64,000 bases of DNA, taken from Saprospiraceae bacterium (lineage in GTDB: Bacteria; Bacteroidota; Bacteroidia; Chitinophagales; Saprospiraceae). Shown here one piece after another: positions 1 through 64,000 of this stretch; positions within the stretch are counted from its first letter, which is position 1, and each line of letters starts with the position of its first letter. Below the pieces are notes generated by a model, which was given only the letters and a program-made list of their open reading frames with translations, did not search any database and was not told the DNA's origin. The position numbers were made by a program, and so were the translations under genes. The stretch is taken from positions 81,125 through 145,124 of the forward strand of contig JAHDGF010000005.1 in assembly GCA_020627785.1 (NCBI GenBank). The letters are read 5' to 3'.

Positions 1-217
1 AAGTAATGATGGTCAGATATTTTTAACGACTGCCACCAATATTCCTCAATTTGATCATCTGTATAATTTCAATGCTGATCATATTGATTTCGAATCATGG
101 TTGGCTGAAAATAATTTTAGCATTGATTTTATGGAGGATATACCACATGAAACGGTAACCATGAACATAGAGGCAAAAAATAGATTTTATATAATTTCCC
201 AAACAAAAAGATCGTGA
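1..217 (+). CDS. C-terminal end of a class I SAM-dependent methyltransferase (partial)
   Basis: An open frame enters from the left edge and stops at the TGA at 215-217, leaving 71 visible codons. The visible start, SNDGQIFLTTATNIPQFDHL, resembles the post-motif strand of class I methyltransferases, where a Gly-rich turn is followed by 'lFLTTPNxPQxDHlynF'. The tail ENNFSIDFMED...FYIISQTK fits the last two strands of such a domain. The SAM-binding part lies outside the window, so the family call is an inference from the tail alone. The stop overlaps the GTG start of the next gene by four bases (GTGA), which suggests translational coupling and membership of the same operon. Its substrate cannot be told. 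Confidence 0.5.
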   Translation, partial: SNDGQIFLTTATNIPQFDHLYNFNADHIDFESWLAENNFSIDFMEDIPHETVTMNIEAKNRFYIISQTKRS

Positions 218-1191
218 GTTTTAGAGCTTGGATATTTAAAGACCGTTCCATACCGCTTTCTTTTCAAGAGATAGAAACCCCTAGCTATGTGAATGATTCT
301 TATGCAGAAGTACAAGTAAGAGCAGCAGCATTAAATAGGAGAGATTATTGGATTACTCAAGGCTTGTATCCCAATTTAGTTGATCATGTCCCTACAGTGT
401 TAGGTTCTGATTGTTGTGGTATAGTCGATGATAAAGAATATATAGTCTGTCCAAATATTAATTGGGGCGATGGTTTTTTCCCATCTGCTGATTATGGGAT
501 TTTAGGATTGGAAGAATATGGAACTTTTGCAGAACGAGTTTATGTTAGAAAGGATAAGTTATTCGAAAAACCGGAACATCTAAGTGGGGAAGAGGCAGCT
601 TGCTTGCCGCTAGCAGGTTTGACAGCATATCGGGCACTTTTTTCTAGAAGTAAAGTTAAATCTGGTGATAAAGTTTTGATCTCTGGTGTCGGTGGAGGTG
701 TCGCATTACTTGCTTGTCAGTTTGCTATAGCTATAGGGGCAGAGGTTTACGTGACTTCAGGAAGTGAGGAAAAGATTGAAAGAGCAAAGCAGCTGGGAGC
801 TATTGATGGGGTAAATTATAACGATGAAGAAAGAATGAAAACACTAGCTAAATCTATTGGAGGCTTTGAAGTTGTAATAGATAGTGCAGGAGGAAAAGGT
901 TTTAATCAATTACTGAAGATGTGTCGATTGGGGGCTAATGTTTCAATCTATGGTGGAACAAAAGGATCTTTAAAATCTTTAGCTGCACCGAATTTATTTT
1001 TTAAACAAATTTCAATACATGGTTCAACAATGGGTTCTGATCAAGAGTTTGAGGATATGGTAAAGTTGGTCAATGAACATAAGATTGTTCCGATTATCCA
1101 TGAAGTACGAGGGATGGAAATGGCAGATCAGACATTGTTAGATTTAGGGAAGAACCAACATTTTGGAAAATATGTTTTAAAAGTAGAGTAG
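214..1191 (+). CDS. Medium-chain (zinc-type/quinone oxidoreductase-like) dehydrogenase
   Basis: This 325-residue protein has the layout of the MDR superfamily. A GroES-like N-terminal half contains AALNRRDYWITQGLYP and VLGSDCCGIV, followed by a Rossmann half with the NADPH-binding turn ISGVGGGVALLACQFA near residues 148-163. The Cys/His set of true zinc alcohol dehydrogenases is incomplete, so a quinone-oxidoreductase or enoyl-reductase-like activity is more likely. It starts with GTG overlapping the stop of the upstream gene and overlaps the next gene by one base. Its position before a MaoC-like dehydratase and an acyl carrier protein suggests it reduces an acyl chain bound to ACP or CoA. 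That role is inference from context. Confidence 0.8.
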   Translation: MSFRAWIFKDRSIPLSFQEIETPSYVNDSYAEVQVRAAALNRRDYWITQGLYPNLVDHVPTVLGSDCCGIVDDKEYIVCPNINWGDGFFPSADYGILGLEEYGTFAERVYVRKDKLFEKPEHLSGEEAACLPLAGLTAYRALFSRSKVKSGDKVLISGVGGGVALLACQFAIAIGAEVYVTSGSEEKIERAKQLGAIDGVNYNDEERMKTLAKSIGGFEVVIDSAGGKGFNQLLKMCRLGANVSIYGGTKGSLKSLAAPNLFFKQISIHGSTMGSDQEFEDMVKLVNEHKIVPIIHEVRGMEMADQTLLDLGKNQHFGKYVLKVE

Positions 1192-1613
1192 TGGATATTT
1201 CAACTTATAAGATGGAGGATTTATCCGTTGGCATGGAGGAAAGTATTTCTGTTACAATTGATCAGGAGGCTATTGATAATTTTGTGAAGTTGACAAAAGA
1301 TAACCATCCACTGCATACTAATAAATCATACGCACTTAAAAATAATTATAAAAACGTTATTGCCCACGGACTTTTAATTGCCTCTTTTTCTTCAACACTT
1401 ATTGGGACAAAACTACCAGGTGAAAACGCCTTGGTGCTGTCGCAGTCTTTTAAATATAAGAGTGCGGTTTATCCTGGTGATAAATTATTTTATTTAGGAA
1501 AAATTACTGAAATCGATCATAGATTTGAGATTATCAGTGTAAAAATAATTGTTCGTAATCAAGACCAGGAGAAAGTAGCTTCTGGAAATTATTCAATAAA
1601 AATAAGATCTTAA
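1191..1613 (+). CDS. MaoC-like (hot-dog fold) hydroxyacyl dehydratase
   Basis: The 140-residue product is a single MaoC/R-hydratase-type hot-dog domain. The hydratase signature is visible as D-N-H-P-L-H near residues 38-43, and A-H-G at 59-61 forms the hot-dog helix and active-site region. Family members add or remove water across the 2,3 bond of acyl-CoA or acyl-ACP. It begins with GTG overlapping the preceding stop by one base and sits two bases before the acyl carrier protein gene. Together with the upstream dehydrogenase it looks like part of a dedicated acyl-building module. The chain length and carrier are unknown. Confidence 0.85.
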   Translation: MDISTYKMEDLSVGMEESISVTIDQEAIDNFVKLTKDNHPLHTNKSYALKNNYKNVIAHGLLIASFSSTLIGTKLPGENALVLSQSFKYKSAVYPGDKLFYLGKITEIDHRFEIISVKIIVRNQDQEKVASGNYSIKIRS

Positions 1614-1615
1614 AA

Positions 1616-1858
1616 ATGGACCGAAATGAAGTTCTTGCGAAAATTTCTGAAATAGTTATGGATATTACTGATGCAGAAGATGTAGTACTTACCAATGAAT
1701 CCGTCCCTGCAGATGTAGAGGATTGGGATTCGCTTAATCACATCCAGATAATTGTAGGAATTGAAAATGAATACGGAATTAAATTTTCCACTCCAGAAAT
1801 ACAAAGTTTTAAAATAGTTGGAGATGTTGCTGATATGATAGAATCTAAGTTAGGTTAA
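1616..1858 (+). CDS. Acyl carrier protein
   Basis: This is an 80-residue acidic protein with the phosphopantetheine-attachment motif D-S-L (VEDWDSLNHIQIIVGIE), Ser near position 39, followed by the usual helix and the EYGIKF segment. Length and layout are those of a free-standing ACP. It lies two bases after the MaoC-like gene and 38 bases before a membrane-bound O-acyltransferase gene. The reasonable inference is that it carries the acyl group that the O-acyltransferase moves onto a glycan. It is distinct from the housekeeping acpP, which is normally in the fab cluster. Confidence 0.9.
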   Translation: MDRNEVLAKISEIVMDITDAEDVVLTNESVPADVEDWDSLNHIQIIVGIENEYGIKFSTPEIQSFKIVGDVADMIESKLG

Positions 1859-1896
1859 TTGATATTATTAAAGCTGCTCACAAAGGATGTTAAAAT

Positions 1897-3363
1897 ATGC
1901 TCTTTAATTCTTTAGAGTTTGCTTTATTTTTGCCATTGGCTTTTATAGCTTTTTGGTTACTGTTTCAAAAGAATACCGACCATCGAAATTTATTTCTCAT
2001 TTTCATCAGTTATATATTTTATGGTTGGTGGGATTGGCGTTTTTTACTTTTAATTGTTGCAAGTTCCTTTGTTGATTTTTTCATCAGTCAAAGGCTAAGT
2101 CATGAGAAGGTTGAGAAGAATAGAAAATTGCTTGTATACGGGAGTCTCTTTTTTAATTTGGGGATTCTTGGTGTTTTTAAATACTATAATTTCTTTATCG
2201 AAAATTTCGTAGATGCCTTCAGGCTTTTCGGTTCAGAAATTCAGGCAAGTACTCTCAATTTTATTCTACCAGTCGGCATATCTTTTTACACCTTTCAGAC
2301 ATTGAGTTATACCATTGATGTATACAAAGGTAAACTTGAGGCTACTAAAGATTGGAAAGCATTTTTTGCCTTTGTATGTTTCTTTCCGCAATTGGTTGCG
2401 GGACCTATTGAACGTGCCTCTAATTTATTACCACAATTTTATGACAAGGTAAAATTTAGTAATAAAGAAGCCACAGATGGAGTAAGACAAATTCTGTGGG
2501 GTATGTTTAAAAAAGTAGTAATTGCAGATAACTGTGCTGTTGGCGTTAATCATATTTTTCAAAATTCTGCAGACTACTCTGGAGGGATGTTGCTTTTGGG
2601 TGGAATCTTATTTGCTTTCCAGATTTATGGTGATTTCTCCGGTTACTCAGATATTGCTATTGGTACAGCTCGCTTGTTTGGATTTAAATTGAAACAGAAC
2701 TTTGCCTTTCCATATTTTTCGAGAAATATTGCAGAATTTTGGAGACGTTGGCACATTTCATTATCCACATGGTTTCGAGATTATTTATACATTCCTCTTG
2801 GAGGCAGTAGAGGAGGAAACTCCAAACGTATACAGAATACCTTTATCATATTTCTGGTGAGTGGATTCTGGCATGGAGCAAATTGGACTTTTATTTTTTG
2901 GGGATTTTTAAATGCATTATATTTTCTACCATTGATGTTGGCAAATAAGAATAGAAATTATTTAGATGTTGCTGCTGCAAATTCATACCTTCCTTCAATA
3001 CGGGAATTGATACAGATTTCATTTACATTTTTTATAACAACTTTAGCTTGGGTATTTTTTCGAGCAGATTCAATCTCACATGCCTTCGCTTATTTAGGTT
3101 CTTTATTTAGTGGCTTGTTTTCATTTTCAAGCTATCAAGTGGCTATGCAATATGTGCTGGAAAACTTGGGTACTTACACGTTGCTTTCTATTCTGTTTTT
3201 ATTAGTAGTGGAGTGGATGCAGCGACGAAAACAACATGGACTTGATCTTTCTTTTAGTAAGGAATGGAGAGTCGGCAGGTGGAGTTTATATTTTACAGTA
3301 GTAGTTTCTATTTTATTATTCGGATCATTTGAATCTTCTGATTTTATTTATTTCCAATTTTAG
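1897..3363 (+). CDS. Membrane-bound O-acyltransferase (MBOAT, AlgI-like), copy 1
   Basis: The 488-residue polytopic membrane protein carries the MBOAT signatures seen in AlgI and DltB. These are GISFYTFQTLSYTIDVY near residue 130, FFPQLVAGPIERA near 165, IYGDFSGYSDIAIG near 250, the basic loop EFWRRWHISLSTWFRDYLYIPLGG near 290, and the catalytic-type His in SGFWHGANWTF near 325. Such enzymes move acetyl or longer acyl groups across the membrane onto polysaccharide. The start at 1897 (ATG CTC TTT AAT) gives the same MLFNS N-terminus as the second copy at 13.9 kb, which supports it. It abuts an SGNH-like gene with no gap, as in AlgI-AlgJ/X and PatA-PatB systems. Confidence 0.93.
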   Translation: MLFNSLEFALFLPLAFIAFWLLFQKNTDHRNLFLIFISYIFYGWWDWRFLLLIVASSFVDFFISQRLSHEKVEKNRKLLVYGSLFFNLGILGVFKYYNFFIENFVDAFRLFGSEIQASTLNFILPVGISFYTFQTLSYTIDVYKGKLEATKDWKAFFAFVCFFPQLVAGPIERASNLLPQFYDKVKFSNKEATDGVRQILWGMFKKVVIADNCAVGVNHIFQNSADYSGGMLLLGGILFAFQIYGDFSGYSDIAIGTARLFGFKLKQNFAFPYFSRNIAEFWRRWHISLSTWFRDYLYIPLGGSRGGNSKRIQNTFIIFLVSGFWHGANWTFIFWGFLNALYFLPLMLANKNRNYLDVAAANSYLPSIRELIQISFTFFITTLAWVFFRADSISHAFAYLGSLFSGLFSFSSYQVAMQYVLENLGTYTLLSILFLLVVEWMQRRKQHGLDLSFSKEWRVGRWSLYFTVVVSILLFGSFESSDFIYFQF

Positions 3364-4386
3364 ATGAAGGAATTTATTAAAAAATTATCCTTATTTACTC
3401 TGTGCCTTGTTACCTTACTTATAGGTTTTCATGTTTTAGTATCTAGTCTAAATCTCTACCCATATACTTGGGGAAATCCATTGTACCAAGAAAAACTAGT
3501 TGATCTTGAAAAGCATGGTAATGTGAATACTTACTTTATAGGATCAAGCCATTTCTATCGACAAATAATTCCTGATCAATTTGATTTAGCAGTTAATAAA
3601 AAATCTTATAATCTAGGGGTACAAGGATTAGCGACTCCCGAAAATTATTATTTACTGGAGAATCTTCTTGACGCTGGAACCGTGACTGATGCAACCATTT
3701 TTCTGGCTTTATCAGATTTACAAAGTATAGCTCCAAAAAACTTCTATACTTCAAGGAGCACTTATTTTATAAATACTAAAATCCTGAAAGAAAGTTTAGC
3801 CATTATTAGTAATGAGACTAATTTTTCATTTTTGACAAAGTCGTTTAGAACTTTTTCCTTTCTTGGGAATTATCTCTATAACACTCTAGGCTTGGCTGGG
3901 TTAAGAGCTTATCTGAGAAAAGCGGATGATGTTGAAAGTTCATTTTTAAAAAGTAGGGGTTTCCTAGCTTTGGATGATGATGTAAGTGATGAAGTTCAGA
4001 ACAGAGCAACAAGTTTCAAAAATGAATTAGATAGGTTTAACAGTCGGGTGGAAAAGACTAAAAGATCCTATAGTAATTTTGAACCAAATTCTACTAAATA
4101 CAATCGTCCACACATAGACTATTTGAATAGTCTCATTAAAAAGGCGGGGGAGTTAGGCAATGATTTGGTCTTCATTATAACTCCGCGAAAGGATAATTAT
4201 AGCAATGTGCTAAATCTTGCAGCAGCTTTACCTAAAAATTCCGTTATTGATTTAGCAAATCCTATAAAATATCCTGAATTTTACGCTTTTGAAAATTCAT
4301 TTGATATTGGTCATTTGAATAAGAAAGGAGCAATAATATTTACGGAAGCACTGGCTAAAGAATATTTAAAAATTAAAAATCTTTAA
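3364..4386 (+). CDS. Membrane-anchored SGNH/DltD-like partner of MBOAT, copy 1
   Basis: The 340-residue protein has one N-terminal membrane segment (LFTLCLVTLLIGFHVLV) and an extracytoplasmic domain. The block YFIGSSHFYRQIIP matches the first SGNH block, with Ser in a G-S-S rather than G-D-S context, and the C-terminal D-I-G-H-L (near residue 318) matches the Asp-x-x-His catalytic dyad. Relatives such as AlgJ/AlgX, DltD and PatB complete O-acyl transfer started by an MBOAT protein. The gene begins immediately after the MBOAT stop codon, so the two are almost certainly co-translated. Overall similarity is weak, and the call rests on those two blocks and the neighbour. Confidence 0.7.
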   Translation: MKEFIKKLSLFTLCLVTLLIGFHVLVSSLNLYPYTWGNPLYQEKLVDLEKHGNVNTYFIGSSHFYRQIIPDQFDLAVNKKSYNLGVQGLATPENYYLLENLLDAGTVTDATIFLALSDLQSIAPKNFYTSRSTYFINTKILKESLAIISNETNFSFLTKSFRTFSFLGNYLYNTLGLAGLRAYLRKADDVESSFLKSRGFLALDDDVSDEVQNRATSFKNELDRFNSRVEKTKRSYSNFEPNSTKYNRPHIDYLNSLIKKAGELGNDLVFIITPRKDNYSNVLNLAAALPKNSVIDLANPIKYPEFYAFENSFDIGHLNKKGAIIFTEALAKEYLKIKNL

Positions 4387-4387
4387 G

Positions 4388-5356
4388 ATGGCACACTTAT
4401 TTGATGAGTATCAAAAGCAAATCGTAGAAATTTTTAGAACTACTGACAACAAGTATGAATCTCATTTAAAAGCTCATCCGATTTTGAGAAGAATGGCAAG
4501 CGATGATGAAGTGATTTTTGAAGTCTTTCGAAGACACATGCTTGCTCCCAATTTCTTTAGTACAAAGAGGTGTACGCCAGATTTCCAGTTGACGCTGTGG
4601 GATGAACCTGAATGTTTTCTATTCGTTAACTTCTTTGGTCCAAATGCTGAAAAGAATACGGAGGTTTCCTATTCAACGATGCACCATCATGATGATTATT
4701 TATTGTCAACCATAAATGCTAAAGGGGAAGGATACACTTCTTTGATATTTAAGCAAGGATATGAAATTGATAAAGATAACGCTTCCGCAAATGTAGCCTT
4801 AGATAAATTTGTGCCCCACAGTCCAGGACATATTGAATTTATAGATTGTCATACAGCACATACCATATTCTATCCAGAAACGACAACTATGACCTACGGT
4901 CTTTGGAGCACCTTTTATCCGACCAGTAGAATGAATAAAATAAAAAATTCATCCGTGGTTCAAAAAAATAAGAAGTGGATTAAAAAAGCTTTAGAAGTAA
5001 CCAAGTTTAATGTTAGAAATGTAGGAGTTGCGCAATATCGTGAAGACTATTTTTATCCAGAGAATGGACAATTAAAGTTTTTAGAAGGTCAGGTATTACC
5101 TAAGAATGGGGATCACTTTACTCAGAACTTTTTTAACATCGCTCAGCAATTCCTCAATTTTAGTGATTTCGAATTTTTGAAGAAGATATATGGTGACATG
5201 AAAAAAGGAAATTTAGAAGATTCGGACAATGCCATTGAATGGATAGAAAAATCAATTGAAAGAGAAACTATTGACCGGAATTACGATTCTTATAATATGT
5301 ATGTGCCCAAAAGAAACGTTCCAATTGAAGAATATAAAAAGGTGTACAACTTTTAA
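4388..5356 (+). CDS. Unrecognised protein with a cupin-like His cluster
   Basis: I do not recognise this 322-residue soluble protein. It has no signal peptide or membrane segment. A central part contains a striking M-H-H-H-D-D-Y cluster (about residue 98) and, some 55 residues later, C-H-T-A-H-T-I. That spacing of His/Asp pairs recalls cupin or 2-oxoglutarate/iron oxygenase metal sites, but no full HxD...H signature can be assigned. The C-terminal third is charged and helical. It follows the SGNH gene by one base and precedes a sulfotransferase, so a role in modifying sugar or acyl groups is possible. A function is not claimed. Confidence 0.65.
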   Translation: MAHLFDEYQKQIVEIFRTTDNKYESHLKAHPILRRMASDDEVIFEVFRRHMLAPNFFSTKRCTPDFQLTLWDEPECFLFVNFFGPNAEKNTEVSYSTMHHHDDYLLSTINAKGEGYTSLIFKQGYEIDKDNASANVALDKFVPHSPGHIEFIDCHTAHTIFYPETTTMTYGLWSTFYPTSRMNKIKNSSVVQKNKKWIKKALEVTKFNVRNVGVAQYREDYFYPENGQLKFLEGQVLPKNGDHFTQNFFNIAQQFLNFSDFEFLKKIYGDMKKGNLEDSDNAIEWIEKSIERETIDRNYDSYNMYVPKRNVPIEEYKKVYNF

Positions 5357-5389
5357 TGATCCAGTTTAATTTAATTTTCAAGAATTAAT

Positions 5390-6247
5390 ATGGCATTGAA
5401 AAATGCACCCAAATTGTATGCTTATTTTGGTCATCACAAATGTGCTTCCACCTATGTCATAAGTATATGTTATGAGTTGTGTAATCAATTAGGATTATTC
5501 CCCTTAGAAGAAAAAATTTCTTTTCACGAGAATCCTGAGGCGATTCTGGATTTGAATAAAAGTACCTTTTTAATATCGCAGACTTCTACCCAAGCTCAAG
5601 TTGATAAACTAAATAAACAATTTTTAGGCTTTCATGTCATTCGAGATCCTAGGGATATTTGTGTTTCAGGTTATTATTCTCATTTGAAGACTCATTTTGT
5701 TGAAGGGTGGCCAGAATTGGCAGAATATAGAAAAGAACTTCAGACCATGAATAAAGAAGACGGACTGCTCAGAGAATTTTCATATTCTGACTTTTGGCTT
5801 CAACATATTTCTGGATGGGATTACAATCAAGATCATATTTTAGAAATTAAAATGGAAGACTTGACAGAAGATCCATTTAATAAATGGTTGGAGATAATTT
5901 CATTTTTAGGTCTGCTTGATGAAGAAAAAGAAACAGCTGATATCAAGTATAATTTAAGTTCGAAAATAAATCACATTTTTAAGCGGAGTAATATTTCTGA
6001 GAAATATAGGTTGAATAAGGATGGAATTAGAAATTCAACAGTAGCATATCTTGCTAATGAGAAATATAGTTTTAAAAATCTTTCGAATGGTAGAAAGAAA
6101 GGCGATGAGAACACCAACTCTCACTACAGGAAAGGGAAAAGGTCTGATTGGCAAAACCATTTTAATGATGAGCATAAAAAAGTCTTTAAGGAAAGGTATG
6201 GTGAATTACTAATAAAACTTGGCTATGAAAAAAATTATGACTGGTAG
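5390..6247 (+). CDS. Sulfotransferase-fold protein 1
   Basis: This 285-residue protein has both PAPS-contact blocks of the sulfotransferase family. The 5'-phosphosulfate loop is near residue 13 (YFGHHKCASTYVISICYEL), and the 3'-phosphate block is near residue 84 (FHVIRDPRDICVSGYYSHL), with the expected R-D-P-R-D and downstream Ser. The C-terminal segment with NGRKKGDENTNSHYRKGKRS resembles the late PAPS-binding RKG loop (RKGxxGDW-like, here RKGKRSDW). It would transfer sulfate from PAPS to a hydroxyl of a glycan or other acceptor in the cytoplasm. It lies in the run of same-strand genes between the cupin-like protein and an FkbM methyltransferase. The acceptor is unknown. Confidence 0.88.
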   Translation: MALKNAPKLYAYFGHHKCASTYVISICYELCNQLGLFPLEEKISFHENPEAILDLNKSTFLISQTSTQAQVDKLNKQFLGFHVIRDPRDICVSGYYSHLKTHFVEGWPELAEYRKELQTMNKEDGLLREFSYSDFWLQHISGWDYNQDHILEIKMEDLTEDPFNKWLEIISFLGLLDEEKETADIKYNLSSKINHIFKRSNISEKYRLNKDGIRNSTVAYLANEKYSFKNLSNGRKKGDENTNSHYRKGKRSDWQNHFNDEHKKVFKERYGELLIKLGYEKNYDW

Positions 6248-6262
6248 TTATAAGCGCAAACA

Positions 6263-7147
6263 ATGAAAGAACAGTCAATTAAAACTAAGATTTTAAATAA
6301 AATAAGAACCTTCTCCAAATTAAGATTTGTAGAAGATTTTCTCGTGAAAAGAACTCAAGGAAAGAATCTTGATAATATTTTTGTAAAACTAATTCCAAAC
6401 TATGATCAATACCCCAAAGGGAGTATTCGTCAAGCAAAAAGAATGGGGGTTAACTTTGAGTTGGATATTAGTGACTATATGGAATATGTCATTTATTTTG
6501 GAGTCAATGCAGAACCAAAGGGAAGACTTTTCGATTTAATTGAAGATGGTTCAACTGTTCTGGATGTTGGCGCGAATATAGGAGAAACCTTATTGCAATT
6601 TGGTTCGATTAACTCCACAGGTATAAACATTGGATTTGAGCCCGTGCCCTATATTTACAATCGATTGCAAAAGAATATTTCTTTAAATAATCTTTCATCT
6701 CTAAAAATAGAAAACTTGGCAATTTCGGATAGGAAAGAAACACTTTCGTTCAAAATGCCAGATAATCAAAACAGTGGTGGTGTCCGGATGAGAAAGGAAG
6801 AGAATAAGCAAGAGTATAATGCAGATCTAAACGTGCAGGCGATTACCTTAGATGAATATTTAAGTCGGAGTAATATTCAAAAAGTAGACATGATTAAAAT
6901 TGATGTTGAAGGTTTTGAATTTAACGTTTTAAAGGGGGCCGAAAATACCTTAGCAAATTTCCGCCCAAAGATGTTTATAGAAATTGATGATCAGATGTTG
7001 AAAGAACAAGATTCAAGTGCTGAGTTAATATTAAATTGGTTAGAATCAAAGAATTATAAATTGTTGAATGGCGAAACCAATCAACCCATTGATCTAAAAG
7101 ATGACTTTACAAATTGTCATTTTGATGTCTTAACTATTCCTGTTTAA
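6263..7147 (+). CDS. FkbM-family methyltransferase
   Basis: The 294-residue protein has a Rossmann SAM-binding motif, VLDVGANIGETLLQFG, near residue 98. It also has the FkbM hallmark KIDVEGFEFNVLKGAENTL near residue 213, where Asp-Val-Glu-Gly precedes the conserved LxG turn. FkbM proteins O-methylate sugars or natural products, and those in polysaccharide loci usually methylate glycan hydroxyls. The N-terminal 80 residues are a variable basic region. It starts 15 bases after the sulfotransferase gene on the same strand. A methylated sugar in the product is a reasonable inference. Confidence 0.9.
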   Translation: MKEQSIKTKILNKIRTFSKLRFVEDFLVKRTQGKNLDNIFVKLIPNYDQYPKGSIRQAKRMGVNFELDISDYMEYVIYFGVNAEPKGRLFDLIEDGSTVLDVGANIGETLLQFGSINSTGINIGFEPVPYIYNRLQKNISLNNLSSLKIENLAISDRKETLSFKMPDNQNSGGVRMRKEENKQEYNADLNVQAITLDEYLSRSNIQKVDMIKIDVEGFEFNVLKGAENTLANFRPKMFIEIDDQMLKEQDSSAELILNWLESKNYKLLNGETNQPIDLKDDFTNCHFDVLTIPV

Positions 7148-7174
7148 AAAATTAATAATCAAATTTAAATCGTA

Positions 7175-7633
7175 ATGAAACAAATAATTTATCTACTTGC
7201 CTTTGCTTTGTTATTTAGCTTTGTTGCTTGTAAGCAAGGGAGTGATGCTGCCAAGACTACAACTGAAGCTGCTGCTACAACAGCTCAGAAAGCTAAGACT
7301 GCAGTTGCTGATAAGACCACAAAAGCTAAGAATGCGGCACCAAAAACATCCGGAAATCCAGCCTTAGATAATCTTAGAAAGGAACAACGTCAGGTGAATA
7401 AGAAAATCACAAACCTGATGAATAATGCCAATAGAAAAAAATTGGTTTCGCAGAGAAATGAACTTAACAAAAAAATTAAAGCCACTCAGGATAATACTCA
7501 ACGCAAAACACTAGAGGCACAAAGAGCAAATCTTAATAAGCAGATAAACAGTATGGATAAAAAATCTGGACTGACAGATTTGCGAAAGCAAAAAGAAGCC
7601 ATTAGAAAAAAGATAGCTGCTGCTAAAAAGTAA
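7175..7633 (+). CDS. Small Ala/Lys-rich coiled-coil lipoprotein
   Basis: The 152-residue product starts with a lipoprotein signal peptide (MKQIIYLLAFALLFSFVAC), Cys19 being the likely lipidated residue. An Ala/Thr/Lys-rich linker follows (about 25-60). Residues 64-152 are a heptad-like helical region with repeated blocks such as LVSQRNELNKKIK and LEAQRANLNKQIN. No enzyme motif is seen. It is probably anchored in a membrane facing the periplasm or the surface, and could be a scaffold for the export machinery. That is inference from its place inside the polysaccharide locus. A copy of the 12-mer ATTTGCGAAAGC lies within its 3' end, encoding D-L-R-K. Confidence 0.75.
   Translation: MKQIIYLLAFALLFSFVACKQGSDAAKTTTEAAATTAQKAKTAVADKTTKAKNAAPKTSGNPALDNLRKEQRQVNKKITNLMNNANRKKLVSQRNELNKKIKATQDNTQRKTLEAQRANLNKQINSMDKKSGLTDLRKQKEAIRKKIAAAKK
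7578..7589 (+). repeat. 12-mer motif ATTTGCGAAAGC, copy 1
   Basis: Exact copy inside the lipoprotein gene, read in the GAT TTG CGA AAG codon phase. It is one of 11 exact copies in the window. Confidence 0.85.
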
Positions 7634-8866
7634 TTGTCTAAACCATTGAATATTCTTGTCCTTACATATTGGTCCTACAAGGATGGACTAATACAAACGT
7701 ACACTTTACCTTATTTAAGGCAGATGTCTTCAGTTTTGAGTGAGGATAGTAAAATTCATTTGGTCACCTTGGAAAAGGCACATTTACAATTAGAAGGCAA
7801 AGAGCGTAGAAAGATAGAATCAGATTTACAAAAGAAGAAAATCTTTTGGAATCCATATTCATATACTAAGTTTGGGTTATTGGCCATGCTTAAATGGGGT
7901 TTAACCATAATTTCTCTCTTTTGGAAGATTATAAGATATCGAGTGGATTATATTCATTGTTTTTGCACACCGCCAGGAATTGCAGCCAGTGTTCTTTCAA
8001 CAATTACAAGAACTCCCTTGGTCATTGATAGTTACGAGCCCCATGCAGAAGCGAGTCTCGAAAATGGAGATTGGTCTAAGGATAGTTTTCCTTTCAAATT
8101 TCTATTTGGTTTTGAAAAGTATATGAGTAAAAGGGCAGAGATAATCATCAGTGCTACTGAAGGTATGCGTGATTATGCGAAAGAGAAATACGATGCTACT
8201 TTTGATCGCTTTTATGTGAAGCCAGCCTGTGTTGATTTAGATTTATTTACTTCTGCAAATAAAAAGAAGCAAGAATATATTGATGAACTAAGTTTTGAGA
8301 ATAAGATTGTATGTGTTTATGCAGGAAAATTTGGAGGTATTTATCTAGATCAAGAAGTATTCGATTTCTTTAAGGTTGCACAGGATTTTTGGGGTGATCG
8401 ATTTAGAGTATTGTTATTGACAAATCAGAGCGATGATGCATTAAACGAATGGGCGAACAAAAGTGGCTTTGATATGAAAGCTTTAGAGAAACGTTTTGTT
8501 ATGCATAGTCAGGTTCCAGATTATTTAGGGGTAGGTGACTTTGGCATAACTCCAGTTAAACCCATCCCAACCAAACGATATTGTACACCCATAAAAAATG
8601 GAGAATATTGGGCGTTGGGATTACCAGTTGTAAGTACAGCAAATATATCTGATGATTCAGATATTATAGAGAATGAAAAAATTGGTTCCTTAATAAATGA
8701 ATTCTCAACTAACGAATATCAAAAGGTAGTTGAAGAAATAGATGATTTGTTAAAGAATAATACCCTTGAAAATCTGTATGAAAAGATTAGACCTGTAGCG
8801 GTTAAATACCGGTCATTTGATATATCTAAAAAGATTTATGCAGAAGTTTATGGTAATCAAAACTGA
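7634..8866 (+). CDS. Glycosyltransferase, GT4/GT-B type
   Basis: The 410-residue GT-B protein starts with TTG right after the lipoprotein stop. The N-terminal Rossmann half contains YIHCFCTPPGIAASVLS and VIDSYEPHAE. The C-terminal half begins near VCVYAGKFGG (about residue 225), followed by the donor-site region FGITPVKPIPTKRYCTPIKNGEY. There the usual E-x7-E of GT4 is replaced by a 'K-N-G-E-Y-W-A-L-G-L-P-V-V' version. It is expected to add one sugar of the repeat unit at the cytoplasmic face. It overlaps the next glycosyltransferase by one base. Donor and acceptor are unknown. Confidence 0.82.
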   Translation: MSKPLNILVLTYWSYKDGLIQTYTLPYLRQMSSVLSEDSKIHLVTLEKAHLQLEGKERRKIESDLQKKKIFWNPYSYTKFGLLAMLKWGLTIISLFWKIIRYRVDYIHCFCTPPGIAASVLSTITRTPLVIDSYEPHAEASLENGDWSKDSFPFKFLFGFEKYMSKRAEIIISATEGMRDYAKEKYDATFDRFYVKPACVDLDLFTSANKKKQEYIDELSFENKIVCVYAGKFGGIYLDQEVFDFFKVAQDFWGDRFRVLLLTNQSDDALNEWANKSGFDMKALEKRFVMHSQVPDYLGVGDFGITPVKPIPTKRYCTPIKNGEYWALGLPVVSTANISDDSDIIENEKIGSLINEFSTNEYQKVVEEIDDLLKNNTLENLYEKIRPVAVKYRSFDISKKIYAEVYGNQN

Positions 8867-9993
8867 TGAAGGATAAAAGAATTAAGGTTACTTATATAAT
8901 TTCCTACATTGATAAGTCGGTCGGTTTTGAATGGGTTGCTAGTAGACTAAATAGAGATAAGTTTGATCTCAAATTTATTTTACTTAATGATAAACCGTCC
9001 CACCTTGGCAAATTTTTGAAAGGTATTAATATACCTTTTGAAGAACTTCAATATCTAGGAAAGAAGAATATAATTCAAACTGCCTTTAGGGTTTGGAATA
9101 TTTTAAGAAAACAAAAACCAGATGTTATCCACACACATTTAGTAGATGCGGATTTCATTGGATTAACCGTCGGTAAATTCTTAGGCATCAAGAAGCGAGT
9201 GTACACTAGACATAATTCAAACATTCATAAAAAGTATCATAGTGGTGCTGAAAAATTTGACAGAATTGCAAATAAGTATAGTACGCATATCGCCTCGATT
9301 AGTAAGAACATAACAGAGATATTAGTGAATGAGGAAGGAGTATCACCTGAAAAGATTCGATTAGTATATCATGGATTTGAATTGGAGAAATTTGAAAATG
9401 TTCCGCAGAACCAAATAGATGAACTGAATTCTAAGTATAATGTAGCTGGTAGAAGACCAGTTATTGGTGTGATTTCTAGGTATATGCATTGGAAAGGTAT
9501 ACAACACATTATACCAGCATTCAAGAAAACACTTGAAAAATATCCCAATGCTCTATTAATGTTGGCCAACGCTGGAAAGGGTGATTATGCAAAAGAAATT
9601 GTTGAGCTCTTAAGTGATTTACCTTCTGATTCCTATGTAGAAATTGCGTTTGAACATAATTTATTTGCCCTGTATCATCTCTTTGATATTTTCGTTCACA
9701 TTCCTATCGATCCAGAAGTTGAAGCTTTTGGTCAAATTTATATTGAATCACTAGCTGCTGGAATACCTTCGGTTGTTACACTGTCCGGAATTGCGCGTGA
9801 AGTCATATCAGATAAAGAGAATGCTGTGGTCGTTGATTTTCAAAACTCGGAACAGATTGTAGATGGAATAGATCTCTTGCTAACGGATAAGGAACTCAGA
9901 GAAAAAATTGTATCTAATGGAATAAAATCTGTAAAGGAAAAATTCTCCTTAAAATCAATGATTGAAAATTTGGAATCTCTTTATGTCGAATAA
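8866..9993 (+). CDS. Glycosyltransferase family 4 protein
   Basis: This 375-residue GT-B enzyme has the N-terminal acceptor half (DVIHTHLVDADFIGLTVGK, then KRVYTRHNS). The C-terminal donor half starts at RPVIGVISRYMHWKGIQH near residue 197. The GT4 nucleotide-sugar signature is seen in E-A-F-G-Q-I-Y-I-E-S-L-A-A-G-I-P near 285-300 (E-x7-E). The start overlaps the preceding stop (TGATG), indicating coupled translation. It probably acts on the lipid-linked repeat unit. Its sugar specificity cannot be read from sequence. Confidence 0.9.
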   Translation: MKDKRIKVTYIISYIDKSVGFEWVASRLNRDKFDLKFILLNDKPSHLGKFLKGINIPFEELQYLGKKNIIQTAFRVWNILRKQKPDVIHTHLVDADFIGLTVGKFLGIKKRVYTRHNSNIHKKYHSGAEKFDRIANKYSTHIASISKNITEILVNEEGVSPEKIRLVYHGFELEKFENVPQNQIDELNSKYNVAGRRPVIGVISRYMHWKGIQHIIPAFKKTLEKYPNALLMLANAGKGDYAKEIVELLSDLPSDSYVEIAFEHNLFALYHLFDIFVHIPIDPEVEAFGQIYIESLAAGIPSVVTLSGIAREVISDKENAVVVDFQNSEQIVDGIDLLLTDKELREKIVSNGIKSVKEKFSLKSMIENLESLYVE

Positions 9994-10888
9994 AACAATG
10001 AATCCATTCTTTTCCATAGTTATTCCCAGTTATAATAGGGCTGAATTATTGCCAGAGACCATTGATAGTATTTTAAAGCAAGAATTTAAGGACTTTGAAA
10101 TAATTATCATTGATGATGGAAGTGAGGATAACACTGAAGAAGTAATTCAAAAAAAATATGCGAAAGAAATAAGACTTCAATATATCTGGACTGAAAATGG
10201 TGAAAGAGGATTAGCTCGGAATAATGGTTTTAGAAAATCTTCCGGAGAATATGTTTTGTTTTTTGATTCAGACGACTTTATGTTGTCCAATCATTTATCA
10301 ACTTTAAAGAAATATATAGACTCTTTAGATTCTCCAAACTTCATTGCTACAAAGCACTTTTTAAAATCTGAAAAGGGCCATGTGGTTTACAATAGTTCCA
10401 AAGACTTGAAACAAGGTTGGTACAACTATTCAGCTTTAATTGATGGGAATTGGTTGGCTTGTCATTTTTGTGTAAAACGATCAAATCCCAATTTGATTCT
10501 TTTTGAAGAAGACCGACAATATGCAATACTTGAGGATTGGATGTTCCTAATTATGAATCTTCATGGAGACAAAATATTCTTAATTAATGAATTTACCATC
10601 CAACAACGAATTCATGATGGCCGTTCTATGAACAATAATAAACTTATCATTGAACGTCGAGATAGAGCAACCAACTATTTAATTGACAGGGTTAATTTTT
10701 CAGAAGCAGAAAAGAAACAAATCCAAACTCAGTCATTTTATTTTTGTGCTATCCATGCATACTTAGATAAGAACTCAAAACAAGCTAAGTCTTTTTTGAA
10801 AAAGGCTTATTCCTTAGGGGGTATATCTAAAGGGGTTATTATACTTTACTTAAAACTTACCTTGGGTTATTATCCTAAAAATATATAG
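9983..10888 (+). CDS. Glycosyltransferase family 2 protein
   Basis: A GT-A fold enzyme of about 300 residues. The N-terminus reads FFSIVIPSYNRAELLPETI, followed by the first nucleotide-binding Asp pair in IIIDDGSEDNT and the metal-binding D-S-D-D-F near residue 90. The C-terminal tail is amphipathic but shows no strong membrane segments. A TTG at 9962 is also in frame, but it would add seven residues and overlap the upstream gene by 32 bases. ATG at 9983, or the one at 9998 four bases after the upstream stop, is more likely. The gene overlaps the next one by one base. Confidence 0.9.
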   Translation: MSNKTMNPFFSIVIPSYNRAELLPETIDSILKQEFKDFEIIIIDDGSEDNTEEVIQKKYAKEIRLQYIWTENGERGLARNNGFRKSSGEYVLFFDSDDFMLSNHLSTLKKYIDSLDSPNFIATKHFLKSEKGHVVYNSSKDLKQGWYNYSALIDGNWLACHFCVKRSNPNLILFEEDRQYAILEDWMFLIMNLHGDKIFLINEFTIQQRIHDGRSMNNNKLIIERRDRATNYLIDRVNFSEAEKKQIQTQSFYFCAIHAYLDKNSKQAKSFLKKAYSLGGISKGVIILYLKLTLGYYPKNI

Positions 10889-11655
10889 TGCCAAAATTAA
10901 GCTTTAAAGAATGGCTTAAAGTCAATACTTTTAATAAGATTGATTTTAAAAGACGAATGAAGAGGGAGGTACCTATTCTAATTTATCAAATGGGTAAAGT
11001 AGGGTCTTCATCTATCTATCATCCATTGAAAGAAAGATACCAAGGGGTTGTCGGCCATACGCACCAGTTTAATCAAGATGCTTGGTATTGGGAAGTGCGA
11101 AAGTTACATGAAATGTACTATGCAGGTAATTTAAGTAAACTCCATGTGATTAGCTTAATACGAGAACCCATTGGACGAAATGTATCCGAGTTTTTTCATC
11201 GGATAAAGCAATATGCAGGAATTGATTCTGATTACAATCAATTATCTGTTGATCAATTGAAAGATAGGTTCTTGAATAATATGGACCATCGATTTTCACT
11301 TGATTGGTTTGATAATAATTTTAAAAAACATTTTAATATCGACGTCTATCAGTCAAGCTTTCCCAAAGAAAATTATACTTATTATGAGGAGAAAGGAATC
11401 AAGGTATTGCTAATGAAGCATGACCTAGATGATGATTTAAAAGGAAAGCTTATCAGTGATTTTTTAAACTTGGCTAATTTTAAACTCGAAAGAAGAAATG
11501 TTGGTTCGGAAAAAGGATATAAGAAAATGTATGGTTCTTTTAAGGCAGAAGCGAAATTACCCAGCGAATATTTAGATATGATTAAAAAATCTAAATACTT
11601 CAATCATTTCTATAGTGAGGAATACATAAATGAAACAATAAGTAAATGGATGTAA
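10888..11655 (+). CDS. Sulfotransferase-fold protein 2 (capsule-synthesis type)
   Basis: The 255-residue protein begins with GTG overlapping the upstream stop. Residues 31-50 (PILIYQMGKVGSSSIYHPL) form a P-loop-like 5'-phosphosulfate block, and LIREPIGRNVSEFFHR near residue 90 is the 3'-phosphate block. It resembles the bacterial 'putative capsular polysaccharide synthesis' branch of sulfotransferase-fold proteins, in which Q-M-G-K-V-G-S-S is typical. It probably sulfates a glycan or phospho-glycan intermediate in the cytoplasm. The start of the next gene overlaps its 3' end by 10 bases. The assignment to that branch is from memory of the motif and is less certain than the fold. Confidence 0.75.
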   Translation: MPKLSFKEWLKVNTFNKIDFKRRMKREVPILIYQMGKVGSSSIYHPLKERYQGVVGHTHQFNQDAWYWEVRKLHEMYYAGNLSKLHVISLIREPIGRNVSEFFHRIKQYAGIDSDYNQLSVDQLKDRFLNNMDHRFSLDWFDNNFKKHFNIDVYQSSFPKENYTYYEEKGIKVLLMKHDLDDDLKGKLISDFLNLANFKLERRNVGSEKGYKKMYGSFKAEAKLPSEYLDMIKKSKYFNHFYSEEYINETISKWM

Positions 11656-12947
11656 AATTAATAAATCACTCCTGTCTTTTGTATAGTCATGGAGATGTTA
11701 AAATGATCTGTGATCCTTGGATTGAAGGTAGAGTGTTTGATAATGGTTGGGACTTTATAGTTCCTTCAGCTATTGCTTATGAGGACTTTGCAGAAATAAC
11801 ACATATTTGGTTTTCACATGAACACCCTGATCATTTTTTTCCGCCTAATCTGAATAAAATAAGTGCCGAACATCGTGCTAATATTACAGTAGTGTTTCAA
11901 GAAACGATTGATAAAAGAGTCGTTAATTATTGCTCTAAGAAAGGATTCAAAGAGGTAATAGAACTGAAGCCAAATAAGTGGTACACAATGGGTGAAGATT
12001 TTCAGGTTATGTGTGAGAATTATACGGAAGGTGATTCTTGGTTGGCTGTAGACGCAGGAGGGGAAATAATACTAAACACCAATGATTGCGAAGTGAACAA
12101 TCCGCATGATGCGGCCAAAATCAAGGAAAAAGTCGGTGGAAAGGTAGATGCACTTTTTGCACAATTCTCATATGCGTGTTGGGCAGGTAATCCAGATCAG
12201 GTGCATATACGTGAACAAATGGCTAAATCAAAATTAGACATTTTCTTATTTCAAATAAATCAATTTGAACCAAAATATTCAATTCCGATTGCGAGTTATG
12301 TTTGGTTTTGTCATCAAGATAATTTTTATCTAAATGACCGAATCAATAAACCTGATCGTGTATTAGAGTCAATGCAAAAACACACAACTACAATTCCAGT
12401 AGTTTTGTTTCCTGGAGAAAGTTTTAATGGTTCAAAGCATGATAATCAAAGCTCTGTTGATAAATGGATGAAGGCATATAAAGAACTGGAAAATAAATCT
12501 GTTGATCATTTAGAAGCAGCATCCAGTGTTGAAGAAAGTAATCTATTGACAACCTCAAAGGCTTTCACAAAACAATTGAAAGACGATTTTGGTTTAGCAG
12601 CTAGGGTATTGAAACCTAGTTTTGTTTACTTGAAGGATTTAGGAGTTGCTTACAAGTTAAGTTTAGCCAATGGGCTAGAGAAGGTAACTAAGTCTAAAGA
12701 GGAATGTGATATCATTCTTGGATCAGATTCACTAATGAATTGTATGAGGTTCCCATGGGGCTGTGATACTTTAGGAGTGAATGGACGATTTAGTAAACCT
12801 GAAAAGGGGAATTATTCAAGATTTTATAATTTCTTTAGATACAATCAATTAAAAAGTCGGGGTGAAACTGTCAACCTAGGTTATTTATTTAAAGTAATCA
12901 TTCGTAAAATATTTAGACAAAAAGAAGAAGTCAGTTTTTATAATTAA
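11646..12947 (+). CDS. Metallo-beta-lactamase-fold protein, CMP-NeuAc hydroxylase-like
   Basis: The first 230 residues of this 433-residue protein form a metallo-beta-lactamase fold of the UlaG/CMAH type. Visible parts are INHSCLLYS and the metal motif H-E-H-P-D-H near residues 58-63, followed by a later Asp/His in the LNTNDCEVNNPHD region. Length and layout recall CMP-N-acetylneuraminate hydroxylase, but the N-terminal Rieske iron-sulfur domain of that enzyme is missing. The last 90 residues (ILGSDSLMNCMRFPWGCDTL) look like the SCP2-like C-terminal region seen in such proteins. In a polysaccharide locus it may oxidise or hydrolyse a nucleotide sugar. The reaction is unproven. Confidence 0.65.
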   Translation: MDVKLINHSCLLYSHGDVKMICDPWIEGRVFDNGWDFIVPSAIAYEDFAEITHIWFSHEHPDHFFPPNLNKISAEHRANITVVFQETIDKRVVNYCSKKGFKEVIELKPNKWYTMGEDFQVMCENYTEGDSWLAVDAGGEIILNTNDCEVNNPHDAAKIKEKVGGKVDALFAQFSYACWAGNPDQVHIREQMAKSKLDIFLFQINQFEPKYSIPIASYVWFCHQDNFYLNDRINKPDRVLESMQKHTTTIPVVLFPGESFNGSKHDNQSSVDKWMKAYKELENKSVDHLEAASSVEESNLLTTSKAFTKQLKDDFGLAARVLKPSFVYLKDLGVAYKLSLANGLEKVTKSKEECDIILGSDSLMNCMRFPWGCDTLGVNGRFSKPEKGNYSRFYNFFRYNQLKSRGETVNLGYLFKVIIRKIFRQKEEVSFYN

Positions 12948-12959
12948 AAGAAAGAGACA

Positions 12960-13898
12960 ATGGCAAAAGCGTTAGTAACAGGAGGTGCAGGTTTCATTGG
13001 AAGCCATCTGACATGTAACTTACATGAAAAGGGTTATGAAGTAGTAGTGTTGGATAACTTATTAAGAGGTAATAAAATACCTAAAAATGTTTTAAATGAA
13101 ATTACCTTCATTCAAGGAGATGTAATTGATTCAAAAACAGTGATGGAAGCAGCTAAGGGCTGTGACTATATCTATCATTTAGCTGCAATTTTAGGAGTTG
13201 ATGTAGTGGCAGATAATCCTACGGAAACCATGGAGGTTGAAGTAATGGGAATGAAAAATGTAGGAGACGCCGCATTAGTAAATAATGCTAAAATCATTTA
13301 TGCATCTACAAGTGGAATCTATGGACACAATGCCATTGAGCAGAGTGTGACTGAAGACATCATGGTTGATCCGCGCACAAGTTATGCGATGGCTAAGAGA
13401 TATAATGAACTTTATCTAGCAGCTCTAAATGAAGAAAAAGGATTGGATTGTATCGCACTGAGATATTTTAATGTGTATGGCCCAAGACAGGATAATCGAA
13501 TGGTTACTCCACGCTTCATAGAGCAAGCAATCGCTGGCGAACAAATTACTGTATTTGGAACAGGCGAACAGACCAGAGATTTTACTCATATTGACGACAC
13601 AATAAAAGCTACGATTCTTGCAGGAGAAAAAGTAACAGGCTTCCAAATATTTAATGTAGCTAATGAAAATGAAGAATCAATCTTAAATTTGGCAAAAAAG
13701 ATTGTAGAAATTTCGGGGTCTGAATCTGAGATAGTATTAATCGAAGCTCCTAAGAAAAGATATGATTATGAGGTTGGAAGGCGATACGGGAACTCAGATA
13801 AATTGCTTTCTTTCGTAGGCTATAAACCAGGTACAGGATTGGACATGGGCCTTGCTGAATTGATTAACTATTACAAAAACCAGAATAGTTCTAGTTAG
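12960..13898 (+). CDS. NAD-dependent sugar epimerase/dehydratase (extended SDR)
   Basis: This 312-residue extended SDR has the NAD turn GGAGFIGSHL at residues 8-17. The Ser/Thr and YxxxK catalytic set is visible as A-S-T-S-G-I-Y and S-Y-A-M-A-K-R (Tyr near 143, Lys near 147). The substrate region contains RYFNVYGPRQ and FTHIDDTI. These features are typical of UDP-glucose 4-epimerase-like and NDP-sugar dehydratase enzymes making precursors for surface glycans. The gene lies 12 bases after the metallo-beta-lactamase gene and 23 before the second MBOAT gene. The exact nucleotide sugar cannot be assigned. Confidence 0.9.
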   Translation: MAKALVTGGAGFIGSHLTCNLHEKGYEVVVLDNLLRGNKIPKNVLNEITFIQGDVIDSKTVMEAAKGCDYIYHLAAILGVDVVADNPTETMEVEVMGMKNVGDAALVNNAKIIYASTSGIYGHNAIEQSVTEDIMVDPRTSYAMAKRYNELYLAALNEEKGLDCIALRYFNVYGPRQDNRMVTPRFIEQAIAGEQITVFGTGEQTRDFTHIDDTIKATILAGEKVTGFQIFNVANENEESILNLAKKIVEISGSESEIVLIEAPKKRYDYEVGRRYGNSDKLLSFVGYKPGTGLDMGLAELINYYKNQNSSS

Positions 13899-13921
13899 GT
13901 TGAAGGAACGGATGCTTATCT

Positions 13922-15361
13922 ATGTTATTTAACTCAACAATATTTCTAGTTTTTTTTGCAGTAGTTGTCACACTCTACTATATTCTACCGACCAGATTTC
14001 GATGGATTTTATTATTGATAGGAAGTTATCTTTTTTATATGTCGTGGGAGCCGGCATTTATATTACTTATTTTATCCTCCACCATTGTTGATTATTTTGT
14101 TTCAATAAAGCTTCCAGAAACAGAAACGTCGAAAGGTAAGAAACGACTCTTATTTATAAGCTTGTTTTTTAATTTAGGACTTCTCTTTATTTTTAAGTAT
14201 TACAATTTTTTTACTGAAAATATTGAACTGTTAGCATCTAGCATTGGACTAAATTATCAGGCTTCAGTTTCAAGTTTACTCTTGCCTGTAGGAATTTCGT
14301 TTTATACCTTCCAAACAATTAGTTATACAATTGATGTTTTTCGTGGAGAGCTTAAACCTGAAAAACATTTTGGAAAATTTGCACTTTATGTAAGTTTTTT
14401 TCCTCAATTAGTAGCCGGTCCAATTGAGCGAGCTACTAATCTGCTTCCGCAAATTAATGGAATAAAAAAAAAGGTATTTCATGATGATCTACTTGCTGGT
14501 ATTCTTCAATTTGTTTTTGGTCTTTTTAAAAAAGTAGTAATAGCTGATTCTGCGGCTCTTTATGTGAATGCAATTTACAATAACCATCAATATCACGATG
14601 GCTCCACTTTTGTCCTTGCGTCCTTATTTTTTACGGTTCAAATTTATGGAGATTTCTCTGGTTATTCTGATATGGCCATTGGTGCTGCAAGGATGTTGGG
14701 TTTTAAACTAATGGACAATTTTCATTTGCCCTTCTTTTCAAAAAGTACTACTGAATTGTGGCGTAGATGGCATATAAGTCTAGGGTCATGGGCCAATGAC
14801 TATATGTTTAAGTCGTTTTCACCATATTGGGTACGTAGGTTTTCTAAAAAGGGAGTTCTAATAAGTTTGATCATTACCTTTACTTTGATTGGTATTTGGC
14901 ACGGAGGAAGGTGGACTTACATCTTGTTTGGTTTTATGCATGGCTTCATTCTAGGAGTTGAATTTTTGACCAAAAAAAGAAGAAAGAAAATTAAAAAGAA
15001 AATCGGGTCTTTCCTTTTTTCCTATTCAGGTTGGTTTATTACAATGCTCCTTTGGTTTATTAGTATGATTTTATTCCGCTCAGTATCTATGGAACAATTC
15101 TTCCATATTATGAATAAAATATTTTCAGCCTCAATCTTCAATTCTTTATTTATTCCAGACCTAGGGGTTATTGCAACGACCTTGTTTGGCGTTACAATAT
15201 TGTTCATTTTTGAATATTTTGTATTTAGGAAACGAAACTTTCTAGGATTGGTAAAAACATATAGCCAACCTACCTTAGCGCTTGTTACAGCTATGTTTAT
15301 TCTCGTTATTTCTATATTCGGCGTGTCTGAGGGAAGTCAATTTATCTATTTTCAATTTTAA
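13922..15361 (+). CDS. Membrane-bound O-acyltransferase (MBOAT, AlgI-like), copy 2
   Basis: A 479-residue polytopic MBOAT protein clearly paralogous to the copy at 1.9 kb. It shares the MLFNS N-terminus, GISFYTFQTISYTIDVF, FFPQLVAGPIERA, IYGDFSGYSDMAIG, TELWRRWHISLGSW and the catalytic-type His in IGIWHGGRWTY. The loop after WRRWHISL differs (ANDYMFKSFSPYW in place of FRDYLYIPLGG), so the two may handle different acyl groups or acceptors. Its stop overlaps the start of the following SGNH-like gene by one base (TAATG). It predicts O-acylation at a second site of the polysaccharide. No second acyl carrier protein is nearby, so its donor may be acetyl-CoA. Confidence 0.93.
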   Translation: MLFNSTIFLVFFAVVVTLYYILPTRFRWILLLIGSYLFYMSWEPAFILLILSSTIVDYFVSIKLPETETSKGKKRLLFISLFFNLGLLFIFKYYNFFTENIELLASSIGLNYQASVSSLLLPVGISFYTFQTISYTIDVFRGELKPEKHFGKFALYVSFFPQLVAGPIERATNLLPQINGIKKKVFHDDLLAGILQFVFGLFKKVVIADSAALYVNAIYNNHQYHDGSTFVLASLFFTVQIYGDFSGYSDMAIGAARMLGFKLMDNFHLPFFSKSTTELWRRWHISLGSWANDYMFKSFSPYWVRRFSKKGVLISLIITFTLIGIWHGGRWTYILFGFMHGFILGVEFLTKKRRKKIKKKIGSFLFSYSGWFITMLLWFISMILFRSVSMEQFFHIMNKIFSASIFNSLFIPDLGVIATTLFGVTILFIFEYFVFRKRNFLGLVKTYSQPTLALVTAMFILVISIFGVSEGSQFIYFQF

Positions 15362-16332
15362 TGGAGAAGTTGATAAAATTTCTTTTGTTTAGTTTGGTTC
15401 TAGTTGTTTTACTTGATTTTGGAATATCTCGTATTCTTAACCAAATTTATAAACAAAATAAAGTTGGTGAATCAGGAGGCGTATTGAATTATTATTTAGG
15501 GCATGAAGTGCCATCAGATTTATTAATCCTAGGATCTTCAAGAGCGCACCGACATGTAATTCCAGATAGCTTTAATTGTAAGGGCTTTAATTTATCCCAT
15601 CATGGATTTCGGATTCCATTTACCGCAGGAATTCTTGATATTTTACAACAAGAGCAAAAGATACCAAAGATTGTTTTAGTCCATTTAGAACTCAATTCAT
15701 TTTGTTATCATATTGAAGATGATTTAAAGGATAGCGAACTTCGAAATTTGAATTTCTTTTATGGAAAGAATGATTTTATTACTGACCAAATTAATAAACT
15801 CTCTTATGGGGAGAAATTTAAATACTTACTTTCTTCCTATAAATACAATGGAAAAGTACCTAGCCTTATTTCAAATTTTATGGAAACGCAGAATTTTAAA
15901 GATCACAATGGATTTAAAGGTCTAGAAATGAATCCTGCAGATAGTAGTAGAATCCAAAAACAAATAGACATTAGAAAGTCATTAAAATTTAATCCTGAAG
16001 TTTCAGAATTTAAAATAAGTGATACTGGAAAAAAATATCTTAATCATGTAGCCGAGATGTTTCAAAACAGTGACTCAAATTTGATTTTCTTTTCTTCTCC
16101 TAGGTATCTTGAAAATACTACAGGTGAAGAATTATCAAGAAATTTTTTAAAGCAATTTCTTGAGGAACAAAACATACCATATTTGGATTACACCAATTAT
16201 AAAATACCTGAATTAAAGAGAAAAAAATATTGGAGAGATGTTGAACATATGAACATTGATGGAGCTAAGGTATTTACTCCAATATTAAGAAATGATCTAC
16301 AGCTCTTATTAGATGATTCTTGTTTTAATTAA
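15361..16332 (+). CDS. Membrane-anchored SGNH-like partner of MBOAT, copy 2
   Basis: The 323-residue protein has an N-terminal membrane anchor (FLLFSLVLVVLLDFGIS). Its first SGNH-like block is LLILGSSRAHRHVIP and its C-terminal Asp/His block is WRDVEHMNIDGAKVF. The GSS..HR and D-x-x-H pattern is the same as in the 340-residue protein at 3.4 kb, although overall identity looks low. It overlaps the MBOAT stop by one base and is probably the periplasmic half of the acyl transfer pair. The catalytic assignment is inference. Confidence 0.68.
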   Translation: MEKLIKFLLFSLVLVVLLDFGISRILNQIYKQNKVGESGGVLNYYLGHEVPSDLLILGSSRAHRHVIPDSFNCKGFNLSHHGFRIPFTAGILDILQQEQKIPKIVLVHLELNSFCYHIEDDLKDSELRNLNFFYGKNDFITDQINKLSYGEKFKYLLSSYKYNGKVPSLISNFMETQNFKDHNGFKGLEMNPADSSRIQKQIDIRKSLKFNPEVSEFKISDTGKKYLNHVAEMFQNSDSNLIFFSSPRYLENTTGEELSRNFLKQFLEEQNIPYLDYTNYKIPELKRKKYWRDVEHMNIDGAKVFTPILRNDLQLLLDDSCFN

Positions 16333-16334
16333 AA

Positions 16335-17183
16335 TTGGTGGGTAGTAAAATTATAGTTAATGCAGATGATTTTGGGCTCACCGCTTCCGTAAATCAAGCA
16401 ATCATAGATGTTTATAGAATTGGCAATTTAAACTCAACAACCTTCATGGTAAATATGCCAGGAACGGAAGATGCAGTAATAAAAGCTAAAGAAAACCCAG
16501 GCTTATCCATTGGATTACATTTTTGTATAACTGAAGGTACACCGCTAACTTCTGGAACTTCTTTCACAAATGATAATGGTCAATTTATAACGCGGAAAGA
16601 ATTGATTTCTAGATCAATGAAAGGGAAAATTAAGGCCAATGAACTTGTTGCTGAATTTAAAGCCCAATATCAAAAAGCTATTTCCTACGGACTAGAATTA
16701 ACGCACACAGATAGTCATCAGCATATATTACAGATTCCATTTATTTTCAACGCGCTCAAAACGACCTTTGAAGAACTAGCATTGCCTGTAAGATGCGTCC
16801 ATTCTCCCTTTACTAAATTGAGCTTAAATCCGAAGGTACTGCCAAGAGCAGTAAAGAATATAATAATGAATCGTTCGGCTAAAAATATGAGGTCGGAATT
16901 CTCTCAACCCATGAATGATTATTTAATTTCTATTCATGATAAGTTTAGCGATACCTCATTTGAGCAAAATGATTACTTAAATCTACTAGCAATTTGTGGG
17001 CAGCTAAATAATATTGAACTGATGGTCCATCCATATATTTTGGATCAGGAGGTTTTAGACTTATACGAGGATGAGATTGAAACTAAAATTATCTTTTTGA
17101 AGAAATGTGAACGCGAATATCAAATGCTTTCTAAAGAATCTTTGTTTGATGATTTTGAGTTAGTCAATTTTAGTCAGTTATAA
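16335..17183 (+). CDS. YdjC/ChbG-family carbohydrate deacetylase
   Basis: The 282-residue protein shows the metal-binding blocks of the YdjC/ChbG family. These are N-A-D-D-F-G at residues 8-13, G-L-H-F near 59 and T-D-S-H-Q-H near 127-132. Known members remove the N-acetyl group from chitobiose-like sugars. In a polysaccharide locus the likely substrate is an N-acetylated sugar or lipid-linked intermediate. The frame starts at TTG 16335, directly after the upstream stop, and GTG at 16338 is an equal alternative. The next gene follows two bases after its stop. Confidence 0.88.
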   Translation: MVGSKIIVNADDFGLTASVNQAIIDVYRIGNLNSTTFMVNMPGTEDAVIKAKENPGLSIGLHFCITEGTPLTSGTSFTNDNGQFITRKELISRSMKGKIKANELVAEFKAQYQKAISYGLELTHTDSHQHILQIPFIFNALKTTFEELALPVRCVHSPFTKLSLNPKVLPRAVKNIIMNRSAKNMRSEFSQPMNDYLISIHDKFSDTSFEQNDYLNLLAICGQLNNIELMVHPYILDQEVLDLYEDEIETKIIFLKKCEREYQMLSKESLFDDFELVNFSQL

Positions 17184-17185
17184 TT

Positions 17186-18118
17186 ATGGTTATTCGAAGA
17201 GCAGAAAGGGAAGATGTAAAAGGAATTGTTGCATTGATGAATGCAGAAGATGAAAATCTTGTAAGCGAAGAACAATTAACTAATTGGTATTTCAATAATC
17301 ATAGCCAAAGTCACGGTTTGATTATATGTGAATATGAAGGAAAGATTGAAGGTATTTGTTCAACCAATCATTTTCGGTTAGATCTGAATGGTAGTAAAAA
17401 ACTAATTGCTTTTCCTATGAAAGTTCTCACCTCATCTAAGATCAGAGGCAAGGGTGTATTTTCTAAATTGTATTGGAAAAACGAGGAAGTTTGCTTCGGA
17501 GATGAGAAAGTGGATTTTTTTATAAATTTTCCTAATGATATTAGTTCTCCTATATTCCTAAAGAAATTTGAATACCTACCTGGGATTTGTTCTGACCTAG
17601 CACTTATACTAAATAGACCAATCTTCCTTGGAGCAAATTCAAAATATGAAATCGTAGATAATATTCCCGATTCTTTTTTTGCAAAACCAATACAGGTAAA
17701 ACAAAATGGTTTTACCAAAGATCAGAAATATTTTCAATGGAGATATAAAACACCCATCAGCACAGAATCTGAGAAGTATAAATTTCTAGCATTGCGGAAT
17801 GGTCGTGGATTTGCTGTTGTGAAAAAGGATAAGAAAAAAGGAATTCCAATTTATTTGCTTCTAGACGTATTTGTTCATGGTCGAGAAGATGTGGCAAATT
17901 TATTCAATGCTGCTCGACATTATTCAATGAAGAATTTAGCCATGGGGATTCTATGTTTTTTAAATGAATATAATCGCGAAGCGGTTGATAAAATAAAATT
18001 GAAGAAGATTCTGAGAAATCAGTTTAATTTTTCAGTTAAAGGGAAGAGTATGGACGAAACTAAATCTTTATCTAAAACTCCATTTAATTTCGAATTAGGG
18101 GACTTAGATTTTTTATAG
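17186..18118 (+). CDS. GNAT-like N-acyltransferase
   Basis: The 310-residue protein opens like a GNAT domain (MVIRRAEREDVKGIVALMNA). It has a central V-L-T-S-S-K-I-R-G-K-G-V-F-S-K-L segment near residue 82, matching the acetyl-CoA-binding R/Q-x-x-G-x-G/A loop. The rest (to residue 310) is longer than a simple GNAT domain and may be a second, degenerate GNAT-like half, as in FemX/MprF-type or sugar N-acyltransferases. It lies between the deacetylase and a methyltransferase. A deacetylate-then-reacylate step on an amino sugar is an attractive but unproven reading. Confidence 0.72.
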   Translation: MVIRRAEREDVKGIVALMNAEDENLVSEEQLTNWYFNNHSQSHGLIICEYEGKIEGICSTNHFRLDLNGSKKLIAFPMKVLTSSKIRGKGVFSKLYWKNEEVCFGDEKVDFFINFPNDISSPIFLKKFEYLPGICSDLALILNRPIFLGANSKYEIVDNIPDSFFAKPIQVKQNGFTKDQKYFQWRYKTPISTESEKYKFLALRNGRGFAVVKKDKKKGIPIYLLLDVFVHGREDVANLFNAARHYSMKNLAMGILCFLNEYNREAVDKIKLKKILRNQFNFSVKGKSMDETKSLSKTPFNFELGDLDFL

Positions 18119-18133
18119 AATTATAAAATTGAA

Positions 18134-19039
18134 ATGATAAAATACATCACGGAAAGCCAAGTCATGCGTGAATTCTTTGGTAAAAAGATTTACAATTTTG
18201 TCAAAGCTGAGGAGAATAGCAACATTGATGTTGAAACAGTCAAGTCATTTGGGGAGGAGTGGATAAAGTTTGATCACTTTGAAGAAAGCGAAGTTGAACT
18301 TGCCAAGGAAGTGTACTTTGATGTTGTAACAGAATCTATGCTAAATAGGGATTCTATAGTTATGGATATGGGATGTGGGACTGGTAGATGGACAAAATAT
18401 GCTTGTAAAAGAGCAAAATTCGTAGAGGCCATAGATCCTAGTGATGCAGTGATCTCTGCAGCTAAATTATTAAGCGCAGAAAGCAATGTCCGAATAACTC
18501 AGGCAGAGGTCAGTAGCATCCCTTTTCCTGATGATTCTTTTGACTTTGTATTCAGTCTCGGCGTATTACATCACATACCTGACACAGCCCAGGCAATGAT
18601 AGATACTGTCAAGAAATTAAAACCAGGAGGACACTTTCTTGTATACCTATATTATAAAGTAGAAGAACGTTCTTTCTTATTTAGGTCTATTTTCTTCTTA
18701 TCTAACATCCTTAGAAATATCGTATATCGATTGCCAGGATCCATCAAACGATTTGCTTGTGATCTCCTCGCAATATTCATCTACCTACCTTTCATCTTAC
18801 TCTCAAAAGTGATTAGAGCTATTTTTGGAGAAGGGGCCATGAAAAAAATTCCCTTGTCATTTTATCATGACAAGAGCTGGAATATAATCCGAAATGATGC
18901 GCTTGATAGATTTGGAACACCACTTGAACAAAGATTTAACAAGAAGGAAATTGCCAGCATGATGGAAGCGAGTGGCTTAAAGGATATCAAGTTTTCAAAT
19001 AACCCTCCATACTGGCATGCCGTTGGACGTAAGGCCTAA
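18134..19039 (+). CDS. Class I SAM-dependent methyltransferase
   Basis: This 301-residue protein contains motif I VMDMGCGTGRWTKYACKRA near residue 76. It also has the acidic strand-2 end EAIDPSD and motif II/III FDFVFSLGVLHHIPDTAQAM with LKPGGHFLVYLY. These are signatures of Methyltransf_11-type enzymes. Two hydrophobic stretches near residues 190-235 suggest peripheral membrane contact, fitting a lipid-linked substrate. It overlaps the next glycosyltransferase start by 23 bases. Confidence 0.9.
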   Translation: MIKYITESQVMREFFGKKIYNFVKAEENSNIDVETVKSFGEEWIKFDHFEESEVELAKEVYFDVVTESMLNRDSIVMDMGCGTGRWTKYACKRAKFVEAIDPSDAVISAAKLLSAESNVRITQAEVSSIPFPDDSFDFVFSLGVLHHIPDTAQAMIDTVKKLKPGGHFLVYLYYKVEERSFLFRSIFFLSNILRNIVYRLPGSIKRFACDLLAIFIYLPFILLSKVIRAIFGEGAMKKIPLSFYHDKSWNIIRNDALDRFGTPLEQRFNKKEIASMMEASGLKDIKFSNNPPYWHAVGRKA

Positions 19040-20114
19040 AGTAGCTTTCATCTGTCCTTATGTTCATGATACTGCTCCTGGTCAAAGATTTCGAGTAGAA
19101 CTATATCAACCTTACTTGGCAGAATACATGGACTTTAAAAATTTCTACTTCTTGGACGAGAAGACCAATGGTTTACTTTACAAGAAGGGATATTTTTTTC
19201 AAAAAGCCTTTGGTGTTTTAAAAGGTTTCCTGCGCAGAGCCTTTTCAATTTTTGAACTAAGAAAGTTTGACTACATTTTCATATTTCGTGAGGCAACGCC
19301 TTTGGGTCCACCAATCATAGAATGGCTTCTAGCAAAGATTTTTAGGAAGAAACTTATTTATGATTTTGATGATGCTATTTGGATTAGTAATACCACCGAT
19401 AACAATTCAATGATTGGAAAATTGAAGTGGCACTCAAAGGTAGCCAAGATTTGTACATGGGCATATAAGAATTCTTGTGGTAATAATTATTTGAAATCAT
19501 ATGCTGAGAAGTGGAATAAAAATTCGTTTAGAATTCCTACAGTTGTTGATACTGTTAGAATGCATAATATAAAAAAAATACCTTCTGAAACCTCAATAAA
19601 TCTTGGATGGACAGGATCGCATTCTTCTCTTGTTTTACTCAATGAAATTTTGCCAGTTTTGAAAAAATTGCACGAGGAAATCAATTTTAAATTCTTTGTT
19701 ATTGCCGATAAGAATCCCGAATTAGATTTAGATGGATTTGAGTTTATTGAATGGAATAGAGAAACAGAAATAAAGGATTTGGCAAAAATTGACGTTGGAA
19801 TTATGCCTTTAAGAAATGATGAATGGTGTAAGGGTAAGTGCGGTTTTAAAGCCATTCAATATATGTCCCTTGGGGTTCCGGCAGTGGTCTCAAACCTAGG
19901 TGTAAATCCTATCATCGTTGAACATGGCAAAAATGGATTTGTCTGTGATGGCCCGGAGGACTGGTACAAGAATATTAAAACCTTATTAGAAGATAAAGAA
20001 CTTCGATCGAGTATGGGCGAAGATGCACATAAGCGAGTGGAAGAAAATTATTCAGTGAATAGTATTCTTCCTGATTTTTTAAACTTGTTTGATATCCATG
20101 TTTCGCAAGCCTGA
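19017..20114 (+). CDS. Glycosyltransferase, GT4-like
   Basis: A 365-residue GT-B enzyme starting MPLDVRPKVAFICPYVHDT. The DFDDAIW block near residue 118 and the donor half INLGWTGSHSSLVLL near 197 are seen. GKCGFKAIQYMSLGVPAVVS near 270 is the E/K-x7-E-type region in which the first acid is replaced by Lys-Cys-Gly-Phe-Lys. This variant is common among bacterial polysaccharide GT4-like enzymes. The start overlaps the methyltransferase gene by 23 bases, and its 3' end overlaps the sulfotransferase gene. The sugar it transfers is not known. Confidence 0.85.
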   Translation: MPLDVRPKVAFICPYVHDTAPGQRFRVELYQPYLAEYMDFKNFYFLDEKTNGLLYKKGYFFQKAFGVLKGFLRRAFSIFELRKFDYIFIFREATPLGPPIIEWLLAKIFRKKLIYDFDDAIWISNTTDNNSMIGKLKWHSKVAKICTWAYKNSCGNNYLKSYAEKWNKNSFRIPTVVDTVRMHNIKKIPSETSINLGWTGSHSSLVLLNEILPVLKKLHEEINFKFFVIADKNPELDLDGFEFIEWNRETEIKDLAKIDVGIMPLRNDEWCKGKCGFKAIQYMSLGVPAVVSNLGVNPIIVEHGKNGFVCDGPEDWYKNIKTLLEDKELRSSMGEDAHKRVEENYSVNSILPDFLNLFDIHVSQA

Positions 20115-20991
20115 TCTTTTTATTATCGGTGCTCAAAAAGCAGGGACAACCTCATTGAAGAATTACTTGGGTGATCATCCAGAAGTAATTACCCATCCGC
20201 ATACTGAAATGACTTTTTATGCGGATGAAAAAGAATTTAGTAAGGGATATGATTCTGCGTTCGTTAGATATTTTGGTGATCCAGAAACATTAAAAGGAGA
20301 AAAAATAATTGCGAAGAATGTTACAATTTCCTTTCGAGAGGAAACGCTAAAAAATTTGCGCAAGCATAACCCTTATTGTAAAATTGTCTTTGTACTAAGA
20401 GAGCCAATATCAAGAGCATATTCTGCCTATCAAATGGCCAAGAGAGGAGGGTGGATGCACGAGTCATTTGATTACGCCTTAAAAGCAGTTGATAAAAATA
20501 TTAAAGGGGAAAATGATAAATTCTATAGATTCATGCTTGATCTTGGTATCTATCATACACAGATTGAAACCTTACTAAAATATTATCCAAGAGAGCAGAT
20601 TAAATTTTTATTGTATGACGATCTTAAAAGTGATCCCGTCCGTACAACTCAACTTTTATATTCTTGGCTAAATGTAGATTCTTCTTATCTGCCTAATACT
20701 GAGCGATATAATCAAGGGGGAGAAGCTAAGTCTAAATTAATGGGAAGCCTAATTAAGTTTCTCAGAAATAATGGAAGTATTGTAAAGAATGGTATAAAGA
20801 ATATTTTTGGGGAGCGGAGCTTTATCCGCTTATCGCAAAATTTACAATCCCTTAATAAGACGAAGTCACCTGTGAAAAATGACGATATCGATGATAAGAT
20901 TTATGATTTCTTAAAAGAATTCTATTTCGAAAAGAATCAAGCTTGTTCACAGTACCTTGATCAAGATCTTAATCAACTTTGGTATGGTTAG
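20098..20991 (+). CDS. Sulfotransferase-fold protein 3 (heparan-sulfotransferase type)
   Basis: The product of about 297 residues begins MFRKPDLFIIGAQKAGTTSL. G-A-Q-K-A-G-T-T-S is the classical 5'-phosphosulfate loop of carbohydrate sulfotransferases. The 3'-phosphate block IVFVLREPISRAYSAYQM lies near residue 99, with the R...S spacing of that family. A TTG at 20089 in the same frame would add three residues, but ATG at 20098 is the better start. The first 17 bases overlap the preceding gene. The last 23 bases overlap, tail to tail, an opposite-strand membrane-protein gene. This is the clearest polysaccharide sulfotransferase in the locus. Confidence 0.92.
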   Translation: MFRKPDLFIIGAQKAGTTSLKNYLGDHPEVITHPHTEMTFYADEKEFSKGYDSAFVRYFGDPETLKGEKIIAKNVTISFREETLKNLRKHNPYCKIVFVLREPISRAYSAYQMAKRGGWMHESFDYALKAVDKNIKGENDKFYRFMLDLGIYHTQIETLLKYYPREQIKFLLYDDLKSDPVRTTQLLYSWLNVDSSYLPNTERYNQGGEAKSKLMGSLIKFLRNNGSIVKNGIKNIFGERSFIRLSQNLQSLNKTKSPVKNDDIDDKIYDFLKEFYFEKNQACSQYLDQDLNQLWYG

Positions 20992-22369
20992 TTTTCGGCT
21001 TTAATTTTTTACGCCGCCTAAGCTCAACATATAAAATTGCTAAGGTGGCATAAAAGAAGCTTAAGCCAGGAATTTTATACCTAACCAAACTACCAAAGTT
21101 GTAGGTGGCAAATCCAATTAGGAATAAGTAAGAAAGGCTAAAAAATAGGAAGGCAATTAAGTGAGGATTTGTTAGTATGAATTTTAAACATCTCCTGATT
21201 CCTGTTCTTAAAATAATATAGAGGAATACCAGAAGTGTAATCGTTCCTTCTATAGCATTAGGAACTAATTGAACATGTGATAAAACTTCCCATAAGTAGG
21301 GTCTGAAAAGACAAACAACCAATGCTGATGGCACAACGCTCAACATCCCTAATAGATTTTTATCATATTCAAAACTATAGCCAAGTGCATCGGAGGCCTC
21401 ATTTAAAAAGCCGTGGTAATTTTGAGACTGTTGGAGATAAGTAAATATATTATTAACACTATATCGAGTGTTTACACTTATTATCGATAGAATTAGAAGT
21501 ATGCTAGCAAGTCCTCCGATTAAGAAAAAAGATCTCTTAAGATAGACTACAAAACTTTTTTTAGTGGAACTTGATTTTACCAAAACCCACCACAATAGAA
21601 TTGTCGGGATGTATGCAAAAGCTACATATGGTTTCATCTGAATCATCAAAAAAATACCACCAGCTAGTAGTACAATATAAGGCAGCTTAAAATGATTTCC
21701 ATTGATAAGACGGTGCGTAGCATAAAAGGCATAACCTAGGCCGATCATAGTAAAGGTATCTCGCATTAATGGTGCGGATCCCCAGAATAAAACACTAGGG
21801 ATAAATAGACAAGCGATGGCTAATGATAATCTTGGACGAGGAAATAATTCGTGAAAAACAAGATAGGTTCTCCAGCTGGCCATGAATCCAAAATATGAAA
21901 CTAAAAATCCAATGCCATAAATTGATTTACAGGATAAAAGCATGAGGAAAAATGCTGGCCGGCATAATTTCATGATTTTTTCACTGTGAGCATAATAAAA
22001 TACACCTTGATTAATAAAAAATTGTTCAGCAGCTTCTGAAAAGGTGAGGGCATCTTGAGTCATTAGTTCTTTAAAAACATCAAAGTCCATCCAGAAACTG
22101 TCCCACACGGCAGAGGTCGCCCTAAAGTAACCGACCATATCATAACCTTGAATCAAGATGTCGAAAAACCAAATGATAAGAATGGTGAATATAATCTTAA
22201 CCGTAAAAGCTGGATAGAAATATTTTATGACTTCAGGATACTTTTTTTTGAATTTTTTTCGAGATAAAAAAACAAAGAAAAACACTAGACCTAGATACAC
22301 TGGAGCTATCACAAAATCCCAGGAAGTACCCATGGGTGCATTATGTATTCTTTCAATAATCGACATCAT
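20969..22369 (-). CDS. Polytopic membrane protein, putative Wzy-like polymerase
   Basis: The 466-residue protein has about ten to twelve predicted membrane segments and large loops. The block FWGSAPLMRDTFTMIGLGYAF resembles the conserved 'W-G-S-G..K-D-T' segment of Bacteroidota oligosaccharide-unit polymerases. The late RYKIPGLSFFYATLAIL fits the R-Y-x-x-P region near their C-terminus. No annotated family is matched with confidence. It is the only minus-strand gene within the first 33.7 kb. It overlaps the sulfotransferase gene at its 3' end by 23 bases and is separated from the divergent asnB-like gene by 14 bases. Confidence 0.6.
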   Translation of the reverse strand: MMSIIERIHNAPMGTSWDFVIAPVYLGLVFFFVFLSRKKFKKKYPEVIKYFYPAFTVKIIFTILIIWFFDILIQGYDMVGYFRATSAVWDSFWMDFDVFKELMTQDALTFSEAAEQFFINQGVFYYAHSEKIMKLCRPAFFLMLLSCKSIYGIGFLVSYFGFMASWRTYLVFHELFPRPRLSLAIACLFIPSVLFWGSAPLMRDTFTMIGLGYAFYATHRLINGNHFKLPYIVLLAGGIFLMIQMKPYVAFAYIPTILLWWVLVKSSSTKKSFVVYLKRSFFLIGGLASILLILSIISVNTRYSVNNIFTYLQQSQNYHGFLNEASDALGYSFEYDKNLLGMLSVVPSALVVCLFRPYLWEVLSHVQLVPNAIEGTITLLVFLYIILRTGIRRCLKFILTNPHLIAFLFFSLSYLFLIGFATYNFGSLVRYKIPGLSFFYATLAILYVELRRRKKLKPKTNHTKVD

Positions 22370-22383
22370 ACAATCTCAATCTA

Positions 22384-24273
22384 ATGTGCAGAATTAACGG
22401 GATTAAATATTTTAATCAAAAGAAAGTCGACCAGACCCTACTTGAGTCCATGCGGGATTGTCTTTCTTATGGCGGTCCTGACTCTGCAAATATATACATA
22501 AACGAGAAGAAAGACTTGGGTCTTGCCCATCGGAGATTAGCAATCCTTGATTTGTCTGATGATGGTATTCAACCCATGCGCTATAAACACTGGGTGATTA
22601 TCTTCAACGGAGAGCTCTACAACTTTATGGATGTTAGAGTTGAATTAGAGGCTTTAGGGACAACTTTTAATACACAAACAGACACAGAGGTACTCTTGAA
22701 GGCCTTTGAAAGGTGGGGTCCAGATTCTATCAATAAATTTCATGGGATGTTTGCCTTTGTTATTTATGACGAACAAAAGGATAGTTTATTGTTCTGCCGT
22801 GATCGCGTAGGTGTTAAACCGCTTTTCCTTTATCGCAAGGATGGCACCTGTTTGTTTGCTTCTGAGTTAAAAGCCTTTCATCCCTATCCAAACTTTGATA
22901 AAACGATTAATAAAGATGCTGTTTCTCTTTATTTGCAACAAGGGTATATTCATTCACCGCATTGCATTTTTAAAAATGTTCGAAAACTTGGTGCGGGGAC
23001 TTATCTAGAAATCGATAAAGATGGAAATGAGAAAGAAACCACCTACTGGAAGCCAGGGACACATCTGCACGATGGGGTAGTTTGTAGAAATAAAAATGAG
23101 GAAGAGTTAAAGGAAGAATTGGAAGAACTTTTAGTAGAGAGTTTTAACCTAAGGATGGTGTCAGACGTTCCCGTAGGAATATTTTTAAGTGGTGGTGTTG
23201 ATTCTTCGCTTGTCGCTTCGATGCTGCAAAAAAGATCCAATCAACAACTAAAAACTTTCACCATCGGTTTTGATGATCCGTCCTACAATGAAGCTCCATT
23301 TGCGAAAGCAATAGCAGATCACATAGGCTCTGATCATCATGAGTTGACTGTGACGGATACAGATTTTAAAAAAGTAGTAAAAGATTTTGTAGACATCTAT
23401 GATGAGCCTTTCGGAGATAGTTCTGGTATCCCTACCTTTCTGCTTTCGCAAATGACAAGCCAGTATGTGAAAGTAAGTTTATCAGCAGATGGTGGAGATG
23501 AAATATTTGGAGGATATACCAAATATGAAATGGCCAAAAAGATTCATGGGATGCCTTCCTTTGCAAGGAAATTATTATCCCTCCCGCTTTCCTTGGTTAG
23601 CCCGGAACAGTTAAATAAAAATCGACTTTTAAAAGGATACACAAATGTTGGCATCAAAGTACATAAATTTAAGAATGCCATTCAGGCCGATGGTTTGGTT
23701 GATCTCTTTAATCGAAGTTCAGTATTCTTATCTGAAAAAGATCAATTAAAAATATTTTCACATTACCTCAATAGATGGAATGGTAGTTTGTGCCAAGATG
23801 ATTCTCGGATAATCGCACAGCTCGGATACATTGATATCCAAACTTACCTTGAAGGAGATATCATGACGAAAGTTGATCGTGCAACCATGCAACATGCATT
23901 GGAAGGTCGCGAACCACTTTTGGATCATAAGTTGATTGAATTTGGATTGAGATTGAAAGATGAATGGAAAATAAAAAATGGAAAGGCAAAATACCTGTTG
24001 CGACAGGTACTATATAAATACGTTCCTTCAGAATTGATTGATAGACCTAAGCAAGGGTTTGCAATCCCACTCCGAAGCTGGTTACTAAATGAGCTCTTAG
24101 ATGATTTGAAAGCAATGAAGGAAGACCAGCAATTCTTTAATTGTTTTGAATTGAATACATCGGAGATTTGTCAACAAATTAATGATTTTATCTCTCAGAA
24201 AAAATATCAAAATGAATATAACATTTGGTTCTTATTCGTTTTGCATAAATGGTATTTAAAGTGGATGGCTTAA
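22384..24273 (+). CDS. asnB: Asparagine synthetase B-type glutamine amidotransferase
   Basis: A 629-residue protein with the class II glutaminase domain (about 1-220) starting MCRINGI, so Cys2 becomes the N-terminal nucleophile after Met removal. The synthetase domain has the ATP-pyrophosphatase loop L-S-G-G-V-D-S-S near residue 263. Enzymes of this length amidate a carboxylate using glutamine nitrogen. In polysaccharide clusters AsnB homologues are often dedicated to amidating uronic acids rather than to making asparagine (compare WbpS-type proteins). Which applies here cannot be decided from sequence. Two exact copies of the 12-mer ATTTGCGAAAGC, in opposite orientation and different codon phase, lie inside this gene. 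Confidence 0.9.
   Translation: MCRINGIKYFNQKKVDQTLLESMRDCLSYGGPDSANIYINEKKDLGLAHRRLAILDLSDDGIQPMRYKHWVIIFNGELYNFMDVRVELEALGTTFNTQTDTEVLLKAFERWGPDSINKFHGMFAFVIYDEQKDSLLFCRDRVGVKPLFLYRKDGTCLFASELKAFHPYPNFDKTINKDAVSLYLQQGYIHSPHCIFKNVRKLGAGTYLEIDKDGNEKETTYWKPGTHLHDGVVCRNKNEEELKEELEELLVESFNLRMVSDVPVGIFLSGGVDSSLVASMLQKRSNQQLKTFTIGFDDPSYNEAPFAKAIADHIGSDHHELTVTDTDFKKVVKDFVDIYDEPFGDSSGIPTFLLSQMTSQYVKVSLSADGGDEIFGGYTKYEMAKKIHGMPSFARKLLSLPLSLVSPEQLNKNRLLKGYTNVGIKVHKFKNAIQADGLVDLFNRSSVFLSEKDQLKIFSHYLNRWNGSLCQDDSRIIAQLGYIDIQTYLEGDIMTKVDRATMQHALEGREPLLDHKLIEFGLRLKDEWKIKNGKAKYLLRQVLYKYVPSELIDRPKQGFAIPLRSWLLNELLDDLKAMKEDQQFFNCFELNTSEICQQINDFISQKKYQNEYNIWFLFVLHKWYLKWMA
23298..23309 (+). repeat. 12-mer motif ATTTGCGAAAGC, copy 2
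   Basis: Exact copy in the asnB-like gene, in the phase CCA TTT GCG AAA GCA. It encodes P-F-A-K-A, unlike the D/N-L-R-K phase of other copies. Confidence 0.85.
23442..23453 (-). repeat. 12-mer motif ATTTGCGAAAGC, copy 3 (reverse)
   Basis: Exact reverse-complement copy 133 bases after copy 2 in the same gene, in the phase CTG CTT TCG CAA ATG. Confidence 0.85.
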
Positions 24274-24282
24274 ACTAGTAAC

Positions 24283-25545
24283 TTGAAAGTTGCGAAATCT
24301 CTTTTAGTTATCTCTTATGCTTTTCCCCCGTTTAAGTCTATGGGGTCGATTAGAAATTATCTTCTAACCAGAGAGCTGTCTGATTATTTTGAAAAGAAGT
24401 CAACAGCATTCATCACCTCTAATGCGAAAGTCTTACCCAAAGACCATTTGAATCTAGACGCATTTGAAATCGTCCATCTTCCAACCTTTGATTACCGAAG
24501 CATTGCTAAAGGAACTTCTGCCGCAGGGGTCTCAGAATCAGGAGGAGCATTAAAACAGTTCTTTCGTCGACTTAAGAATTCACTACCGTTTTCTCTTCTT
24601 TTGGGTTTGGGTGGGCCGTTGTTTTTAATATCGGGAATTTGGAAAGGTTTTTTTTACTTAAGGAAAAATCGCGATGCGGTAATCGTTAGCCTGAGTGAAC
24701 CTTTCATTGATCACATCATTGCGAGTGTCCTCAAAAATATTTTTCCAAAAACAACATGGATTGCAGACATTCAAAATCTAGCCTTGGAGCCAGATACAGA
24801 TAGAGTACTGCTGAAAGGATTTCAACATTGGAGATATAAAAGAATTTTAAAGAAAGCTGCTGTGATTTCTACGGTGTCCGAAGGCCTAGTGCCGCATTTA
24901 AAAAGATACAACCAAAGTGTAGAAATTGTTGAATTAGGGATTAGTGCAATGTATGAGTCAACTAAGGCCTTAAACAACACAAAATTTACCATCTCATATT
25001 GCGGGTCAATCTATCCCGAACAAAAATTTGATGTTTTATTTGATGTGTTTAATGATATATTAAGTGAGGGTATAATTGCTATGGATGAGTTGCAATTTCA
25101 ATATGCTGGTACCAATCAAAACATGTGGATCAAACAATTAATGGAACATGGTTTTGAATCCACAAGTAAAGATTTAGGTTCCATAAACTATAGTGATTCA
25201 AGGACTGTCCAAGCTGAAAGCAATTTAAATTTATTATTGACTTGGAATACGCCTAATTTTAAAACAATTATTCCAGGGAAGTATTACGATTACCTTTCTA
25301 CTTCTAGACCTATTTTAATGATCATAAATGGTGAGAATGACCCAGCCTGGGAACAACGATTTGCACAATTAAAACCTGGTTTTATGTGCTACAATTCAAA
25401 GGCTGAAGGACTTAAAGAATACTTATTAGAACAAATCAATCATTGGCGTTTGAGTACTGATAATTCGCTTAAATTGAATAAATCTTTGTTGGATCAACAT
25501 CTGATAAAATATCAAGCAGAGAAATTAAAAAAATACCTTTCGTAG
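24283..25545 (+). CDS. Glycosyltransferase, GT4-like
   Basis: The 420-residue GT-B protein starts with TTG nine bases after the asnB-like stop. The N-terminus is KSLLVISYAFPPFKSMGSIR, the typical first strand and acceptor loop of GT4 enzymes. TWIADIQNLALEPD and VISTVSEGLVPHLKRY follow in the first domain, and the donor half starts at FTISYCGSIYPEQKFDVL near residue 230. The late segment I-I-P-G-K-Y-Y-D-Y-L-S-T-S-R-P-I-L replaces the acidic E-x7-E by a K-Y-Y-D-Y version, as in several WcaI/WbuB-like transferases. Donor and linkage are unknown. Confidence 0.82.
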   Translation: MKVAKSLLVISYAFPPFKSMGSIRNYLLTRELSDYFEKKSTAFITSNAKVLPKDHLNLDAFEIVHLPTFDYRSIAKGTSAAGVSESGGALKQFFRRLKNSLPFSLLLGLGGPLFLISGIWKGFFYLRKNRDAVIVSLSEPFIDHIIASVLKNIFPKTTWIADIQNLALEPDTDRVLLKGFQHWRYKRILKKAAVISTVSEGLVPHLKRYNQSVEIVELGISAMYESTKALNNTKFTISYCGSIYPEQKFDVLFDVFNDILSEGIIAMDELQFQYAGTNQNMWIKQLMEHGFESTSKDLGSINYSDSRTVQAESNLNLLLTWNTPNFKTIIPGKYYDYLSTSRPILMIINGENDPAWEQRFAQLKPGFMCYNSKAEGLKEYLLEQINHWRLSTDNSLKLNKSLLDQHLIKYQAEKLKKYLS

Positions 25546-25560
25546 AACTTCTTCCAGTCA

Positions 25561-26949
25561 TTGATTTTAAAATATTTTCCTGAGCCAATAAAAAGAATTC
25601 TTCAGCGTGTTGATGAAGAATTAATTAATGGAAGTAGTGTTTTTTTTCTTACGAAAATTCTTGGTCTTCTTTTCAATTATCTTTTTTTATGGTGGTTCGT
25701 TTCTGAATACAATACAACTAAATGGGGTTTTGTAACTCTTTGCATTACCATTGCCAACATCATCGGGATGATTTCAATTCTGGGTTTTGATATAATATTG
25801 ATGAAGTATATTTCTGTGTTGAAATCAAAATTTCAATATGGTGAGATTAAGGATATTATTGTTAAGTCTACGTTTAACTCAATCTTGATATCAGGAACAG
25901 TAGGCTTGATATTTTTTGTATTTGCTAGGCAATTCTCATCAATCCTTTTTTCTAATCCTAATGAAGCACCTTGGGTTCAAGTGATAGCCATAGGAATACC
26001 TGCCTATGGATTGTATCATTTGAATAACTCCATATTCGCAGGCATTAAAAGAATGATCTGGTTTGGGTTTTTTAGAAACGTTGTTCCATTTTCCTTTTCA
26101 CTTCTGGTTGGCATTGCATTGCATTATTGGATTGTACCTCAATACTTTCCTAGATTCGGAGAGAGCGGGATACTTATTCTTTTGTGTTATTTCATAATCT
26201 TGTATTTGGCTGTTTTCTTTGGATTTATACTGTTAAATAAACAATTAGAATTAAGAAAAACAGTTCGAAAGGCTAGCGTAAAATATGCCTCCCTTTATAA
26301 AGAGTCGCTGCCTTTGTTAATTGGAACATCAATGGCATTGATTCTAGGTTCTGGAGATGTGCTCGTATTAGGGGTCTTAAAGAATGCTTATGTTGTTGGG
26401 GTTTATGACATTGTAGGTAAATTAAGTTTATTAATGCTTTTAGTTATCATGTCTGTAAATGCAATCCTTCCAGCTAAATTTGCGGAATTATATGCCAATA
26501 AAGAATTTAGTAAGCTAAAGCTACTTTCCTATCAGTCCAATCGGTTAATATTTTGGATAAGTACTGCTTTGTTTCTTGTAATGATTGTTATATCTCCATG
26601 GATACTTTCATTGTTTACCATCAAATTTGCAAAAGGAGTTTATGTAATTTTTATCCTTTTAGGCGCGCAGTACATCAATACAATTTGTGGATCAAATATG
26701 GTACTCTTAAAAATGACGGATCACCATTACTTTTTTAGAAACTTAATGATCTTCGCAGCCATTTTTAATATTGTTTTGAATTTTATACTTATTCCTGAAT
26801 ACGGAATGATGGGTGCCGCAATGACTACCTTGTTGACAACTTTAATTTGGAACCTATGGGGCGTGTATTATACCTGGAAAAATATGAATATTTTAATGGT
26901 ACATATTCCGTTTAGATCTTTACCGGATCAACATGCAAAAAGTAATTAA
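25561..26949 (+). CDS. Wzx-like polysaccharide flippase (MOP superfamily)
   Basis: A 462-residue membrane protein with about 12-14 hydrophobic segments arranged as in the MATE-like oligosaccharide flippases. Visible blocks are SVFFLTKILGLLFNYLFLWWFV at the N-terminus and YKESLPLLIGTSMALILGSGDVLVLG in the second half. The end has the repetitive EYGMMGAAMTTLLTTLIWNLW segment. It would flip undecaprenyl-pyrophosphate-linked units to the periplasmic face. The start is TTG, 15 bases after the upstream stop, and the N-terminal region is basic and cytoplasmic. Its presence together with an ABC exporter at 33.7-35.2 kb is notable. Confidence 0.88.
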   Translation: MILKYFPEPIKRILQRVDEELINGSSVFFLTKILGLLFNYLFLWWFVSEYNTTKWGFVTLCITIANIIGMISILGFDIILMKYISVLKSKFQYGEIKDIIVKSTFNSILISGTVGLIFFVFARQFSSILFSNPNEAPWVQVIAIGIPAYGLYHLNNSIFAGIKRMIWFGFFRNVVPFSFSLLVGIALHYWIVPQYFPRFGESGILILLCYFIILYLAVFFGFILLNKQLELRKTVRKASVKYASLYKESLPLLIGTSMALILGSGDVLVLGVLKNAYVVGVYDIVGKLSLLMLLVIMSVNAILPAKFAELYANKEFSKLKLLSYQSNRLIFWISTALFLVMIVISPWILSLFTIKFAKGVYVIFILLGAQYINTICGSNMVLLKMTDHHYFFRNLMIFAAIFNIVLNFILIPEYGMMGAAMTTLLTTLIWNLWGVYYTWKNMNILMVHIPFRSLPDQHAKSN

Positions 26950-26973
26950 TGAAATTTCTAAAATATTGGATCA

Positions 26974-28104
26974 TTGGTTGAAGGCTTAAAACTTTTTATC
27001 GTTGTAAATGTCGATTGGTTTTTTCTTTCTCACCGATTGCCAATTGCACTACGAGCAAAGGAACTTGGATATGATGTAACCATAATGGCTATGGAGGAAG
27101 AGAATATGGGAGATGATATAAGAGCTCATGGTCTAAAGTTTATAGCCCTGCCAACTACTCGTGGTGGTAAGAATCCGTTCAAAGAAATCAATGTTCTTCG
27201 ATTCATGCATAAGGTCTACAAAAGAGAAAAACCCGACATTGTTCATCACGTTACGCTTAAGCCTGTACTCTATGGTTCGATTGCAGCTAAAATGTTGGGC
27301 GTTCCCAAAGTGATTAATGCAATCTCTGGAATGGGCTCAACTTTTATAAATGCCAATAAGCTTTCACCCATTTATCACCTCATTCGGAATATGTACCGCC
27401 TCGCATTCAGTAATAAGAATGTACGGGTTATCGTCCAGAATGAAGATGATCAGAAAGCTGCGCCCAAACTTGGGAAACTCAACAAAGATCAGATCTTCTT
27501 GATCAAAGGATCGGGGGTTGACGTTTCTAAATTTGCTTACGTTCCAGAACCAGAAGATGGTCCTGTCAAACTAGTACTTCTTGCTAGATTATTATACGAT
27601 AAAGGGGTAGGTGAATATGTAGCGGCTGCTGAAAGATTGAAAAAGAAATATGGAGATGGCGTTCATTTTATTTTAGGAGGAAAGTTAGATCCGCACAATG
27701 CTACAGGTATTCCTGAGGAGAAGTTGAAGCAGTGGACAGAAGAAGGGAATGTAGAGTGGATTGGCTATTTTAAAGATGTAAAAGGTCTGTATGAAAGATC
27801 ACACATTGCGGTCCTTCCATCTTACCGTGAAGGTCTCCCGAAAGCTTTAATCGAAGGTATGGCCATTGGCAGACCAGTAGTAACAACGGATGTGCCCGGA
27901 TGTCGAGTCGTTGTAAAACATTTAGAAACTGGATTTCTGGTAAAAGTGCAAGATGTTGAAAGTCTGCATGATGCGATGGATCAATTGATTGCCGATAAAA
28001 ACCTCAGAGTTACTATGGGTGAAAAAGGAAGGACCTTCGTTGAAGAGGAATTTTCCCTTAAGATGGTCGTAGAGAAAACCATGGACATCTACCTAAATTC
28101 ATGA
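26974..28104 (+). CDS. PglA-type glycosyltransferase (GT4)
   Basis: The 376-residue enzyme has the N-terminus LKLFIVVNVDWFFLSHRLPIA, highly characteristic of GT4 enzymes that add the second sugar to undecaprenyl-pyrophosphate-linked 2,4-diacetamido or FucNAc/QuiNAc sugars, such as PglA. Also visible are DIVHHVTLKPVLYGSIAAK, the donor-half start VKLVLLARLLYDKGVGEY near 196, and the E-x7-E block REGLPKALIEGMAIGRPVV near 283. It overlaps the next gene by four bases (ATGA). The neighbouring initiator genes support a job directly after chain initiation. Confidence 0.88.
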   Translation: MVEGLKLFIVVNVDWFFLSHRLPIALRAKELGYDVTIMAMEEENMGDDIRAHGLKFIALPTTRGGKNPFKEINVLRFMHKVYKREKPDIVHHVTLKPVLYGSIAAKMLGVPKVINAISGMGSTFINANKLSPIYHLIRNMYRLAFSNKNVRVIVQNEDDQKAAPKLGKLNKDQIFLIKGSGVDVSKFAYVPEPEDGPVKLVLLARLLYDKGVGEYVAAAERLKKKYGDGVHFILGGKLDPHNATGIPEEKLKQWTEEGNVEWIGYFKDVKGLYERSHIAVLPSYREGLPKALIEGMAIGRPVVTTDVPGCRVVVKHLETGFLVKVQDVESLHDAMDQLIADKNLRVTMGEKGRTFVEEEFSLKMVVEKTMDIYLNS

Positions 28105-28985
28105 AAGTCCTAATTACTGGCGGTACTGGTTTTATTGGTTCGTATTTTTTACAGAACGATCATTCTAACGTTGAATGGATGTCTGTAAATTTGCGAAAGC
28201 AGAATCCAAATGAAATAAATTTCAATGAAGTTCAGTCAGTACTTCATCTAGCCGGGATGGCACATCGCATGGAGCAGGTTGACGAACAAGAATATTTCAA
28301 AGTGAATAGAGACCTGACTTTAGAATTAGCTAAGAATGCTAAGGCTTCCGGAGTAAAACATTTCATCTTTATGTCTACTGTAAAAGTTTTTGGGGATAAA
28401 AGTCCCACAGGTGGATTTAAGGAAACACATCGTCCCGTTCCGGAAGATGCGTATGGGGCCAGTAAATTTGAAGCTGAAAAATTACTTTGGGAATTAGAAG
28501 ATGAAAATTTTATAGTTAGTGTTATACGTCCTGCATTGGTGTACGGCCCAATGGTCAAAGGAAATCTCGATCGACTATTAAAACTAATTGATCGCGGAAC
28601 TACCTTGCCCTTCAAGTCAATTCCCAACAAGCGCAGCATGGTTTCTATACAGAACCTCCAAGCACTCATACACTTGCTCATCCAGAAGCCAACACAAGGA
28701 GTTTTTCACGCCACCGATAATCATCCAATCTCAACTTCAGAATTAGTAGAGTGGATGGCCGAAGGATTAGAGAAAAAGTCGAAACTCATTAAATTTCCTG
28801 GAGTCTTCAATTGGATTCTCAAAAAGATGAAACCACAACTTCATGTTCGTCTTTTTGGTTCATATCTGATTGATAGTACGGAAGGATATGATAGAATAAA
28901 TTTCAAACCTCCTTCTCATCCAAAGGATGGAATAATTGCCATGGCTAAATTCTATAAAGAAAATACAATTCAATCCAATGCTTAG
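28101..28985 (+). CDS. WbpV-like NAD-dependent epimerase/4-reductase
   Basis: This 294-residue SDR has the NAD turn GGTGFIGSYFL at residues 7-17, the LHLAGMAHRM block, the Tyr-x3-Lys pair in YGASKFEAEK (near 126-130) and VIRPALVYGPMVKGNL. LHLAGMAHR followed by P-x-A-Y-G-x-S-K-x-x-A-E is typical of the reductases that finish UDP-QuiNAc or UDP-FucNAc synthesis (WbpV, WbjF, Gne-like). The gene overlaps both neighbours and is followed by a WecA/WbpL-type transferase. The product of the 4,6-dehydratase encoded at 30 kb is its likely substrate. A 12-mer ATTTGCGAAAGC copy lies near its 5' end. Confidence 0.87.
   Translation: MKVLITGGTGFIGSYFLQNDHSNVEWMSVNLRKQNPNEINFNEVQSVLHLAGMAHRMEQVDEQEYFKVNRDLTLELAKNAKASGVKHFIFMSTVKVFGDKSPTGGFKETHRPVPEDAYGASKFEAEKLLWELEDENFIVSVIRPALVYGPMVKGNLDRLLKLIDRGTTLPFKSIPNKRSMVSIQNLQALIHLLIQKPTQGVFHATDNHPISTSELVEWMAEGLEKKSKLIKFPGVFNWILKKMKPQLHVRLFGSYLIDSTEGYDRINFKPPSHPKDGIIAMAKFYKENTIQSNA
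28189..28200 (+). repeat. 12-mer motif ATTTGCGAAAGC, copy 4
   Basis: Exact copy in the WbpV-like gene, in the phase AAT TTG CGA AAG (N-L-R-K). Confidence 0.85.
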
Positions 28986-29949
28986 TCAGTGGGTCATTGT
29001 CAGCTTAGTTTGTATCGCTGCTGCATTTATATATCAAAGGCTAGCCATTCAATTTAATATCGTAGATAAACCCAACGAACGCAGTTCGCATAAGCGGGTG
29101 ACCATACGCGGGCTAGGAATCTTAATTTGTCTTCTGCTCCCTTTGAGTTTGATTTTCGGCAATTTAATTAGTCCATTATATTTCGGTGGTTTACTTCTGT
29201 TAGGAATAGTTGGCTTATTGGATGATAAATTTGATCTTAGTTCCAAGCTCAGACTCATTCTACAAATGGCAGCGGTGATTCTTTGTTGGATTGGGGTAGG
29301 GTTACCTTTTAATTTCTCCATTGCTGTCATATTTGGAATCTTATTATCCATAGGAGTGGTTAACACCTTTAATTTTATGGATGGCATCAATGGAATGTCA
29401 ATTCTCACAGCCATAGTCTTTGCCCTAAGCTTAATCTATATTGATGTCTCTCAGAACGTAGTGGTCTATCCAAGGACTATGTTATATGTCTATCTTATAA
29501 TTTTAACAATTTTAGCCTTTTTCAATGTTCGCAAGAAGGCTCTGGCTTTTCTAGGAGACGCTGGTAGTCTAGTTATGGGCTTATTCAGTATCATAGCAGT
29601 ATTGAGCCTTGTTTGGCAAACAGGCCAATTCAGTTATTTCGCTCTTCTATTGATTTATGGTGTGGATTCTGTGGGTACCATCTGCTTTAGAATTCTACGA
29701 AAAGAAAACATTTTTCAAGCCCACCGTTTGCATGCTTATCAAATGCTTGCCAATGAAAAGAAATATGCCCATTTAACCGTATCCTTTCTTTATGCCATAT
29801 GTCAATTGTTGATAAACATGGCAGTTATACATAGCGAATCTTTATCATTTGATTCCTTATGGATCTTTCTCTTCTTCTTGGTCGCTTTAATTCTGACCTA
29901 TCTTTCCCTTAGAATTTATTATTTCAAAGATTTTAACCTTAAACAGTAA
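28978..29949 (+). CDS. WecA/WbpL-type undecaprenyl-phosphate sugar-1-phosphate transferase
   Basis: A polytopic membrane protein of about 323 residues from the family that starts O-antigen chains by moving a HexNAc-1-phosphate to undecaprenyl phosphate. Diagnostic blocks are the early K-P-N-E-R-S-S-H (WecA-type D-x-P-x-x-R-x-x-H), LLDDKFDLSSKLRL, NTFNFMDGINGMS with the metal-binding N-x-x-N-F-x-D-G, and LGDAGSLVMG. The last is followed by the cytosolic H-R-L-H-A-Y-Q-M loop near the end. The frame opens at 28936, but the ATG at 28978 gives the expected N-terminal membrane helix and only an eight-base overlap. Confidence 0.92.
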   Translation: MLSQWVIVSLVCIAAAFIYQRLAIQFNIVDKPNERSSHKRVTIRGLGILICLLLPLSLIFGNLISPLYFGGLLLLGIVGLLDDKFDLSSKLRLILQMAAVILCWIGVGLPFNFSIAVIFGILLSIGVVNTFNFMDGINGMSILTAIVFALSLIYIDVSQNVVVYPRTMLYVYLIILTILAFFNVRKKALAFLGDAGSLVMGLFSIIAVLSLVWQTGQFSYFALLLIYGVDSVGTICFRILRKENIFQAHRLHAYQMLANEKKYAHLTVSFLYAICQLLINMAVIHSESLSFDSLWIFLFFLVALILTYLSLRIYYFKDFNLKQ

Positions 29950-29990
29950 GCCAAAAGGCAGTTATAATCTCAAATTCAAGCTATTTATCT

Positions 29991-29998
29991 TAATTTTG
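29991..29998 (+). promoter_or_regulatory. Candidate -7 element (TAnnTTTG)
   Basis: TAATTTTG in the 68-base gap before the WbpM-type gene matches the Bacteroidota -7 consensus. No TTG at the usual -33 spacing is obvious, so this is a weak call. If it is used, the 30-33.7 kb pair has its own transcript with a leader of about 15 bases. Confidence 0.35.
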
Positions 29999-30017
29999 TC
30001 TGCGGAATCGTAGAGTT

Positions 30018-31949
30018 TTGATATTTAGAAAATATACAACACCGGCTTATGTAACTAGGGCCTTGATACTTGGAATAGACTTGTTTATTTCAAGCTTCTG
30101 CTATGTATTGGCGAGCCTTCTTCGATTCAATTTTGATGGTAATGCCACCATCAGTCTTATTTCAGCCTCATTTATATTTTTTATACTCATACGGTTGGTC
30201 TGTTTTAGGTGGTTTAAAACCTATTCAGTCATCGTTAGATTTGCAGGTTCGGCAGATTTAAAGAAGGTATTCAGTTCTCTTCTTTTGAGTTCATTGATCA
30301 TGTTAATCTTTATTGGACTCTTTAGACCTTTCCAATCAGAGTATCCAGGGCTATGGCGTTCGCATGGTTTTATATTTTCTTATTCAGTAGTCATTATAGA
30401 ATTCTTTTTATCTCTTTGTTTGATTAGTGCATTCAGACTTTTAATGCCATACTTTTTTAATCTATGGTTTGCTGAGAAGAAGTCTAGGATAAATGTACTG
30501 GTGATCGGAGCAGGACAATTGGGGGCCTTGATCTCAAAAGTGATACAGAATGATTCCAATAGTAAATATGCCATTGCCGCCATTCTTGATGACAACAAGG
30601 ATGTCCACCTCAAGCAACTAAATGGTATTCCTGTTTATCGTCCAGAATTTATTTCAAAGATTGTTGAGAAGTTCAAAATTCAAAAGGCCATCGTTGCCAT
30701 AAATAATATTTCCCTACAGAGAAAGAATGAATTTGTCGAAATGTGCCTCGATCATGATCTTGAAGTATTACAAGTTCCTGTTAATACGGCCATCATGGAG
30801 AAAGGTGGATTTGATGAAAATCAAATGAAGCCAATCAATATCGAAGATTTATTAAATAGGCCGTCCATTATTTTAGGTAAGGAAGCAATTAAAAATCAAA
30901 TACAACAGAAAACAGTTCTTGTCACTGGAGGTGCTGGATCTATCGGTAGTGAATTGGCGAGATTAATCTCAACCTTTAAGCCGAAAGACTTGGTCATTCT
31001 AGATCAATCGGAAAGTCCATTGGTAAACTTGGACTTAGAAATAAGAGAAGAATTTAATTTCACAGACCTTCATTCTGTCATTGGAGATGTCTGCGATAAG
31101 TCGAGAATGGAAGGAGTTTTTGCAGAGTTTAAACCAGACATCGTTTTCCATGCAGCTGCTTATAAGCACGTTCCGATCATGGAACGTACACCTAGAGAAG
31201 CAGTTAATGTAAATATTTCTGGAACTAAAAATATAGCTGATTTAGCACATAGATACGGTGTGCAAAAATTTGTGATGGTTTCAACAGATAAGGCCGTCAA
31301 TCCAACCAACGTTATGGGCGCATCCAAGCGTATTGCCGAAATGTATGTCCAGTCATTGAACGATCATAAAGGCACACAATATATCACCACCAGATTTGGT
31401 AACGTGCTAGGTTCTAATGGTTCTGTGGTTCCGCGATTTAGAAAACAAATCGAACAAGGAGGCCCAGTTACTGTCACGCATAAAGACATCACCAGATATT
31501 TCATGACCATTCCTGAAGCAAGTCAGTTGGTTCTAGAAGCGGCAACCATGGGTAAGGGTGGAGAGATATTTTTGTTTGACATGGGTGAGCCGGTAAGGAT
31601 TTATGACATGGCAGAGAAAATTATCAAATTGTCTGGCTTTGATCCACACAAGGATATTGAAATAAAAGTAACAGGACTTAGGCCAGGTGAAAAACTGATT
31701 GAAGAACTTCTGACAACAACTGAAAATTCACAACCGACGCACCATCCTAAAATTACCATCGCAAGTAATCAAGAATTTGATTATGATGAGGTAAGAGCTG
31801 GAGTAGAAGACCTCATAGAATTATTAGATAATTATCCAGATGAGATTATCGTAGCCGCCATGAAGAAAATGGTGCCTGAGTATATCAGTAATAATTCACA
31901 GTTCTCTGCCATCGATAAATTGAATAAGCAAATTTCTAGTATAGATTGA
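30018..31949 (+). CDS. WbpM/CapD-type membrane-bound NDP-sugar 4,6-dehydratase
   Basis: The 643-residue protein has four N-terminal membrane helices (about 15-150) and a first Rossmann region (VLVIGAGQLGALISKVI near 158). The catalytic SDR domain contains VTGGAGSIGSELARLI near 300. The usual YxxxK is replaced by M-x-x-x-K in TNVMGASKR with the S-T-D-K strand, as expected for the S-M-K triad of the long WbpM/PglF-type enzymes. It makes UDP-4-keto-6-deoxy-GlcNAc for QuiNAc, FucNAc or bacillosamine. The start is TTG at 30018. The next gene overlaps its stop by four bases. Confidence 0.93.
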   Translation: MIFRKYTTPAYVTRALILGIDLFISSFCYVLASLLRFNFDGNATISLISASFIFFILIRLVCFRWFKTYSVIVRFAGSADLKKVFSSLLLSSLIMLIFIGLFRPFQSEYPGLWRSHGFIFSYSVVIIEFFLSLCLISAFRLLMPYFFNLWFAEKKSRINVLVIGAGQLGALISKVIQNDSNSKYAIAAILDDNKDVHLKQLNGIPVYRPEFISKIVEKFKIQKAIVAINNISLQRKNEFVEMCLDHDLEVLQVPVNTAIMEKGGFDENQMKPINIEDLLNRPSIILGKEAIKNQIQQKTVLVTGGAGSIGSELARLISTFKPKDLVILDQSESPLVNLDLEIREEFNFTDLHSVIGDVCDKSRMEGVFAEFKPDIVFHAAAYKHVPIMERTPREAVNVNISGTKNIADLAHRYGVQKFVMVSTDKAVNPTNVMGASKRIAEMYVQSLNDHKGTQYITTRFGNVLGSNGSVVPRFRKQIEQGGPVTVTHKDITRYFMTIPEASQLVLEAATMGKGGEIFLFDMGEPVRIYDMAEKIIKLSGFDPHKDIEIKVTGLRPGEKLIEELLTTTENSQPTHHPKITIASNQEFDYDEVRAGVEDLIELLDNYPDEIIVAAMKKMVPEYISNNSQFSAIDKLNKQISSID

Positions 31950-33727
31950 TGATAGGAGAGCTGTTACAAACCATTCGCAATCGAAAAGAATTATTGCTCA
32001 CGGTTGTCTTTATGTTTTTTATTTCCGTCTTGGTAAGTTTTTCTTGGTGGGATGATTTACAAGCCATCGCACTTTCGGCTTTCTTAGTTGTTTCTTCCTA
32101 TTTTTTAATCTCAGGTAAGATTCAAGTAAATTCTCTTAGCTTAATGGATTTATCTTGGCTCGGGTTTATAGTCCTTGGTGCGATGAGTATCTTTTGGTCT
32201 ACTGACCTATCCCTAGTATGGTTCCAACTAGCTTCCTGGTCCATGTTGATCATCTGGAGCATCTACATCAAACGATTGTCAATTCCGACCAGTTTTGAAA
32301 AAATATTTCATCTCACACTTGCTGCTATTTTTATAATAGTCACTGCAGAGAATTTATTTGGTATGCTTACGGGCATCTCATATTCTGGTGAACAGTGGCA
32401 AAAGATTTACCGGAACAATTCAAATTACAGTGCCTGCTACTTAGTGTCTTTGCTTCCATTCATTTGGTATTGGGACAGCAAGCAGGTGGTCTATAAATTT
32501 ATAAACGGTCTATTTGCAGGATCGGCCTTACTCCTATTATTTCGGTTTCATGCTTCAGGTGCCATTGTCGCTTTCTTGATTATCGCAGGCATTATGATTT
32601 CCAATTATTTACGAAACCAAGACTGGTTTAAATGGATTTACTTATTACCGATTCTATTGGTCTTAGGTGGTGGCTTCTTATATCAATATGAGTCAATGTT
32701 TGCCGTTGGAGATTTTACTTGGGCTCGACAGACTTCAAGAATCTTTTTTATTGAATCTTCATGGTTGTCATTTTTAAAGGAACCTCTGGTAGGATGGGGA
32801 TTGGGCCATTGGCACATCGGTGTGTATGAATATGACTATTCGCCTTCATACAAAGTGGCCTATGGATATAAGCAATTCTATAGCCATAATTTGTATAGTA
32901 GACTATTGGTCGAACTTGGAATTATTGGTTTCTTATTGTTTTTTATTCCATTCATTTACACACTAGTCCAATCGAAATTCAGATTGCTTAATCCATTTGA
33001 GAAGGCCTGTTACCTGAACATTATTGTATACTTGGTGACCATAACTTTTAATGCGATTCCGACCTTTCATACCTATCACTTTAGTGCGATGGAATTATTC
33101 ACCTTCTTTAGTGTTGGTTACCTGAATCGAAATTTGGTCTCTAATGGTATTGGAAATATTTCTCCGTGGTTTAAGTATCTATTTGCCATCTTAGCAATAC
33201 TAGGTACCCTTTGGTTTGGGTATCATGCGAAGCAACATAATACTTACTATCAATCTTTAAAGGCAGAAAAGGCAGGAGATGTGGATAAGGCCATTGCAAT
33301 AATGGAAGACGTATATTCTCCTACCTTCAAGACTACTCATGATTTTACAACCGGGCTCAATAACAAATTGGCTACTTTTTATTTAAAGAAAGGAGATAAG
33401 AAAAAGGCAGAAGAAAATTTTAAAAAGTCAATTGAGCTGAATCCTTCTAATCCGATGAATTTGTTCGCTTATGCAAATTTTTTAAAATCAGAACAGAACT
33501 TAGAAGAGGCTAAGAAATTTGCTTTAAGCGCTCATGAAAAGCATACGGTTAATTTGAGATTTATTAATCTTCTAGCAGAAATTGCCATCGAGCAAAAAGA
33601 TCTCTCACTAGCAAAAGAGTATATGGAGAAGATTAGATTAATTGCAAAGAATCATGCGACGGATGGAATGGATCGACGGTATATAAATAAGCTTGAGAAG
33701 AAGCTCAATTCAAGTAATACTCAATAG
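31946..33727 (+). CDS. O-antigen ligase/polymerase-like membrane protein with C-terminal TPRs
   Basis: The 593-residue protein has about ten membrane segments up to residue 420. It has a large periplasmic loop containing the Wzy_C-type block LVGWGLGHWHIGVYEY and YSHNLYSRLLVELGIIGFLLF (H-N-x-x-x-x-x-x-x-E-x-G). Residues 430-593 carry tetratricopeptide-like helices (KKGDKKKAEENFKKSIELNP). Members either ligate the finished glycan to lipid A core or protein, or polymerise repeat units. It starts four bases before the WbpM stop (ATGA-type overlap) and ends overlapping the opposite-strand ABC gene by 23 bases. Ligase and polymerase cannot be separated by sequence alone. Confidence 0.87.
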   Translation: MMIGELLQTIRNRKELLLTVVFMFFISVLVSFSWWDDLQAIALSAFLVVSSYFLISGKIQVNSLSLMDLSWLGFIVLGAMSIFWSTDLSLVWFQLASWSMLIIWSIYIKRLSIPTSFEKIFHLTLAAIFIIVTAENLFGMLTGISYSGEQWQKIYRNNSNYSACYLVSLLPFIWYWDSKQVVYKFINGLFAGSALLLLFRFHASGAIVAFLIIAGIMISNYLRNQDWFKWIYLLPILLVLGGGFLYQYESMFAVGDFTWARQTSRIFFIESSWLSFLKEPLVGWGLGHWHIGVYEYDYSPSYKVAYGYKQFYSHNLYSRLLVELGIIGFLLFFIPFIYTLVQSKFRLLNPFEKACYLNIIVYLVTITFNAIPTFHTYHFSAMELFTFFSVGYLNRNLVSNGIGNISPWFKYLFAILAILGTLWFGYHAKQHNTYYQSLKAEKAGDVDKAIAIMEDVYSPTFKTTHDFTTGLNNKLATFYLKKGDKKKAEENFKKSIELNPSNPMNLFAYANFLKSEQNLEEAKKFALSAHEKHTVNLRFINLLAEIAIEQKDLSLAKEYMEKIRLIAKNHATDGMDRRYINKLEKKLNSSNTQ

Positions 33728-34424
33728 CCGCATCCACATCCTCAAACATCTTCCCACTCCCTTCCTTCAATACGTAGACCCGATCACTTAATTCATATAT
33801 GGTCTCCAAGGAGTGACTTACCAATAAGATTGTCTTACCAGACAACAAATTATTCTCAAATGCTTTCTGAGATTTTTGCTTAAAGATCTCATCCCCAACA
33901 TCGCCAAAAAATTCATCGATCAGATATATGTCTGCTTCTGCATGAATGGCTATCGCAAATGAAAGTCTAGATCGCATCCCACTTGAAAAAAACTTCAAAG
34001 GCGTATCCACAAAGTTTTCAATCTCTGCAAAATTGATGATGTCATTGAAGGCTTTTCCGATCGTCTTAAAGCTCATTCCTAATATAGCTCCATTCACATA
34101 AATGTTGTCCCTTGCCGTAAGATTCATGTCAAAGCCTAGACCCAAAGCTAGTCGGAGGATCTTCCCATCCGTCTTCATGCTCGAACCCTCATCCGGTTCT
34201 ATCACGCCTAAGATTAATTTAAGTAAGGTCGATTTTCCACTTCCATTTTTGCCAATGATTCCAATAACCTCTCCTTTGTTGATCTGAAGGTTGATATCAG
34301 ATAGGACTCTGTTTTTCTTTGCCTTAGTTACCAAAGAGGCTAATTTTTTGGCGATCGAAGTTTCCTTTTCGTGAAAACTAAAAGTCTTGCTGAGGTTTTT
34401 TATGTCTATGCTGTAATCTCCCAT
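33705..34424 (-). CDS. Polysaccharide ABC transporter, ATP-binding subunit (Wzt/TagH/KpsT-like)
   Basis: The 239-residue ATPase has Walker A I-G-K-N-G-S-G-K-S-T-L near residue 60 and the short signature FFSSGMRSRLSFAI near 144, which is typical of polysaccharide and teichoic acid exporters. It also has Walker B DIYLIDEFFGDVGD near 165 and the H-loop LLVSHSLE. It lacks the C-terminal glycan-binding domain of O9a-type Wzt, so it resembles the KpsT/TagH group. It overlaps the permease gene by one base, and the two form an operon with the GT4 gene upstream. Confidence 0.92.
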   Translation of the reverse strand: MGDYSIDIKNLSKTFSFHEKETSIAKKLASLVTKAKKNRVLSDINLQINKGEVIGIIGKNGSGKSTLLKLILGVIEPDEGSSMKTDGKILRLALGLGFDMNLTARDNIYVNGAILGMSFKTIGKAFNDIINFAEIENFVDTPLKFFSSGMRSRLSFAIAIHAEADIYLIDEFFGDVGDEIFKQKSQKAFENNLLSGKTILLVSHSLETIYELSDRVYVLKEGSGKMFEDVDAAIEYYLN

Positions 34425-35209
34425 TATATGAACTCGGCGACCTTTTTAGAATATTTTTTAAGAAGGAAAATAGCAAGAACTAACAACCCAATTGAGGCTG
34501 CCATGTTTTCTATAAATAGCGGTAAATAAAATTCATTGCCTTCAAGAAGACAGGCACGGGTATTAAGCAGGATTCCAACAAAAGGATTTAGATGAATCAT
34601 CCACTCATATTCCGTCAGATAAAAACTACCTGCAAAGAAAATACCAGAGACCCAAAAGCCGACAAGAATAACGATGGCCCATATGTGCTTGATGTCTTCA
34701 AAGATTGGGTTCAACAGACTGAGAATAATCACCACCGCCGTAGTCAATATAAACCAGTTCAATAATACCAGAGGGAAGAGTAAAAAATGTGAGCCAACAC
34801 TGACACCAAGAATTATGACGGTACCAAAATAAGCGACAAGATTAAACATCAAGCCCATAAATATAGAGGTCATATGAGAGAGATATAAATCAATCCAATT
34901 GAATTGTATGTTCTCTATTAGGTACTTTTTATTGGTGAGAATATTAGCTCCAGTTTTTGTAGCTTCTGAAAAAGCGATCCACATGATTAAGCCGCTGAAT
35001 AAAAAAGGAACAAAATTCTCCTCATCTTTTTCTAAGACCACCGTAAATACAAAATAGTAAATGGCAATTTGCGAAAGCGGATTAATCAATGCCCATATCA
35101 GACCCAGCTTGTCATTGTAGTATCTTTTCTTGAAGTCTACCTGAGCCAATTTCCATATTCGCTCAAATCTATTATTTTCCGGTATGTGTTTTAAAACTGC
35201 GTTGAGCAC
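34424..35209 (-). CDS. Polysaccharide ABC transporter permease (Wzm-like, ABC-2 type)
   Basis: A 261-residue protein with six membrane segments. The ABC-2 exporter signature is near the N-terminus (VDFKKRYYNDKLGLIWALINPL), and the last segments contain MIHLNPFVGILLNTRACLLEG, the usual N-P region. Such permeases export undecaprenyl-linked or lipid-linked polysaccharide. It lies directly upstream of its ATPase. A copy of the 12-mer, in reverse relative to the coding direction, is at 35067-35078. Confidence 0.92.
   Translation of the reverse strand: MLNAVLKHIPENNRFERIWKLAQVDFKKRYYNDKLGLIWALINPLSQIAIYYFVFTVVLEKDEENFVPFLFSGLIMWIAFSEATKTGANILTNKKYLIENIQFNWIDLYLSHMTSIFMGLMFNLVAYFGTVIILGVSVGSHFLLFPLVLLNWFILTTAVVIILSLLNPIFEDIKHIWAIVILVGFWVSGIFFAGSFYLTEYEWMIHLNPFVGILLNTRACLLEGNEFYLPLFIENMAASIGLLVLAIFLLKKYSKKVAEFI
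35067..35078 (+). repeat. 12-mer motif ATTTGCGAAAGC, copy 5
   Basis: Exact copy on the plus strand inside the minus-strand permease gene. The coding strand reads CTT TCG CAA ATT (L-S-Q-I). Confidence 0.85.
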
Positions 35210-35249
35210 TGATCAGATAGAATTAGACTTTATTTAAGTTGAAACAAAT

Positions 35250-36359
35250 TTACAGCTCCTTCATTTGTTCAAGGAATTGTACTGCATAATTGTCCCAACT
35301 AAATTTCTCCCTAATTTTTCTAATATTCACATTAGGGTCAAATTCATCCTCAAGACTGGAGTGTATTTTTTCTGCCATTTCTTTCGGGTCATTTGTATTG
35401 TAAAAATAAGCCATTCCTTCACAAACTTCAGAAATGCTACTATTTTCTGGAACTAAAGCCTTTGTGCCGCAGACCATGGCTTCTAGGGGAGGAAACCCAA
35501 AGCCCTCATATAAGGAAGGATAAATGAACAATGAGGCGCCAGAATACAAGAGATTCAAATGACTATTGGGAACAAATCCCAACATTCTCACATCCCGGTA
35601 GATAGAATCTGATTTTAGTAAATCATAAAATTCTTCCGATTTCCAACCCTTCTTACCCACAATAACCAATTGTAATTCACTTTCGTATTTTGTTTTATAT
35701 TCTGCAAAGGCCTTCAATAGAAAGGTCAAATTTTTTCTTGGTTCTATGGTCCCCACATACAAGATGTAATCGCGATAAATCAAATGCTCACTGCGAAGAA
35801 GTTCTTTATTTTTTACATGAACAAATTTATCAGATAGACCCAGATGGATGGTCTTGGACTTTCCTTCAGATCTAGGATAAACTTCTATTAAATCTTTTTT
35901 AGTCCAATCCGAATTGGTTAGTAATCGATCAGATCTCTTGACGATGCCAGGTAAAAACAATTTTTGGAGAAAACTACCGCGGAGTGTATGGTACTTTGGA
36001 AATTTTATCGGGGTAAGATCATGTATGACCGTTACCCGCTTGATTCTTTTTGGTAGATTAAAAGGACCAAAGTGTGCTGGCTCTACAACGATATCTATTT
36101 TATTACGGATAGCAATGATTGGATTAGCAAAAAACACCATTAAAGTAGCCCATCCCAAAAATCGTCTATATCTCGGTATGACTATATGTTTGAAATTAGG
36201 ATACTGATCATCTTTTACATGTCGAAGAATGTAAATGTTGAACTCATCAGAATTGTGGCGATGCAGTGCATCTAATACCTCTTTCGTATAGCGATAAATG
36301 CCTGCCTTTTGGTTATCCAGCGGAAAGGCATGAATTAATATGTTCTTTTTTGATTTGAT
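35250..36359 (-). CDS. Glycosyltransferase family 4 protein with no canonical start codon at its N-terminus
   Basis: Homology-like sequence begins well before the first ATG/GTG/TTG in this frame. The TTG at 36158 would remove the acceptor strand. Yet the frame is open to 36368 and reads KKNILIHAFPLDNQKAGIYR, exactly what a GT4 N-terminus looks like. The in-frame stop TAA is at 36371-36369. The only possible starts are non-standard: ATC at 36359 (giving MKSKKNILIH) or ATT at 36368. The rest is standard: VTVIHDLTPIKFPKY, DRLLTNSDWTKKDL, donor half ILYVGTIEPRKNLTFLLKAF, and the E-x7-E block YEGFGFPPLEAMVCGTKA. It precedes the ABC transporter genes by about 40 bases. Confidence 0.8.
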   Translation of the reverse strand: MKSKKNILIHAFPLDNQKAGIYRYTKEVLDALHRHNSDEFNIYILRHVKDDQYPNFKHIVIPRYRRFLGWATLMVFFANPIIAIRNKIDIVVEPAHFGPFNLPKRIKRVTVIHDLTPIKFPKYHTLRGSFLQKLFLPGIVKRSDRLLTNSDWTKKDLIEVYPRSEGKSKTIHLGLSDKFVHVKNKELLRSEHLIYRDYILYVGTIEPRKNLTFLLKAFAEYKTKYESELQLVIVGKKGWKSEEFYDLLKSDSIYRDVRMLGFVPNSHLNLLYSGASLFIYPSLYEGFGFPPLEAMVCGTKALVPENSSISEVCEGMAYFYNTNDPKEMAEKIHSSLEDEFDPNVNIRKIREKFSWDNYAVQFLEQMKEL

Positions 36360-36413
36360 TTGATAAATTTAGCTGCGAATTTACAAGTTCACCGCATCAA
36401 TAAATATTAGCAC

Positions 36414-37088
36414 TTGTTAAAAGATTTCTTATTCCTTGGAGGATTCTACGTCAATAGTTCCTACCTCTATTTAAAAGCTAAGTCCATTTATACTGGCGAA
36501 CCGCACATCTGCGTCACCAAAGATACGACTCTTTGCTTGGAAGGCTTCCAACGATCAGGAAATGGTTATTGTGAAGCCATTCTTAAGTTTAAAAATGAAG
36601 GACTAGAGATTACGCATCATGCGCACGCTTTCGCAAATATTAAACGATCCATAAAATGGAAGGTGCCTATTCTTGTACTTATCAGAAATCCGATAGATTG
36701 CATAGCAAGTCTTATCACTTTTGATGAGCGACTATCAGATGCTGTGGCAATGAAAAATTACACCAATTATTATAAGGGCGTTGAAAAATTAAAAGATCAA
36801 TTGTTACTTGTAGATTTTTTAGAATTGACCAAAAATCCTGACGCCATCATCGGAAAAGTGAATGATAAGTATTCGTTGAGCCTAAACAAACTAAACTTCA
36901 CAGAAGATGAGAAGCAGCAATACATGAAATATAAAAAAGCCAATTACGATAAGGCCATTCTTGCTTCTCCGTTTCCAGACGATGCTAAAAAACCAAAGAC
37001 AGATAAACATAGGACCCGCTTATCAAAGAATCCAAAGATGAAGGAAGCCTTGAAGTTATATAATAGACTTTCTAAAAACATGGACTAG
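36414..37088 (+). CDS. Sulfotransferase-fold protein 4 (short)
   Basis: The 224-residue protein starts with TTG at 36414, 45 bases from the open frame of the divergent GT4 gene. TLCLEGFQRSGNGYCEAIL near residue 43 resembles a 5'-phosphosulfate loop, with R-S-G-N-G in place of K-x-G-T-T. VPILVLIRNPIDCIASLITF near 84 is a good 3'-phosphate block. It is shorter than the other three sulfotransferase-like proteins and the first loop is weaker, so activity is less certain. It closes the polysaccharide locus. Confidence 0.72.
   Translation: MLKDFLFLGGFYVNSSYLYLKAKSIYTGEPHICVTKDTTLCLEGFQRSGNGYCEAILKFKNEGLEITHHAHAFANIKRSIKWKVPILVLIRNPIDCIASLITFDERLSDAVAMKNYTNYYKGVEKLKDQLLLVDFLELTKNPDAIIGKVNDKYSLSLNKLNFTEDEKQQYMKYKKANYDKAILASPFPDDAKKPKTDKHRTRLSKNPKMKEALKLYNRLSKNMD
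36627..36638 (-). repeat. 12-mer motif ATTTGCGAAAGC, copy 6 (reverse)
   Basis: Exact reverse copy in the short sulfotransferase gene, in the phase GCT TTC GCA AAT (A-F-A-N). Confidence 0.85.
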
Positions 37089-37578
37089 GATTTGTGTGAT
37101 TACTTTGATTTTAGTTCTATTTAAATAATCAAGTTTTCTTGAAAGATTAAGCTTTGAGTTTCTTTAGATAAGTTTTAACAAGATGAAAGGAATTTGAAGG
37201 ATTAGTTAGCAATTGATATTCGTTCCAGAAAGAGAGTCTATCTTTCTAGCTTGACCCCGCATTAGAAGGAGGAACGTTAAGAAATTTTTTTTGGAGGGCG
37301 GGCATGGAAGCGGAAACTGTATGAGGGGCAAAGGAATTGAATTTTTCTGAGGAATGTGGTACGAGTTTTTGCGCTGTGGACAGGGAAAAGAAATTTTAGT
37401 TTCTACTTCGCAAGCGGTGACTTTTTTTTGTTACTTTTTTTGTGTGGTAGACAAAAAAAGTAAATAAAACAGAAAGAGTAATTTATCTTAAAGACAAAGG
37501 GCATTGAATTAGAAATCACCTTGCTATTGATTAATGGTGGACAAAAAAAGTAATTAAAGTTGAAAGAAAAACAACTTT
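37089..37578. other. 490-bp gene-free spacer with G-rich stretch and inverted repeat
   Basis: No convincing reading frame is seen. The stretch 37,240-37,420 is unusually purine- and G-rich for this genome (GGAGGGCGGGCATGGAAGCG). It runs into TTACTTTTTTTGT and its inverted copy. It separates the polysaccharide locus from the convergent TonB receptor gene. The layout recalls dispersed intergenic repeats seen in other Bacteroidota, which is inference. Confidence 0.5.
37431..37463. repeat. Perfect 13-bp inverted repeat, terminator-like
   Basis: TTACTTTTTTTGT at 37431-37443 is the exact reverse complement of ACAAAAAAAGTAA at 37451-37463, with the seven-base loop GTGGTAG. The stem is A/T-rich. It could end transcription from both converging genes. 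A third, direct copy of ACAAAAAAAGTAA lies at 37541-37553, again preceded by GTGG. Confidence 0.75.
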
Positions 37579-39972
37579 TCAAAAATCAAAAACAAAATTT
37601 AAAACTGGGATGAAATCCCCACCATCAAAATTCCGGAAACCTAATTCGTTGGTCTCCGCATTATAAGAAACTCCTTTTAAATTTTTCTTGTTGGTCAGAT
37701 TCTGAACGTCAAGACTAATGCTTCCACTCAACCTTTTTCTATTAAAGCGGTAGGCAATTCTTGAATCCACCCGAGAGTATGGCGTAACCTGTGATTTCCA
37801 AAAGGAATTAGCCAATGGGACAAACTGTTTTTCTATGGCAGATAAAACTGGATCATGTGGTGTGTATCGGTAGCCTCCATTGTACAATATTCTTGCACCA
37901 ATCTGCAAGGCTCCCCCTTTTTTGAATTCAAACTCTCTGCCGAGCGTATAGCTTGAAACCCATTTTGTCGAATAGCGGGTAGGATGTTTTTCTCCTGTAT
38001 TTGAAATTGAGTTGGACTCAAAAAAGGAGCCTGTCAATAAAAAGTACATTTTGTTAGAGAAGAATTTTTCAATCGCTAAATCCAACCCATAATTTTCGCC
38101 TTTACCTTCGCTAACAGCTGCAAAAGCTGGAAAGTCCGCCTGATTATTCAACATCCAGTAACCATCTCCAAGGTCATCTAGTCTAACCGGTACTTTATTC
38201 AATCGTTGATAGTAGATTTCTGCATTAACCTTAATTGAACTTTTGCTCACAAAAGTATAGCTCGCAATGAAGTGCCAAGCCTTCATAAAGGGTAGATCAT
38301 AATTTGGTCTGATGATGACATCATTCTCTTTTTCTTCTTCATAGAAGTAGGCAGCCAATGGGAGCATCTGGCTATGTTGACCAATGGCAAGGCCAAAGTT
38401 ATTCTGTTGGTTAAGGACATACTTTAATGAGAATCTTGGATCAATGGCACCGGTTCCATTTAATCCTAATATCATCGAATGTAAACCTGCATTTATATTT
38501 AGTTTTGGACTTGGACTATATTGCATCAGACCATAGGCCTGACCAGTGAGCGTTAACCCTCCTCCATTTAAATCAAGATCTGCGTTCATAAGATTTACAT
38601 CTGAACTACTATTTCTAGCTCTGCTTTCCTTGAAAAATCGATACTGGATTCCATGACCCATGGTTCCAAGTTTCATTTTCCATTGTGGAGTATACTCCTT
38701 CCAATAAGTCCAAGAAGTAGATAGTCTGTTATCTGTATATTCCTCTGTGTTATATCTGTATCTTACGTTATTTACGTCCAAAGTATCATAAGTTCTACCC
38801 ACAAATCCAGACATTAAACTGGTGGTGTTTTTTAGATATGATTTGTCATCATAGATCTTAGTGTAGGTAACTCCAACTGCACCCATGCTGCTATCATTGA
38901 ATCGATCTTCCCAATGATTTGAAAAACCTTCTTCTCGTTCGGCTGCTGGTTTTGGAGAATAATGTTCCTCAGAAAATCCACCGATTCCAAAAACGGTCCA
39001 TTTTACGGTTGGGTCTTTTCCTTCGAATGCTAGGTTAAAAGATAAATCTTGAAAGTTATTACTTACACGTTCGCCAATCAATTCAAAACCAAAGGAATTG
39101 AGTAAGCCGAGTGTAGAGTAGCGGTAGTTGACTAAGTAAGAAGACTTTGATTTTTTTATTGGTCCCTCCGTCGCAAAATCTAAACCTAGGAGTCCTATTT
39201 TCACTCGATGCTGCCTTTCTAATTTGTTCCCTTTTCTGAAGTGTACATCAAAGGCTCCGGATAATGCATTGCCAAATTCAGCAGGCATTCCTCCGGTATA
39301 AAAATCAGAACGACTCAATAATTGTGCACTGAAAATAGTAATCCCACCTCCAGAGGTTCCCGGTCTTGCAAAGTGATTGGGATTAGGAATATCAATTCCC
39401 TCCAATCGCCAAAGAATTCCTACACTTGAATTTCCTCTTACTATGATGTCATTTTCAGTATCATTAGATCCTTGCTGAACACCTGGGTAGGAGAGTGCCA
39501 TCCGACCCATATCATTTACTCCAGCCGGCATCCGTTCTGTCTCTTCAACTGAAAAGGATCGAGCGCTCACAGTCGCTAAGTTATTCATCGGCGCATTGGT
39601 ATTCCCATCGGCAATGATATCAACTCCAGCCATCATAATTCCTTCCTGCAGACTTATAGATAATTCAGAATTTCTCTGCGAACTAACAATAATACCTTCT
39701 GTGATAAATTCTTGATATCCAATGTAGGTCACTTTAAATTGCTGACGTCCGACCGGAACATTCTCTACTATAAACCTTCCGTCTACATCCGTATTCGAAC
39801 CAATATTCTCTGCGCCAACTAATTGCACGTATGCGCCAATAATTGGTATTCCTGATTCTCTTTCGGTAACAATGCCTTGAATTTTTTGTGTACTTACTTG
39901 TGCTTTAGAAATATTAATTTGCGAAAGCAAGAAAAAGAGGAGGAGGGCAATATTAGTCTTTAAATCTACCAT
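37579..39972 (-). CDS. TonB-dependent outer-membrane receptor with carboxypeptidase-like N-terminal domain
   Basis: The 797-residue protein has a signal peptide ending near residue 24 (NISKAQ) and a carboxypeptidase-regulatory-like beta-sandwich (KIQGIVTERESGIPIIGAYV...). A plug follows (ERMPAGVNDMGRMALSYPGV and IIVRGNSSVGILWRLEGI), then a beta-barrel ending in an aromatic residue (LNFVFDF). Such receptors import glycans, siderophores or other large ligands. No SusD partner is next to it. The start codon ATG is at 39972. It lies downstream of the beta-helix/cytochrome pair on the same strand with a 51-base gap, so co-transcription is possible. Confidence 0.9.
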   Translation of the reverse strand: MVDLKTNIALLLFFLLSQINISKAQVSTQKIQGIVTERESGIPIIGAYVQLVGAENIGSNTDVDGRFIVENVPVGRQQFKVTYIGYQEFITEGIIVSSQRNSELSISLQEGIMMAGVDIIADGNTNAPMNNLATVSARSFSVEETERMPAGVNDMGRMALSYPGVQQGSNDTENDIIVRGNSSVGILWRLEGIDIPNPNHFARPGTSGGGITIFSAQLLSRSDFYTGGMPAEFGNALSGAFDVHFRKGNKLERQHRVKIGLLGLDFATEGPIKKSKSSYLVNYRYSTLGLLNSFGFELIGERVSNNFQDLSFNLAFEGKDPTVKWTVFGIGGFSEEHYSPKPAAEREEGFSNHWEDRFNDSSMGAVGVTYTKIYDDKSYLKNTTSLMSGFVGRTYDTLDVNNVRYRYNTEEYTDNRLSTSWTYWKEYTPQWKMKLGTMGHGIQYRFFKESRARNSSSDVNLMNADLDLNGGGLTLTGQAYGLMQYSPSPKLNINAGLHSMILGLNGTGAIDPRFSLKYVLNQQNNFGLAIGQHSQMLPLAAYFYEEEKENDVIIRPNYDLPFMKAWHFIASYTFVSKSSIKVNAEIYYQRLNKVPVRLDDLGDGYWMLNNQADFPAFAAVSEGKGENYGLDLAIEKFFSNKMYFLLTGSFFESNSISNTGEKHPTRYSTKWVSSYTLGREFEFKKGGALQIGARILYNGGYRYTPHDPVLSAIEKQFVPLANSFWKSQVTPYSRVDSRIAYRFNRKRLSGSISLDVQNLTNKKNLKGVSYNAETNELGFRNFDGGDFIPVLNFVFDF
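39917..39928 (+). repeat. 12-mer motif ATTTGCGAAAGC, copy 7
   Basis: Exact plus-strand copy within the signal-peptide codons of the minus-strand TonB receptor. The coding strand reads CTT TCG CAA ATT (L-S-Q-I), the same phase as copy 5. Confidence 0.85.
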
Positions 39973-40023
39973 GTACTTAAATTAGGAAATTTAAATGACT
40001 GGCTAAAATTCAATGTTGATTTT

Positions 40024-41094
40024 TTAGTCAGAAGTGCAGTCCCCATTCAGACTTTCAATCCATTCTTTTATAATTTTAAGTCCTTCTTCATGGACAAGAC
40101 TTCTTCCCAACTCAGGCATCATTTCCCCTGGATCCTGCGTAAGCATACGATAGTATAGAATGGATTCTTCAGCATTTCCAGGTTGAATATCAAAACTTCT
40201 ACCGCCTGCTCCTTTTCCGGCGGCAACAGGGGGTTTGCAGATCCCTAAATGATTGCTTCTTTTTTCATTGTATTGAAGATACAAGCCTGAAGTATTTCCT
40301 GGACCATTGGGTCGATGGCAGTGACCACAGTTTACATCTAAATACGCCAATGCACGATCTTGAATGTCCGCCGATGGATCAGAATATGCCACCATGGTTT
40401 TTGGTAATTCAATTTCATTATTTAGGGATATAACTCCCTTTTCAACAAGATGCTTAACTTGAGATATCTCTCGACCGTCTAAGTTTATTTTTCGATCAAG
40501 GTTTGCATATTTAAATCCAATGGGTTCAATTTTTTCATTGGCATTGTGACAACTCTTACATTGATTTTTATTTGGTATTATATAGTCGAAAGATAACTTT
40601 TCACTCCCTTGATTAATTTCCATCGCAATGATATCACCAAGCTTACTTCTTTTTGCATCAGAGTAATTTTCATCCCATTGATAACTGATTGCTCTCCAAT
40701 CATCTGATCCCTTAATAAGCAATCTGGTTTCCATTATTTTTTCTTCTCCTACCTGTTCCTTTCCATAACAGAAATTTTTCACAAGGATACTTCCTTCTGG
40801 CCACTCGAAGTGACCTTCGGTACGGAGGTATGCGTTCTTACCCTCAGGTATATATACATATCTTTCCTTGGATGTATAGTCAGAGAATAAGGAATTTGTT
40901 ACTTCGTATTTAATTAATTGTGACGCTGGTGCAAATCCAGATTCACCAGAAATCGATAATTCATATTCAGAAAGTAGTTCAAAGAATTCTCCTTCTGGCG
41001 GAACCTGCACGGTAGATTGCAGCGGAGTACTGCAGGCTTGGTAAAGAAGCCAAATTAGTAGAATTGATAGGATATGAAATTTAGAGACAGTCAT
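40024..41094 (-). CDS. Dihaem c-type cytochrome lipoprotein of the SO2930/HNE_0200 type
   Basis: The 356-residue protein has a lipoprotein-like signal ending at Cys21 (LLYQAC) and two CxxCH haem-attachment motifs, CKSCH at 179-183 and CGHCH at 256-260. The N-terminal half (residues 40-170) is a beta-rich domain with YEVTNSLFSDYTSKERYVYIP and RTEGHFEWPEGSILVK. This layout fits the conserved dihaem family known to sit beside a parallel beta-helix protein, which is exactly the neighbour here. Its start overlaps the upstream beta-helix gene by 14 bases. The substrate is unknown; an oxidative role in the periplasm or at the surface is inferred. Confidence 0.87.
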   Translation of the reverse strand: MTVSKFHILSILLIWLLYQACSTPLQSTVQVPPEGEFFELLSEYELSISGESGFAPASQLIKYEVTNSLFSDYTSKERYVYIPEGKNAYLRTEGHFEWPEGSILVKNFCYGKEQVGEEKIMETRLLIKGSDDWRAISYQWDENYSDAKRSKLGDIIAMEINQGSEKLSFDYIIPNKNQCKSCHNANEKIEPIGFKYANLDRKINLDGREISQVKHLVEKGVISLNNEIELPKTMVAYSDPSADIQDRALAYLDVNCGHCHRPNGPGNTSGLYLQYNEKRSNHLGICKPPVAAGKGAGGRSFDIQPGNAEESILYYRMLTQDPGEMMPELGRSLVHEEGLKIIKEWIESLNGDCTSD

Positions 41095-42292
41095 ATGCGC
41101 TTAAGTTCCGATCTACGTTTTCAAAATCATTTGCTGCATCAATATTGGCAAATCTTAAATCTTCAGATTTATTATCTCTTATACAGATGTTCATGGGGTT
41201 CTTTCCGGTAGCATCATCTTTAAGAATACCATCATATAATATATCTTGAGGCTTACCTGGGAAAAGCATATTCACCATCTGACCAAATCGTTTAGATACG
41301 TCAGGGATGGCTGTTTTCCGTTCAAGGGTGTTATTATGGATTTTAATATCGTAGGTGTATGGATCATACCGCTGATCTTTCCAACTGGTTTCTGTGATAT
41401 GGTAGGAGCAAATGCCTACACCCATGGTCTTATGGTTTATTATTTCATTCTCATAAATTTCAACTTCTTTTGCGGCTAAGAGGACGATGCCTGAGCCAGG
41501 CGGAATAATGGCTACCATGTTACCTTCAGTAGCAAAATTTTTGAGATTGTTATTTATGATTTTATTTCTGTAGACTTTACATCCTTTGCCATTGATCTGT
41601 TTTAAATCGGGTAAATCAAAGACAAGGAGACCACCTGTATTGTTCTCTGATAAATTATCAAAGACCTCGGAATTGATACAATTTTCAATTTCTATTCCCG
41701 CCACATTATGATGAGCGTAGCAGTTTTTGACTATGATGTCCTTGGATTGGCCAACATATATTCCAGCATCTGAGGCATAAGCTGCCTCACAATTATCAAT
41801 ATTTACGCCGACACATTGCACTGGATATAAGCCATAGGCACCGTTGGTGGACTTTGTACCTTGAGTCCATGTAGTTTTGACGCCTCGGATATCAACACCA
41901 TTACATCCTTGTAATTTGATGGCATCTCCGCTGGCATCGGCCACTGTGAAATCTTGGAGTGAAATGGAATCGGCCGTTATTCTTAGTCCCTCGGCTCCCG
42001 AACTTTGTTCAAGGAAAGAAAGAATGGTTTTATCTTTTCCTGCGCCTTTTATGGTGACATTTGAAATATTATCCAGACTTAGGGACCTATTAATCTTATA
42101 TAATCCTTCCGGAATTTCTATGGTTGAATTGGGTTTTGCATCTATCAGTAATTCTTGTAGGAATTCGTAGCCATTAGGAATAACTTTTTCATGCGAAACA
42201 ACATCCTTATCTGATTTGCAAGAAATTATACATAGCAAACAAATCAATGTAAGGTAGGTTCGCAAATTATGGCTATTGGTCGAAGAATTCAT
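41081..42292 (-). CDS. Parallel beta-helix repeat lipoprotein paired with the dihaem cytochrome
   Basis: The 403-residue protein has a lipoprotein signal (LICLLCIISC, Cys about 25). It then has a right-handed parallel beta-helix with repeating turns such as VDIRGVKTTW, VNIDNCEAAY, IIVKNCYAHHN and EIENCINSEVFDN. The pattern of short turns with Asn/Asp/Cys ladders is like pectate-lyase-fold proteins. Family knowledge links this protein type with the dihaem cytochrome encoded immediately downstream. The two genes overlap by 14 bases. The active site and ligand are not known, although the fold suggests binding or cleavage of a polysaccharide. Confidence 0.87.
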   Translation of the reverse strand: MNSSTNSHNLRTYLTLICLLCIISCKSDKDVVSHEKVIPNGYEFLQELLIDAKPNSTIEIPEGLYKINRSLSLDNISNVTIKGAGKDKTILSFLEQSSGAEGLRITADSISLQDFTVADASGDAIKLQGCNGVDIRGVKTTWTQGTKSTNGAYGLYPVQCVGVNIDNCEAAYASDAGIYVGQSKDIIVKNCYAHHNVAGIEIENCINSEVFDNLSENNTGGLLVFDLPDLKQINGKGCKVYRNKIINNNLKNFATEGNMVAIIPPGSGIVLLAAKEVEIYENEIINHKTMGVGICSYHITETSWKDQRYDPYTYDIKIHNNTLERKTAIPDVSKRFGQMVNMLFPGKPQDILYDGILKDDATGKNPMNICIRDNKSEDLRFANIDAANDFENVDRNLSAYDCL

Positions 42293-42424
42293 TGTAAGAT
42301 CTTTGATACTAAAATAACCTTCTTTAAAGGAATTTACGGTTAGAAATGGAAGGAATTGTGCCTAGATGGTGTTAGTCCCCTAAATTTTCGCTATTCAAAA
42401 AGTTAGTTGGAAAGGAAATTAATT

Positions 42425-42432
42425 TATATTTG
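42425..42432 (+). promoter_or_regulatory. Candidate -7 element of the tRNA promoter
   Basis: TATATTTG matches TAnnTTTG and would place the transcript start about 8 bases before the mature tRNA 5' end. A TTG at 42407-42409 is a possible -33 element but lies closer (15 bases) than usual. Confidence 0.55.
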
Positions 42433-42446
42433 CATTCTGAATTTTT

Positions 42447-42520
42447 GGCGTGGTAGCTCAGCTGGTTAGAGCGCAGCATTCATAATGCTGAGGTCGGCAG
42501 TTCAAGCCTGCCTCACGCTA
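42447..42520 (+). tRNA. tRNA with CAT anticodon, probably elongator tRNA-Met
   Basis: A 74-base cloverleaf is visible. The acceptor GGCGTGG pairs with TCACGCT (G-U at both ends), the D-arm is GCTC...GAGC, and the anticodon stem is CAGCA/TGCTG around TTCATAA with CAT at 42481-42483. The T-arm is GGCAG TTCAAGC CTGCC and the discriminator is A. CCA is not encoded. The anticodon stem lacks the three G-C pairs of initiator tRNA. Elongator Met is most likely, but a lysidine-modified tRNA-Ile cannot be excluded by eye. Confidence 0.93.
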
Positions 42521-42522
42521 CG

Positions 42523-42552
42523 AAAGGTCCTTTTTATAAGGGCCTTTTTTTA
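42523..42552 (+). terminator. Rho-independent terminator of the tRNA gene
   Basis: AAAGGTCC pairs with GGGCCTTT (one G-U) around a nine-base loop, followed by a T-run. It begins two bases after the tRNA discriminator base. Confidence 0.85.
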
Positions 42553-42578
42553 TGTAGCTAAGTTTTGTCAATAATTAT

Positions 42579-43319
42579 TCAATCACCTAATCTAGTCAGC
42601 AAAGCCTCCTTTTTGTTCCTACTGACAGGAATCTTGATATCATTTGCTAAAACGACACAATTTTCAACTCGAGAGTAAGCCTTGATGTATTTAGTGTTTA
42701 CAAGGTATGATTGGTGCAATCTGAAAAATCGGGTGTTATTTATTTTTGTTTCGAAGTGTTTGATTGTTTTTGAAGCTAAATGAGTCTTCCCGTCCGAAAG
42801 GTAAAACTTAGTGTAATTACTGTCTGCTTCTAAATAAACAATGTCTGCATGATCTAGGAATAGAATTTGATTTTGGAGTTTGACTGTCAGTTTTTTGTTT
42901 CTTTCATTCTTAACAATCATTTCTTTTTGTACGGATTGTTCTTGATCTTTTAAGATCAAAGACTTTTGAATGAATCTGTTGACGGCTGCAGTAAGGTTTT
43001 CCTTGTCAATGGGCTTGAGTAAATAATCTAGAGTTTCAATGGTAACCCCTTCAACATCAAATTGATCATCATCCGTTGTAAAGATTACATGGAATTCTGG
43101 ATTTTTAAATTGTTTGATAAGTTCAATCCCAGAGAGATTTTGCATTTGAATGTGAAGAAATACTAGGTCAGGTTTGTTGACAAGCAAATATTCTAAAGCA
43201 TTTCTAGTATCCGTATAAACTTTTAAAATATCAATTTCAGGATACTGCGTAGAAAGTATATTTTTTAAAACTTCTACATCATTGATTCCATCATCTACTA
43301 TGATCGCCTTATATCCCAT
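42579..43319 (-). CDS. LytTR response regulator with altered receiver
   Basis: A 246-residue regulator with a receiver domain (1-115: IIVDDGINDVEVLKN, then LLKPIDKENL with the conserved Lys-Pro) and a LytTR DNA-binding domain (about 140-246: FLDHADIVYLEADSNYTKFYL, RLHQSYLVNTKYIKAY). The usual phosphoacceptor site D-L-V-F-L-D-I-Q-M here reads D-L-V-F-L-H-I-Q-M. Residue 56 is His (CAC at 43154-43152) instead of Asp. Phosphorylation at the normal site is therefore not possible. No histidine kinase gene is adjacent. It may be an orphan, phosphorylation-independent regulator. It converges with the tRNA gene. Confidence 0.92.
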   Translation of the reverse strand: MGYKAIIVDDGINDVEVLKNILSTQYPEIDILKVYTDTRNALEYLLVNKPDLVFLHIQMQNLSGIELIKQFKNPEFHVIFTTDDDQFDVEGVTIETLDYLLKPIDKENLTAAVNRFIQKSLILKDQEQSVQKEMIVKNERNKKLTVKLQNQILFLDHADIVYLEADSNYTKFYLSDGKTHLASKTIKHFETKINNTRFFRLHQSYLVNTKYIKAYSRVENCVVLANDIKIPVSRNKKEALLTRLGD

Positions 43320-43401
43320 GAATTTAATATACGCTTGCTTTGATTAACAGGTAATACGGAAGCGTTTGTTTTTTAGTATTTGTTCAGCATTTTAAATTAC
43401 C

Positions 43402-43409
43402 CAAATTTA
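43402..43409 (-). promoter_or_regulatory. Candidate -7 element for the LytTR gene
   Basis: Read on the minus strand this is TAAATTTG, a match to TAnnTTTG, about 80 bases upstream of the LytTR start. No clear -33 element is visible, so confidence is low. Confidence 0.3.
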
Positions 43410-43453
43410 TTGGGAATAGGTAGGATTAGATTTTAATTTATTTTCTATGAAGA

Positions 43454-43489
43454 AATAAAAAAAGGTTGACTATAAAATAGCCAACCTTT
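43454..43489 (-). terminator. Terminator after the secreted hydrolase-like gene
   Basis: On the minus strand AAAGGTTGGCTAT pairs with ATAGTCAACCTTT (one mismatch) and is followed by TTTTTTTATTTC. It lies about 20 bases after the stop of the hydrolase-like gene. Confidence 0.85.
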
Positions 43490-43510
43490 AATATTTTATA
43501 AAAGTGAATC

Positions 43511-45163
43511 TTACTTAACGTTTACCTTTTTTGTAAGGAAACCATTATCGAATTCTAATTTTACGATATACATTCCAGAAGTAATACCTGTTCTAGGTAT
43601 TGCAATACTTTCTTGATTTAGATTCTTGAATTGTTCAACCAATTGACCATTCATATTATAAATCTGAATGGATTGAATTGGTCCATTGTCCGAATTAATT
43701 TGCATAAGCTCAGAAACAGGATTAGGTGTAATACTTACCAAAGAGTTATCTAATAAATCTTCAGTAGCATCTCCTAACATATATTCTGTCTGGCATGGAA
43801 GGTCAAGTGCAAAACATGCTCTTGGTAAAACATATCCCATGATTTTTTCAATGTTGGCTCTAGCTTTATCTGCTGACATACCTTCATTTAAAGCCAATCC
43901 TTGATCGTGGAAAGTTCCTCCTGATGGGTGTGGAAGCATGTTCCAAGGTACTCCATTAGGAAAATCAGGTAAGATTGGTGGGGATAGTGCAGAAGGATCC
44001 CACCATTCAATGACTACTCCCTCATCTAACATGTTAGAATTTGGAGGATTAATGAAAGGATAAACACCTTCATAATAATCATGTCCAGCAGTTGCTGAAT
44101 TATCTATCGCTTCTTGAGTGATGGCATCGTCAAATACACCATCTGCCCATACATCATTATTTCCTAAAGCTGTTTGCGCTGCTCCGATTTGCTGTGCACC
44201 TTGAACTTGTACAATAGGGTCACCTGTTGTAGGAACAATTAGTACTGCATCATCGTATGGAGCAAATATGTCAAATGGTGATTGGATTGAAATGGTCGGT
44301 GGTGTATTTTCATCGATCCATGATACATCTCCAAGGGCACCACCTACATTAATACTTAGTTGGAAATCATTGTCATATCCAGCATGGTTTACATAGTTTG
44401 TTGTATCGCCTGCAGGGAATCCGAAAGCACCGTCAGGAGCTACTGTAAGATCCAAACCATTAATGTCTCCATGATAGAAAGGAACAATCATTGGCGTTTC
44501 TGGTACACCGTCTCCATCTAAATCTAAAAGAAATTTACCTGGACCATTAGTCGTAGTAACAATCTCATTGTAATCATCTAGAGTGGCAGTACCTAAAACA
44601 AGGTATCCTCCCGTACCGTTACCCCAAAGAGCAACTTTGTCAGGATTAATACCATATGGATTTCCTTCTTCTTCTACAGTTCTTCGCATATACCTAATGG
44701 CAGTTCTACCATCCTGTACTCCTCTGTAGGCCGCTTGAATTAATCCTAAGGCTCTTTCAGGCTGAGTAGCTGCAAGTGGATTCCATCCTAAACGATAATC
44801 TGCTGAAGCAGCAACATATCCTCTTCTAGCTAACTGTGTACAAATTTCTACCGCTGAAGAATCTGTTCTTGTTCCAGAAATCTGTCCATTGGTTACATTC
44901 GGTAAAAAGTTTCCTGTGTGAAATAAAAGAACAACAGGTCTATCTGTTTCTGTGTCACCTGCAGGAGTATAAATATCCATTTCTAACGCCTGTGGTATAG
45001 CTTCACCTACAACCGGTAAGAATAACAAGGTTGCATTTACCCCATAGACTACGCCAGAGTTAACCTCAACGTCGTCAAAAATCTCATCGACATATCGCAC
45101 CTGTGCCTGCATAGCAAAGACACAAAAGGCCAATAAAGTCATTAGTGTAAAGTTTTTTCTCAT
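43511..45163 (-). CDS. Secreted alpha/beta-hydrolase-like protein with type IX sorting domain
   Basis: The 550-residue protein has a signal peptide (to about residue 20) and an esterase-like alpha/beta-hydrolase region (PVVLLFHTGNFLPN near 76, YVAASADYRLGW near 116). A type A sorting domain ends the chain (ITPNPVSELMQINS...GMYIVKLEFDNGFLTKKVNVK). The nucleophile elbow reads W-G-N-G-T-G-G at 180-186, so the Ser of G-x-S-x-G is Gly183. Either this is a non-catalytic relative or the family uses another layout. The protein should be exported by the type IX system and anchored or released at the surface. It lies 30 bases after a TonB receptor gene on the same strand, probably one operon. Confidence 0.82.
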   Translation of the reverse strand: MRKNFTLMTLLAFCVFAMQAQVRYVDEIFDDVEVNSGVVYGVNATLLFLPVVGEAIPQALEMDIYTPAGDTETDRPVVLLFHTGNFLPNVTNGQISGTRTDSSAVEICTQLARRGYVAASADYRLGWNPLAATQPERALGLIQAAYRGVQDGRTAIRYMRRTVEEEGNPYGINPDKVALWGNGTGGYLVLGTATLDDYNEIVTTTNGPGKFLLDLDGDGVPETPMIVPFYHGDINGLDLTVAPDGAFGFPAGDTTNYVNHAGYDNDFQLSINVGGALGDVSWIDENTPPTISIQSPFDIFAPYDDAVLIVPTTGDPIVQVQGAQQIGAAQTALGNNDVWADGVFDDAITQEAIDNSATAGHDYYEGVYPFINPPNSNMLDEGVVIEWWDPSALSPPILPDFPNGVPWNMLPHPSGGTFHDQGLALNEGMSADKARANIEKIMGYVLPRACFALDLPCQTEYMLGDATEDLLDNSLVSITPNPVSELMQINSDNGPIQSIQIYNMNGQLVEQFKNLNQESIAIPRTGITSGMYIVKLEFDNGFLTKKVNVK

Positions 45164-45193
45164 AAGTTCTAGTTATAAAATTTAAAGTAATTT

Positions 45194-48004
45194 TTATTTA
45201 GGTTCGTAAGTCAACTGTATATAGGCCAAACGACCAATTTCAGGCCCTCCGTACGTTTGGAAAGACCTATTGTTTAGGACATTTGAAGCACCAAATTTTA
45301 AAGTAGTACTAATCTTAGGAATATAAAAATTTAATTGCGCATCGATCATATCATATGTTGGTATAAAGCCAGTAAATTGGGGCGATCCCTCAAAAATAAA
45401 GCCTTCTATCCACTTATAGTTAATGTTAAAACCGAAATTATCAATCGTTTTCTTAGCAAAGCTTAGCGGTAGGTTCCTTCCTCCAAATCCAATATTGAAT
45501 TTATGTTCAGGGGTATTAAAAGCTGGAATAATCGGATCATCTTCCACTGTTTTTACAAGCTTATTCCATGAATAATTTCCAGATAGCGAGTAATTATCAG
45601 CTAAATAGTAGTTCAATCCAACAGAAATTCCTTGAGTCTGCACCTCATTTGTGCTATTTGCAGAGTATCTGAATATGTCTAATTGTGAAGGAAAACCAAG
45701 ATTGTCTAAAGTAACATCTGCTCCAATATTGAATCCTAGGAAGTTAGTGTATGTACTAAAGTAATAACCGGCATCTACATATAGCTTTTCAAATAGGGTG
45801 GTCCTGTATCCAAGTTCATAGGTCACTACCTCTTCAGGTTGGACCGGCGCTATATCAAAGAAACTGAGCGTATCAGAATTTAAAGTATTGAAATAGTCAA
45901 ACAAGGATTCTATGGTTACCAAATCTTCAGCTCCTTCTAAGTTACCTGATAATGTCGCACGTCCAACATCAAGACTCAGGTATTGATCGGATAAGGTGGG
46001 GTTTCTAATGGCAGATGAAACAGAGAGTCTCAGAAAATTATTTTCCTTTGGTGTGTAAACAACTGAAGCTGCTTGGGAAGTCACCATTTTAAAGTTTTGA
46101 TTTTTATCAGCTCTAAAAGTTGCGGATAATTTTAGTTTGTTATCCATCAAAGATTTTTCTATTCCAGCATATGCACCAATCTCAGAATTTCTAATCGTCA
46201 CACCTGTGGTGTCATAAAAAACGGTACCCTTTGACTCCGGCGCATACAATCTATAGTTACTACCTACGACTATTTTATCCATCCAAGTTGGCGTAAAGGT
46301 ATATTCTCCATGTATGTGATATAGCGCACTGTTGTCAAAAAATCTAGTACCACCTTCACTTCTAAGTGCTCCTGTTATCTGATCAAATTCTTGTTGAAAT
46401 CTTTCAGTACCTGGTTGGAAAAAAGGGACAGCAGTAGAGGATCCTGATCCTGCTCCGTCTGCCGCATTCTGTGCTTCTGCATGCCATTGAATAAATTCTG
46501 GAGCATAGTCAATATAGAACTGTCTTGCTGCTTCAACATCAAATGAGGTTAGTATCTCACCTGTCACTGGATCAATTTCAACCTGAATCTGTGGATATCC
46601 TAGGTCAAGTATTTGAGGGGCCACTGTGTTCTGCCAGTAGTTTACATAATCTACCGACCATTCCTCATTGCTTTTTGCGTTTTCTTGGAGCTGTAAAGCC
46701 GTGAAGTATGGATCATAGGATTCACCAGCTCCTGTTCGTGTCGTATAAGCTCTGATGAAATACTTGTTTCTTTTTCTAAATTCAAGTCTATTCTGTAAGA
46801 AAGTAATTCCTTTCAAACTGAATCGATTATCTCCTTGATAAACCGTAGTTCCTGACCCATAGCTTGAGGAAAATATAAATTCTGGTGATTGTGTTTCTAG
46901 TTCAGGATTTGTTCTAAAATGTAAGGCAAGGTTGGCTTTGTAATTTCTGGTGTCATAGTCTACTAGATCTTCTTCCCTATACCCAGTCCTGAACCAATTA
47001 CCGATTGTTCCAGCCTGAAGATTACTGATTGGTACGGAGCTAAAATCATTTCTTCCTTGGTATTCATCACCATAGATATTTACTGCATCAAATCTTCCAG
47101 GATTATCAAAACCTACCTCCGATCCGTCCACTGGATTGAAATTATTAGCAACCCAATCATCAGCTCTTAGAAATTCAAGATTTAATTTATAGGCAAAAGA
47201 TTTATGTCCAGATTTATTTTCAAAGGCATCCGCCCATCTTACTGCAGCTTTTAACATGTTTCTTTCTCCACCTTTAACTGAAGCTGACAAGCCTTCATGA
47301 AAGAATGGATCCTTCGTCTCCATACTTATAACTCCATTGAATGCATTTGGCCCATAAAAAGCGGAACTTGCCCCAACGATCAATTCAACTTTGTTGACAT
47401 CTAACTCGGACGAACCTAAAAAATTTCCTAATGAGAAATTTAAACCAGGTGCTTGGTTATCAGTTCCATCTATAATCTGTAGGGATCGCACGGGACTTGT
47501 GCTATTGAACCCTCTCATGTTAATAACCTTAAATCCTAAACTCGCTGCCGTAAGATCAACTCCCTTTAAGGCACCAAGACCATCGTAAAAATCGGAGGCA
47601 GGTGTTTCTTTAAGTGCAATAAGGTCAAGCGATTCTATCGTGAGTGGGGACTTTTTCTGTTTGTCCGAGATTCTACTTGCTTTTACCTCAACACCTTCGA
47701 TGACCACGCTACTTTCACCGATAGAGATGTTTAGTTTTTCATTGGATAAAACTTCGACAATCTTTGCTTCATAGCCGATGTAAGAAATTTCAATAGATAA
47801 AGGATAATCTTGATCCGTATCGAATTCAAAGCTCCCATCCCAATCAGTGACTGTTCCAGTGGTTGTTCCTTGAATTATTACAGATCCACCAATAATTGGA
47901 TCATTATTAGCAACATCTAAAACGATTCCTCTTACAACATTTTGTGAATAACCTAGGGTACAGGTTATTAACGAGACAAATAATAATAATTTTCTCAGAG
48001 TCAT
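45194..48004 (-). CDS. TonB-dependent outer-membrane receptor
   Basis: A 936-residue receptor with a signal peptide (to YSQN, about residue 22). The carboxypeptidase-regulatory-like domain (VVRGIVLDVANNDPIIGGSVI) is followed by a plug with LGALKGVDLTAASLGFKVINMRGF and SELDVNKVELIVGASSAFYGPNAFNGVI. The large barrel ends in AYIQLTYEP. No SusD-like gene follows. The next gene on the strand is the secreted hydrolase-like protein, which may process the ligand. The inner loop near residue 400-560 has a long Ala/Gly/Gln-rich insertion (QNAADGAGSGSSTAVP). Confidence 0.9.
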   Translation of the reverse strand: MTLRKLLLFVSLITCTLGYSQNVVRGIVLDVANNDPIIGGSVIIQGTTTGTVTDWDGSFEFDTDQDYPLSIEISYIGYEAKIVEVLSNEKLNISIGESSVVIEGVEVKASRISDKQKKSPLTIESLDLIALKETPASDFYDGLGALKGVDLTAASLGFKVINMRGFNSTSPVRSLQIIDGTDNQAPGLNFSLGNFLGSSELDVNKVELIVGASSAFYGPNAFNGVISMETKDPFFHEGLSASVKGGERNMLKAAVRWADAFENKSGHKSFAYKLNLEFLRADDWVANNFNPVDGSEVGFDNPGRFDAVNIYGDEYQGRNDFSSVPISNLQAGTIGNWFRTGYREEDLVDYDTRNYKANLALHFRTNPELETQSPEFIFSSSYGSGTTVYQGDNRFSLKGITFLQNRLEFRKRNKYFIRAYTTRTGAGESYDPYFTALQLQENAKSNEEWSVDYVNYWQNTVAPQILDLGYPQIQVEIDPVTGEILTSFDVEAARQFYIDYAPEFIQWHAEAQNAADGAGSGSSTAVPFFQPGTERFQQEFDQITGALRSEGGTRFFDNSALYHIHGEYTFTPTWMDKIVVGSNYRLYAPESKGTVFYDTTGVTIRNSEIGAYAGIEKSLMDNKLKLSATFRADKNQNFKMVTSQAASVVYTPKENNFLRLSVSSAIRNPTLSDQYLSLDVGRATLSGNLEGAEDLVTIESLFDYFNTLNSDTLSFFDIAPVQPEEVVTYELGYRTTLFEKLYVDAGYYFSTYTNFLGFNIGADVTLDNLGFPSQLDIFRYSANSTNEVQTQGISVGLNYYLADNYSLSGNYSWNKLVKTVEDDPIIPAFNTPEHKFNIGFGGRNLPLSFAKKTIDNFGFNINYKWIEGFIFEGSPQFTGFIPTYDMIDAQLNFYIPKISTTLKFGASNVLNNRSFQTYGGPEIGRLAYIQLTYEPK

Positions 48005-48197
48005 TTTTTCTAGTGGTTTGACTTGTAATATAACATTTTCAATAAAACACTAGTGGTTGTGAATGGACAAATCTGCATCTTTTAAGGTGTTAATGGCAAC
48101 GTTTCCTGCTTTTTCGACATAGTATAAATAGAAGATAAGACTTAAAATCTTACCATCGATTATTAATCCACTATGTCGCTAAGGCACACTTCGAATT

Positions 48198-48205
48198 TAT
48201 CTTTG
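48198..48205 (+). promoter_or_regulatory. Candidate -7 element for the gliding-type secreted protein
   Basis: TATCTTTG matches TAnnTTTG about 27 bases before the ATG at 48232. The remaining 227-base divergent spacer to the TonB receptor shows no other clear element. Confidence 0.45.
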
Positions 48206-48231
48206 GTAAATAACATTGTTTATATTACAGT

Positions 48232-50580
48232 ATGAAATTTTATTTCACTCTTTCACTGATACTTATAACAAACTTTTGTTTGGGACAAACCCCTCAACCA
48301 TGTGGGCCTATTCCTGAAATGACCTCTTTCTGCTCAGAGGCCTGTGTTATATGTGACATTGATGGTTATACAGGGGTGAATGATTTAACAGCGCAAGGAC
48401 AAGGATTCGGTGAGTTTTGTACCACCCAGTACAATAACATGCAATATATATCCTTCATTGCAGGAAGTGTCGACCTAACCATTCAGGTCGATGTATCCAA
48501 TTGTATTGGTGTAATTCCAAGCCTAGAAGTTGGATTTTTCCAAACAGAAGATTGTCAAACCTTTACACCAATTACGGATTGTGATACAGATATTCAATCT
48601 GGCGAAAATCAAGTTTTTTCAAATGAGTTTCCTTTAACGATAGGGCAGCATTATTACTTAGTGATTGATGGTTCTGCAGGTGCAAATTGTAATTGGACTT
48701 TTTCAGTATTGGAAGGAACAACGGAAGTTCTACCTTTATCTACTTCAGGGGTTATGACTTTTCCAAGAGTCTCTTGTCCAGGAAATTCGATTACATTTTC
48801 GACTACTGGCGAAGTGGGCGCAGCTTTGTTCTTTTGGACCATCGATGGAATGTTTCAACCGGACATTGATCAAGAAGTTGAATTTGTATTTGAAGATCCA
48901 GGAAAATATGAGATCTGCGTAACGGCCGCTAACGTTTGCGATGAAGCTCCTCCAACTTGCGACTCTATTTTAATTAGAGAAGTCGGAAATACAATTTTAG
49001 AAGAAATACTTTGTGATGGAACCTGTATTGAAGTGAATGGAACAGATTATTGTGATAGTGGCTCTTTTCAAGAATCTATAGAAGTCTTACCTGGTTGTGA
49101 TAGCATTATAAATATATTTATCGAAGTACTTCCTCAAGCAGAAGCAATGATTGATGTATGGATTTGTAATGATCAAAGTTTCAGTGTTGGCGACAACACC
49201 TATACGGATACCGGTAATTATTTGGATACCATACTTACTACAATGGACTGTGATAGTTTGGTCTTTCTTGATTTACTTGCCATAGAATGTGAAATTTCTG
49301 GAACGGCTAATTCTATTCCAGTTATTTGCCATGGAACCTCAACAGGTACCCTTATCTTTTCAGTTGATCAAGGCACACCACCTTTGACCTATATTTATAC
49401 CAATATTGAGGATAGCAGTATCAATGGTACAGGCACAACCAATCTATTAACGAACAATGAAATTCCAGGAATACCTGTTGGAATTTATCAAATTTATATT
49501 GAAGATAATTTTGGGAATGATTTTGTTGTCTTGCAGCCAGTCACAGAACCATCTCCAATGGAAATTGAATTAATTCCCTCTGAGGTGGGGGAATTCAATT
49601 TAAGCTGCAATTCAAGTTACGGTATGGTTGGGAGTGATGGATTTCTTATTGCCGAATGTTTAGGAGGTGTACCGCCTTATAGTTACGAATGGAGTGATGG
49701 ACAAACTCAGATGATGGCAGAAAATTTAACAGCACAAGAATATTCTGTAACAGTAACAGATTCTTCAGGTTGTCCACTTATTAGTTCATTTATCTTAACT
49801 GCTCCTCCTTCTATTAATCCAGATGTCGCTTTTAATGATCCTACCTGTGAAGGTTTTGAAACAGGCGAAATCTTTTTGTCTTCAATAGAAGGTGGTACCG
49901 CTCCATATCTATACTCTTTATCAGCGGAAGGTTTTGGGAGTGATACTTTGTTTGACAATTTACTAGAAGGAGATTATACCTTTTTTATTCAGGATGCAAA
50001 TGGATGCGTGGATTCGGTTAGCTCGACATTGGTAGCCCCAGATATTCCAGTGGTAAGTTTTGCTGAGGATGTTACAATTTTCTTAGGTAATGACACCATA
50101 CTTTATCCCATTCTAAATGATACAGATCTTACTCAGATTGGTTGGACGGAAGTTGAGTTTTTAGATTGTGGCGATTGCTTAGAGCCGACTGCAATGCCAG
50201 TCAATACAACGGAGTTTCAAGTTGAGGTTACTTCTGTGGATGGTTGTATCGCTTTCGCAAATATAACAGTCGAAGTAATTAAAAGACGACGTGTTTATGT
50301 ACCTAATATTTTCACCCCAGAGTCATTTGATGTTAACAATCGGTTAACCGTATTTGGAGGTCCTGAAGTTCGGTCCATCAATGATTTTTCTGTTTATGAT
50401 CGTTGGGGAAATCTGATGTATAACGCAGAAAACTTCGCACCCAATGATTTAGACGTTGGCTGGGATGGTTGGTTTAGAGGCCAGCGAGTGAATCCATCTG
50501 TATTTACTTGGATCGGCGAGATAGAATACATTGATGATTTTGTAGAAACGAAAGTAGGTAGTATTACTTTGATGAGATAA
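48232..50580 (+). CDS. Secreted multidomain protein with gliding-motility-type (type B) sorting domain
   Basis: The 782-residue protein has a signal peptide (to LGQ, about residue 19) and a Cys-rich N-terminal part (PCGPIPEMTSFCSEACVICD). PKD-like and SprB-like repeats follow (GGVPPYSYEWSDGQTQ...YSVTVTDSSGC; GGTAPYLYSLSAEGF). The terminal CHU_C-type domain starts RVYVPNIFTPESFDVNNRL and ends with VGSITLMR. Such proteins are exported by type IX secretion and shown on the surface for adhesion or motility. A copy of the 12-mer lies near its 3' end and another just after the stop codon, pointing toward each other. Confidence 0.9.
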   Translation: MKFYFTLSLILITNFCLGQTPQPCGPIPEMTSFCSEACVICDIDGYTGVNDLTAQGQGFGEFCTTQYNNMQYISFIAGSVDLTIQVDVSNCIGVIPSLEVGFFQTEDCQTFTPITDCDTDIQSGENQVFSNEFPLTIGQHYYLVIDGSAGANCNWTFSVLEGTTEVLPLSTSGVMTFPRVSCPGNSITFSTTGEVGAALFFWTIDGMFQPDIDQEVEFVFEDPGKYEICVTAANVCDEAPPTCDSILIREVGNTILEEILCDGTCIEVNGTDYCDSGSFQESIEVLPGCDSIINIFIEVLPQAEAMIDVWICNDQSFSVGDNTYTDTGNYLDTILTTMDCDSLVFLDLLAIECEISGTANSIPVICHGTSTGTLIFSVDQGTPPLTYIYTNIEDSSINGTGTTNLLTNNEIPGIPVGIYQIYIEDNFGNDFVVLQPVTEPSPMEIELIPSEVGEFNLSCNSSYGMVGSDGFLIAECLGGVPPYSYEWSDGQTQMMAENLTAQEYSVTVTDSSGCPLISSFILTAPPSINPDVAFNDPTCEGFETGEIFLSSIEGGTAPYLYSLSAEGFGSDTLFDNLLEGDYTFFIQDANGCVDSVSSTLVAPDIPVVSFAEDVTIFLGNDTILYPILNDTDLTQIGWTEVEFLDCGDCLEPTAMPVNTTEFQVEVTSVDGCIAFANITVEVIKRRRVYVPNIFTPESFDVNNRLTVFGGPEVRSINDFSVYDRWGNLMYNAENFAPNDLDVGWDGWFRGQRVNPSVFTWIGEIEYIDDFVETKVGSITLMR
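50251..50262 (-). repeat. 12-mer motif ATTTGCGAAAGC, copy 8 (reverse)
   Basis: Exact reverse copy in the 3' part of the gliding-type gene, in the phase GCT TTC GCA AAT (A-F-A-N). Confidence 0.85.
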
Positions 50581-50583
50581 AAA

Positions 50584-50595
50584 ATTTGCGAAAGC
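50584..50595 (+). repeat. 12-mer motif ATTTGCGAAAGC, copy 9 (intergenic)
   Basis: Exact copy between the stop of the gliding-type gene and the GNAT pseudogene. Being non-coding, it shows that the motif is not a protein-coding constraint. Confidence 0.85.
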
Positions 50596-50607
50596 TTCCA
50601 TTAGATA

Positions 50608-51173
50608 TTAAATTTCTAAAAGGACAATAATCCATTCAATTCCATCCTCATCACTATACTTTGTAATCTTTTTAAAACCGATTTTTTAGTGAGCTCTTAA
50701 GGATCTTCTATTTCTTGGGGATATCTCTGTGAGTATATACTGAAAATCCTTAGCTAAAATCTGACACATCTTTTCATAAAGTGCTGCAAACACACCCTTT
50801 CCTCTGAATGATTTTTCGATGCATACTTGCCCCATGACAACATAGGCAGATTCTCCCAAATTTTCTCCCTTATACTGTAATGCGTTCATTTGTTCAAACA
50901 TTGGAATAAGAACTGGGATCTCATTTTTTAAATTAGGTGTCATTATCAAAACATACCCAATCACCTTTTCATTGCTCTTAGCAATAACATGTGGGTAGGG
51001 CAGATTCATTTTTCAAGTAGACTTAGCTCATGGTCTACAGTTACAAAACCTTGAGTTAGGATTTCTTCCTCAGATAAATTACGCTGTAAATTTTTCTTTT
51101 GGAGCTTATAAATGCCTTTTAAATCGGACTCTTGCTCGGCCAACTCTATTCTAAATGAGAATGATGGATTCAT
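50608..51173 (-). pseudogene. GNAT acetyltransferase pseudogene with one frameshift and one stop
   Basis: Three pieces together make one GNAT protein of about 188 residues. Piece one (51173-51006) reads MNPSFSFRIELAEQESD...VTVDHELSLLEK and ends in TGA. Piece two (51009-50686) reads MNLPYPHVIAKSNEKVIGYV...GKGVFAALYEKM...RRSLRAH and ends in TAA. Piece three continues in the same frame as piece two after the TAA (50688-50686), reading KIGFKKITKYSDEDGIEWII up to TAA at 50608-50610. The acetyl-CoA loop is Q-V-C-I-E-K-S-F-R-G-K-G-V. The frameshift falls in a run of five A's, where six would restore the frame, so a sequencing error is possible there. The TAA stop is a separate lesion. Confidence 0.82.
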
Positions 51174-51345
51174 GGAAATGATTTAAAAATTTAGCGTTAA
51201 AAAAATCGAATGAAATCAACCTGACTTTCAACTGCTTACAGATATTAGAATATAAATATGTAATTCTTTTGATTCCTCTATAGGGGTAACTGTCAATTTT
51301 CCTGTCTTATAGTCAAAGGGTGTTGAAAATTATTCAAAAAAAATA

Positions 51346-51375
51346 AACCTGCTCAAAAGTGAGTAGGTTTTTTTT
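51346..51375. terminator. Terminator-like hairpin in repeat unit 1
   Basis: AACCTGCTCA-AAAG-TGAGTAGGTT with one G-U pair, then eight T's. The other strand is also followed by a T-rich stretch, so it could work both ways. Confidence 0.7.
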
Positions 51376-51716
51376 ATGCCCCAAACTGAAATACTATAAA
51401 AGGCGGAGTACAATTTTTTATCAGTCTTCACAAAGACAGATGTAAATAATGGAAGGACCGAAAAGAAGTACACTTCAAAGGACCACAGAGTGGTCCCACT
51501 TCATTAGTCAAAATGAACATATCAGTTTTGGACCCTAGCGGGGTCGTATATTTTGTTCCCCAAGCATTTGATACCTATTATAAAATATTCAGATGTCTTT
51601 CAGAGACTTACATATCTTGAAAAATAAATATGGAAATAAAAAAGACATCCATAGGGGTAAGTGTCAATTTTCCTGTCTTATAATCAAAGGGTGTTGAAAA
51701 TTATTCAAAAAAAATA

Positions 51717-51746
51717 AACCTGCTCAAACGTGAGTGGGTTTTTTTT
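51717..51746. terminator. Terminator-like hairpin in repeat unit 2
   Basis: AACCTGCTCA-AACG-TGAGTGGGTT with T-run. The loop and the right arm differ from unit 1 but the stem still forms with G-U pairs. Confidence 0.7.
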
Positions 51747-52102
51747 ATGCCCCAAACTGAAATACTATAATAGGCGGAGTACAATTTTTTATCAGTCTTC
51801 ACAAACACATATGTATATAATGGAAGGACCGAAAAGAAGTACACTTTAAAGGACCACAGAGTGGTCCCACTTCATTAGTCAAAATGAACATATCAGTTTT
51901 CGACCCTAGGTGGGTCGCATATTTTGTTCTCCAAGCAAATGATATCTATTGAAAAATACATATCATAAAATTATTCAAATGTGCTTCAGCGACTTATATA
52001 TCTCAAGAAATAAATATGAAAATAAAAAAGACATCCATAGGGGTAAGTGTCAATTTTCCTGTCTTATAATCAAAGGGTGTTGAAAATTATTCAAAAAAAA
52101 TA

Positions 52103-52132
52103 AACCTGCTCAAACGTGAGTGGGTTTTTTTT
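52103..52132. terminator. Terminator-like hairpin in repeat unit 3
   Basis: Same sequence as unit 2: a ten-base stem with loop AACG and a T-run. Confidence 0.7.
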
Positions 52133-52462
52133 ATGCCCCAAACTGAGTTATCAGAAACCACAGTACGTTATTAAAATAATCAACTCTCATTGATCTCAGT
52201 AGACTGTAGAGGACCACAGAGTGGACCCACTTCATTAGTCAAAATGAACATATCAGTTTAGACCCCAGCGGGGTCGCATATTTTGTTCTCCAAGTAAATG
52301 ATACCTATTGAAAAATACATATCATAAAAGTATTCAAATGTGTTTCAGAGACTTATATATCTCAAGAAATAAATATGAAAATAACAAAGACAATTCATAG
52401 GGGAATGTGTCAATTTTCCTGTCTTATAATCAAAGGGTGTTGAAAATTATTCAAAAAAAATA

Positions 52463-52492
52463 AACCTGCTCAAAAGTGAGTAGGTTTTTTTT
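52463..52492. terminator. Terminator-like hairpin in repeat unit 4
   Basis: Same sequence as unit 1: loop AAAG, followed by a T-run. It lies about 110 bases after the 3' end of the minus-strand desaturase gene. Confidence 0.7.
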
Positions 52493-52603
52493 ATGCCCCT
52501 ACCTCTCTTCAGATGTAGTTTAAATAAATATACCCAGCTCTCTTTTGAACTAGGCATATTTATAAGTTGTCAATCGACAACACAGAAGACCACTTCTTAA
52601 TTT

Positions 52604-53704
52604 TTACATTTCTATATATGGCACCAAAATTCCTTGTTGAGATCTCATTTTTAAAAATTTTAAATGAGATATGGTTGCGTCCAGTAAGGTTTTATTTGCC
52701 TGGTAAGGCATGTTAAATTCCTCACTCGTGTCTTTCAAAATTTTGGTCAGCATCGGATAATGTATATGACATATTCTAGGGAATAAATGATGAACAACAT
52801 GGTGGTTGAATCCCCCAAATAAATGTGTGATAATTTTTGAATCTGTTGCAAAATCTGTTGTTGTTATCATTTGATGCCTTACCCAAGAATTTTCCATTTT
52901 TCCTTCTTGGTCTGGTTCGGGATATACGCTTGTTTCTCCTACATGCGCAGAAATTAGTGCCATGGCAACTGTATAGCTTGCGGCAATGTGGAATAGCATG
53001 AAACCTAAGAATATTTGACCAAAACTAAAGGGCAATAATAGCCAAGGAATGAATAGCATCCTCCCAAAGAAAAATACCTTGCCAATGAATAATTTCAAGT
53101 ATTCAACCACTGGATGCTTTATCTTCTTTTTACCACTAATGTCAGTTTTGAAAAAATCTTTAAAGTCTCTAAATACTAACCAAATGAATGTGTAAAAAGC
53201 ATAAAGTATCGGCATGTATAAATATTGATACTTATGAAAATTTAGGTACGGCGCATTAGGGAATATTCTGACCAAATTAGATTGTTTAATGTCGCCATCC
53301 ATGTCTGGAATATTGACATGTGGATGATGAGAATGCACATGTTTCAATTTCCACATGTAGCCTGAAGCACCCAGGAAATCAAATACATATAATAGCATTT
53401 GATTCCCTTTTTTAGAATTAACAAAAACGTCATGTGCTGCATCATGAGCGACATTGAGCGCAACAAAAATGGTTATAATACCAAGACTAATGTACGCTAG
53501 GTAGAAGGTAAATAATGATTGACTAAATATTAAAAAGGCATAAGAAATTATATAAGCAAATAGTAAAATCAATCCTTTATGAATGGCTGTATTATTTGCA
53601 TATTTTGACTTTTCCGAGGCTTCGAAGTAGCTATTAACTCGCTGATTTAAAACCTTTAGGAAAAGACTATCGTGCTGATTCTGACTAAATTTAATTTTAT
53701 CCAT
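52604..53704 (-). CDS. Membrane fatty acid desaturase (linoleoyl-CoA desaturase-like)
   Basis: This integral-membrane di-iron desaturase of about 366 residues has the three histidine boxes H-D-A-A-H-D, H-V-H-S-H-H and H-H-V-V-H-H, with membrane helices between them. The family puts double bonds into acyl chains of membrane lipids at a fixed position counted from the carboxyl end. There is no N-terminal cytochrome b5 domain. The frame opens at 53722, but the ATG at 53704 (MDKIKFSQNQHD) leaves only an eight-base overlap with the upstream gene and is preferred. It forms a two-gene unit with the GNAT-like gene. Confidence 0.92.
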   Translation of the reverse strand: MDKIKFSQNQHDSLFLKVLNQRVNSYFEASEKSKYANNTAIHKGLILLFAYIISYAFLIFSQSLFTFYLAYISLGIITIFVALNVAHDAAHDVFVNSKKGNQMLLYVFDFLGASGYMWKLKHVHSHHPHVNIPDMDGDIKQSNLVRIFPNAPYLNFHKYQYLYMPILYAFYTFIWLVFRDFKDFFKTDISGKKKIKHPVVEYLKLFIGKVFFFGRMLFIPWLLLPFSFGQIFLGFMLFHIAASYTVAMALISAHVGETSVYPEPDQEGKMENSWVRHQMITTTDFATDSKIITHLFGGFNHHVVHHLFPRICHIHYPMLTKILKDTSEEFNMPYQANKTLLDATISHLKFLKMRSQQGILVPYIEM

Positions 53705-54356
53705 TGTTCTTATATTTTCCAAACCAAATATTGACTCTTGCTAACTCGTCTTTTTGACAAGCATAAAATTGGAAGCCCATTCTTTCATATAAAGGCACCA
53801 ACCGTGGATCTGTAGTTTCCATATAGATTGGTAGCTGTAATTCATCGGCTTTTTTAGTGATAAATCTTTTCAATTCAATGAGACCTTTAATGTCTTTATT
53901 GGATTTTTTTTGAGCTAAGAACCAGACATAGATATGGTCACCGTAGCTATATTTGATTTGATCTTTTTTACGGATTGATTTGATGAATTTTTCTCGTTGG
54001 TATACTTTTTTTAATCTGGTAAAACCGATGACTTTGATTGCTAAATAAGCATAGTGCAAATAGTCTCTCAGATTCATGTACTTTTTACTATTGATGTAGT
54101 ACAGTAGACAAGCATCGTTGTCAGATGAGGTAGAAATACCACCAACTTTTTTGACCATGAAATAACAATAGGAAATAAGAATATTTAATGCTTGCCTGAA
54201 ATCCTGTGTGTCTTTTTTGACTAAGGATTGGATTCTTTGATTTCCTTCGAAAGCACTACATAATATTTTTATGATCTGCTGATCCTTTGAGTTTCTTCCG
54301 ATGAGTGAAGATGAAATTGAATTTATCATAAATATTATCGATTTGTTATAAGTCAA
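53697..54356 (-). CDS. GNAT-like acyltransferase
   Basis: The 219-residue protein shows a weak GNAT layout. ISYCYFMVKKVGGIST and ACLLYYIN form the early strands, and the end reads LPIYMETTDPRLVPLYERMGFQFYACQKD. The last part (E-T-x-x-P-x-x-x-P-L-Y-E-R-M-G-F) is a standard GNAT C-terminal motif. The R-x-x-G-x-G/A loop is not clearly seen. An internal ATG at residue 10 (MINSISSS) is a possible alternative start. It is co-transcribed with the desaturase, with overlapping ends, so an acyl-lipid role may be guessed. Confidence 0.68.
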   Translation of the reverse strand: MTYNKSIIFMINSISSSLIGRNSKDQQIIKILCSAFEGNQRIQSLVKKDTQDFRQALNILISYCYFMVKKVGGISTSSDNDACLLYYINSKKYMNLRDYLHYAYLAIKVIGFTRLKKVYQREKFIKSIRKKDQIKYSYGDHIYVWFLAQKKSNKDIKGLIELKRFITKKADELQLPIYMETTDPRLVPLYERMGFQFYACQKDELARVNIWFGKYKNNG

Positions 54357-54634
54357 AACTATGGGCTGGTTGAGCTAAATGTTTGACAAATAGGTAAACC
54401 ATCTTCATCCAAGTTCACTTATTGTAAAATAAATTAGGGCGTGCTTGCGCAAATGCAATTTTCTGTAAACAAAAAATGAGCTTCATCTGGGGTATTGATG
54501 AAGGGTCAACTTAGTTGTTGAAATTGGCGATTAGAATTATGGTAATAGTTGTTAATTCTATCTTAAGATCGTTAAGTAAGGCCAAGATAAATCTGTGGCC
54601 ACGGAATATGGTGCTTCGAAAAAATAAAGTATGA

Positions 54635-55207
54635 TTAGAAATTCAGGTATTTTTCAAGAACCCAACCTTGCTTTCCTTGAAAATCGACCAATGCAAATCT
54701 ACTGGTCTGTCCATCTAAGATGATGGTGTTTTTTGAATATTCCAAGACCCTCAAGCCTGATTGATTAGGAATCCAAACATCTGCTTTTGCTGCACCCATA
54801 TCTGGAGCCATTCTCATTTGGATAGATCCTCCACTATTGGTCATAGCAACACCTAATCCGGAGGTAGAAGGAAAGTCAATCTTTGGTGCTTGATGAGGTT
54901 GTTGAGATTGTACTCCTCCTGATTGAATTCTTTCAATCTCTTCCAACATATCTGTGAACACGGATTTGTCTGCGGTTTCAACTTCGCTGCTTGCTTCATT
55001 TTCTCGCTGAGCTTCCAATATTTTTTCACGGTAATCTTTGTAAACGTCTGCTCTTGACCTACTCGAAGTTTCTGTATTCTCTACTGCTTCCCATTTTTGT
55101 TGGACTTGTTCAAAGACTACTGGGTCAGCAGTTTTGACCTCTGGGTTGTCATTGTTTTTTTGAGCTATTTTTTTTAGCGCATTGACGAGCACGTTCATTA
55201 CATTCAT
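54635..55207 (-). CDS. Unrecognised protein with duplicated N-terminal motif and SH3-like end
   Basis: I do not recognise this 190-residue protein. It has no signal peptide. The N-terminal half contains a duplicated segment, NPEVKTADPVVFEQVQQKW and SSEVETADKSVFTDMLEEI, about 60 residues apart, each predicted helical. The last 55 residues (ADVWIPNQSGLRVLEYSKNTIILDG...QGKQGWVLEKYLNF) look like an SH3b-type beta-barrel. A Pro/Gln/Ser linker joins them. It stands alone, with gaps on both sides. Confidence 0.75.
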   Translation of the reverse strand: MNVMNVLVNALKKIAQKNNDNPEVKTADPVVFEQVQQKWEAVENTETSSRSRADVYKDYREKILEAQRENEASSEVETADKSVFTDMLEEIERIQSGGVQSQQPHQAPKIDFPSTSGLGVAMTNSGGSIQMRMAPDMGAAKADVWIPNQSGLRVLEYSKNTIILDGQTSRFALVDFQGKQGWVLEKYLNF

Positions 55208-55311
55208 CTTTGATATTTTTATTTGAAAATAAACATAAGATTCCTATTGTGGCCCAAACTGTACTCTTTTAACGTGTCTTTTAAATAAAACCTGAAGAGC
55301 TATAAATCAAA

Positions 55312-55348
55312 ATGGCTGACATCATTTATTCTACTTGATGTCAGCCAT
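55312..55348 (-). terminator. Strong hairpin downstream of the arginine-deiminase-like gene
   Basis: ATGGCTGACATCA and TGATGTCAGCCAT form a perfect 13-bp stem with an 11-base loop, 29 bases after the stop of the minus-strand gene. On that strand it is followed by a T-rich stretch. Confidence 0.8.
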
Positions 55349-55376
55349 GAATATATTATTCCTTAGTATTGAAAAC

Positions 55377-56360
55377 CTAATAAGTACGTCTAAGTGGGAG
55401 GGTAGAACATCTAAGTAGACCTTCCATTTTTGAAGTTTCCGAATATGGAATTTCTTCAACTGTAAAGCCAAAATCTCTCAACTGTTGGTTAAGTACTCCA
55501 AATTCCTCTTGGTTATTACCAGAAACGATTACTTGAGGATTAATTGAAAAGATGTTACTATTCATATTGTACATCTGTTCTTTGCTGATTTTTATGGCAT
55601 TTTTTTCACCACCAAAAAGGTCCATGAGTTGATGTGCTTGATCTTGGTTTTGAAAACCTTCCATGTGAATAATGCAATGATTATTATTTCCTATAGGTTG
55701 GAAACAGCAATCAAGATGCAAGCAATTTTCTCTCGGGTCAATATCTGATTTTTTTAAAGGAACGCCTATGACTTCTTTGTTTGGAAATTTCGAAGCTAGG
55801 TATTCAACAGCCTCCTTATTGGTTCGATCACATCTGAGTCCTTTTGAATTTTCATCAGCCTGTCCTATAAAGATTTTGTCCTGAAAAGGAAAGACATCAC
55901 CTCCTTCTACTTTCACGCTTTGGGGAGGAAACCAGACTTCATGAGCAATGTGGCTCACAATATCTCTTATGGCAAAAAATTCTGATTGTCTTTCAACAGT
56001 TCCCATGTTGGATTTGATGAAAATATTATCTATTACAAATCCAATATCTCGGGTAAACACTTGATTGGTAGAGGGTAAGGTAATGGGTTGATAAACCCGC
56101 ACATTATACTTTGCAAGGACTCGTGCGAAAGAGTCATTTTCCCGTCTTAGATCTGCCTCTAATGGATAGGTTCCATTCATTAAATGAAGCCTAGATTTTG
56201 GATCTGTTATTTGATCTTCCTTTGGTGCAATTTTACTGCTCCATTTGGCTGGATCTACATAATGAGAGAAAGGGCTACCTAGATCTCTAGCGGTTCCTAA
56301 AATTACTGCTTCTAGTGGAGCAGTTTCATCCTGAATATGGATATCGATGAGCTTCGACAT
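55377..56360 (-). CDS. Arginine deiminase/DDAH-type amidinohydrolase
   Basis: The 327-residue enzyme belongs to the guanidino-group-modifying (pentein) superfamily. Visible blocks are F-T-R-D-I-G-F near residue 107, V-E-G-G-D-V-F-P-F near 152 and C-L-H-L-D-C-C-F near 213. The C-terminal catalytic Cys is in L-L-R-C-S-T-L-P-L-R-R (Cys near 318). The Asp, His and Cys needed for hydrolysis are present. It probably hydrolyses arginine or a methylated or substituted arginine, giving citrulline. It starts three bases after the stop of the upstream AhpD-like gene, so the two form an operon. Confidence 0.88.
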   Translation of the reverse strand: MSKLIDIHIQDETAPLEAVILGTARDLGSPFSHYVDPAKWSSKIAPKEDQITDPKSRLHLMNGTYPLEADLRRENDSFARVLAKYNVRVYQPITLPSTNQVFTRDIGFVIDNIFIKSNMGTVERQSEFFAIRDIVSHIAHEVWFPPQSVKVEGGDVFPFQDKIFIGQADENSKGLRCDRTNKEAVEYLASKFPNKEVIGVPLKKSDIDPRENCLHLDCCFQPIGNNNHCIIHMEGFQNQDQAHQLMDLFGGEKNAIKISKEQMYNMNSNIFSINPQVIVSGNNQEEFGVLNQQLRDFGFTVEEIPYSETSKMEGLLRCSTLPLRRTY

Positions 56361-56363
56361 AAA

Positions 56364-56984
56364 TTAATATTGGTGCTTTCCTCTATTCCATCCACTTTTT
56401 CCTAGTAGATTATTCCCATCTTCTGCTGCTGGTTCTTCTAGTTTGGTTCCCATAGAATCATTCCATCTATTCAGGTATCCAAAAAGTGCAGTTACCCCTA
56501 GAATTTCAACTATTTCTCCATCTTCCCAGTGCTTTCGCAAATTTTCAGCTATTTCATCAGTAACTGCATTTGGAATGGTTGAAGCGGCTATGGCAAAATC
56601 AAATACTGCACGTTCCGCATCAGAAAAAGCATCATAGGTTTTGTATTCCCAAATGTGCTGAAGTTTATCTTCCTCAGATCCATATCTTACAGCAGCTCTT
56701 ATAGCATGTGCTTCACAATATCTGCATCCAGCGGTCATTGACGAAAGGTAAGCGAGTTGTCTCTTTAATGCACTGGTTACTCTTCCTTTATTTTCCATAA
56801 CCGCCTTATTCATTTCAAGAAAGGCCTCCGCGATTCTAGGGCGATGCATCATTGTAAAGAGACTATTTGGTGTAAAGCCTAAAGTCTCTTCGTAAAAATT
56901 GGCCATCTCTTCAGCCTTTTTTGAAGAATTTTTATCTAGCGGAAAAACAAGTGGTCTTTTCATATTTTCAATTCGATTTGTCAC
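56364..56984 (-). CDS. AhpD/carboxymuconolactone decarboxylase-like protein
   Basis: The 206-residue protein has the redox motif C-x-x-C-x-x-H (Cys87, Cys90, His93 in GCRYCEAHAIRAA) and the helices of the alkylhydroperoxidase D family. Members reduce peroxides or take part in thiol disulfide exchange. Many are annotated only by the fold. It is the first gene of a pair with the deiminase. A 12-mer copy at 56531-56542 encodes N-L-R-K here. Confidence 0.88.
   Translation of the reverse strand: MTNRIENMKRPLVFPLDKNSSKKAEEMANFYEETLGFTPNSLFTMMHRPRIAEAFLEMNKAVMENKGRVTSALKRQLAYLSSMTAGCRYCEAHAIRAAVRYGSEEDKLQHIWEYKTYDAFSDAERAVFDFAIAASTIPNAVTDEIAENLRKHWEDGEIVEILGVTALFGYLNRWNDSMGTKLEEPAAEDGNNLLGKSGWNRGKHQY
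56531..56542 (-). repeat. 12-mer motif ATTTGCGAAAGC, copy 10 (reverse)
   Basis: Exact copy on the minus strand in the AhpD-like gene, in the coding phase AAT TTG CGA AAG (N-L-R-K). Confidence 0.85.
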
Positions 56985-57060
56985 AAAGTAACAAGATTAG
57001 TTATTACTATATTTAATTTTTGCCCGATCAGTTCTAAAAGAACAAAATAAATTAAGAGGA

Positions 57061-57576
57061 ATGATAATTCTAGTCTCTGGAAGTATTCGCAAGGATTCTA
57101 TAAATAGTGCTTTTATTCAATTGATTTCTAATCGACTAAAGGAAAAAGACCATGAGATTTTAAATCTTAGAGACTATCCAATGTTTGATCCAGATTTGGA
57201 AGGAGAATCAGTTCCAAAAGTAATTACAGATTTGCGAAAGCGTGTGAATGAATCAAAAACACTAATAATTTCTACTCCTGAATATCTACATAATATCCCA
57301 TCAACTCTAAAAAGCTTCCTTGAATGGCTTAATGGTCTTCCAAATTTGAATCAAATTGAAGTTTTTCCCTTCGTGCTAGCACCAGTGGAGCCAAGAGGTG
57401 AAAAAGCACTAAAAGCATTAATATTTAGTCTAATGGCCTTAGGATTTAAGGTGTCTCCAAGTATGTTAATCCATCATACAGAACTAACAATTTCGAAAGA
57501 ATTAAATGAAATTATAGGTCTTTCTAAGGATTTGGAAGAGCAACTATATGAATTAATTTCAAATATAATTAACTGA
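57061..57576 (+). CDS. NADPH-dependent FMN reductase
   Basis: The 171-residue flavodoxin-like protein has the FMN phosphate loop S-G-S-I-R-K-D-S-I-N-S at residues 6-16 and the family motif S-T-P-E-Y-L-H-N-I-P-S-T-L-K near 85-100. These enzymes reduce FMN or quinones and azo dyes using NADPH. It starts 76 bases from the divergent AhpD-like gene, so shared control is possible. A copy of the 12-mer is in its middle. Confidence 0.92.
   Translation: MIILVSGSIRKDSINSAFIQLISNRLKEKDHEILNLRDYPMFDPDLEGESVPKVITDLRKRVNESKTLIISTPEYLHNIPSTLKSFLEWLNGLPNLNQIEVFPFVLAPVEPRGEKALKALIFSLMALGFKVSPSMLIHHTELTISKELNEIIGLSKDLEEQLYELISNIIN
57230..57241 (+). repeat. 12-mer motif ATTTGCGAAAGC, copy 11
   Basis: Exact plus-strand copy in the FMN reductase gene, in the phase GAT TTG CGA AAG (D-L-R-K). 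Confidence 0.85.
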
Positions 57577-57644
57577 TAAACAGATTATTAAATATTATGT
57601 TTTAAATATATATTAATAAAATGTAATATGTTCTGGTAACTTTT

Positions 57645-57652
57645 TAGTTTTG
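57645..57652 (+). promoter_or_regulatory. Candidate -7 element upstream of the giant secreted protein
   Basis: TAGTTTTG matches TAnnTTTG. It lies 144 bases before the ATG, so a long leader would result. No good -33 element is seen. Confidence 0.35.
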
Positions 57653-57795
57653 CCCTGTTACCTCAAGTAAGTCTCTTCCCAAAGAGTAGTACCCAATCCA
57701 ATTTCCCCGATTTAAAAAATGAATGCAATGCGGTTGCCATAGGTGACCTATACATTGCTGTTTTCTTTTGAACTCAATACAGAATACTACAGAAA

Positions 57796-60700
57796 ATGAA
57801 AATTTTTAAAACCTTATTGTTATCTGTTTTTTGCTTGGCATCCATTCAGTTATCTAGTCAATCAGCGACCTGTTATGCCGTTTCTGAAAATGCTTCAGAT
57901 AATGAACTATACACCTTTGATCCGGTCACGGGTATGTGGAGTTACACAGGTCAGACATGTACAGACAACATTGAAGCAATAGCTTATGATCCATTTGATG
58001 ATATTCTTTATGCTACTAATAGAGATGTTCTGGGTACAATTGATATTACCCCTGGGTCCGCCACTGCAGGGAAGTTTACCCCTAAATCAACCTTAGGAAC
58101 TGTCAATGGGGATTATGATTTTGATGGTGTAAATGATGATTTATTGGATATATCTGATGTTGATGGGCTGTCTTATGATCCTGTAACAGGAATCTTGTGG
58201 GCTTCAGATAGACTGGGCGGAGTAGGTAGTCCAGATATATTATTTGCTATAGACATCGCGACTTGTCAAATCATACAAGACCAGTTTGGTCCGGGGCAAG
58301 ATTATGTAACAATTCCACCGGTTAATGATCCTGTAACAGGTACGGCACTTTGGGATATCGATGATATCGCTTGGGATCCATTTACGGGTAGAATCTATAT
58401 GATTCAGAATCAATCAGGGGTTTCAGATGTTTTAACTTATTATGATATAAATACAAATACAACAACCATTATTGGTAGTATTTCACCTGCCAGTGACATG
58501 GAAGGCTTAGGCTTTAATCACCTACAGCAGTTATTTGGTACTACAGGAAATGCTGGGGGCAATAGCTTTTATATGATTGATGCTACTGATGGTTCGACTA
58601 CCTTATTATCAAACATCAGTACAGTAGATGTCGATTTTGAAAGTGTAGATTGCTTAACAACTTGGAGTGATTTAGCTCTAGATAAAAAAATAAGTACTAC
58701 TCAACCAATGCCAATTGCTTCAGGAGATCAGGTATGTTTTGATATTGAAGTATATAACCAAGGTCAGGTTGACAATTACAATATTGAATTGACAGATTAT
58801 ATTCCAACTGGTTTGACACTCAATGATCCAAATTGGGTTTCTTCGCCACCAGATGCCAACTTTACAATAGCAGGACCTTTATTACCAGGAACTTCTATTG
58901 TTGTGCCAATTTGTTTTACTGTGAATGCAGGCTTTAGTGGAGTAATTACAAATACTGCAGAAATTAGCGGTTCAGAAGATGAGGATGGGAATGAACTACC
59001 AGATATTGATTCAGTCCCAGATGATATAAATGATGAAACTGGTGTTGTTGATAATGAAATTAATGAAAATGGTCCTTTGTATAATGAAGATGAAGATGAT
59101 CATGATATCGCAAATATTACAATTGTTGAGGCGCCTGATTGTGTTGCCTCAAGCAACAGTCCAATCTGTGAGGGTCAAAACTTAAGTTTGGCAGAGTCAG
59201 GAGGAGATGCAACAATGTGGGCATGGTCAGGACCTAATGGTTTTACAAGCTCTAACCAGAATCCAAGTATTAATTCAGTTACGGCGGCTGCTTCTGGCAC
59301 ATACGTTGTAACAGTTACTTCTGTAGATGGTGCAACGAGCGAATGTGATGTTAATGTGACGGTTTCTCCAGCACCTGTTTTAACAATAGATCCAGCAGGT
59401 CCTTTTTGCGAAGGTGATCCAGCGGAAACTTTAGTTGCAAATCCTACGGGAGGAATTTGGTCTGGTAATGGCATCACAGATACCAGTGCTGGTACCTTTG
59501 ATCCATCAGTTGCAGGTACAGGTACACACACAATAACATATAATTATACAGATGCTTTTGGTTGCTCTGCAACGGAGTCAATAGATATTGAAGTAAACCC
59601 AATACCTGTTATAACTTTTCCAGTTCCAGGGCCTTTCTGTGAAAATGATGTGGCAGAAACGCTAAGTGCTATGCCAGTAGGAGGAACTTATTCTGGTCCA
59701 GGAATGTCAGGAGCAGATTTTGATCCAGCAACAGCTGGCGCTGGAACTCATACCGTTAGCTATACTTTTACGGATGCTAATGGTTGTGAAAATTCTGTGA
59801 ATGTACAAATCGTGGTTAATCCACTTCCAACAGTAACCATTGATCCAGCAGGTCCATTTTGTGTTTCTGATAATCCACAAAACTTAACAGGAAGTCCTTC
59901 AGGAGGTTCTTTTAGTGGAGCTGGAATAACAGACGGAACATCTGGTACCTTTGATCCAAGTGTTGCGGGAGTAGGAACACATACCATTACCTATTTATTT
60001 ACAGATGGGAATGGATGTACAGCAATGTCAACTGTAGATATCCTTGTAACTCAAGAGCCTGAAGTAACAATTGACCCAGCTGGGCCATATTGTATTGATG
60101 ACGTTACCGCAAATTTAGTAGCTAGCCCAGTGGGTGGAATGTGGTCAGGTACAGGAATAACAAGTGCATCAACTGGCGCCTTTAATCCAGGGGTAGCTGG
60201 CGTTGGTGCTCATACGATTACTTATGAATTCGTTGATGCTTCTGGTTGTGAAGGCGGAGCAACAATTGAAATAATTGTGCATGCACTGCCTGCTGTTGAT
60301 TTAGAGCCAGCAGGTCCATTTTGTGTAACCGATGCTTCTATGGATTTAATGGGAACTCCAGTGGGAGGGACCTTTGCCGGAAATGGTATTACGGATACAG
60401 CAAATGGTACCTTTGATCCTGCAACTGCGGGAGTAGGCACACACACAATAACTTATATTTATACAGATGCTAATGGTTGTTCAGGAGAAGCAATGATTGA
60501 TATAGTTGTTAATGATACACCTACTGCATCAATCACTCCAGCAGGTCCATTCTGTATTGATGATGCTGATGAAGATTTAGTAGGAAATCCAGTAGGCGGT
60601 CTTTGGTCTGGTATGGGAATTTCTAATTCCATTGCTGGGACTTTTTCTCCTTCTGCCGCTGGTGTTGGAACACATACTGTTTCATATACTTTTACTGATC

Positions 60701-63700
60701 CAAATGGTTGTTCGGTCATTGTCACAACAGATGTTGTAGTTAATCCACTTCCTACCATTACTCCGGGAGCAGCGATGTGCTCAGCGGATTTACTTTCCTA
60801 TGACATTGATATAATGACAACAGGAGACGCAGTAACAACAACGGTGGGAACTGTGGTTGATAATGGTGGAGGATCATTTGATATAGTTGATATACCAACC
60901 GGTTCAAATATAATAATTACAAGTACTCATACAGTTACTGGTTGTTCATCAGAAATGGCGATTACCTCACCTGACTGTGAATGTTCACCAATTATTGCAC
61001 CTAGCATGATTATGGACGGAAGTGTATGTCAAGGAGAAGCTAATCCAGAACTTTCTGTTTCTGTTGATCCAGGTTTGACAGCAGATTGGTGGGATATGCT
61101 TACTGGAGGTAATCTTGTTGCAACAAATTCATTGACTTTTACGTCGACGGAAACTGCGCCAGGAATGTATACTTATTATGTAGAAGCGAAAGACCCAGCT
61201 ACTGGTTGCGTTTCTTCTCCTAGAATTCCAGTTGAGTTAACGATTTTCCCTAACCCAGTAGTAGGATTAGATCCTTCTGGTCCATTCTGTATTAATGATG
61301 CAGAAGTTACTTTAATGGCAATGCCAACAGGTGGCGAGTTTTCTGGGATGGGAATTACGGATGCAAGTGCTGGTACTTTTGACCCTGCTACATCAGGTTC
61401 TGGTACGCCTACCGTCACATACACATACATAGATGCGAATGGTTGTGAAAATTCTGCAACCACAGATATAGTTGTTAATCCTTTGCCAGTTGTTTCAATT
61501 GAAGATGCAGGTCCATATTGTGTAGAAGAAGATGCAGATCTTTTAATTGCAACTCCTGCTGGAGGTACTTGGACAGGTATGGGAATTACTGATGCGAATG
61601 CTGGACAATTTGACCCATCAGTTGCAGGGGTTGGTACGCATACCATTTCATATATGTTTAGAGATGCCAATGGCTGTGAAGCCACAGGTACAATTGATAT
61701 AATGGTAACAGATGCACCTACTGTAGAAATTACAGAGGCTGGTCCATATTGCATAGATGAAGAGTCACTAGATTTAGTGGCTACTCCAACTGGTGGGACT
61801 TGGGCAGGTACTGGAATTACAGATCCCAATCAAGGAATCTTTAGTCCGGGAGGAGCTGGTGTAGGCACGCATACCATCACTTATACATATAGTGATGGAT
61901 CGGGATGTGAAGGAACCGCAATGATTGATATCGTTGTTAATCCTTTACCATCGTTGATGATAACTCCAGCTGGACCGTTCTGTCCAAATGATGTCCCTTT
62001 CCAATTAACGGGTACACCAATGGGTGGTATTTGGAGTGGACCTGGTATTGCTGATGCCAATGTAGGAGAATTTGATCCAGCTGCTGCTGGTCCGGGTACG
62101 CATACGATAACTTATGCTTTTGTTGATCCTAATGGGTGTGAATTTGAAGTAGAAGAAGAAATTGTTGTTTATCCAATTACAACAATAGACCTACCTGCTT
62201 TCGGACCATTCTGTGAGACTGATCTTCCGGAGGATTTAGGTGGAGCATCATTCCCTGGAATGTGGTCTGGAATGGGAATAACTGATGCAGTAATTGGAAC
62301 GTTCGATCCGGCAGTTGCTGGGGTTGGCGTTCATACGATAAATTATATGCTTGTCGATGAAAACGGTTGTGAGTGGATGGATGCTGTAGATGTAGAAGTC
62401 TTACCAATTCCTACCATTTCTGCTGATGCCGTTAGTTGTTCTGCAGATTTATTGACATATAATATCATGGTAACTACAGATAGTGATGTTCTTTCATCCA
62501 CATCAGGTACCATTTTAGATAATGGAGGTGGTTCGTGGACTGTGTCTGATATTTCAATTGGAACCTCTGTTACTTTAACCACGTCTTTTAGTGGAAGCAC
62601 CTGCGCAACAACTCTAGTTGTGAATGCTCCTGATTGTAATTGTGCAGATGTAAATGCTCCAGTTGATCCTAATAATCCTTCCATTTGCGAAGGCGAAGAT
62701 ATTAACGAATTAATGGTTACAGTTGGAGCTGGAGAACATGTTGATTGGTATGATGCAGCTTCAGGAGGCAATCTTTTAGCTTCAAGTACTTTAACTTATA
62801 CTCCAAATATAGCTTCAGTTAGTGGTACCTATACATACTATGCAGAAGCAGTTGATGATGCCACAGATTGTGTGAGTTCAACTCGAACTCCTGTAGTTCT
62901 TCAGATCAATGCTTTACCTATTGTCAGTGCTGATCCAGCAGGCCCTTTTTGTTTATCAGGAGGAACAATGGATTTAACTGGATCTCCAGTTGGAGGAGTG
63001 TGGTCAGGAACTGGAATTGTAGATGGTGCAGCTGGAACTTTTGACCCAGCCGATGCAGGTGAGGGTGCACATATTGTTACCTATACTTATACTGACACCA
63101 ATGGATGTGAAGCAACAGCTTCTGTAACCATAGATGTAAACCCTCTTCCAACAGTAACTGCTGAGCCAGCGGGACCTATATGTTCAACTGATGGTAGCAT
63201 AACTTTAGTGGGATCACCTGTAGGTGGAACCTGGAGTGGAGTTGGTGTTGATCCATCTGGTATTCTTGACCCAGCAATGGCCTCAGTTGGGGTTTTACCA
63301 TATACTTATGTTTTTGTGGATGAAAATGGTTGTACAGCTACTGCTGTAATCATGGTGGAAATTTTAAGTGGGCCTAATGTTACTGCAAATATTATAGCTG
63401 CAAGTTGCGCTGGTTCAGATGGTGTAATTGATCTTACCAGCACAGGTGCTAGTCCTTTTACTTACGCTTGGAATGATGGAACTACGACAGAAGACCGTAC
63501 AGGATTAGCAAGTGGAACATACATTGTTATTGTTACCGATGTTAATGGTTGTGAAACAGAAGAAGAATATGAAATAATAGAAGGTGATTGTCAATATGAC
63601 CTTGCGATCGATAAAGTAATTACTTCAGCTGGACCTTACGCTCCTGGAAGTACAGTTACTTATGCAGTAACAATCGAAAACGAAGGAACGTTAGATGCAG

Positions 63701-64000
63701 CGAATGTTACATTCACAGATGTTCCACAGACGGGACTTGTGTATGTAATGAGTGATGCAGGAACACTTGCGAATGTAACCGAATCCAGTCCATTGGTATT
63801 TGATGTTGCCAGTTTGCCAGTAGGAGCGACTGAAGTTGTAACCTTGACATTTACGATCGATGCTGCTTTCACTGGCACAAGCCTAGTGAATGATGTTTCC
63901 ATCACGGCTGATGACGGTGATGATGTGGATAGTGATCCATCAACCGATGATACAGTAGATGAAGATGGCGACGGAAATCCAGACGATGATGATGAAGCCG
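57796..64000 (+). CDS. Giant repetitive secreted protein (partial, C-terminus outside the window)
   Basis: ATG at 57796 opens a frame of at least 2,068 codons with no stop before the window end. Residues 1-22 are a signal peptide. Residues about 25-290 form a beta-propeller-like domain (NELYTFDPVTGMW...LWDIDDIAWDPFTGRIY). DUF11-type surface domains occur near 295-425 (DLALDKKISTTQPMPIASGD) and at 1932-2060 (YDLAIDKVITSAGPYAPG). Between them are 13 tandem domains with P-A-G-P-F-C, G-G-x-W-S-G-x-G-I and G-T-H-T-I-T-Y blocks. It should be a type IX-exported cell-surface adhesin or matrix protein. The sorting domain lies beyond the edge. Confidence 0.9.
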   Translation, partial: MKIFKTLLLSVFCLASIQLSSQSATCYAVSENASDNELYTFDPVTGMWSYTGQTCTDNIEAIAYDPFDDILYATNRDVLGTIDITPGSATAGKFTPKSTLGTVNGDYDFDGVNDDLLDISDVDGLSYDPVTGILWASDRLGGVGSPDILFAIDIATCQIIQDQFGPGQDYVTIPPVNDPVTGTALWDIDDIAWDPFTGRIYMIQNQSGVSDVLTYYDINTNTTTIIGSISPASDMEGLGFNHLQQLFGTTGNAGGNSFYMIDATDGSTTLLSNISTVDVDFESVDCLTTWSDLALDKKISTTQPMPIASGDQVCFDIEVYNQGQVDNYNIELTDYIPTGLTLNDPNWVSSPPDANFTIAGPLLPGTSIVVPICFTVNAGFSGVITNTAEISGSEDEDGNELPDIDSVPDDINDETGVVDNEINENGPLYNEDEDDHDIANITIVEAPDCVASSNSPICEGQNLSLAESGGDATMWAWSGPNGFTSSNQNPSINSVTAAASGTYVVTVTSVDGATSECDVNVTVSPAPVLTIDPAGPFCEGDPAETLVANPTGGIWSGNGITDTSAGTFDPSVAGTGTHTITYNYTDAFGCSATESIDIEVNPIPVITFPVPGPFCENDVAETLSAMPVGGTYSGPGMSGADFDPATAGAGTHTVSYTFTDANGCENSVNVQIVVNPLPTVTIDPAGPFCVSDNPQNLTGSPSGGSFSGAGITDGTSGTFDPSVAGVGTHTITYLFTDGNGCTAMSTVDILVTQEPEVTIDPAGPYCIDDVTANLVASPVGGMWSGTGITSASTGAFNPGVAGVGAHTITYEFVDASGCEGGATIEIIVHALPAVDLEPAGPFCVTDASMDLMGTPVGGTFAGNGITDTANGTFDPATAGVGTHTITYIYTDANGCSGEAMIDIVVNDTPTASITPAGPFCIDDADEDLVGNPVGGLWSGMGISNSIAGTFSPSAAGVGTHTVSYTFTDPNGCSVIVTTDVVVNPLPTITPGAAMCSADLLSYDIDIMTTGDAVTTTVGTVVDNGGGSFDIVDIPTGSNIIITSTHTVTGCSSEMAITSPDCECSPIIAPSMIMDGSVCQGEANPELSVSVDPGLTADWWDMLTGGNLVATNSLTFTSTETAPGMYTYYVEAKDPATGCVSSPRIPVELTIFPNPVVGLDPSGPFCINDAEVTLMAMPTGGEFSGMGITDASAGTFDPATSGSGTPTVTYTYIDANGCENSATTDIVVNPLPVVSIEDAGPYCVEEDADLLIATPAGGTWTGMGITDANAGQFDPSVAGVGTHTISYMFRDANGCEATGTIDIMVTDAPTVEITEAGPYCIDEESLDLVATPTGGTWAGTGITDPNQGIFSPGGAGVGTHTITYTYSDGSGCEGTAMIDIVVNPLPSLMITPAGPFCPNDVPFQLTGTPMGGIWSGPGIADANVGEFDPAAAGPGTHTITYAFVDPNGCEFEVEEEIVVYPITTIDLPAFGPFCETDLPEDLGGASFPGMWSGMGITDAVIGTFDPAVAGVGVHTINYMLVDENGCEWMDAVDVEVLPIPTISADAVSCSADLLTYNIMVTTDSDVLSSTSGTILDNGGGSWTVSDISIGTSVTLTTSFSGSTCATTLVVNAPDCNCADVNAPVDPNNPSICEGEDINELMVTVGAGEHVDWYDAASGGNLLASSTLTYTPNIASVSGTYTYYAEAVDDATDCVSSTRTPVVLQINALPIVSADPAGPFCLSGGTMDLTGSPVGGVWSGTGIVDGAAGTFDPADAGEGAHIVTYTYTDTNGCEATASVTIDVNPLPTVTAEPAGPICSTDGSITLVGSPVGGTWSGVGVDPSGILDPAMASVGVLPYTYVFVDENGCTATAVIMVEILSGPNVTANIIAASCAGSDGVIDLTSTGASPFTYAWNDGTTTEDRTGLASGTYIVIVTDVNGCETEEEYEIIEGDCQYDLAIDKVITSAGPYAPGSTVTYAVTIENEGTLDAANVTFTDVPQTGLVYVMSDAGTLANVTESSPLVFDVASLPVGATEVVTLTFTIDAAFTGTSLVNDVSITADDGDDVDSDPSTDDTVDEDGDGNPDDDDEA
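59392..63400 (+). repeat. Thirteen tandem 231-bp coding repeats with two larger interludes
   Basis: The P-A-G-P-F/Y-C block recurs at about 59395, 59626, 59848, 60079, 60310 and 60541. It continues at 61276, 61507, 61738, 61969 and 62200, and ends with 62938 and 63169. Inside each group the spacing is 231 bases (77 codons), with only one visible indel. The two gaps contain a duplicated interlude of about 505 bases (CSADLLSYDI.../CSADLLTYNI... and DWWDMLTGGNLVA/DWYDAASGGNLLA). The array is thus a two-level repeat: 6 units, interlude, 5 units, interlude, 2 units. Confidence 0.9.

Follow-up and report, generated by a model that had tools for sequence, protein, structure and literature searches.

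The DNA uptake signals of Neisseriaceae (DUS) and Pasteurellaceae (USS) are sequence-specific linear words, and Neisseria reads its signal mainly on double-stranded DNA. For the uptake sequences of both Haemophilus and Neisseria, an accumulation driven by uptake itself has been proposed. Other short repeated signals include the Chi sites of E. coli, which have a replication-strand bias, and REP elements, whose hairpins carry a conserved 5' flank. According to excerpts of PMC3733652 and PMC8266576, REPs are extragenic, 20-40 bp long and tied to a domesticated transposase, while HIP1 of cyanobacteria (GCGATCGC) is presented in part of PMC4390886 as a palindrome linked to methyltransferases. The mini-hairpins d(GCGAAGC) and d(GCGAAAGC), known as oligonucleotides, are described in sections of PMC4686876 as stable and nuclease-resistant, with a GNA or GNNA loop and at least two closing G-C pairs. 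In the open-licence papers searched, outside which most subscription papers lie, no earlier report was found of overrepresented uptake sequences in Bacteroidetes, none linking Saprospiraceae with natural transformation and uptake, and no relevant one on dispersed over-represented DNA hairpins; PMC5217627, on spaced motifs, contains no mention of Bacteroidetes or Saprospir-.

The window, that is, the whole 64-kb stretch of DNA that was analysed, holds a 12-letter word in eleven exact copies, and all eleven copies given in the preliminary description are present at their coordinates and on their strands. They are listed here with the related variants; the ORFs are mechanical calls of at least 90 or at least 100 amino acids with overlaps removed, not curated genes.

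4781..4792, minus strand: variant ATTTGCGGAAGC
7578..7589, plus strand: exact word ATTTGCGAAAGC, sense in ORF 7175-7633
14443..14454, minus strand: variant ATTTGCGGAAGC
20354..20365, plus strand: variant ATTTGCGCAAGC
23298..23309, plus strand: exact word, sense in the asparagine-synthase-like ORF 22384-24273
23442..23453, minus strand: exact word, antisense in the same asparagine-synthase-like ORF
28189..28200, plus strand: exact word, sense in ORF 28101-28985
35067..35078, plus strand: exact word, antisense in ORF 34424-35209
36627..36638, minus strand: exact word, antisense in ORF 36414-37088
39917..39928, plus strand: exact word, antisense, close to the start of ORF 37579-39972
50251..50262, minus strand: exact word, antisense in ORF 48232-50580
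50584..50595, plus strand: exact word, intergenic, directly past the stop at 50580
54443..54454, minus strand: variant ATTTGCGCAAGC
56531..56542, minus strand: exact word, sense in ORF 56364-56984 (PF02627 family)
57230..57241, plus strand: exact word, sense in ORF 57061-57576

Five exact copies thus lie sense in an ORF, five antisense and one between genes; both strands and all codon phases are represented, in agreement with the earlier view that the pattern acts on DNA and not on one reading strand. A contig scan with the asparagine synthase as query gave two distant loci. The excess over chance claimed at the outset is borne out: across 100 dinucleotide shuffles, the window has a mean of 0.01 copies (maximum 1), and the 464 kb read of the 4.69-Mb source genome (G000) contain 48 copies against 0.08 expected under a fourth-order Markov model. 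Nor are the copies confined to the window, as the genome holds 310 (173 on one contig strand, 137 on the other) and none of the reversed word. Two statements of the preliminary description need qualification. The flanks, described as unconserved, are not wholly free, since a G or an A follows the word in 43 of the 48 exact copies inspected in G000. The zones described as empty do lack the exact word, but variants with a GCAA or GGAA loop, the loops of all four variants listed, occur in them, for example at 14443-14454(-) and 20354-20365(+).

The 12-mer itself, taken at first as the unit, is not the real one, because what stays constant is a T-tract with a hairpin after it, and the letters of that hairpin vary both between and within genomes. 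In G000 the eighth base of the word is variable (ATTTGCGNAAGC) and ATTTGCCGAAAGG is present too, so that this genome by itself resembles a word with one free base. In relatives the unit reads as a T-tract and then X C (GNAA) G X', where X and X' are complementary. All four Watson-Crick pairs are enriched at X:X' in G030 (G-C 217, C-G 181, A-T 37, T-A 30), against 6-18 in each of the 12 cells that do not pair, which indicates that base pairing, and not sequence alone, is conserved. The same four pairs are found in G157, and neither genome has a fixed linear consensus word of the DUS or USS kind. The pairing tables describe a DNA mini-hairpin, with a GNNA loop on a complementary stem two or more pairs long; since the stem bases covary in relatives, the early remark that GCGAAAGC is such a hairpin proved to be the key one. 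The predicted folding energies are small, and the hairpin presumably forms in single-stranded DNA. The 12-mer is one dialect of a genome-wide family made of a T-tract, a complementary stem of 2-3 bp and a GNAA loop.

Essentially a single loop class and a single closing pair are enriched, with a T-tract upstream. In loop and stem type the motif resembles the stable oligonucleotide mini-hairpins, from which it differs in that GNAA loops are enriched and three-base GNA loops are absent from the enriched set, a difference better explained by a specific reader than by stability alone. GNGA loops stay near background except in G158. As separate observations, the loop near-variants GNYA and ANAA are mildly enriched in G000 and G005 where the stem is G-C, and the six-base loops GGTTTA and GGCAAC occur 19 times each against 0.6 in G030 and G157 together.

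The family is patchily distributed within one Bacteroidota family, probably the Saprospiraceae: among the 120 homologues listed, seven rows name an organism, four of which support Saprospiraceae, the other three being given as Bacteroidota, Bacteroidia and Flavobacteriaceae. The richest genomes hold more than 2,100 copies each, and G157, G030, G158, G000, G164, G184, G005 and G064 count as motif-rich. Copy numbers differ strongly among species of one genus, some of which have almost none; G003 and G004, both from the genus of G000, are motif-poor, and G004 has 13 copies of TTTGCGNAAGC against 6 of the reversed control. An effect of base composition is rejected on the evidence of G158: its 74 kb of sequence read are 57.6% GC, yet TTTGCGNAAGC occurs 941 times in this genome and the reversed control 4 times. 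Besides these, the DNA read comprised 591.6 kb of G030, 385.7 kb of G157, 200 kb each of G005, G002 and G034, and 43 kb of G164 and G184 together. Reversed words, Markov models, pairing tables and an orthologue test stood in for a synonymous-codon shuffle.

The orthologue test concerns one species pair, G030 and G157, the G157 side including ten loci chosen for their similarity to G030. Conservation at orthologous sites, a point raised in the preliminary description, is clear: of 48 sites, 28 have an intact counterpart at the corresponding place in the sister species, against 11-16% expected, with an overall identity of 75.7% and site flanks at that same average. Sites arise by substitution and not by insertion, an indel being present at 1 of 46 one-sided orthologous sites; a second alignment set leads to the same conclusion, except for two gapped alignments (L049/L112 and L045/L097). 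With these figures, a mobile or copied element is rejected. At none of the 28 shared sites has the stem exchanged its letters; compensatory change thus shows up when different sites or species are compared, and not at any single site. In the window, the hairpin at 56531..56542 is kept in G005, G002 and G001 with the loops GGAA, GTAA and GCAA, and is missing from the motif-poor G003 and G004; the place in G002 aligned to the copy at 39917..39928 has no hairpin.

The motif shares with DUS and USS its hundreds to thousands of dispersed copies, many of them genic, a density that in the densest genomes is close to one per kb (two-bp hairpins at 0.79 per kb in G030 and 0.75 in G157; 0.22 in G000), the lack of replication-strand bias, a mutational origin and dialects inside one family. 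In contrast to them, its stem letters change if pairing holds, so that shape is conserved; one-mismatch copies outnumber perfect ones (at seven fixed positions, 937 to 465 in G030, 617 to 291 in G157 and 388 to 102 in G000); and the two densest genomes show no noncoding preference (44 noncoding copies against 65.8 expected in G030 and 21 against 38.1 in G157, G000 having an excess, 22 against 8.3). A further difference is that PilT (TIGR01420) has no match above cut-off in 71 genomes, 33 motif-high and 38 motif-low, selected among 199; four matches lie below it, at 160-178 bits. The motif-bearing bacteria thus seem, by this profile, to be without the usual pilus machinery, and an uptake word in the strict sense, bound by a pilus receptor, is rejected on this count and on stem covariation. 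An uptake bias is putative here.

Uptake stays the first choice among the functions suggested at the outset, and the best reading is a self-DNA signal that would have the role of an uptake signal but be recognised by shape. On this reading, which is put forward tentatively and at a little under an even chance, the hairpin family is a self-DNA tag read on single-stranded DNA during natural transformation. The relevant strands would be those entering via ComEC, where a putative protein may favour tagged strands in uptake, protection or RecA loading; tagged fragments would then be taken up and recombined more often, and copies would accumulate. The profile searches run (PilT, Y1 transposase and DprA) yielded no candidate reader, and the DprA winged helix is rejected in this role, with no match in G157 and G005.

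An unlikely alternative is a Chi-like recombination or repair signal, in which a helicase-nuclease or RecA loader would stall at the hairpin in resected strands and recombination would start there. Breaks yield single strands of both polarities, and dispersal and density fit; Chi sites are likewise short, dispersed and possibly read on single strands. Orientation argues against it. At sites with a local GC skew above 0.04, leading and lagging copies are about equal: 204:200 in G030 (404 of 465 sites), 130:133 in G157 (263 of 291), 32:26 in G000 (58 of 102) and 16:13 in G005 (29 of 40). Chi, moreover, is a linear word that would not covary, and the near absence of the motif from same-genus G004 is odd for a core repair signal. 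Replication or segregation signals are rejected for want of the strand bias, which leaves the segregation and ordinary Chi-type options of the preliminary description unsupported.

Less probable again is a nick or transfer signal of HUH type, whose enzyme would cut beside the hairpin and mobilise or export parts of the chromosome, with the tag spreading as tagged parts travel. Transposases of the IS200/IS605 type, as described in part of PMC6006769, recognise secondary structures formed by single strands, but the sites are not insertions and a lagging-strand bias is absent. The Y1 transposase family (PF01797), although matched in 147 of 199 genomes, has no match in motif-rich G005, G032 and G066, nor in G016, and the rows with a match do not include G158 or G164. 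REP elements with RAYT/TnpA-REP also combine a single-strand hairpin, a conserved 5' flank and many copies per genome; the motif here is about 12 bp, made by substitution and mostly genic, with 421 of 465 copies inside ORFs in G030 and 270 of 291 in G157, and this relation is rejected because several motif-rich genomes lack a Y1 transposase. HIP1, equally lineage-specific and very high in copy number, differs in being palindromic, the motif having an asymmetric loop.

It is improbable that the hairpins are a mutational by-product, written by a lineage-specific replication or repair error and read by nothing. Their substitution origin and the unequal counts within one genus would suit such an error, whereas the restriction to one loop class, closing pair and upstream T-tract, and the retention of 28 of 48 sites where overall identity is 75.7% and the flanks lie at that average, do not. 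Most improbable is a role at the RNA level, in which transcripts would carry a U-tract and then a GNRA-type hairpin for RNA processing or binding: GNAA falls within the RNA GNRA loop class and a small G-T excess (18 against 6.7 in G030, 15 against 4.6 in G157) could be wobble, but the C-T (15/7.8), T-T (15/7.9) and A-G (11/4.7) cells of G030 are raised too, GNGA loops are near background outside G158, and the copies show an antisense excess, for which sense-strand function is rejected, while two-mismatch neighbour words are near 1:1.

For the self-DNA tag, maintenance of a dispersed signal through pairing would call for a reader that senses the shape of single strands, which is not where kin recognition is normally placed. 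A broader proposal, held with less confidence than the tag itself, is a self-mark that consists in hairpin shape instead of a word. Substitutions would write it into genes, at densities reaching about one per kb, and it would be readable only on single strands, a means by which pilus-free Bacteroidota could sort kin from foreign DNA once it is single-stranded. The motif family gives the stable DNA mini-hairpins, which have long been known, a place in natural genomes, and the motif would be a genomic marker of which members of the family are likely to exchange genes.

The 12-mer ATTTGCGAAAGC was described from the window as occurring in 11 exact copies, and all of them are present at the positions reported, while shuffled windows average 0.01. 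The genome containing the window (G000; 4.69 Mb in 81 contigs) holds 310 exact copies (173 and 137 per contig strand) and none of the reversed word, so the 12-mer is neither limited to the window nor a product of chance. The same genome has matches to T9SS and SusC/RagA-type proteins, which place it in the Bacteroidota. Of 120 homologues listed for one window protein, 7 name an organism, and 4 of those are Saprospiraceae.

The window carries other features as well. Positions 1897-33727 match DltB, glycosyltransferase, asparagine-synthase-like, and PseB-like families, and judging by these matches are probably a cell-surface polysaccharide gene cluster. A noncoding tandem array at 51211-52506, with units about 360-386 bp apart and up to 4 copies, was placed in a dispersed repeat family because five relatives of the same genus (G001-G005) have matches to short stretches of it at scattered positions. 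The GC-richer DNA at 57796-63999, without the exact word, is an uninterrupted reading frame of 2068 aa or more that continues past the window edge and possibly encodes a giant surface protein.

The 12-mer is not itself the repeated unit. In 464 kb of G000 it is part of ATTTGCGNAAGC, the listed copies of which comprise 48 with A at N, 10 with C, 7 with T, and 6 with G; ATTTGCCGAAAGG has 10 copies there, with C next in 7. These variants suggest a hairpin, GC-GNAA-GC or GCC-GAAA-GGC. Four relatives, each surveyed over roughly 200 kb, revealed other dialects: TTTT-GC-GCAA-GC and TTTT-CC-GAAA-GG in G030, and ATTT-GC-GGAA-GC in G005. G002 has this last form plus ATTT-AC-GGAA-GT, while the dialect of G034 is TT-GGC-GAAA-GCC. 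A five-base-loop version, ATTTGC-CTTGA-GC, was found in G005 (loci L093-L102; 10 copies, 0.2 expected) and also in G000, and the enriched words TGTTTGGAGG and GAGCATGTTT suggest further dispersed motifs in G034 (L103-L112).

Among 199 Saprospiraceae genomes, G000 included, TTTGCGNAAGC reaches at least 100 copies in 29 and exceeds 400 in eight (G157 1454, G030 1202, G158 941, G000 689, G164 616, G184 550, G005 492, and G064 478), with 0-10 for the reversed controls in those eight. G004, of the same genus as G000, has 13 copies against 6 for its control. The pattern TTTSCGNAAGS, which lets in some non-pairing words too, gives 2310 against 30 reversed in G157 and 2145 against 46 in G030, and no more than 132 (control 48) in any of 23 genomes that share the order but not the family. 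Across 296 genomes sampled from the phylum, the excess outside the family is mild, with G484 (95 vs 14) and G368 (78 vs 11) showing the largest ratios noted and G433 having 65 vs 12, and perhaps reflects a weaker or older version of the hairpin; within the family, the same comparison gives 721 vs 32 in G000 and 384 vs 48 in G032. GC content was rejected as the cause, the motif-rich G158 having 57.6% GC (74 kb examined). The feature is real and extends through part of one family.

Conservation at orthologous sites, a check proposed in the preliminary description, was seen between G030 and G157, the two densest relatives (52,188 aligned columns, 75.7% identity): 28 of 48 aligned G030 hairpins are complete at the same place in G157. 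Background retention of the nine defining positions is 11.3% for all aligned 10-mers and 16.3% for composition-matched ones, so the retention seen greatly exceeds what chance would give (P about 5e-15 and 5e-11, respectively). Stem letters are the same at all 28 shared sites (17 G-C, 9 C-G, 2 T-A), and the loop base has changed at 3. The one-sided hairpins (20 in G030 only, 26 in G157 only) involve an indel at 1 of 46 sites, and at several of them the other species has a three-bp hairpin instead. A separate repeat of about 60 bp in G030 (L084, 2236-2297), in which the hairpin word is absent, has more than 30 matches across G157. One window site was followed within the genus:

56531, minus strand: hairpin site, kept in G005 (GGAA), G002 (GTAA), and G001 (GCAA)

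There the hairpin is gone, without indels, in the motif-poor G003 and G004. Protein constraint may add to its conservation, since the loop base falls at a silent codon position in the ORF reading.

Most two-bp hairpins (X-C-GNAA-G-X′ after a T-tract) lie inside ORFs, 421/465 in G030 and 270/291 in G157, and use all three codon phases on both strands there and in G000, in line with the phases first described. Noncoding copies are below expectation in G030 (44 vs 65.8) and G157 (21 vs 38.1), and above it in G000 (22 vs 8.3). Sense to antisense counts are 168:253 in G030, 100:170 in G157, 35:45 in G000, and 10:29 in G005, with two-mismatch neighbour words near 1:1; the antisense excess may stem from codon constraints or from U-tract hairpins being selected against in mRNA. 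By local GC skew, leading and lagging halves hold 204:200, 130:133, 32:26, and 16:13, respectively, and spacing is approximately random (coefficient of variation 1.06 in G030, 1.01 in G157).

DNA mini-hairpins with GNA or GNNA loops and at least two G-C pairs are reported as unusually stable and nuclease-resistant (PMC4686876). For the two G-C forms tried, a general DNA model, which may be without special loop terms, predicts only -0.5 kcal/mol; the three-bp form comes to -2.3, and C-G and A-T stems are not predicted to fold. Three-base GNA loops were not enriched when tested, which favours a specific reader over stability alone.

The uptake signal first suggested for the word stands in part: action like that of an uptake or self-recognition signal is most likely, but the hairpin lacks the linear word, the PilT, and the ratio of perfect to near copies of DNA uptake sequences (DUS) and uptake signal sequences (USS), and for these reasons was classed as neither. 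DUS and USS prefer noncoding DNA, where the hairpins are in excess in G000 but not in G030 and G157. No earlier description of a covarying dispersed hairpin was found in the searchable literature, nor any paper on transformation in Saprospiraceae. PilT, which belongs to the known pilus route, is missing from the family genomes searched, and none of the genes tested across 71 of them separates motif-rich from motif-poor genomes.

With just two or three base pairs, the structure could act solely on single-stranded DNA, the form that would enter the cell via ComEC, a family present in 70 of 71 members tested. The Neisseria receptor is reported to favour double-stranded DNA (PMC12061091). Riemerella anatipestifer, also of the Bacteroidota, is described as naturally competent through ComEC, DprA, ComF, RecA, and proteins of unknown function (PMC8459023). 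Equal use of strands and replication halves, origin by point changes, tolerance in proteins, dialects, and collapse of copy number within a genus, together with ComEC and Riemerella competence, led us to infer that in these bacteria the hairpin would be a self-DNA tag on single-stranded transforming DNA, read at entry, protection, or RecA loading.
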